Part shown: one piece after another, positions 1-23,602 of the stretch
Layout of the letters: every line of letters begins with the position of its first letter
How positions within the stretch are numbered: the first letter of the stretch is position 1
IMG/VR virus record: IMGVR_UViG_3300042472_001110
Location: 1-23,602 of that record
Origin: a virus
Direction: 5' to 3' (one strand)
DNA: 23,602 nt
Notes under the pieces: model-generated
Database searches by the model: none
Told to the model about the DNA's origin: nothing
What the model saw: only the letters and a program-made list of their open reading frames with translations
Program-made: the position numbers and the translations under genes

Positions 1-302
1 GGTGGCTGTACGCCCCCATCGTTAATATTAAACAAAATACCACCATCCATTTTCTTACCATACTGCTCGATAAGTAATTTTTCTTGTTCAAAAGCTTCTG
101 ATTCAAGTAAATTATCATCCATAATAATAACAAAATCCTTACTTTTATAACCTTTATCGCGTATTGTATTGATTTTTATAGTTAGCCATTTATTATGATC
201 GTGACCGGTAAACGCCCAAGCTCTAGAAGCTGTACCTTTACCGATATAAAACGGTTTACGAGTTTCAGGATCAATATACATATAAACATAATACTTATTC
301 AT
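1..302 (-). CDS. GIY-YIG-type endonuclease domain protein, 3' end outside window
   Basis: Reading the minus strand from the ATG at 302 gives an open frame of 100 codons that runs off the left edge. The N-terminus YVYMYIDPETRKPFYIGKG carries the two hallmarks of the GIY-YIG nuclease fold: a YVY strand and an FYIGKG strand. An Arg follows about five residues later, and a Glu-rich helix (about 71-82) could supply the catalytic Glu. The frame ends near an N-x-N-D-G-G element typical of phage members of the family. Such proteins are often free-standing homing endonucleases, but DNA-repair or degradation roles are also known, so the role is unassigned. A TATAAATA box lies 5 nt upstream of the ATG, suggesting late expression. 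Confidence 0.7.
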   Translation of the reverse strand, partial: MNKYYVYMYIDPETRKPFYIGKGTASRAWAFTGHDHNKWLTIKINTIRDKGYKSKDFVIIMDDNLLESEAFEQEKLLIEQYGKKMDGGILFNINDGGVQP

Positions 303-307
303 ACTAG

Positions 308-315
308 TATTTATA
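308..315 (-). promoter_or_regulatory. T4-type late promoter box (TATAAATA)
   Basis: An exact TATAAATA on the minus strand lies 5 nt upstream of the ATG at 302. With T4 geometry (box at -13 to -6), transcription would begin at the A of the ATG, giving a leaderless mRNA. Confidence 0.6.
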
Positions 316-325
316 GTAACCGACT

Positions 326-341
326 TTATTATTAATAATAA
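326..341. repeat. Perfect 16-bp AT-only palindrome in divergent promoter region
   Basis: TTATTATTAATAATAA is an exact inverted repeat of 8+8 nt with no spacer. It lies between the minus-strand GIY-YIG gene and the plus-strand queC-like gene, 17 nt before the queC start. It could be an operator or part of a promoter, but AT-only palindromes arise easily by chance in DNA this AT-rich. Confidence 0.3.
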
Positions 342-358
342 CCAACTTTTAAAAAATC

Positions 359-1108
359 ATGAGTAAAAAATTAGTTTTAGCATTTAGTGGAGGAGCGGAT
401 AGTACAGTATTACTATACATGGCAGCAGCTCAAGGTTATAGTGAAATTCATACAGTAACATTTGATTACGGTCAGAGACATAGTAGGGAATTAGAGTGTA
501 TGGGGGTTCAGTATCAACTTATAAAGGAAAAATATCCTAATATTACTGTCACAAACAAGACATTAGATGTAACATATTTAAAAGATATCTCACCTACCTC
601 ATCTCTTACTAATGAAGGGATTGATAACCCAGATATTAGTAAAATTGCAGGTGATGCGCAACCTGTATCATATGTACCGTTTAGAAATCAGATGTTTGTT
701 ACGATCTGCTGTGCTTATGCAGAGAGTCTAAAAGCAGATGAAGTGTGGTATGGTGCCGCACAAGTTGACTCTCTAGCCGGCTACTGGGACGGAGATTTTT
801 CGTTCGTTGACAAGATGAATGAACTAATATCACTTAACAGACAACATAGAATCCGCGTGGGAGCTCCATTGCTCTCCCTGTCAAAGGCTGATATCGTAAG
901 GCAGGGTGTAGAATTAGGAGTAAACTTCGGAGACACATGGACATGTTATAGTAATAGAGAAGATGGTTTAGCAGATGCTACAACTCCAGCGAGTAGTTTA
1001 AGATTAGCTGGGTTTATTTCAGCAAATTACAGAGATCCCATTAAGTATCTGCAACAGGAAAAGCTTGACGGGATTTACGAAGCCAAAGGATGTAATTACA
1101 TTCCGTAA
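359..1108 (+). CDS. queC: QueC-like 7-deazaguanine PP-loop synthetase, divergent
   Basis: QueC converts 7-carboxy-7-deazaguanine to preQ0 using ATP and ammonia. The 249-aa product is near the normal length. It has the PP-loop SGGADS (10-15), the FDYGQRHSRE motif (35-44) and SYVPFRNQMF (104-113), so the family assignment is firm. Two conserved parts are altered. The usual GYPDCR element reads GYWDGD (141-146). The zinc site keeps only the first Cys (196, in TWTCY): the other three positions, in the usual CxxCxxCxLR, are D206, T209 and S212. There is no frameshift, and the flanking SLRLAGF is intact. The protein may have lost zinc or changed substrate, for example acting as the QueC-like half of a Gat-QueC pair with the amidotransferase at 2574. 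Its 3' end overlaps the convergent gene at 1096-2202 by 13 nt. No Shine-Dalgarno sequence precedes the ATG. Confidence 0.85.
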   Translation: MSKKLVLAFSGGADSTVLLYMAAAQGYSEIHTVTFDYGQRHSRELECMGVQYQLIKEKYPNITVTNKTLDVTYLKDISPTSSLTNEGIDNPDISKIAGDAQPVSYVPFRNQMFVTICCAYAESLKADEVWYGAAQVDSLAGYWDGDFSFVDKMNELISLNRQHRIRVGAPLLSLSKADIVRQGVELGVNFGDTWTCYSNREDGLADATTPASSLRLAGFISANYRDPIKYLQQEKLDGIYEAKGCNYIP

Positions 1109-2202
1109 CTTTTTAATTCAGCTAACTGCTTAGAAGTTTGTGGTTTAAACTTGTCTCTAAAGCTTATTGATTCAACGATCGGCTTTGGAGATGAGTAAAC
1201 TCTTTGTTCAGACATATAGTTAAGAACTGATCCCTCCGTCACTGTATTACTATTTTTTATATCGGGTATTTTGCCATTAGTATACCTCGGGGTAGATATT
1301 CCAAACTCTTCTAATCTTTCTACTGTAGTAGTAAAACCTTCTTCATCTTCAGCTTCTTCTTCGTACCCCTCTTCTTCTTCTTGACCTATATTACCGTTCA
1401 TATTAGGTTTAGCTTGTATATCAGGTGTATGAATAACAACACCAACACCACCGTATTTTTCTAGATCGTCTGAAATCTGTGACTCTACTTTTTCAGCACC
1501 AAGACGAGTTATAATTTTACCTAGTTTAGAATCTTTTGAGAATGTCGCATCTATACTTCTTCCTTCCACGTCTATATCAGACTCTTTAACGAACTGCTTG
1601 AGATAATTAACAATATTGTTAATATCGCCAAGATCACTACTTTTATCAGCAACAAGTTCGATCATATAGTCCTCGCTATATGACCCCTGTATTGATCCAA
1701 CCAAATCAGCATAGTTATCAACTACCTGACTAACAGCACTCATTGCAGCGGCGGTATCCTTTTTACGTTCGATACGAGCTACCTTCTTAGCAGCCTTAAG
1801 TTCTGTATTTAATTTATTAACTTCCATACGTTGCATTGCAGCATCCGTTCTGTTACCAGTTGTAAAGCTAATTTTATCTTCTAACTTATCTTTAATATAA
1901 TTCTGGATATCATCTTTACGAGCTTTAATAGCCTTTGCAATACCATTTTGCTCAAAATACGCAACTAATCTACTAACAGATGGGTCATTCTTAAACATTC
2001 TTACAACGGAATCGTCAATAATATCAAGATCGTATAGAATAGTTAATAATGCTAACTTTCCCTCACGTGTGCTAGCAGATGCTCCCTTTGCTGCAGCTAA
2101 TCCTCTTGCTTGTTTTTGAAAGCCAGGAATAAGTGTATCGAGCGGTGAAACAGCTTCGTTAATAAAAGATAATCTTGAGAGTAGATTAGTAAAAGAACTC
2201 AT
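1096..2202 (-). CDS. Putative internal virion / prohead core protein with capsid-targeting-like N-terminus
   Basis: A 368-aa protein of unrecognised family. The N-terminus reads MSSFTNLLSRLSFINEAV. The FINEA segment resembles the FIAEA capsid-targeting peptide of T4 internal proteins and contains an (I/L)-x-E site (I14-N15-E16) of the kind cut by the T4 prohead protease gp21. The middle (about residues 60-150) is rich in Lys and Glu with helical character. An acidic run follows (EEEEGYEEEAEDEEG, about 275-289), and the C-terminus is basic. It has its own TATAAATA box 7 nt upstream, which fits a late gene. The gene at 11213-11647 has a similar start. Function is inferred only from the N-terminus and the promoter. 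Confidence 0.5.
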   Translation of the reverse strand: MSSFTNLLSRLSFINEAVSPLDTLIPGFQKQARGLAAAKGASASTREGKLALLTILYDLDIIDDSVVRMFKNDPSVSRLVAYFEQNGIAKAIKARKDDIQNYIKDKLEDKISFTTGNRTDAAMQRMEVNKLNTELKAAKKVARIERKKDTAAAMSAVSQVVDNYADLVGSIQGSYSEDYMIELVADKSSDLGDINNIVNYLKQFVKESDIDVEGRSIDATFSKDSKLGKIITRLGAEKVESQISDDLEKYGGVGVVIHTPDIQAKPNMNGNIGQEEEEGYEEEAEDEEGFTTTVERLEEFGISTPRYTNGKIPDIKNSNTVTEGSVLNYMSEQRVYSSPKPIVESISFRDKFKPQTSKQLAELKSYGM

Positions 2203-2209
2203 ATATACT

Positions 2210-2217
2210 TATTTATA
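2210..2217 (-). promoter_or_regulatory. T4-type late promoter box (TATAAATA)
   Basis: An exact TATAAATA on the minus strand sits 7 nt upstream of the ATG at 2202. T4 geometry predicts a leader of about 2 nt. The box fills most of the 19-nt gap between the divergent genes at 2202 and 2222. Confidence 0.65.
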
Positions 2218-2221
2218 GAAG

Positions 2222-2539
2222 ATGCAATTAAATTGGGAAGATTTTAACGAAATGTCTTATACGGGTATATGTAATCTACCCGGAATAGGTAAACGAGTAG
2301 CGGAACGTATTGTAGCAATGCAACCTTTTCGTTCGAACAACGACCTCTTTAAAATAAAAGGTCTTGGATCTAACACACTAAAAAACTTAGGTATTGAAAA
2401 AGTCAAAAAAGAACGTAAATCCTGGTATATGATGCCTGATGGTATTGAATATCCATCTTATGCATTAGCTAAAAATAACTTAACCGGTCAAATCGATTTT
2501 TTCTGGAGAATGCCAAAGGAGAGACGAGATTATTTATAA
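2222..2539 (+). CDS. Helix-hairpin-helix (ComEA-like) DNA-binding protein
   Basis: A 105-aa protein. Residues about 16-60 form a tandem helix-hairpin-helix unit: NLPGIGKRVAERI, then FKIKGLGSNTLKNL. This matches the ComEA/UvrC-type non-specific DNA-binding fold, in which the glycine hairpins contact the DNA backbone. The C-terminal 40 residues (WYMMPDGIEYPSYA and onwards) are not recognised. An AGAAG just before the ATG is a weak ribosome site. It starts the run of plus-strand genes leading to the amidotransferase. Membrane anchors typical of ComEA are absent, so a DNA-repair, recombination or modification accessory role is more likely than DNA uptake. Confidence 0.7.
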   Translation: MQLNWEDFNEMSYTGICNLPGIGKRVAERIVAMQPFRSNNDLFKIKGLGSNTLKNLGIEKVKKERKSWYMMPDGIEYPSYALAKNNLTGQIDFFWRMPKERRDYL

Positions 2540-2552
2540 TAAAATATATATG

Positions 2553-2563
2553 AAAGGAGTGAG
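2553..2563 (+). promoter_or_regulatory. Strong Shine-Dalgarno sequence before the amidotransferase
   Basis: AAAGGAGTGAG is one of the few good Shine-Dalgarno matches in the window. GGAG ends at 2559, 14 nt before the proposed ATT start at 2574. It also overlaps a six-codon frame from the ATG at 2550 to the TGA at 2568, which is in phase with the amidotransferase. The spacing is long for direct initiation, so coupling or recoding is possible. Confidence 0.4.
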
Positions 2564-2573
2564 AAGCTGACTT

Positions 2574-3239
2574 ATTTGCGCAATCGTAGGATCTAACAAT
2601 GTATCAAAATTTGAAGTATTATACGATGGTAATCTACCTCGTGGTAATTTTGCTAGTGGAGTTCTCTGTCTGTATGATGGTAATGAGCAGCAAATTATTA
2701 AAAAACAAGGTACACTCGATTTTAACCAAATTGAATTAGACGAGCGGTGTGACTATTATATAGGCCATGTACAAGCTCCAACATCTGCAGCTCGTTCTTG
2801 GTCATACGATACATCTCACCCGTTTGAATCGTTATCATGGTCTGTCGTACATAACGGTGTATTAACAAATCATAAAGAACTAAAAGCCCAATATACACCT
2901 TGGGATGTGAATGAAGTGGATACGTCTGTTATTCCTAATCTTTTACAATTCTTTACTGAAGAGTGTAATGGTGAATGTTCAGCACCTGGTATTATTAAAA
3001 AAGTACTGAGTAAGCTTAGAGGTACGTTTGCACTATGTATAATTGATACAGATTCGAACGATACTTATATTATAAGGCAGGGATCAGTATTACACTATAA
3101 TGATAATGGTGATATATCTACACTTGGAGGTGAAGGTTTCAGGTTATTACCGGAAGGTGTTATCATGATGCTTAAAGACTTTAAAACATGGACTCTCGTT
3201 GATACATTTGAAACTAACTCACCGTTTTTATTTTTATGA
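2574..3239 (+). CDS. Class II (Ntn-type) glutamine amidotransferase, apparent ATT start
   Basis: The open frame follows an in-frame TGA (2568-2570) and has no ATG, GTG or TTG start until 2907, yet the whole stretch encodes a class II glutamine amidotransferase. Numbering from the ATT as Met1, Cys2 is followed by AIVG. The protein then has GHVQAPTS, THPFE-like TSHPFES, VVHNGVLTNH (oxyanion Asn-Gly) and KLRGTFALCIID. In this family Met1 is removed to expose Cys as the nucleophile, so the codon just before TGC, the ATT at 2574-2576, is the likely start. This gives 221 aa. A good SD (AAAGGAG, 2553-2559) lies upstream, though 14 nt away. The Arg usual in the H-x-R motif is Gln. It would release ammonia from glutamine for a partner enzyme, plausibly the QueC-like protein. 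It overlaps the downstream glycosyltransferase gene by 4 nt. Confidence 0.75.
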   Translation: MCAIVGSNNVSKFEVLYDGNLPRGNFASGVLCLYDGNEQQIIKKQGTLDFNQIELDERCDYYIGHVQAPTSAARSWSYDTSHPFESLSWSVVHNGVLTNHKELKAQYTPWDVNEVDTSVIPNLLQFFTEECNGECSAPGIIKKVLSKLRGTFALCIIDTDSNDTYIIRQGSVLHYNDNGDISTLGGEGFRLLPEGVIMMLKDFKTWTLVDTFETNSPFLFL

Positions 3240-3895
3240 AAAATACATTTTATTTTACAGCAACAAAAGGATCAAAGAAAGATACATTATTATATAGTGA
3301 TCGCTCTATGCGCAAGAAATTCTTCTTCAAGGAAAATAATACACAACCCCTACCTGTCATTTATAATAAGGCTATTGATTTCGCAATACAGGAAAAGGCA
3401 GAATATTTAATACTCTGTCATGATGATATTATTATTGAATCTGACCTATCATATAAATTACCTACACTGTTTAAACAGTTTGATTTAATCGGTGTAGCGG
3501 GTACAACAGAATGTAAACTAGAGGAACCAGCATTATGGCATTTAATGGGTGGCGGATTTGGTGGCGGAAAGCTTCACGGCGCTGTATCGCATGGTAATGA
3601 AAAACAAAAATCAATGACTGCTTTTGGACCTTACCCTCAACGGGTTGTTCTAATTGATGGTGTGTTTATGGCAATGAGTCGTAAAGTATTTGAGAAAGTT
3701 AGATTTGATGAATCTAACCCAGCCGGATTTCATCACTATGATTTGGATTTTTCTTTGAGCTGCCATAAGGAAAAATTAAAAATCGGCGTATCAGATATCA
3801 TGATTACTCATGCATCACCAGGATTAAGGGAATTCACTCCTGAGTTTAATGAGGGTCAAAAATGGTTCCTAAACAAGTGGAAAGGTAAACTGTGA
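3236..3895 (+). CDS. GT-A family glycosyltransferase (GT2/StrF-like)
   Basis: A 219-aa protein resembling the small GT2-like family related to StrF. It has PVIYNKAIDFA (40-50) and LILCHDDIIIESD (58-70), with Asp63-Asp64 as the probable nucleotide-sugar/metal site. VVLIDGVFMAMSRKVF (137-152) forms the acceptor-side strand, and HHYDLDFSLSCH (166-177) is the usual F/Y-D-x-D-F segment. H192 in ITHASPG closes the domain. No signal peptide or membrane segment is evident. The ATG overlaps the amidotransferase stop (ATGA), so the two are probably translated together. The acceptor is unknown: phage DNA, host surface sugar or a virion protein are all possible. Confidence 0.75.
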   Translation: MKNTFYFTATKGSKKDTLLYSDRSMRKKFFFKENNTQPLPVIYNKAIDFAIQEKAEYLILCHDDIIIESDLSYKLPTLFKQFDLIGVAGTTECKLEEPALWHLMGGGFGGGKLHGAVSHGNEKQKSMTAFGPYPQRVVLIDGVFMAMSRKVFEKVRFDESNPAGFHHYDLDFSLSCHKEKLKIGVSDIMITHASPGLREFTPEFNEGQKWFLNKWKGKL

Positions 3896-3929
3896 TTGTA
3901 ATTGTAGGGAACTATATTAGTATTATATT

Positions 3930-5252
3930 GTGAGTAACCTTGACCTTGATAATGATTATTTCGAGAAGATACTTTGCTATCGTTCTTTGTGTGACTCTAC
4001 GTATTTAGCTTCTATTGTTGATTACGTTAAGCCTAAGTATTTTAAATCTAAAAATATTGCAAAAATATTTGAGATTATTAACGATTTTTATGCTAAACGT
4101 GAAAAGCTACCAACGCTAACCGAAGTTAAGACGTATCTTACTACAGAAGAGCATAAAGATTCATTTAAACAGCTTGTTGAGTCGTTTAAGGACATTGATA
4201 AGAACATAGATAATAGTGAATTGTATGATAATACAGAGAGATTTATTAAAGAAAAATCTGTATACCATACAATGCTTGAAGTAGCGAGTGATATTGCTAA
4301 AGGTTCAATCGATACTTCAGATATTCTTAATAAATTTGAGACTTCATGTAATATTAACCTTGTAACCGATAGAGGTCTTGATTTGTATCGTGATGTAGAT
4401 ATTATTGTAGAAGATCTAACGAGTATTCAAAAAGCTATTCCTAGTACATGGGAGTGGTTCGATGATGCATTGAATGGCGGGTTTCAAGAGAATGGTCGTG
4501 CACTTTATGTATTTGCCGGTGAGACTAATATCGGTAAATCTATCTTTCTAGGTAATATTGCTACAAATATTGCTAATCAAGGAAAGAATGTACTTCTTAT
4601 TACTTTAGAAATGTCAGAACTACTGTACGCTCGTCGTATTTGTACTAATGTTAGTAAGATTCCACTAAAAGAACTAGCAATTAACTCGCACTCACTACGA
4701 CAAGCACTAAAAGAACAAGAGGATGAAGGTAAAGGCCGTATTTTTATTAAAGAATTTCCCCCTAGTACAGTTACCCCTAATCAGTTAAAGGCATTTATTA
4801 AAAAGATCGTTGATCAAGGTATTAAGATTGATGCTATTGTATTAGATTATCTCAATCTACTACATTCTACTGTAGGTTCTAACTCATACGAACGCATTAA
4901 AAATGTTACTGAGCAAGTTCGTGCTATGACTTATGTGTTTAATTGTCCGATTATATCTGCAACTCAGTTAAATCGATCTGGCTTTAGTTCTGCTAACCCA
5001 GATCTTACTACGATCTCTGAATCTGTTGGTCTAGCAGCTACTGCTGATGTTATTGTATCGATTTATCAGAACGAAGAAGATAGAGAACTAGGTATTATTC
5101 GATTAGGTATGATGAAGAATAGGTATGGACCAAGAGGTCATACTCAAGCTATGAGAATCGATTATACTACACTTACTATTACGCAAGCAGAAGATAGTAT
5201 TAGTTCTACAGAAGACAGCTCGTATAATATGCTACAATCCTTTGGAAGTTGA
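3930..5252 (+). CDS. 41: Replicative DNA helicase, DnaB/T4 gp41 family
   Basis: A 440-aa hexameric 5'-3' helicase that unwinds DNA ahead of the replisome. The N-terminal part (1-150) is the DnaB-like helical domain. The RecA-like motor has Walker A GETNIGKS (197-204), a catalytic-Glu segment LITLEMSE (223-230), Walker B IDAIVLDYLNLL (300-311), the H4/sensor Gln in SATQLNRS (343-350), and the arginine-finger region MMKNRYGPRG (394-403). The start is GTG at 3930, giving MSNLDLD. Its size is close to T4 gp41 (475 aa), and the next genes are other replication proteins. The C-terminus is a Ser-rich tail. The symbol is by analogy with T4. Confidence 0.93.
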   Translation: MSNLDLDNDYFEKILCYRSLCDSTYLASIVDYVKPKYFKSKNIAKIFEIINDFYAKREKLPTLTEVKTYLTTEEHKDSFKQLVESFKDIDKNIDNSELYDNTERFIKEKSVYHTMLEVASDIAKGSIDTSDILNKFETSCNINLVTDRGLDLYRDVDIIVEDLTSIQKAIPSTWEWFDDALNGGFQENGRALYVFAGETNIGKSIFLGNIATNIANQGKNVLLITLEMSELLYARRICTNVSKIPLKELAINSHSLRQALKEQEDEGKGRIFIKEFPPSTVTPNQLKAFIKKIVDQGIKIDAIVLDYLNLLHSTVGSNSYERIKNVTEQVRAMTYVFNCPIISATQLNRSGFSSANPDLTTISESVGLAATADVIVSIYQNEEDRELGIIRLGMMKNRYGPRGHTQAMRIDYTTLTITQAEDSISSTEDSSYNMLQSFGS

Positions 5253-5268
5253 TTATGTAGCAACTATT

Positions 5269-5276
5269 TGTAAATA
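5269..5276 (+). promoter_or_regulatory. Possible variant late promoter box (TGTAAATA)
   Basis: TGTAAATA differs from TATAAATA at one base. It lies 6 nt before the GTG at 5283, the same spacing as the exact boxes elsewhere in the window, in the 30-nt gap after the helicase gene. Confidence 0.35.
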
Positions 5277-5282
5277 CGAGTA

Positions 5283-5720
5283 GTGAAACCAGCTACTTGT
5301 AACGACAACCTTAAGGCTAGTATTAGTGCCTTTCGTGATGGTAAAAGAGATTTTGATGTTCAAGAACTTAACGATATTAAATTATATTTTTTAAAATATA
5401 AAGATCAGCTAAATACTACACAATTCTTTAAAGGTGAATTGCAAGAATATCTTGTAATTAGCTGTTTTGCAGATGAGTTTCAAGAAGAGTTGCTTAATCA
5501 CATGATTAAAAAGTTATGTGCAGCTATTGCTATTGTTGTATCAGTTAAAGATAAAGAAGTATTAATTAAAACAAATAAAACAGTTTGTAATGTTAATTTG
5601 TGTAAATTATCTCAACTATTATGTGATGGTAATTGTATCGACGAAAGCAAAGAAATTGCTCAAGGTAAACTTACAGAAAAGTTTCTTAAATTTACAACTA
5701 AATTAACACCATGCATTTAA
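5283..5720 (+). CDS. Hypothetical protein
   Basis: A 145-aa protein, not recognised. The start is GTG at 5283, supported by the box at 5269-5276, since no ATG precedes it in frame. The sequence is mainly helical in character with eight Cys scattered through it, several in the C-terminal half (TVCNVNLCKLSQLLCDGNC), but no clean CxxC pairs that would define a zinc finger. No membrane segment or signal peptide is seen. It overlaps the next gene by 10 nt. Its position between helicase and gp32 genes suggests a replication or transcription accessory role, but the sequence does not show one. Confidence 0.7.
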   Translation: MKPATCNDNLKASISAFRDGKRDFDVQELNDIKLYFLKYKDQLNTTQFFKGELQEYLVISCFADEFQEELLNHMIKKLCAAIAIVVSVKDKEVLIKTNKTVCNVNLCKLSQLLCDGNCIDESKEIAQGKLTEKFLKFTTKLTPCI

Positions 5721-6004
5721 CACCTGTTGTAAATCCTTCACAGAGTATTATAGATAGAGAAAGTGAACATATATTACTCTCTTTTTGTTCGTTTTGTACA
5801 CTCTTGAAAGGTAAAAAATTATCTTTTCAAAATGTGTTTATACTCGCTTTACAGGATGAAAAATTGAGAAGTATATTAAAAGACCTTTTAGGAGTTGATT
5901 CTAACTACGAAATCGTTAAACTATTTTTAGAATATGATCCTACGATCACTAAAAGTAAGTATATAACGAAATGGCTTAATTCTAACCAGAAGATAGATTT
6001 ATAA
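5711..6004 (+). CDS. Hypothetical protein; positional candidate for gp33-type late co-activator
   Basis: A 97-aa protein, not recognised from sequence. It overlaps the preceding gene by 10 nt and is followed 12 nt later by a 220-aa gene and then gp32. T4 has the order 33-59-32 with proteins of 112, 217 and 301 aa, so position and size fit gp33, which links RNA polymerase to the sliding clamp at late promoters. The C-terminus (NSNQKIDL) shows no convincing clamp-binding motif, so the idea rests on gene order and on the late promoters in this window. Confidence 0.65.
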   Translation: MHLTPVVNPSQSIIDRESEHILLSFCSFCTLLKGKKLSFQNVFILALQDEKLRSILKDLLGVDSNYEIVKLFLEYDPTITKSKYITKWLNSNQKIDL

Positions 6005-6016
6005 TAACGCTAGACT

Positions 6017-6679
6017 ATGTCTCTAACTGAATTAGAAAAACAAATTTATAACGCATATTTAATTGCGAGTAGAACAGCAAAAGATAAGCCCTTTAAATTA
6101 AGGCAAGATTTTACTAAGATTGACGATAAGACTTATATTATTCTTAAGAAACTATCCTTACTATTTCAAAGTAATAGAAATGTAATTATATCAGATTTTT
6201 TTAAAGCACCGTATCAGTATTATGGTGATAATGAATACTTCGATCTACAATATTTTACAACGCCGAAAGCTATTAAGTGCTATGCGTTATATAAAAGAAA
6301 CCAAGAAACATCTTCTCCGGATAGTGAAGACAATATTATAAAATGTAAGCAATGCTGTACATTTATTATGCGTTATTGTGTTAAGAATAATTTAACACTA
6401 TCTGAATACAAGAGTATAAATAACGGTACAACACCTCTGGTGTTACAACACCTCCGTGATCATAGCATAAATTTTTATGTTATACACGGTCTTGAATGTG
6501 ACAGAATTATTAGACAAGTTGAACCAGATCTCTTAGAATTTTTTATTACTGATTTTAATAAACTGCTGAATGATACACGGATTAATTTCCAACAATCTGC
6601 AAAATTAAAGGTAATGATAAGAGAATCTTTTCGACTTATTGAAGAATATCTGTTGAAAAATAAAAAAAGTGAGATATAA
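6017..6679 (+). CDS. Hypothetical protein; possible gp59-like helicase loader
   Basis: A 220-aa, largely helical, Lys- and Tyr-rich protein directly upstream of gp32. T4 gp59 (217 aa), which loads gp41 helicase onto gp32-coated DNA, occupies the same position. The N-terminus (ELEKQIYNAYLIASR) and a central Phe/Tyr-rich part (ISDFFKAPYQYYGDNEYFD) are loosely compatible with gp59, but there is no diagnostic motif. A KCKQCCTF segment (about 110-117) has three Cys without a second pair. Its 3' end contains the probable gp32 promoter. The loader role is inferred from position and size. Confidence 0.55.
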   Translation: MSLTELEKQIYNAYLIASRTAKDKPFKLRQDFTKIDDKTYIILKKLSLLFQSNRNVIISDFFKAPYQYYGDNEYFDLQYFTTPKAIKCYALYKRNQETSSPDSEDNIIKCKQCCTFIMRYCVKNNLTLSEYKSINNGTTPLVLQHLRDHSINFYVIHGLECDRIIRQVEPDLLEFFITDFNKLLNDTRINFQQSAKLKVMIRESFRLIEEYLLKNKKSEI

Positions 6680-6680
6680 T
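6653..6680 (+). promoter_or_regulatory. Sigma-70-type promoter for gp32 gene
   Basis: TTGAAA (6653-6658) and a perfect TATAAT (6675-6680) are 16 nt apart, at the 3' end of the preceding gene. Transcription would start near 6687, leaving a leader of about 35 nt before the gp32 ATG. Among the plus-strand replication genes this is the clearest host-type promoter. Confidence 0.6.
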
Positions 6681-6686
6681 AAAGTA

Positions 6687-6721
6687 TAACCAAAATTAAA
6701 CTAACAACCAAAATATAAAAA
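6687..6721 (+). promoter_or_regulatory. G-free, A-rich gp32 leader (possible autoregulatory site)
   Basis: The 35 nt between the predicted transcription start and the gp32 ATG contain no G and are mostly A, so they cannot form stable structure and hold no Shine-Dalgarno sequence. T4 gp32 represses its own translation by binding an unstructured AU-rich leader. The same control is plausible here but unproven. Confidence 0.35.
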
Positions 6722-7591
6722 ATGAGTTCATTCAATACATCAATGTTTCAATCCATCAAGGATGCACTAGTCAAAAATGAAGGTGAAGGTAGTAATGCTA
6801 CCTACAACGAAATCATGAAGACTACACCAGGCAATACCTATACTATTAGATTGTTGCCCTTCGCTAAGGATCCAAAAAATACGTTCTTCCATTATTACAA
6901 TCATGGATGGCCGTCATTTGCAACAGGTCAATACGTACAAACTCTATCGCCGATGACCTTCGGTGAACGTGATCCGATCGCTGAAGAACGCTTCAAGATT
7001 CTACGTGCAGGGTCAGAAGACGATAAAGAAAAAGTCAAAGCAATTAAACGTATTGAGAAGTATCTTGTTAACGTTTATGTTGTTGATGATTCACAGAATC
7101 CTGATAACAACGGCAAAGTTAAGATTCTTCGCTACGGTAAGCAACTTCATAAAATTATTATGGAGGCTATTGAGGGTGAGGATGCAGAAGAGTTCGGTCC
7201 ACGAATTTTCGATCTTGGATCTACCGGTGTTAACTTTAAAGTTAAGTGTGAAAATCAAGGAGAGTTTCCTACCTATGTATCATCTCGATTTACTTCAGCA
7301 GGTAAACTTGCTCTTACAGAAGATGAGCAAAAGAAGATCTACGATAGCACTTTTGATCTTACAAAAGTCTTTAGTCTTAAGTCATATGATGAACTTAAAG
7401 CTATGCTTAATGAACATTACTACTGTAAGACGGAAGCCTCTGAACCCGAAGTAAATACTCAGCAAGCTAGAATTTCAACACCATCAACTCAAGAAGAAAA
7501 AAATGCAGATAATTCACCATTTAAGGCATCATCTCAATTTAATGATACTTCTATTGATGATGAAATCGACGAGCTTCTCAAGGACCTGTAA
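6722..7591 (+). CDS. 32: Single-stranded DNA-binding protein, T4 gp32 family
   Basis: A 289-aa protein that coats single-stranded DNA in replication, recombination and repair. The basic N-terminal segment is followed by an OB-fold core with the conserved YLVNVYVVDDSQNPDNNGKV (114-133), ILRYGKQLHKII (135-146) and GVNFKVKCENQGEFPTY (169-185). It ends in an acidic tail (SIDDEIDELLKDL), the part that recruits partners such as the loader and polymerase in T4. T4 gp32 holds zinc with a His and three Cys in this core. Here the matching stretch YVQTLSPMTFGERDPIAEERF (71-91) has no Cys, so the zinc site is absent. It has its own promoter at 6653-6680. Confidence 0.93.
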   Translation: MSSFNTSMFQSIKDALVKNEGEGSNATYNEIMKTTPGNTYTIRLLPFAKDPKNTFFHYYNHGWPSFATGQYVQTLSPMTFGERDPIAEERFKILRAGSEDDKEKVKAIKRIEKYLVNVYVVDDSQNPDNNGKVKILRYGKQLHKIIMEAIEGEDAEEFGPRIFDLGSTGVNFKVKCENQGEFPTYVSSRFTSAGKLALTEDEQKKIYDSTFDLTKVFSLKSYDELKAMLNEHYYCKTEASEPEVNTQQARISTPSTQEEKNADNSPFKASSQFNDTSIDDEIDELLKDL

Positions 7592-7592
7592 T

Positions 7593-8048
7593 ATGACTGA
7601 CGAAGAAAAACAAGCATTCTTAATGTTTGCGGGGACTATGCATGGCATTGCAAAGCAAACTGATCAGATGATTATGGGTCAGTCGGTTAACCTAAGACCT
7701 ATTAGTACAGACATTCAAAATACGTTTGCGCAAGTGTTACAAGCACCTACACAGCGTGCAGAGATGCATCACCAAGCTCCGATAGAACAACCAATTGAGC
7801 AACCATTGGTATACGAACAACCTATAATCCCACCACAATCCTTACCGATCAGTGAACCAATTGTTGGTGTTGAGCAGGCTGTTAAAGAGTTAAAACATAT
7901 TCAGCAAGCTATTAGACCTACAGAAGTAACAAATAATGTAGACATTATTGATGTTCTTAAGGAAATTAGCTTGAACTTAGCTAGAATCGCGACTACACTT
8001 GAAAGCCATGGCGGACAAAAGAGAACTAAGAGTACTAAAGCAGCCTGA
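7593..8048 (+). CDS. Hypothetical Pro/Gln-rich protein between gp32 and clamp
   Basis: A 151-aa protein starting at the ATG one base after the gp32 stop codon; an AAGGA about 8 nt upstream serves as ribosome site. Residues 1-45 and about 90-140 look helical. Between them is a disordered linker rich in Gln, Pro, Ile and Glu (for example APIEQPIEQPLVYEQP). The C-terminus is basic (GGQKRTKSTKAA). It overlaps the clamp gene by 41 nt in another frame. Not recognised; it may be a replisome or recombination adaptor, by position only. Confidence 0.75.
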   Translation: MTDEEKQAFLMFAGTMHGIAKQTDQMIMGQSVNLRPISTDIQNTFAQVLQAPTQRAEMHHQAPIEQPIEQPLVYEQPIIPPQSLPISEPIVGVEQAVKELKHIQQAIRPTEVTNNVDIIDVLKEISLNLARIATTLESHGGQKRTKSTKAA

Positions 8049-8745
8049 ATTTGTAAAGTTTCTAGATGCGATATCGAAAATCAACGAGTCAGCGATAGTA
8101 AATGTACAGGCTGGAGAGCCTGGTCAACTATCCTGTCTCGTCTCTTCCGCAGACAATACACTAATATTGTCTGCGGAATTAAATTCGGTAGAAGCTAATT
8201 TTAACGGTACAAATAATATACCTGACATTAAGAAACTTATTCGCGTTATAGATAGCATTTCTGTAAAGGAAATGATATTGAATGTTAATTCAAATAACTA
8301 TGAATATAAAGATAACCGTGTTAAGTTTAAGTATCATTTGTACGAAGACGGGTTGCTTGCAAAGCCTACTATTAATATTGAAAAAGTTAATAGTTTTAAA
8401 TATGATATTAGTTTTCAGTTAACAAAAGATATCCTACAATCAATTATTAAAGGTAGTACATTTGCAACTGAGACTAATAAAGTATATCTTTTTACAGAAG
8501 ATGGCTGCTTAAAAGCGGAGTTAACTGATAGAGCTCGACATAATACTGATGCATTATGTTTGGATCTAGGTGAAGTTAATTTTGTACTTAATCCCTTACC
8601 CCTTAATTTGGATAATATTAAACTTTTATCTACTATTGGAAATATTATAGATGTAGGAGTAAATACACAGTATGGTGTTTGCGTGTTTGATATGCAAGCA
8701 AATGACATTAAATTAAAATATATTGTAACCTCACTAACACAATGA
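8008..8745 (+). CDS. 45: DNA polymerase sliding clamp, T4 gp45 family
   Basis: A 245-aa protein that forms the ring tethering the polymerase and, in T4, activates late transcription. Features matching gp45-type clamps are an N-terminal helix (EFVKFLDAISKINESAIV), alternating strands such as DNTLILSAEL and DNRVKFKYHLYEDGLL, and a second domain from about 125 onwards (DISFQLTKDILQSIIKGSTF). The length is near T4 gp45 (228 aa). The ATG at 8008 is preferred to the TTG three codons upstream, because the resulting N-terminus MADKRELRVLK is typical and the TTG has no ribosome site. The stop overlaps the next start (ATGA). Confidence 0.85.
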   Translation: MADKRELRVLKQPEFVKFLDAISKINESAIVNVQAGEPGQLSCLVSSADNTLILSAELNSVEANFNGTNNIPDIKKLIRVIDSISVKEMILNVNSNNYEYKDNRVKFKYHLYEDGLLAKPTINIEKVNSFKYDISFQLTKDILQSIIKGSTFATETNKVYLFTEDGCLKAELTDRARHNTDALCLDLGEVNFVLNPLPLNLDNIKLLSTIGNIIDVGVNTQYGVCVFDMQANDIKLKYIVTSLTQ

Positions 8746-9056
8746 AGATTGCTAAAAATAAAATTACCACATTATCATATTTCGTAAAACGTTTAAAAGA
8801 TTGTAAGTTTAATACATGGAAAATTAATACTAACTATTCTATTGCAGATCCAAGAAAATGGACTATTCTAGTTGATCCGGGTAATTCATCCTTGTTTATT
8901 ACTTGCTATGAAAATAAGGACTTTAAAGGTGAAATGATGTTTGAGTTTAATGACGGTGGTAGACTATTTCCACGCAATTACTCGTTAAAAACATCATCAA
9001 TGGAAGTAGTTATTACTAGTTTAATTGAGAGAGGTATTCCGCAACTAGAAGAATGA
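8742..9056 (+). CDS. Hypothetical protein in replication operon
   Basis: A 104-aa protein, not recognised. It starts inside the clamp stop codon (ATGA overlap) and is therefore probably translated with it. It looks like a small alpha/beta protein: a basic N-terminal helix (TLSYFVKRLKDC), strands WTILVDPG and SLFITCY, then FEFNDGGRLFPRNYSLKTSS and a final helix. T4 has the clamp loader genes 44 and 62 at this position, but no AAA+ motif is present here, so it is not the loader ATPase. Confidence 0.75.
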   Translation: MKIAKNKITTLSYFVKRLKDCKFNTWKINTNYSIADPRKWTILVDPGNSSLFITCYENKDFKGEMMFEFNDGGRLFPRNYSLKTSSMEVVITSLIERGIPQLEE

Positions 9057-9057
9057 G

Positions 9058-9330
9058 ATGTTTAGTCGTAAATCTGAAATAGGTCATATTTACGCAGTTC
9101 ATAGCGGTACATATGCAGGTGAGATATTAATACTTGTTGAAAAAACAGCACAGTTTTATAATTTTCTTGCAGTACCGACTATGTTAAATCGAAATGTACC
9201 TAAAGAATCATTTGAATTAGCAAGGAACTCTAATATTATTAAGTACGTCGAGCAAGGTCCAAAAGAAGTTGTAAAGATTTGTAAAGAACAGTATAGTAAA
9301 AATGAAGACACTTATAATGGATATGAATAA
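9058..9330 (+). CDS. Hypothetical protein
   Basis: A 90-aa protein, not recognised. It follows the previous stop by 1 nt. The N-terminal half is strand-rich (IGHIYAVHSGTYAGEILILVEKTAQFYNFLAV when read across 8-40), like a small beta-barrel with conserved-looking Gly. The rest is basic and helical. Its last 29 nt overlap the 5' nuclease gene. Confidence 0.65.
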   Translation: MFSRKSEIGHIYAVHSGTYAGEILILVEKTAQFYNFLAVPTMLNRNVPKESFELARNSNIIKYVEQGPKEVVKICKEQYSKNEDTYNGYE

Positions 9331-10174
9331 TGCGATCCATCGCACATACTGGACGGCTAAAACGATAGTAGGACTTGAAGATCCAGAAAAATTAAATAAC
9401 TTTCATATTTACTTTACACTTAATGCGATTAAAAGTTATGTCAACACTTATAAGCCTGATAAGATCCTCGCCTGCTGGGATGAAAAGCCTGATTATCAAC
9501 GCAATGATCGTAAAGATCTTTTTTCTGATTATAAAGGTAATAGGTCATCTGACACAGCGCCACATCAAAACAACGAAAAGATTAAGGAATTTCTTTATAC
9601 CTTAGGTATTCCTTCTATTTTTCCACGGAAGCTAGAAGCTGATGATGTTATTGCATATTTGACCGAGTCTTTAGAGGGATCTAAGGTTATTATCTCGGTT
9701 GATAAAGATTTTTTACAGTTAATTAATAAAAGCGTTATTGTATATGATCCAATTCGTAAAAAAGAGACAAATACGGCTAATTTTGTAGAAAATGTAGGAT
9801 GTGAACAGGTTAATTTCATGACTATCAAATGCTTAGTAGGTGATAAATCAGACAATGTACCAGGAATACCTAAATTTGGTAAGGTTAAGGTTAAAAAGTA
9901 TCTCGAAGGTACAGTTAAACTCACAGACGAAGAATACTCAATTTTTACACGCAATCTCGAGTTATTTCGCCTAGATAAGTATCGGCAAATAGAAAATCGT
10001 GATGAGTTGATATACTATCAAGAACAAATGCCAAATGCTATGAGTTGCGAGCCTGATTTTCAGCAATTTATCGACTTATGTAAAGAGCATGATATTAACT
10101 CTATCTTATCCAAGAAAGAAGACTGGTATAATTTGTTTTTTGTTAAGCATAAGCTATTATCAATGTTTGCATGA
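9302..10174 (+). CDS. rnh: 5'-3' exonuclease / RNase H, T4 rnh-like (FEN family)
   Basis: A 290-aa flap endonuclease-type nuclease that removes RNA primers and 5' flaps from lagging-strand DNA. Metal-binding acids are in the expected order: D7 (LIMDMNN), D60 (CWDEKP), E112/D114/D115 (LEADDVIAYL), D134/D136 (SVDKDFLQL), and D181/D184 (LVGDKSDNVPGIP). The helix-hairpin-helix segment that follows is KFGKVKVKKYL. The arch Lys/Arg element is YKGNR (77-81). T4 RNase H is 305 aa. The ATG at 9302 lies inside the preceding gene, and its MKTLIMDMNN is the typical N-terminus. The stop overlaps the primase start (ATGA). Confidence 0.92.
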   Translation: MKTLIMDMNNAIHRTYWTAKTIVGLEDPEKLNNFHIYFTLNAIKSYVNTYKPDKILACWDEKPDYQRNDRKDLFSDYKGNRSSDTAPHQNNEKIKEFLYTLGIPSIFPRKLEADDVIAYLTESLEGSKVIISVDKDFLQLINKSVIVYDPIRKKETNTANFVENVGCEQVNFMTIKCLVGDKSDNVPGIPKFGKVKVKKYLEGTVKLTDEEYSIFTRNLELFRLDKYRQIENRDELIYYQEQMPNAMSCEPDFQQFIDLCKEHDINSILSKKEDWYNLFFVKHKLLSMFA

Positions 10175-11232
10175 TTAACTTACCTGAAGAGTATATCGTA
10201 CAGAAATTTTACGAATTAGGATACTACCCTAAAACTAACAAGTATAACAACACATACCAGTGTTCATGTCCTTTGTGTAGGGAAGGAAGCGGGTCATCAT
10301 TTGGTAAAAAGAAACGCTGCTATTACATTCCAAAGAATGACAATATCTTCTGTCATAACTGTGGGTGGTCTGGTAAGCCATATACATGGATCAAACAAGT
10401 ATCCGGTAAGACTGATACGGAGATTATTTCCGAAGTGGAGGAATATACAGGTGAACGTGAGATTTTGCCTAGCTTTGATGAGCCTATTGTTAAACCTAAG
10501 ACAGAGACACTACCAAAAGACTCTATTAACCTGAGTGACCCTTATCAGCTTAAGTTTTACGGTGCGAATCCCATCGTCTCCGCGTGTTTAAACTTAATTC
10601 ACAGTAGACGTCTAGATACAGCGGTAAACCGCCCTGACAATCTTTATCTTTCATTAACAGATCCTGTTCATAAGAATAGACTAGTGTTGCCGTTTAAGAA
10701 CGAACATGGTAATATTGAGTTCTATCAGTCTAGAACAATATTACCAGCTGATAATAAGACAAGACCGAAATATGTATCGAGAATTAATGCTGAAAAAACA
10801 TTATTTAATATAGACAAAGTTACTAATGATATATCGAGTGTCTTTATATTTGAAGGGCCAATAAATGCATTTTTTACTAAAAATAGTGTAGCTGTCGCGG
10901 GTATTACAGAGAGGGGTAATGCAACATTTACTGAAAGGCAACAAAAACAGGTAGATACAACACTAAAATGGTTAGATCGTATTTGGGTACTTGATAGTCA
11001 GTGGATTGACAATGCATCTCTAAAGAAATCAGAGACATTATTACTAAATGGTGAGAAAGTCTTTATATGGCCTGAAAAGTTTGGTACACGATTTAAAGAT
11101 TTTAACGATATCGCCATGCATTGTAAGATAGATGAGATATCAGCAGAATTTATACAAAAAAATACCCACGAATCACTCGAGGGTATTATTAAGCTTTCAG
11201 AGATTAAAAAGTTTAGACTCCTCTGTAGCTAG
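10171..11232 (+). CDS. 61: DNA primase, T4 gp61 / DnaG-type
   Basis: A 353-aa primase that makes RNA primers with the helicase. The N-terminal zinc ribbon has C33xxC36 (CPLC) and C61xxC64 (CHNC), with extra Cys at 31 and 50. The TOPRIM catalytic domain follows: E228 in VFIFEGPINAFF, then VAGITERGN, D275 in IWVLDSQ, and D310/D313 in FKDFNDIAM. T4 gp61 is 342 aa. It is coupled by 4-nt overlap to the nuclease gene. The last 20 nt overlap the convergent gene at 11213, and a terminator for that opposite-strand gene lies inside its coding sequence. Confidence 0.9.
   Translation: MINLPEEYIVQKFYELGYYPKTNKYNNTYQCSCPLCREGSGSSFGKKKRCYYIPKNDNIFCHNCGWSGKPYTWIKQVSGKTDTEIISEVEEYTGEREILPSFDEPIVKPKTETLPKDSINLSDPYQLKFYGANPIVSACLNLIHSRRLDTAVNRPDNLYLSLTDPVHKNRLVLPFKNEHGNIEFYQSRTILPADNKTRPKYVSRINAEKTLFNIDKVTNDISSVFIFEGPINAFFTKNSVAVAGITERGNATFTERQQKQVDTTLKWLDRIWVLDSQWIDNASLKKSETLLLNGEKVFIWPEKFGTRFKDFNDIAMHCKIDEISAEFIQKNTHESLEGIIKLSEIKKFRLLCS
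11154..11187 (-). terminator. Intrinsic terminator of the minus-strand gene at 11213-11647
   Basis: On the minus strand, a stem of AATACCC (11187-11181) and GGGTATT (11167-11161) carries an additional inner 3-bp CGA/TCG pairing. It is followed by five more T residues, giving a run of seven U in RNA. It begins 26 nt past the minus-strand stop and lies within the primase reading frame. Confidence 0.6.
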
Positions 11233-11647
11233 CCTTATTTTCTGTAGTAATTACAGAATTAAATTTTTGAATAAGAGCTGCAATTTCAGTTGCAGCACGC
11301 GTAATTCTACTTTGTTGATCTTCTAAATCCTTAAGAATAGTATCTTCATCAGCTCCTGCAATAGCTGACTGAACTGAATCACCGGTACCGTTAAGAAACT
11401 CATTAAATTCTGTTAAGCGCTGTGACCAGCCATTAATTTTTTCTACATACTGAGCATGTACACGAGCAGTGGCTTCTACAGCCGCAGCTGTATGTTGAGC
11501 TACTTCACTATTAGCACCTTTACCACCGGAAGGATCAACATCAAACTTACCAGGATCTGTACCTTGATCAAGCGATTGCTCCATTGCTTGTCTGTCTTCG
11601 TCCTGTTCATGTAAGGCTCTAAAAAATCTACTTTCAAACTTAGTCAT
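11213..11647 (-). CDS. Putative small internal virion protein with capsid-targeting-like N-terminus
   Basis: A 144-aa protein of unknown family. The N-terminus MTKFESRFFRALHEQDE parallels that of the 1096-2202 product: F4 and R10 are shared, and an L-x-E site (L12-H13-E14) could be cut by a gp21-type prohead protease. The rest is Gly/Asp/Ala-rich to about 55 and then helical (coiled-coil-like EDQQSRITRAATEIAALIQKF). It has an exact TATAAATA box 5 nt upstream and its own terminator, so it appears to be an isolated late transcription unit inserted between plus-strand genes. The virion role is inferred. Confidence 0.6.
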   Translation of the reverse strand: MTKFESRFFRALHEQDEDRQAMEQSLDQGTDPGKFDVDPSGGKGANSEVAQHTAAAVEATARVHAQYVEKINGWSQRLTEFNEFLNGTGDSVQSAIAGADEDTILKDLEDQQSRITRAATEIAALIQKFNSVITTENKASYRGV

Positions 11648-11652
11648 ATAAT

Positions 11653-11660
11653 TATTTATA
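11653..11660 (-). promoter_or_regulatory. T4-type late promoter box (TATAAATA)
   Basis: An exact TATAAATA lies 5 nt upstream of the ATG at 11647. T4 geometry places the transcription start on the A of the ATG. It is paired back-to-back with the variant box at 11667-11674. Confidence 0.65.
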
Positions 11661-11666
11661 CCAAAG

Positions 11667-11674
11667 CATAAATA
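11667..11674 (+). promoter_or_regulatory. Variant late promoter box (CATAAATA), divergent
   Basis: CATAAATA, one base from consensus, lies 6 nt before the ATG at 11681. With the box at 11653-11660 it forms a divergent late promoter in only 33 nt of intergenic DNA. Confidence 0.45.
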
Positions 11675-11680
11675 AATACA

Positions 11681-12007
11681 ATGCCAGTTGCAACAAATCC
11701 ATACAATATAGGAGTCGCATCAAAGCCTATAGCAGACTTTGATGTATCTGCTCAGATTAAAAAATATGAAGATGAAGCTGCAACACATGAAGCTCCACAA
11801 GTTCTTCCGTTTAATTTTAATTCAGCAAACGAGTTAATTAGTAAACTATATCTTGATCTTCTTGAACTGAGAGCAATGTTTATTACTGCAGAAAGCAACT
11901 CACAAGTGAAGGCTAAAAATCTAGAACCTATATATAAGGTTATTGACAATATAGGTACAGAAATCACACAAAATATTCCTGAATTGCTTGATAAGTTAGC
12001 ATTATAA
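11681..12007 (+). CDS. Hypothetical protein, probable late gene
   Basis: A 108-aa protein, not recognised. The first 45 residues are low in structure (PVATNPYNIGVASKPIADFD), and the remainder is helical (SANELISKLYLDLLELRAMF; LEPIYKVIDNIGTEI). There is no signal peptide or membrane segment. A variant late box is at the leaderless spacing and no Shine-Dalgarno sequence is present. A structural or assembly role is possible because of the promoter, but this is inference. Confidence 0.7.
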   Translation: MPVATNPYNIGVASKPIADFDVSAQIKKYEDEAATHEAPQVLPFNFNSANELISKLYLDLLELRAMFITAESNSQVKAKNLEPIYKVIDNIGTEITQNIPELLDKLAL

Positions 12008-12020
12008 GTTATAATTACTT

Positions 12021-12440
12021 ATGATTAAAAAAATCGGAATATCACTCATACTTACTAGTTTAATAAGTCTTGGTATTGGGTTTATACTGCAAAGTTTTAT
12101 AGGGTTTTGGCAAGGTGTTACAGCAGCCTTTATTATTCATTTTTTAATTTTTTATCTTTTTAACCCTAATAAAAAGAGTCAAATCTTTTTAGAAAGTGAA
12201 CAGTCTGCATTCAACCACCTTCTTCAGACACAAACAGTAGAGATAAACTGCCCTTGTGGGCAAAATCCAACCAAAGCACCTATACTACTTAACGAAGATA
12301 ATATTTTTATCTGCGAAAAATGCGCAAGTAAGTATCGAGTTAATGCCACTTTTGAATCTGTTTTATTAACTGAACCACTTAACATTGAGAATGCATTTAA
12401 TGCTTTAAAGAAAAGGGAACTTCCTTATACTAGTGTATAA
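12021..12440 (+). CDS. Membrane protein with C-terminal zinc-ribbon-like domain
   Basis: A 139-aa protein. Two hydrophobic segments (about 5-25 and 28-47) form a short membrane hairpin after a Lys-rich N-terminus. The soluble part has C77-P-C79 and C98-E-K-C101, a likely four-Cys metal site in a small ribbon. Family unknown. It is preceded by TATAAT at 12010-12015, which is very near the ATG. It ends overlapping the next start by one base (TAATG). It could act at the host inner membrane, but no partner is evident. Confidence 0.7.
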   Translation: MIKKIGISLILTSLISLGIGFILQSFIGFWQGVTAAFIIHFLIFYLFNPNKKSQIFLESEQSAFNHLLQTQTVEINCPCGQNPTKAPILLNEDNIFICEKCASKYRVNATFESVLLTEPLNIENAFNALKKRELPYTSV

Positions 12441-12682
12441 TGAGAACGTTTAACTTTAAACTTAAAACCGGTAAAGAAATTAATATGGATATCGATGAGC
12501 TGACGCGTTGGGCGTGTTTGCTTGAAGGTATTGAGCAGGTATCAAATAAATGTGATGAGCTTGGCTATGGTAAGGATAACAATGAATGGATCAAACCTCT
12601 TGCATTTCAGAAATATATTGATGAACGCTTTCACTCTATGAAGCATGATCTTACCGTTGAAGCGATGATGGGTAATATTTAA
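12440..12682 (+). CDS. Hypothetical protein
   Basis: An 80-aa protein, not recognised. It starts on the last base of the preceding stop codon, so translation is probably coupled. It has a strand-like start (RTFNFKLKTGKEINMDI) followed by helices with two Trp and two Cys. It is the last plus-strand gene before the convergent tail block. Confidence 0.65.
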   Translation: MRTFNFKLKTGKEINMDIDELTRWACLLEGIEQVSNKCDELGYGKDNNEWIKPLAFQKYIDERFHSMKHDLTVEAMMGNI

Positions 12683-12819
12683 TTAGCTATAAAGCAATGA
12701 TAATTGTCATCTAGGAGTATCCATGGCTGAGTTCAATAGCTAGAGACATGAGAGACGGTCATCAGGTGTGACTTTTTATTATTGGTATTCAGGACGCGTA
12801 ATAGTGGGTGGTTTTGAAA
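12683..12819. other. Convergent intergenic gap, possible structured RNA
   Basis: These 137 nt hold no gene. TAGCTAT (12684-12690) can pair with ATAGCTA (12736-12742). Between them are two small hairpins, ATGAT/GTCAT (12697-12710) and GGA/TCC (12714-12722). A plus-strand terminator-like hairpin follows at 12757-12780. This may be just the 3' end of the plus-strand transcript, or a small RNA. It does not fit a tRNA. Confidence 0.3.
12757..12780 (+). terminator. Possible intrinsic terminator for plus-strand genes
   Basis: GTCA (12758-12761) and TGAC (12769-12772) form a short stem around a 7-nt loop, extendable by one G-U pair, followed by TTTTTATT. The stem is short, so efficiency is doubtful, but it is well placed between convergent gene blocks. 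Confidence 0.4.
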
Positions 12820-15800
12820 TTAAGGAAACGGAGTGAGGGAGACGATCATACGATAATTCTGCTGATATACATCATCATACGTTCCAGCTGGGTTTGTTGC
12901 ATCTTCACTACCTACACCCGGACCGTAGTAGAAAAGCCATCCGGGTGTATAGACATGCACATATTCCCCTAATTCTTCATCATAATATGTTTCCACGTAG
13001 GTCGCGTTAAGATACCATGCCAGCCAGAATGTCTCGTCGTAAGTGCCGTTGAAGAAGCTACCTTCGTAATAATCGTTCGTAGCTGCGCCAATCATCCCAC
13101 CAAACGGGCCGTTGACGACCCACGTCATCGTAAAGTCTGTCTCCGGACCATCAGGATATTGATAGTGTCTGACATAGATTGTTTCAGGGAGACTGCCAAC
13201 TGTTGGTGTTGGTGTAGGAGTTACTGATGTTGGTGTTGGTGTAGGAGTTACCGGTGTAGGAGTTACTGTTGGTGTAGGTGTTGGTGTTGGGCATGCGCCG
13301 CTGGTGACAGTGGCGTAGTAAGGCGGAAACGCGCCAGGAATATAATAACCATCAGGTGAAGAGCCGTCGTTGTAGTAATAGCTGGATACATAATTAGGAT
13401 CGTCCAGCTCCCAATATGATGTATAGATGTTATAGTCGAGTGTGAACGTGCCTCCAGGACCTGTGCCGGTGTATCCGATGACAACATTCCCAGACATGTT
13501 GAATTGCGTCTCCGTGGTAACATATGGGTCATACGTTGCCTGAGTGTACTCGACGCAGATGGTTTCGATACCTAATCCAGTAGGTGTTACTGTTGGTGTT
13601 ACAGTAGGTGTTACTGTAGGTGTAGGAGTATTAGTAGGAGTTATTGTTGGTGTTATTGTTGGTGTAGGTGTATTAGTAGGAGTATTAGTAGGAGTATTAG
13701 TAGGAGTTATTGTTGGTGTTATTGTTGGTGTAGGTGTATTAGTAGGAGTATTAGTAGGAGTATTAGTAGGAGTATTAGTAGGAGTTATTGTTGGTGTTAT
13801 TGTTGGTGTAGGAGTATTAGTAGGAGTATTAGTAGGAGTTATTGTTGGTGTTATTGTTGGTGTTATTGTTGGTGTAGGAGTATTAGTAGGAGTTATTGTT
13901 GGTGTTATTGTTGGTGTAGGAGTATTAGTAGGAGTATTAGTAGGAGTTATTGTTGGTGTTATTGTTGGTGTTACTGTAGGTGTAGGAGTATTAGTAGGTG
14001 TATTAGTAGGAGTTATTGTTGGTGTTACAGTAGGTGTTACTGTAGGTGTTACTGTATTAGTAGGAGTATTAGTAGGAGTCACTGTAGGCGTTACTGTAGG
14101 CGTTACTGTAGGTGTATTAGTAGGTGTTACTGTTGGTGTAAGTGTAATAGTAGGTGTTATTGTTGGGGTAGGTGTCGGTGATAGGAAGAGGGTAGGCGTT
14201 ACTGTTGGTGTAAGTGTAATAGTAGGTGTTACTGTAGGTGTAGGAGTATTAGTAGGGGTTACTGTAGGCGTTACTGTAGGGGTTACTGTAGGGGTTACTG
14301 TTGGTGTTACTGTATTAGTAGGAGTATTAGTAGGAGTTACTGTAGGCGTTACTGTAGGGGTTACTGTTGGTGTAGGTGTATTAGTAGGTGTATTAGTAGG
14401 AGTTATTGTTGGTGTTACTGTAGGTGTTACTGTAGGTGTTACTGTAGGTGTTACTGTATTAGTAGGAGTATTAGTAGGAGTATTAGTAGGAGTATTAGTA
14501 GGAGTTATTGTTGGTGTTACTGTATTAGTAGGTGTATTAGTCGGAGTTATTGTTGGTGTTATTGTTGGTGTTATTGTTGGTGTAGGTGTATTAGTAGGAG
14601 TTATTGTTGGTGTTATAGTAGGCGTTACTGTAGGTGTTACTGTAGGTGTTACTGTTGGTGTAGGTGTATTAGTAGGTGTATTAGTAGGAGTTACTGTAGG
14701 CGTTACTGTTGGTGTAGGTGTATTAGTAGGTGTATTAGTAGGAGTTACTGTAGGCGTTACTGTTGGTGTAGGTGTATTAGTAGGCGTTACTGTTGGTGTA
14801 GGTGTATTAGTAGGCGTTACAGTTGGTGTAGTTGTATTAGTAGGAGTTATTGTTGGTGTTACTGTATTAGTAGGAGTTACTGTTGGTGTTACTGTTGGAG
14901 TAGGGGTATTAGTAGGAGTTACTGTTGGTGTAGGAGTTATTGTTGGTGTAGGTGTGGGTGTAGGAGTACACAGGTTAAGTGCGTAAGCTGTTTCGATAGC
15001 AATATTAGTTACCTTACTAGAAGTTATTTTGTGTGTAGCTTGAGCTTGAATAGTGATTACCTCATTAGGTATACAATTTACATACAATGTAAAGTCTTTA
15101 GTTTCGCCAGGCTGTATTACAGTTGTTCCTTCAGAATTAGAAGAATTACTCATTACACTAACAACTAAATCATATTCTCCAGGGTAACCTATTTCTGACA
15201 TTGTTACACTGAACATAACTCTTGTATCATACGGTTCACCTGTTGCAGGATCATAACAATCTTCAGATGGGTAACCGTCAGTATTGCTTATATCTACGCT
15301 ACTAATAGTGAGAGTAGGCGGTGGCTCCGACGATGTTGTATCACACTCTCCCCATGTATAGCTATAGCCGAGTGTTATATTATTAAGAGAAGTGTTGCTA
15401 GGTAACGTGGAGGGACACACAACTATACTATTATATACAGTAAGTGGAAAGACAAACCGTGTAGCGTTAAACTTATTGGTTCGTTGTGTTATATCTCCAT
15501 CTTTTACAATTAAGGCTGTTTTTATATTACTATGAACTTCACTATTAGGTTCGCAAGCTATCCCACTATAGCAAGTATTCACTGTATATCTGCGTAATAT
15601 ATTATCTATAGAACTACTTACTTCATTTGGTGTATATGTAGAAAATGTTGATGTATCAATACCCCAATCAAAAAACACAGGATAGTCATCACCCATATTA
15701 GGTAGACGATTAAGAAAACTTCCGTCAGAATTATATATATTGCCTAGTAAAAAAAGCATATTATTATTATAATATAAACTATCGTAGGGTATATTATATG

Positions 15801-16350
15801 TTGTAGATATAATAGGTATTGTATATATATAACCTAAACTATTACCTGTTACAGGTAAATTACCTGTAAAATAAGATGACCAGTTAACTGTCAGTTTATA
15901 TTCAAAGTTAATTATTTGACCTGCGCATAAGCTATATGTTGAAGTGAGAGTATTTCGAGCAAAACTATTAATTTCAGTCCGCTTAATAGCGAATTCATTT
16001 ATCGTAATATTATCTAGAGCTTTACCAGAAGAAAAAGATGCAATATAGACTTTACTTGAAATCGTATCTTGATACGATTCGACAATATCTCTATATATGT
16101 TTTTAAATTCCGTTTCAGCTATTACACCTGAAAGTCCGTAGCCTGATACACCGGGCAGACTACTACTCGACCCTATATCTAAATAACTAATAATGTTAGG
16201 TATGTCGTAATAGTGAAGATCTACTAAACCACACGATAAAATAGTATTATTACACCAAGGTGACGTATATACAATAGTATCATTATCCTTTACGGAGAAT
16301 CTATATTGACCCTTAAGTTTAATATCAACATTTATATTATCATGTATCAT
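12820..16350 (-). CDS. Giant tail adhesin with Thr-Pro repeat stalk and duplicated C-terminal head domain
   Basis: A 1176-aa protein. Residues 1-345 are Ser/Thr/Asn/Tyr-rich beta-type sequence with no family recognised. About 347-455 looks like an Ig/CARDB-type beta-sandwich ([10 protein letters not shown], then [15 protein letters not shown]). About 462-925 is an almost unbroken Thr-Pro stalk of [12 protein letters not shown] and TPTP units. A domain of about 90 residues starting ETICVEYTQ (about 932-1019), a second shorter Thr-Pro linker (about 1020-1055), and a related domain starting ETIYVRHYQ (about 1059-1176) complete it. The two heads share the ETIxV start and a T-x-F-x-M strand. This fits a receptor-binding or surface-adhering fibre. 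Its ATG overlaps the upstream lectin-like gene by 4 nt. The head-coding DNA looks richer in G+C than its neighbours. Confidence 0.8.
13575..14966. repeat. 1.4-kb degenerate minisatellite encoding the Thr-Pro stalk
   Basis: About 1.39 kb is made of 6- and 12-nt units, on the plus strand GTAGGA/GTAGGT joined to GTTACT, GTTATT or GTATTA, in shuffled higher-order blocks. Translated on the minus strand it gives T-P-T-x with x = V, I, N or P. One irregular island (about 14160-14200) encodes LFLSP. A second short tract with the same coding sense lies at about 13199-13292. Repeats of this kind change length easily by slippage or unequal recombination. Confidence 0.9.
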
Positions 16351-17519
16351 ATATATTTTGCAGAAATGGTTGTACTATATGCACCAATCGGTACAAAGCT
16401 AGTATTATTTAAAAATAATGATGTTGCAGATGATAATTTCCAGTACTCACAAAACATATCTTTATATATTCTATACTTACTGTCAGAAGATACATAATTA
16501 AATATATCCTTACGAGTTAAATTCACATTTATTGCACTAGTACCATCAAATACGCTCAATCTATATCCAAAGTTGTATCTATCTTCTGTAATACCTGTAA
16601 GACTATCAACCGAAGTTATTCTTGCATAAGTTATTGTGTGTGTGGGGCATATACTGTATACAGCATTATTATCTACAATAGGTATTACAAATTCCTCCAA
16701 TGGAGGTATAGGTGGTCGCGAAGGAGGAATTGTTGGAATTATAGGTCTGACAGGTAAGATTTTTACCCCACTCAAAGTAGTATTTACTATTGTTGTTACC
16801 TCACCAGATAAAAAATTACCCTCTGTATGGAAATTTCTAAAATATATAGTACCTATTTTATTAGGATCGTTACTACTTATAGGTGTCGCAAAAGATGCTC
16901 CAACTTTATACATAGTATTACTTGTAATATCTAAATTTACATCTTTTACTAGTAGGGATTTAAAATCATCGTCAGGAGTACTCCTATAATCAACATACAA
17001 TGTTCTACCAACATTACCTAGTCTTGCACGAATCGTTTTATAATTTAGCTCACCATCAACAATCTTAAAAGAACTATCTAAGCTTGAAAGAGCAACATTG
17101 TAATTATTTGTATTATAACTATAAGCTGGCCACTTATCACGAATACTAACACTATTAAGAATTCTAGCTGACTCATCAATACCATCGCGGATTACTCTTG
17201 TTCCAGAAAGCGCTGATACAGCAAATAATCCCGTGGTATCAAATCCTACAGCAATTATACCTCCACTTACCCCTGGGGTTAAAGAGCTTGATTGATCACT
17301 ATTAGAAGAAAGTCCTGAATAACCGAGATCAATATTAAAATTACCACCCGATAATATATAATTATTATCCATTATAAATACGGTAAACCCAGCTTCAGTA
17401 TTATTGTTACCGCTTATAGCATAATCAAAAGACCATACAATATCATAATAGGGGGAATACCCGTAGTTAGATGCTATATTGAATGCTTTTGTATTAACCG
17501 TAAACGTAGGGTATACCAT
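16347..17519 (-). CDS. L-type-lectin-like tail adhesin
   Basis: A 390-aa protein. The N-terminal about 235 residues resemble a concanavalin/L-type lectin fold: [20 protein letters not shown], a GYSGL turn, [11 protein letters not shown], then SVSIRDK and a late strand [18 protein letters not shown] Pro-rich hinge ([18 protein letters not shown]) leads to a C-terminal domain of about 100 residues of unknown fold. This layout suits a carbohydrate-binding virion protein. It has an exact late promoter box 6 nt upstream and is coupled by 4 nt to the giant adhesin, so the two may form one fibre. The lectin call is from sequence pattern only. Confidence 0.6.
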
Positions 17520-17525
17520 ATAGTT

Positions 17526-17533
17526 TATTTATA
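17526..17533 (-). promoter_or_regulatory. T4-type late promoter box (TATAAATA)
   Basis: An exact TATAAATA lies 6 nt upstream of the ATG at 17519. It lies immediately after the stop of the 70-aa gene. Predicted leader is about 1 nt. Confidence 0.65.
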
Positions 17534-17746
17534 TCAAGAGTCCTTGGTAAAGACACAAGTCATAGAATCTTTAGATTTAAATCGCGTGACATGCTTTACA
17601 GAATAACCTAACCGCTTATATTCACGATATAATATATCAAAATATTCCATTTCAAAATTAATAATTACACTATTACGCGAATCATCGATTAGTATATAGT
17701 CTGAAAATTCTTCCCCAAGCGCTAATACTCTGTCTGGAATAGCCAC
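17534..17746 (-). CDS. Small hypothetical protein
   Basis: A 70-aa protein, not recognised. The start is GTG at 17746. The ATG two bases earlier is out of frame. It has alternating strands and helices (DYILIDDSRNSVIINFEMEY; SVKHVTRFK), like a small alpha/beta fold. A degenerate late box (ATTAAATA) is at the leaderless distance. It sits among tail genes and could be a chaperone or regulator, but nothing in the sequence shows this. Confidence 0.6.
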   Translation of the reverse strand: MAIPDRVLALGEEFSDYILIDDSRNSVIINFEMEYFDILYREYKRLGYSVKHVTRFKSKDSMTCVFTKDS

Positions 17747-17751
17747 ATAAC

Positions 17752-17759
17752 TATTTAAT
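17752..17759 (-). promoter_or_regulatory. Degenerate late promoter box (ATTAAATA)
   Basis: ATTAAATA keeps the last six bases of the consensus and is 5 nt from the GTG at 17746. It overlaps the stop codon of the 53-aa gene upstream. Confidence 0.3.
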
Positions 17760-17916
17760 CATTAAAATAATTTAATATCTGTGTTAACTTATCATTTAAT
17801 TCCTTCACGCGTATAACCTTATTATAATCCTTTACAGAAAGTTTATAAGACTCTACAATTTCTTTAAGAAGTTTAATATCTTCCTCGATCAATCCTTCGA
17901 TAATTAATTCATTCAT
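17755..17916 (-). CDS. Small helical hypothetical protein (53 aa)
   Basis: An open frame of 53 codons begins at the ATG at 17916, 3 nt after the stop of the 562-aa fibre gene. The sequence MNELIIEGLIEEDIKLLKE continues as one long charged helix ending QILNYFND, with a heptad-like pattern. It fills the gap between two genes exactly, which supports it as real. Small helical proteins next to fibre genes are sometimes assembly chaperones, but the function is unknown. Confidence 0.6.
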   Translation of the reverse strand: MNELIIEGLIEEDIKLLKEIVESYKLSVKDYNKVIRVKELNDKLTQILNYFND

Positions 17917-17919
17917 AAA

Positions 17920-19608
17920 TTATATAGTATAACCAACAATTCTTATTGTAATGGCATCATATTTAGAAGGTGATATTCTAAAAGCGCATGTTAAATTACC
18001 GTTGGCCGCAGCAGATAGTGGTATAAACACTTGACTACCACTACGTATACTATCACCACTACCAGATGCACGGCTTGATCCTACTAGATATTCATATGTA
18101 TCTGGTGAAGTTGGACCAGTAAGAAGACTTTCATTAGGAGCAGATACAACAAATCTATCCATATTACCACCATCAGGGCCAGATTTTTTAATTTCACAAT
18201 CAACAATTAAATTCTTTGCAGCTGGTGATACATTATATAGTGTCTGAGTTCGAGCGCCGGCGGCAGTAAAAGAGGTTATCTTGGGGTATGCAGAAATTGT
18301 TGTAGTAACTGATGTAGTACTAGAAGACTGCGGTTCAGAATATATTGTTACAGGTCGTTTTAAGAACGCAATAGGTGAATTTTCGTTGTAAATATCTGTA
18401 CCCGTTACTTGTGTAATAGTACCAGCTGGGTATGCTATACTAGATGTACTCGCTACCGTGGTTACACGTCCGTATGTATCTACAGTAAACGAACTACCAC
18501 CAACTATAGTTTGACCTGTAATTATCGCTGGTAAACCTACCTTAATATTACCAGATAAAGTACCTATAGCACTACCTGTAACATCGACACCATTAACTGT
18601 ACCTGTTAACCCATTATTAATAGTAAACGTGGAAGATACAACATAATCAGGTTTAGCTTTTATTATATAAAGCATACCTGTTGCACTCAAGGTTGAATTA
18701 GTACCTGATGAAACACTAACTAATGTAGATGAAGAAGGCGAATTACTAACACCGTAAATTGTTTTGTTAATTAAATTAGGTACATTAAAGTTAGCACCAC
18801 TACCCCCAAAGGAGTAACCAACTACGGCAGATAGTTCAGGGTAACTAGCACCTACAACAGATTGACCGTTACACAGTAACCAACCTGCAGGTGCATTAGC
18901 TGAAGAAACGTAAGGCATAATAGAACCTACAGCAATTTGACCGGCTGTACCTGCTACAAACACAGTCGTAGGAGTAGCAGCATTGCTCCACGATAAGTTA
19001 CCAGATATGTCAGAAGTAAGATAAAGATCTGAACCAACGCCGCCTGTTGGCCAGCTATAATTAACAGAATTAATAGATAAGTTCTGCGGTAAACTCAAAT
19101 AAGTACTATTTAGAGGTGTAATGCGATCTGTCTTAATACTGCTGCTGAGTGATATTTTATTTGTACCATCTAGGGATATTGAGTTACCTAGTAAATTTGA
19201 AGATATATTACCAGCAGATAAAGTACCTACTCTTATACCGTTAGTATTACTTACAACAACCGTACTATCCGCTGCAGTATACACACCTCCCACCTCGACC
19301 CAGTTATTAATATTGCTAGCTGAGCCTGATAAATGGTGGACATATAACTTATTATTATCTGTATCAAAAGCATAATCACCTACAACAGCTCCAACAAAAT
19401 CAGTTACAGCAGTTGAGCTACCTGCATAGGTACTACCAATAGAGATACCACCCTGTGTTTGACCATCACCCACAAATAAGCGTTTTGTATCTATTGTGTA
19501 ACCTAGTTCACCTTCCGTTAATATTACATTCTGTCTGTCAACATTAGTACCGCGTCTAATTAGAAGTTTAAGTAGTGTATTTTTATTAATTTCAATTTTA
19601 GCTGACAT
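17920..19608 (-). CDS. Tail fibre protein with N-terminal Mtd-like and tail-collar domains
   Basis: A 562-aa protein. Residues about 10-50 contain LLIRRGTNVDRQ, ELGYTIDTKRLFVGDG, a motif found at the N-terminus of many phage fibre and major tropism determinant-like proteins. About 225-285 is a phage tail-collar domain: VGSIMPYVSSANAPAGWLLC, then YPELSAVVGYSFGG and FNVPNLINKTIYG. The rest is Ser/Thr/Gly-rich beta repeat with a C-terminal beta domain of about 130 residues (ITSFTAAGARTQTLYNVSP to the end). It acts in host binding on the virion. The N-terminus is paralogous to the 19622-20722 product. A late box lies 14 nt upstream, within the end of that gene. Confidence 0.8.
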   Translation of the reverse strand: MSAKIEINKNTLLKLLIRRGTNVDRQNVILTEGELGYTIDTKRLFVGDGQTQGGISIGSTYAGSSTAVTDFVGAVVGDYAFDTDNNKLYVHHLSGSASNINNWVEVGGVYTAADSTVVVSNTNGIRVGTLSAGNISSNLLGNSISLDGTNKISLSSSIKTDRITPLNSTYLSLPQNLSINSVNYSWPTGGVGSDLYLTSDISGNLSWSNAATPTTVFVAGTAGQIAVGSIMPYVSSANAPAGWLLCNGQSVVGASYPELSAVVGYSFGGSGANFNVPNLINKTIYGVSNSPSSSTLVSVSSGTNSTLSATGMLYIIKAKPDYVVSSTFTINNGLTGTVNGVDVTGSAIGTLSGNIKVGLPAIITGQTIVGGSSFTVDTYGRVTTVASTSSIAYPAGTITQVTGTDIYNENSPIAFLKRPVTIYSEPQSSSTTSVTTTISAYPKITSFTAAGARTQTLYNVSPAAKNLIVDCEIKKSGPDGGNMDRFVVSAPNESLLTGPTSPDTYEYLVGSSRASGSGDSIRSGSQVFIPLSAAANGNLTCAFRISPSKYDAITIRIVGYTI

Positions 19609-19621
19609 TGATTAAGGGGAG

Positions 19622-20722
19622 TTATTTATAAGAAAAGATTGGTATTGCGAATCTATCCACCGATGTACCGTTTTGTGAGTTAACAGATTCAAAAGTAATA
19701 AATCCTGCAGAAGATAGTTGCTTTGTTACTGACGCTGTAAAGTTAGAATTCCAAGATAGTGTATTTACTAATGTATTACCACGATAGCCAGATAGTGCAG
19801 ATATTCCTGCACCTGTTGTCTGTAGAGGAAACCCTGCATAACTACCATTACCGGCAGATAAAGTATCTATTATAGAATTATAAGAAGATAATGCTCTACC
19901 TTTCGAATCGAATACTATATTTCTAAATATATTACCGGAATCACCAGCACCCCCAAAATTTGCCAGTTTTATTTGACCGCCAACATTTTGAATATCTGTA
20001 GTAAGCGTATCGTTAATTGTTGCTTGTAATTTATCACCTACAATATCTAAACCAGCTCCGAAAGAATCAGCACTAAGCGAATAAGCTGTTACTGTACCTA
20101 CTGGTAACGCCGTAAGTGTTAGTGTTGTACTATTGTATCCGAAATACGCTGTATCTGCGTTAACACCTATTATAGTACCACTACCACCCTGTAATCCGTT
20201 ACCGAGTGCAGAAGAAGCGATATGCTTTTGATCAATTACACCTACCGATAGTACATTTGTTGATGTTACTTTTAGAGTAATATTATCTACATTAGCTGAT
20301 ATACCATTATTTACAGTAGCAACCAACCCGCCTGATGCAGCAGACGATAAGAATTTAGTACCTGTTATACCGTTATCTTTTATAATAAGTTGATTGCTAG
20401 AATACGTTAAAGTGCTATTATCTGTTTTTGAACCTATAAAAGCCCAACTATCAGGTAAGCTATAATTTACACCAGTTAATTGGTATAGTAGACTATTATC
20501 ATACACGATATCGCCTATTTGTGCGTTAGTAATATTAGTCCGAGTCTGAGGAGACCATGTAACATTACCAACAATGTTACCACCTGGTAAAACACCATCA
20601 CCAACAAATACACGCTTTGTATCAGTTGTATATCCCAATTCACTCTGCTCGAGAATGACAGATTTTCGTTGTGCGTCTGTACCTCTTCTAATCTTAAGTT
20701 TTATAATTGTAATATCAGGCAT
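19622..20722 (-). CDS. Tail fibre protein, N-terminal paralogue of 562-aa fibre
   Basis: A 366-aa protein. The N-terminus IIKLKIRRGTDAQRKSVIL, SELGYTTDTKRVFVGDG is clearly homologous to that of the 562-aa protein, as is the following SW-AFIG strand region. The middle is Ser/Thr/Gly/Asn-rich beta sequence (SAASGGLVATVNNGISANVD), typical of a trimeric fibre shaft. The C-terminal part (SWNSNFTASVTKQLSSAGF and onwards) differs from the paralogue and lacks the collar domain. It follows the collar protein gene by 22 nt and has no exact late box, so it is probably transcribed with that gene. Confidence 0.8.
   Translation of the reverse strand: MPDITIIKLKIRRGTDAQRKSVILEQSELGYTTDTKRVFVGDGVLPGGNIVGNVTWSPQTRTNITNAQIGDIVYDNSLLYQLTGVNYSLPDSWAFIGSKTDNSTLTYSSNQLIIKDNGITGTKFLSSAASGGLVATVNNGISANVDNITLKVTSTNVLSVGVIDQKHIASSALGNGLQGGSGTIIGVNADTAYFGYNSTTLTLTALPVGTVTAYSLSADSFGAGLDIVGDKLQATINDTLTTDIQNVGGQIKLANFGGAGDSGNIFRNIVFDSKGRALSSYNSIIDTLSAGNGSYAGFPLQTTGAGISALSGYRGNTLVNTLSWNSNFTASVTKQLSSAGFITFESVNSQNGTSVDRFAIPIFSYK
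19623..19630 (-). promoter_or_regulatory. T4-type late promoter box (TATAAATA)
   Basis: An exact TATAAATA is built into the last codons of the 366-aa fibre gene (TAT AAA TAA). It is 14 nt from the ATG at 19608, the longest spacing seen. The predicted leader is about 8-9 nt and lacks a Shine-Dalgarno sequence. Confidence 0.6.
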
Positions 20723-20744
20723 AAAGTTAAAAATATCTAGTTAA

Positions 20745-21437
20745 TTAAGCCGTTCTTTGCCATACATACAAGCCAAACCCAGGAGGTGTATTGTTATGAG
20801 GTTGATTACTACCTATGTAAGAAGTAAATCCTTGTACTCTTGTTCCTCCAGCAGAAGTTTCCTGTCTACCTTCTGCAAGACCGGGCATATCTATAAAAGT
20901 TTCACCATATACGAAAGATGAATTTCCCGCTGCACGTGTGTCATCTGCAGTACCATTAAGATGTCTATGATTTGGCATTTCAGGGATGGTTAATAGATGT
21001 TGATATTCACCGCCTGTATTATTTCCAGCTGTAAAGGTTTTAAATACTCCGTCAACAGTATCACTACCGACACCTACTAAAAATCTCCCTTGACTTACCT
21101 GCGACCAGGTTGTACCAGTCCAGCCAGTTCTTGTACCAGGGTTACTATCATTAAAGGTAACAATTATAGAGCTTACAGGGTGTAATACATTTAATAAATT
21201 TAATATATCAAATTGTGTTGAAGCAGAAAGCTTCGATGTTGTGGTCAATGTATCACATGTAAATGGACCACAAACAGTTGCACCATTACACGCTCTACCT
21301 AATTTAAGCGACGACTTGTTACCCAGTCCATCGTAGATATCTATAAGTGTTGATACAGGTAAAGCTTCGCCGTTAGAATGTAACACACCACCGTAGGTAT
21401 CACTAATTTTTGTCTGTGTAAGCTTAGTACTAGCCAT
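20745..21437 (-). CDS. Tail-collar / short tail fibre-like protein
   Basis: A 230-aa protein. The C-terminal half has the pattern of phage tail-collar and gp12-like receptor-binding domains: QGRFLVGVGS, GNNTGGEYQHLLTIPEMPNHRH, and the end SNQPHNNTPPGFGLYVWQRTA. The His residues in EYQH, HRH and QPHN resemble metal-binding His of short tail fibres. A Cys-containing segment (ACNGATVCGPFTC) is at about 48-60. It probably binds a host receptor or caps the baseplate. It has an exact late box 7 nt upstream. Confidence 0.8.
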   Translation of the reverse strand: MASTKLTQTKISDTYGGVLHSNGEALPVSTLIDIYDGLGNKSSLKLGRACNGATVCGPFTCDTLTTTSKLSASTQFDILNLLNVLHPVSSIIVTFNDSNPGTRTGWTGTTWSQVSQGRFLVGVGSDTVDGVFKTFTAGNNTGGEYQHLLTIPEMPNHRHLNGTADDTRAAGNSSFVYGETFIDMPGLAEGRQETSAGGTRVQGFTSYIGSNQPHNNTPPGFGLYVWQRTA

Positions 21438-21444
21438 TTTATTA

Positions 21445-21452
21445 TATTTATA
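21445..21452 (-). promoter_or_regulatory. T4-type late promoter box (TATAAATA)
   Basis: An exact TATAAATA lies 7 nt upstream of the ATG at 21437, in the 19-nt gap after the 680-aa gene. Predicted leader is about 2 nt. Confidence 0.65.
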
Positions 21453-21456
21453 CCGG

Positions 21457-23499
21457 CTATTCTATTATCAAGGTGTTACTAGACTGTCCTGTAGTAGTAT
21501 TGTAAACAGGTACAATCCCATCACCCTTATCAGTTACTGTTAGGGCTATTATTTTTAATTGTAGCTCATATATATTACGAATAAATCTATTAAACACACC
21601 TGCTAGATTCTTTTCATTATCATGAATATAATATTCTTCAATAGAGTCACTAAGTAACAGTGATAAATCTATATTATAGTTATAATCTGTAAACACAAAT
21701 ATATCTAAATTATTATATGCTCCCGTAAATCTACCAACCAGGTTGTTTTTTAAATTAATATTATCATAAATTACCTTATAGAACTCTTTATTGAGAGAAC
21801 TTCCTTGAATATACTCACTACTATTAAGTGTAAAATTAGCGCCGTAACTATCAAAATTATCCAATTTTAATACACTCTTATATATATTAGGCTCTTTAAA
21901 ATAATATATTCTACTATTCGTAATAAAAAACACTTTATCGGTATCATCACTCTGTGGTGTTAATCTATATCCTACTATTACATCGCTATAGACAGATGTA
22001 GTATAACTCGCAGGTATTGTAGTTGTAGTGGTTTGAATTGATGCACCTTGTGTTACTATACTCGTTATGGATGGCGTATTAGTTTCCCAGTTAAATTTAG
22101 CATTGTCGTAATAAGTATCAACATAATTCCACAAACTATTAGGATCTTGCACTATAGTCGTTTGACCACCGGAAATTACATATGTAGCGGTTACCTGTGA
22201 TGCAGGAGACTTAATATTAGATAAAATTTTATTAGTCTGATAAACACCCTTTCTATTACCGGGCTTATTAACTAATAATTTATAAATAGCGTAGTTTGTA
22301 CTAATATAAAAAAAGTTACTATTGTTATACGAAAAACTTATATTATTAATTACCTCGCCAACCTGTAATATAAATGGTAACTCATATGACTCCTCAACGT
22401 TGAAGCAGTCATTTATAATATAAAGTTTAGTTTTCTGCTGACTATACGTTAAAACATATAGGTAGTTAGTTAATCTATTATACTCCAATGCAGCTATAGG
22501 TTCACGCTTAAAATTAATACTATTAATTACTGCTATAAAGTTAAAGTCTAGATCAAATACCTTTATAGCATAATTTTTAGAGTCATTAACAGCTATGTAA
22601 TTATTACCCGCTGTTATTTCTTTAGGTTCATTGAACAATACCTCATCCACTGCTAGCCCTTTTCCGCCAATAATTTCTACTAAGTTTCTCTTATTAGAAA
22701 GAACCGTATCACCATCAATATATCCTCCTATATCATACTTTAAGATATTATTATTACCTGTATCTGTAACATATAGAAACTTACCAATAGTAGCTATACC
22801 ACCGATATTGAAAAAAGATAGTGTATTCTCCGCTACCTGTGTTTGATAGTAAGGTGAAATCTCAATAACACCTATAGATTGATCGCTACATGAAAGAGAT
22901 ATAAGGTTTGTACTTGTAAAGGCAAATATAACAGCTTTACTATCATCTTCTAAATAGTTAACAGGAGCAAATCCACGTATACCGTCTAACTCGAGAAAAT
23001 TGTTGGTACTACCAAAGGGTAGTGTACTATAATTACTACCCGCAAACAAATCAAGTGTCGTTTGCGACGCGCTAAGTACACCAGCATATTTAACATTATC
23101 ACTAACAGGTAACAGTGCTCCCGTCATGAAGCACCTTGAATACGTATATATTGTATTAGTTTTAATTTTTGTTAATTTACTCTCTAAGAGATTATAATTT
23201 AAAAAGTCATTAGCTTCAATTAATATTTCTTCGAGAGGTATAGGTAATTCAACAATATCGTTAATACCTCGATCAAAAAAGAAATCAGAACAAAGTAGAT
23301 CCGTTTTATATGTACTTTGCCTCTCAAGTGGTACACCTACCAGTGAAGATAAGGTACTACATTTAGACGTGATATCTAATTCAGTGGCTGTATATGGTAC
23401 CCCGCTTAATACTTCAACATATCCTGTATAGTCTACACTGTTAAGTGTAAACAATCCTGATTCAGCATAAAATCTTTTATAATCACTATAGGTTATCAT
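21457..23499 (-). CDS. Tail/baseplate-associated protein with NHL-like beta-propeller
   Basis: A 680-aa protein. Residues about 200-400 contain repeats of the NHL/propeller type: GGIATIGKFLYVTDTGNNNILKYD, then FNEPKEITAGNNYIAVNDSK with YAIKVFDLDFNFIAVI, and further strands ending YRLTPQ-like blades. The N-terminal about 130 residues and C-terminal about 120 residues (FVFTDYNYNIDLSLLLSDSIEEYYIHD, NLAGVFNRFIRNIYELQ) are unrelated to the propeller. No enzyme active site is apparent. It is the first complete gene of the late tail block and overlaps the upstream gene by 4 nt. It probably forms part of the baseplate or fibre attachment; this is inferred from context. Confidence 0.65.
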   Translation of the reverse strand: MITYSDYKRFYAESGLFTLNSVDYTGYVEVLSGVPYTATELDITSKCSTLSSLVGVPLERQSTYKTDLLCSDFFFDRGINDIVELPIPLEEILIEANDFLNYNLLESKLTKIKTNTIYTYSRCFMTGALLPVSDNVKYAGVLSASQTTLDLFAGSNYSTLPFGSTNNFLELDGIRGFAPVNYLEDDSKAVIFAFTSTNLISLSCSDQSIGVIEISPYYQTQVAENTLSFFNIGGIATIGKFLYVTDTGNNNILKYDIGGYIDGDTVLSNKRNLVEIIGGKGLAVDEVLFNEPKEITAGNNYIAVNDSKNYAIKVFDLDFNFIAVINSINFKREPIAALEYNRLTNYLYVLTYSQQKTKLYIINDCFNVEESYELPFILQVGEVINNISFSYNNSNFFYISTNYAIYKLLVNKPGNRKGVYQTNKILSNIKSPASQVTATYVISGGQTTIVQDPNSLWNYVDTYYDNAKFNWETNTPSITSIVTQGASIQTTTTTIPASYTTSVYSDVIVGYRLTPQSDDTDKVFFITNSRIYYFKEPNIYKSVLKLDNFDSYGANFTLNSSEYIQGSSLNKEFYKVIYDNINLKNNLVGRFTGAYNNLDIFVFTDYNYNIDLSLLLSDSIEEYYIHDNEKNLAGVFNRFIRNIYELQLKIIALTVTDKGDGIVPVYNTTTGQSSNTLIIE

Positions 23500-23602
23500 T
23501 TAAAATCAATAAATTGTATATCGTTAATCTTAACACCTACAGGTAATGTTGATGCTGCTTGCTCATAAATAACATTCTTAATGTTATTTTTAAAGGTGGT
23601 GT
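23496..23602 (-). CDS. C-terminal end of an upstream late gene (5' part outside window)
   Basis: An open frame enters from the right edge and ends at TGA (23498-23496), overlapping the next ATG. The last 34 residues include NNIKNVIYEQAASTLPVG and end in QFIDFK. Too little is visible to name it. The coupled overlap suggests a structural gene of the same operon. Confidence 0.6.
   Translation of the reverse strand, partial: TTFKNNIKNVIYEQAASTLPVGVKINDIQFIDFK

Follow-up and report, generated by a model that had tools for sequence, protein, structure and literature searches.

Late promoters and leaderless transcripts in described systems

Late transcription in phage T4, of which gp45 is the activator, is a textbook system, and leaderless initiation is a minor route of translation in E. 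coli. T4 late promoters carry the TATAAATA box and are served by gp55, gp33 and gp45 (PMC2988020). In the Thermus phage phiYS40 most middle and late transcripts are reported to be leaderless (PMC3594737). In Deinococcus-Thermus, leaderless mRNA arises at genes whose -10 motif lies within a few bp of the ORF, and experiments have established that a particular spacing is required (PMC12340547). Searches of the open-licence literature, mainly at the level of titles and abstracts, turned up no report of T4 late promoters used without leaders.

The stretch of viral DNA analysed here (the window, 23,602 nt) is a 23.6-kb fragment, and genome-wide spacing was therefore examined in its relatives: uncultured T4-superfamily phages represented by five long IMG/VR contigs (G001-G005), plus G007. 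This clade resembles T4 in having the same TATAAATA box at late genes, with no clear -35 element and an AT-rich 3' stretch, and in encoding a gp55 homologue and a sliding clamp. It differs in where the box lies: none of 32 T4 boxes falls within 12 nt of a start, those near starts being 13-34 nt away, and 152/254 T4 genes have Shine-Dalgarno (SD)-like sequences, whereas the clade has its box joined to the start and an SD signal close to background. The SD-bearing leader that usually separates box and start in T4, a common arrangement there but no defining feature of the promoter, is not what the clade shows. KVP40, Mosig, Syn9 and P-SSM2 also contrast with the clade (in the first 50 kb of Mosig, which shares its host strain with the cultured phage HTVC008M, near-start TATAAATA boxes lie at 20, 22 and 32 nt); 50-kb stretches of Cr30, phiM12 and RM378 were uninformative, as they held just 1, 1 and 6 boxes. 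Deinococcus-Thermus differs in that cellular genes and a cellular sigma factor are concerned, whereas one class in the clade has a phage late promoter. As a positive control, the first 50 kb of phiYS40 gave a peak of TANNNT at gap 6 (9/59 annotated genes, with 0-4 at other gaps), but also SD-like sequences at 24/59 genes vs 11 in a control stretch; the motif tested there is a -10-like element rather than TATAAATA, and membership of phiYS40 in the T4 superfamily is not established here.

We put at roughly 0.85 the probability that the boxes of this clade are late promoters of the gp55/sliding-clamp type fused to start codons, with leaderless mRNAs. The sequence basis for this reading comprises the box itself, its spacing, late specificity and conservation, a pyrimidine at -1 with a purine at the predicted start, an SD signal near background, and the presence of gp55 and a clamp.

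Predicted late promoter boxes in the window

An earlier note on this DNA had named six exact TATAAATA boxes, all of which were confirmed, on the minus strand, at 308, 2210, 11653, 17526, 19623 and 21445, and three near matches at 5269 (+), 11667 (+) and 17752 (-), which are equally real, with gaps (the nucleotides between box and start codon) of 6, 6 and 5. The list of exact boxes was incomplete, as the window holds ten, and the four that had been missed are intragenic: 2531 (-), 6415 (+), 17373 (+) and 22281 (+). The claim that every box except 19623 sits 5-7 nt from a start thus holds for the other five named (gaps 5, 7, 5, 6 and 7), but for only 5/10 exact boxes overall, these five lying upstream of a same-strand ORF start. 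The sites are as follows:

308..315, minus: TATAAATA, gap 5 to the ATG at 302 of a GIY-YIG/homing-endonuclease-like ORF that runs past the window end; one distinct orthologue upstream
2210..2217, minus: TATAAATA, gap 7 to the ATG at 2202 of a 368-aa ORF without a PHROG match; TAAATA at gap 6-7 in 8/8 distinct orthologue upstreams
5269..5276, plus: TGTAAATA, gap 6 to the GTG at 5283; TAAATA at gap 6-7 in 11/13 distinct orthologue upstreams
11653..11660, minus: TATAAATA, gap 5 to the ATG at 11647 (144-aa ORF); exactly gap 5 in 18/18 distinct orthologue upstreams
11667..11674, plus: CATAAATA, gap 6 to the ATG at 11681; gap 5-6 in 15/15 distinct orthologue upstreams
17526..17533, minus: TATAAATA, gap 6 to the ATG at 17519; kept in 2/5 distinct orthologue upstreams
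17752..17759, minus: ATTAAATA, two mismatches vs TATAAATA, gap 5 to the GTG at 17746; gap 5-6 in 4/5 distinct orthologue upstreams
19623..19630, minus: TATAAATA, the outlier, gap 14 to the ATG at 19608 (PHROGs: tail collar/fibre protein)
21445..21452, minus: TATAAATA, gap 7 to the ATG at 21437 (PHROGs: tail protein); one distinct orthologue upstream

The number of boxes does not exceed chance (10 vs 7.56 expected, with 26/100 shuffles reaching 10), and abundance was dropped as evidence. Their spacing is non-random: 4/10 boxes fall at 5-7 nt, the ORF caller being blind to the open-ended gene at 302, compared with 0.03 on average and never more than 1 over 500 circular shifts. The pattern TATAAATA-N4-10-ATG matches five times in the window and not at all when read backwards, and TAAATA lies at 5-7 nt in 6/11 minus-strand and 2/16 plus-strand genes among the 27 listed starts. 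No ribosome site had been seen near these starts, and a search for GGAG, GAGG or AGGA at -18 to -4 bears this out, with 0/26 called window genes vs 1/26 in a control stretch.

Spacing in related phages

The spacing pattern, whose absence elsewhere in the genome had been named as counting against a leaderless programme, is present in G001-G005 far above circular shifts. In these contigs, in order, 5/28, 10/34, 5/36, 9/27 and 7/27 TATAAATA boxes stand at 5-7 nt vs circular-shift means of 0.05-0.16; ORFs came from a simple caller, and the counts are not fully independent, G001 and G005 being close relatives and G007 close to the window. G007 also exceeds its circular shifts, though it is nearly the window itself (470/472 sampled 50-mers in common). 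Across 14 records, four to five of which share the window's own boxes, TATAAATA-N3-12-ATG was found in every one, with 111 matches vs 36 for the pattern read backwards. A control on the word itself, taken over six contigs including G007, placed 40/167 TATAAATA boxes at 5-7 nt vs a mean of 2.5% for 55 other orderings of the same letters. Since ATTAAATA behaves alike in this control (32/148), a view confined to TATAAATA was too narrow and TAAATA was adopted as the search word; it peaks at gap 5-6 in all of G001-G005.

Such a peak might arise trivially, if the TAA of TAAATA were the stop codon of the upstream gene, or if starts were mis-called and the true start lay downstream behind a leader. 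The TAA of the box does coincide with a called stop in 10/64 (G001), 6/37 (G002), 8/43 (G003), 4/28 (G004), 7/48 (G005) and 1/11 (G007) short-gap cases, but this is a minority of boxes, most permuted words show no such behaviour, and the N-termini of gp18 are similar directly from the box-proximal codon. We give an artefact of this kind next to no credence. Start-fused late promoters look like a widespread habit in this phage group.

Gene classes and the late transcription proteins

Four further genes of the window, two of which are replication controls, bear on the assignment of the boxes to late genes:

3930..5252, plus: gp41-like replicative helicase (control), without late box; TAAATA at 5-8 in 0/43 distinct orthologue upstreams
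5711..6004, plus: gp33 candidate, a 97-aa all-helical protein, named on gene order only
6722..7591, plus: gp32-like single-strand DNA-binding protein (control), without late box; TAAATA in 0/42 orthologue upstreams
8008..8745, plus: gp45-like sliding clamp (profile vs Mosig gp45, E 6.8e-5)

TAAATA precedes 28/46 labelled late genes vs 0/70 replication genes, the latter figure holding for starts within the first 30 codons (Fisher 4.7e-15); counted by family, it precedes 10/13 vs 0/15 (p 2.2e-5). Among the labels used, gp45, gp62 and gp14 are weak (E about 1e-5 to 7e-5); the count excludes a 97-aa protein that matches gp46, two weak matches to gp26, and four phoH genes, whose TAAATA stands at gaps 7-9. 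A wider search found TAAATA at gap 5 before one gp62 ORF (G002) and at gap 3 before one gp44 (G001). The box is missing from 18/46 labelled late genes, including all four gp4, all three gp6 and all four gp23. The major capsid gene departs from the pattern, its leader having SD-like AAAGGAA. A structured leader before gp23 was rejected, three folded leaders doing no better than shuffles (z 0.02, 0.48 and -1.13); the claim for this gene is confined to an SD-like leader.

The boxes could be genuine late promoters of minor importance, with working mRNAs coming mostly from other promoters upstream and leaders being usual. Read-through is conceivable in gp18-gp21, where in most contigs several boxed late genes begin 9-32 nt behind a same-strand gene. 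Against this, the boxes at 11653 and 11667 form a divergent pair whose start codons are 33 nt apart, conserved at both genes (18/18 and 15/15) without a same-strand gene directly upstream, and read-through mRNAs would likewise lack SD sequences. Such a minor role is improbable.

gp55 homologues were found in G001 (81775-82212) and G005 (75954-76394), with E 1.7e-19 and 2.1e-19 from an HTVC008M gp55 query; none was found in the window, which is a fragment, or in G002-G004, which are not whole. A match of T4 gp55 in G007 (E 5.7e-4) falls in a large protein of ~1000 aa and was not counted. The AlphaFold2 model of the gp45-like clamp (pLDDT 86.9) has PCNA clamps as its PDB matches (best E 7e-12), and the gp33 candidate gave no significant PDB match by fold (best E 3.0).

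Signals at the start codon

At gap 5 the base at -1 is a pyrimidine in 112/117 genes vs 265/459 box-less ATG genes (p 1.3e-17). The bias follows the box and not the codon, because it is absent at gap 6. None of the 117 gap-5 starts is TTG, which makes up 239/1440 candidate starts (Fisher 3.7e-10). Both features are as would be expected if transcription began on the start codon. On the 3' side of the box the clade alignment has an AT-rich stretch and lacks a strong upstream column, and the clade consensus 5' of TAAATA leans to G-A-A. TTGA at a spacer of 16-18 occurs at 8/187 late promoters vs 31/76 TATAAT promoters, and the predicted late promoters are without a conserved -35 element.

SD-like sequences lie near background in G001-G005 and occur at 2/28 boxed late genes; a narrower test in G001 gave 16 vs 6 of 184 genes, and some use of SD there is possible. 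It is worth noting that lack of SD alone is no proof of leaderless mRNA, because cyanophages have weak SD though their boxes lie mostly 20-29 nt from starts; as sole proof the argument was dropped.

With little or no SD enrichment in the clade another initiation signal would be expected, and TAAATA, at its fixed distance from the start, could be that signal: an AT-rich or Kozak-like translation element rather than a promoter, with transcripts beginning further upstream. Labelled replication genes are equally dependent on translation, however, and lack TAAATA (0/70, and the gp41 and gp32 controls), 16/70 carrying TATAAT instead. The -1 pyrimidine tracks box position, and the distribution of gaps cuts off sharply at 5, gap 4 having zero cases. 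In HTVC008M the box occurs both at 5 nt and at 18-36 nt from starts, the distant ones often with SD between. A role confined to translation has, on this evidence, a correspondingly small chance of being right.

HTVC008M, a cultured marine Pelagibacter phage and T4-like, resembles the clade in having 11 TAAATA at exactly gap 5, with a -1 pyrimidine in 10/11. It differs in that other late genes, e.g. portal, have their box 18-36 nt upstream, often with SD, and in that 97/184 genes genome-wide have SD-like sequences. These occur in 2/14 genes with the box at gap 5-8 vs 10/15 at gap 14-44, and by sequence HTVC008M would mix leaderless and SD-led modes in one genome.

Phage-encoded bS21, present in HTVC008M and Mosig, was considered as a helper and rejected, since a search of the clade ORFs of at least 60 aa did not detect it (best E 0.065). 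A contig scan for the host gave one 25%-identity match, in a Spirochaetales MAG; the match is not of this clade and points to no host. A Bacteroidota host as the cause of SD loss is spoken against by the TTGA/TATAAT promoters, an argument that rests on the general promoter consensus.

Promoters of other classes

TATAAT lies 5-7 nt upstream of the start in many replication genes, and the start-fused design would therefore extend beyond late genes. One example is in the window:

12010..12015, plus: TATAAT, gap 5 to the ATG at 12021; candidate TATAAT-type leaderless promoter

In HTVC008M, TATAAT at 5-7 nt is not enriched (3 vs 0.91). The odds lean slightly towards the broader proposal that the clade has fused all of its promoter classes to starts (host sigma70 as TTGA-17-TATAAT, a new middle class as GGAAC-5-TATAAT, and gp55 late), with leaderless mRNA as the default and an SD leader kept for the major capsid gene.

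A proposed start-fused late programme

Taken together, the evidence points to transcripts starting on the start codon or 1-2 nt before it. A leaderless late programme, which the earlier note had suggested, gains support from the spacing in relatives, the late specificity, the -1 pyrimidine, the lack of TTG and the contrast with T4, KVP40, Mosig, Syn9 and P-SSM2. Under the preferred reading, gp55 would read the boxes, and RNA polymerase would start on the first base of the start codon, A or G, at gap 5 and 1-2 nt before that codon at gaps 6-7, so that RNA 5' ends would fall at or just before start codons. Ribosomes would then have to recognise a start codon at the 5' end with no SD pairing to help, presumably by 70S-type (leaderless) initiation, and box-less late genes inside operons may be translated through coupling or reinitiation. 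Many replication genes would share this design through their TATAAT-type promoters.

Leaderless phage programmes are already known (phiYS40), and this one looks like a new variant within the T4 superfamily. If true, a kind of environmental T4-like phage would initiate much of its protein synthesis via the leaderless route, and HTVC008M, whose host Candidatus Pelagibacter ubique HTCC1062 is in culture, would allow leaderless and SD-led translation to be compared within one cell and under a single type of promoter.

Late promoter boxes in the window

The window, a viral record of 23,602 bases, has T4-like gene content, comprising a gp41-like helicase, a gp32-like SSB, an exonuclease/RNase H, a primase, queC and tail/fibre genes. 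Of the exact T4-type late promoter boxes (TATAAATA, core hexamer TAAATA), an earlier note had claimed that all save that at 19623 lie 5–7 nt from a start codon, spaced for leaderless mRNAs. The window holds 10 exact boxes, and shuffled sequence yields a similar number; they and three near matches are placed as follows (gap, nucleotides from box end to start codon):

308, 2210, 11653, 17526 and 21445 (minus strand): five exact boxes, 5–7 nt before an ORF-opening ATG
19623 (minus strand): exact box, outlier, 14 nt from the start
2531, 6415, 17373 and 22281: four exact boxes within ORFs
5269, 11667 and 17752: near matches, gap 5–6

The claimed spacing held for the five exact boxes in the note's list, which had missed the four inside ORFs, and its three near matches were all real. 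The reversed pattern of TATAAATA plus ATG had no match in the window. At 11647–11681, two divergent late promoters stand back to back with start codons 33 nt apart, in an inverted-repeat layout like TATTTATGC...GCATAAATA that is common to many distant relatives. Elsewhere, a 1176-aa ORF (12820–16350, minus strand) carries a long Thr-Pro-rich repeat stretch of PTxTPT-like units, and a QueC-like gene lies at 359–1108 (plus strand); such genes in phages can serve DNA modification.

Spacing in related contigs

Relatives were found using gp41 and one late protein as queries, and six contigs were read whole: five long IMG/VR relatives (G001–G005) and G007, which matches the window at 470 of 472 sampled 50-mers. 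As G001 and G005 are close relatives and G007 is nearly the window itself, the six are not six independent cases.

Motif counts by genome (TAAATA-to-candidate-start gap 5/6/7; TATAAT at 5–7 nt, with circular-shift mean, 0.9–1.4 across G001–G005; genes with an SD-like motif, with control count)
Genome; bases; TAAATA; TATAAT; SD-like
G001; 170,908; 41/17/3; 19; 17/188 vs 15
G002; 105,316; 17/10/4; 21; 21/165 vs 18
G003; 121,925; 17/18/5; 12; 11/175 vs 19
G004; 82,117; 13/6/4; 8; 3/95 vs 7
G005; 154,604; 29/13/1; 16; 13/157 vs 10
G007; 41,405; –; 2 vs 0.29; 1/40 vs 3
Window; –; –; 1 vs 0.19; –
HTVC008M; 147,284; –; 3 vs 0.91; 97/184 vs 23
T4; –; –; 1 vs 1.65; 152/254 vs 23

The check proposed in the note, spacing elsewhere in the genome, was run on these relatives and gave a 5–7 nt peak far over the shift means in G001–G005 (0.6–1.1 for the summed gaps), with no TAAATA at gap 4 in any of the five. 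Across the six contigs, 40/167 TATAAATA fell at 5–7 nt, compared with 2.5% on average for the 55 other words that its letters can form. High values also came from two of those words, ATAAATAT (39/169), whose matches overlap the box at a one-base offset, and ATTAAATA (32/148), which contains TAAATA too. In a scan given no motif, the hexamer most often found at one fixed distance from starts was TAAATA, at gap 5 or 6 in each of G001–G005 and at gap 7 in G007 (4 cases); no positional hexamer count reached 4 in the window.

Restriction to late genes and conservation

Among 99 families present in at least three contigs, given labels where a profile or a sequence matched genes of T4, HTVC008M, Mosig, Syn9 and phiM12, 13 late and 15 replication families were counted, some labels resting on weak matches; phoH (gaps 7–9) was placed in neither class. 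TAAATA at gap 5–8 before a start within the first 30 codons marked 28/46 late genes vs 0/70 replication genes (Fisher 4.7e-15), or 10/13 vs 0/15 by family (2.2e-5), the marked late families including gp13, gp15, gp17, gp18, gp19, gp20, gp21 and gp25. Widening to 40 codons and gaps 3–12 added a gp62 of G002 at gap 5 and a gp44 of G001 at gap 3. Of the 18 box-less late genes, 10 begin −11 to +2 nt from the end of the upstream gene, four are the capsid gene and two (gp15) have TAAATA at gap 11, leaving gp4 of G002 and gp17 of G004.

The boxes are also conserved. In 62 orthologue pairs, which were picked because one member has a box at gap 5 or 6 and are not independent, 55 partners have a box at gap 5–8, 45 of them at the same gap. 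In the 42 gap-5 pairs the six box columns agree at 88–95%, vs 33–74% in the 29 columns upstream and 74% at −1; the 20 gap-6 pairs show a weaker contrast (box columns 50–95%). For window genes, with a boxed start sought up to 45 nt from the expected position in tests and controls alike, TAAATA stood at 5–8 nt in distinct orthologue upstreams of 11647 (18/18, all gap 5), 11681 (15/15), 2202 (8/8), 5283 (11/13), 17746 (4/5), 17519 (2/5) and 19608 (1/2), and in none of those of control genes 3930 (0/43), 6722 (0/42) and 12021 (0/21); for genes 302 and 21437 the comparison rests on one distinct upstream each.

Predicted transcription start

In T4, roughly one turn of the helix separates the box from +1 downstream, and the first two box positions fall at −13/−12 (PMC2988020). 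By that distance, transcription from a gap-5 box would begin with the start codon's own first base. The base just before the codon is an independent sign of this, as bacterial polymerase favours sites where a purine at +1 follows a pyrimidine. That base was T in 80%, C in 15%, A in 4% and G in 0% of 117 gap-5 cases, a difference from box-less ATG genes (pyrimidine in 265/459) at p 1.3e-17; the preference tracks the box, because at gap 6 (n=70) that base is a purine in 68%. The gap-5 starts are ATG (97) or GTG (20) and never TTG, which makes up 239/1440 candidate starts (p 3.7e-10). HTVC008M, a cultured T4-like Pelagibacter phage, has a pyrimidine at −1 in 10/11 gap-5 cases.

Shine-Dalgarno sequences and the gp23 exception

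Scored as GGAG, GAGG, AGGA or AAGG at −17 to −4 against a control stretch, the window's clade has little Shine-Dalgarno (SD), with the major capsid gene gp23 as the exception; a three-tetramer version gave 16 vs 6 control among 184 genes of G001. The KVP40 (27/44 vs 4) and Mosig (35/55 vs 1) stretches are rich in SD, and cyanophage-like stretches weak to moderate (Syn9 16/61 vs 7, P-SSM2 9/38 vs 5, AG-345-F15 7/47 vs 6, AG-345-P14 23/91 vs 17, AG-345-L05 18/60 vs 8). Unlike most neighbouring genes, gp23 has AAAGGAA, its first base 14–18 nt before ATG, in 4/4 contigs (G001, G002, G003, G005), and TAAATA begins 70–84 nt upstream in 2/4, so that gp23 is probably leadered. Visual inspection suggests a short GAGGU...ACCU stem repeated among these leaders with inner pairs changed. 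A structured leader was considered and dropped, the leaders folding no better than shuffles.

TATAAT promoters with similar spacing

TATAAT at 5–7 nt marks 16/70 replication vs 0/46 late genes (p 1.8e-4). Of 76 such promoters in G001–G005, 31 have TTGA at a 16–18 spacer, 27 have GGAAC nearby, one has both and 19 neither. GGAAC occurs 29 times within 25 nt upstream, ending exactly 5 nt before TATAAT in 24 cases, and is a candidate middle-promoter element replacing the −35; the T4 MotA box lies farther from TATAAT. A GGAAC-like sequence also lies upstream of window gene 3930 (GGGAACTATATTAGTATTAT). From their sequence, these promoters may be early and candidate middle ones. Among 782 called genes in G001–G005, 220 have a late-type box at 5–8 nt and 74 more have TATAAT at 5–7 nt.

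Comparison phages and machinery

Unlike the window's clade, T4 has 0/32 TATAAATA at 5–7 nt, as do stretches of 40–50 kb from KVP40 (0/6), Mosig (0/8), Syn9 (0/2), RM378 (0/6), Cr30 (0/1), phiM12 (0/1), AG-345-P14 (0/7), AG-345-F15 (0/5), AG-345-L05 (0/5, one at gap 8) and P-SSM2 (0/3); TAAATA alone gives single gap-5 to -6 cases in Mosig (1/76), AG-345-P14 (1/56) and RM378 (1/47). HTVC008M resembles the clade, with 5/21 TATAAATA at gap 5, but also has leadered genes, e.g. portal, with a box 30 nt upstream plus SD. Since Mosig infects the same host strain, something besides the host must influence the mode.

Homologues of gp55 (G001, 81775–82212; G005, 75954–76394) are shorter than T4 gp55. They stop soon after the conserved core, with tails ENSFED and ENLFEDQ vs LDFLYEAND, the clamp-binding tail of T4 gp55. 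The window protein at 8008–8745 is, by predicted fold, a sliding clamp; gp33 was not established in the clade. Ribosomal protein bS21 is encoded by both Pelagibacter phages (HTVC008M 91228–91431, or 41228–41431 of stretch L138; Mosig 9932–10141 of stretch L140), and none was detected among ORFs of at least 60 aa in the window's clade.

A probable leaderless variant of late transcription

Most middle and late mRNAs of phiYS40 are leaderless (PMC3594737), −10 motifs adjoin ORFs in Deinococcus-Thermus (PMC12340547), and phage transcripts are often leaderless, yet AR9 leaders span 26–491 nt (PMC5312081). Cyanophage late promoters are given as NATAAATA (PMC2984593), late-promoter prediction was unsuccessful in pelagimyophages (PMC7029224), and 15 late promoters were counted in OM43 phage Melnitz (PMC9004378); in the available parts of PMC9004378 and PMC7892664, 'leaderless' appears in a reference title only. 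A literature search confined to an open-licence library turned up no account of T4-type late genes being leaderless. The note's sequence claim was right, and its leaderless interpretation is very probably right, given the spacing, late-gene restriction, −1 base and conservation. The system reads as a new form of T4-type late transcription, one that would be leaderless by design.
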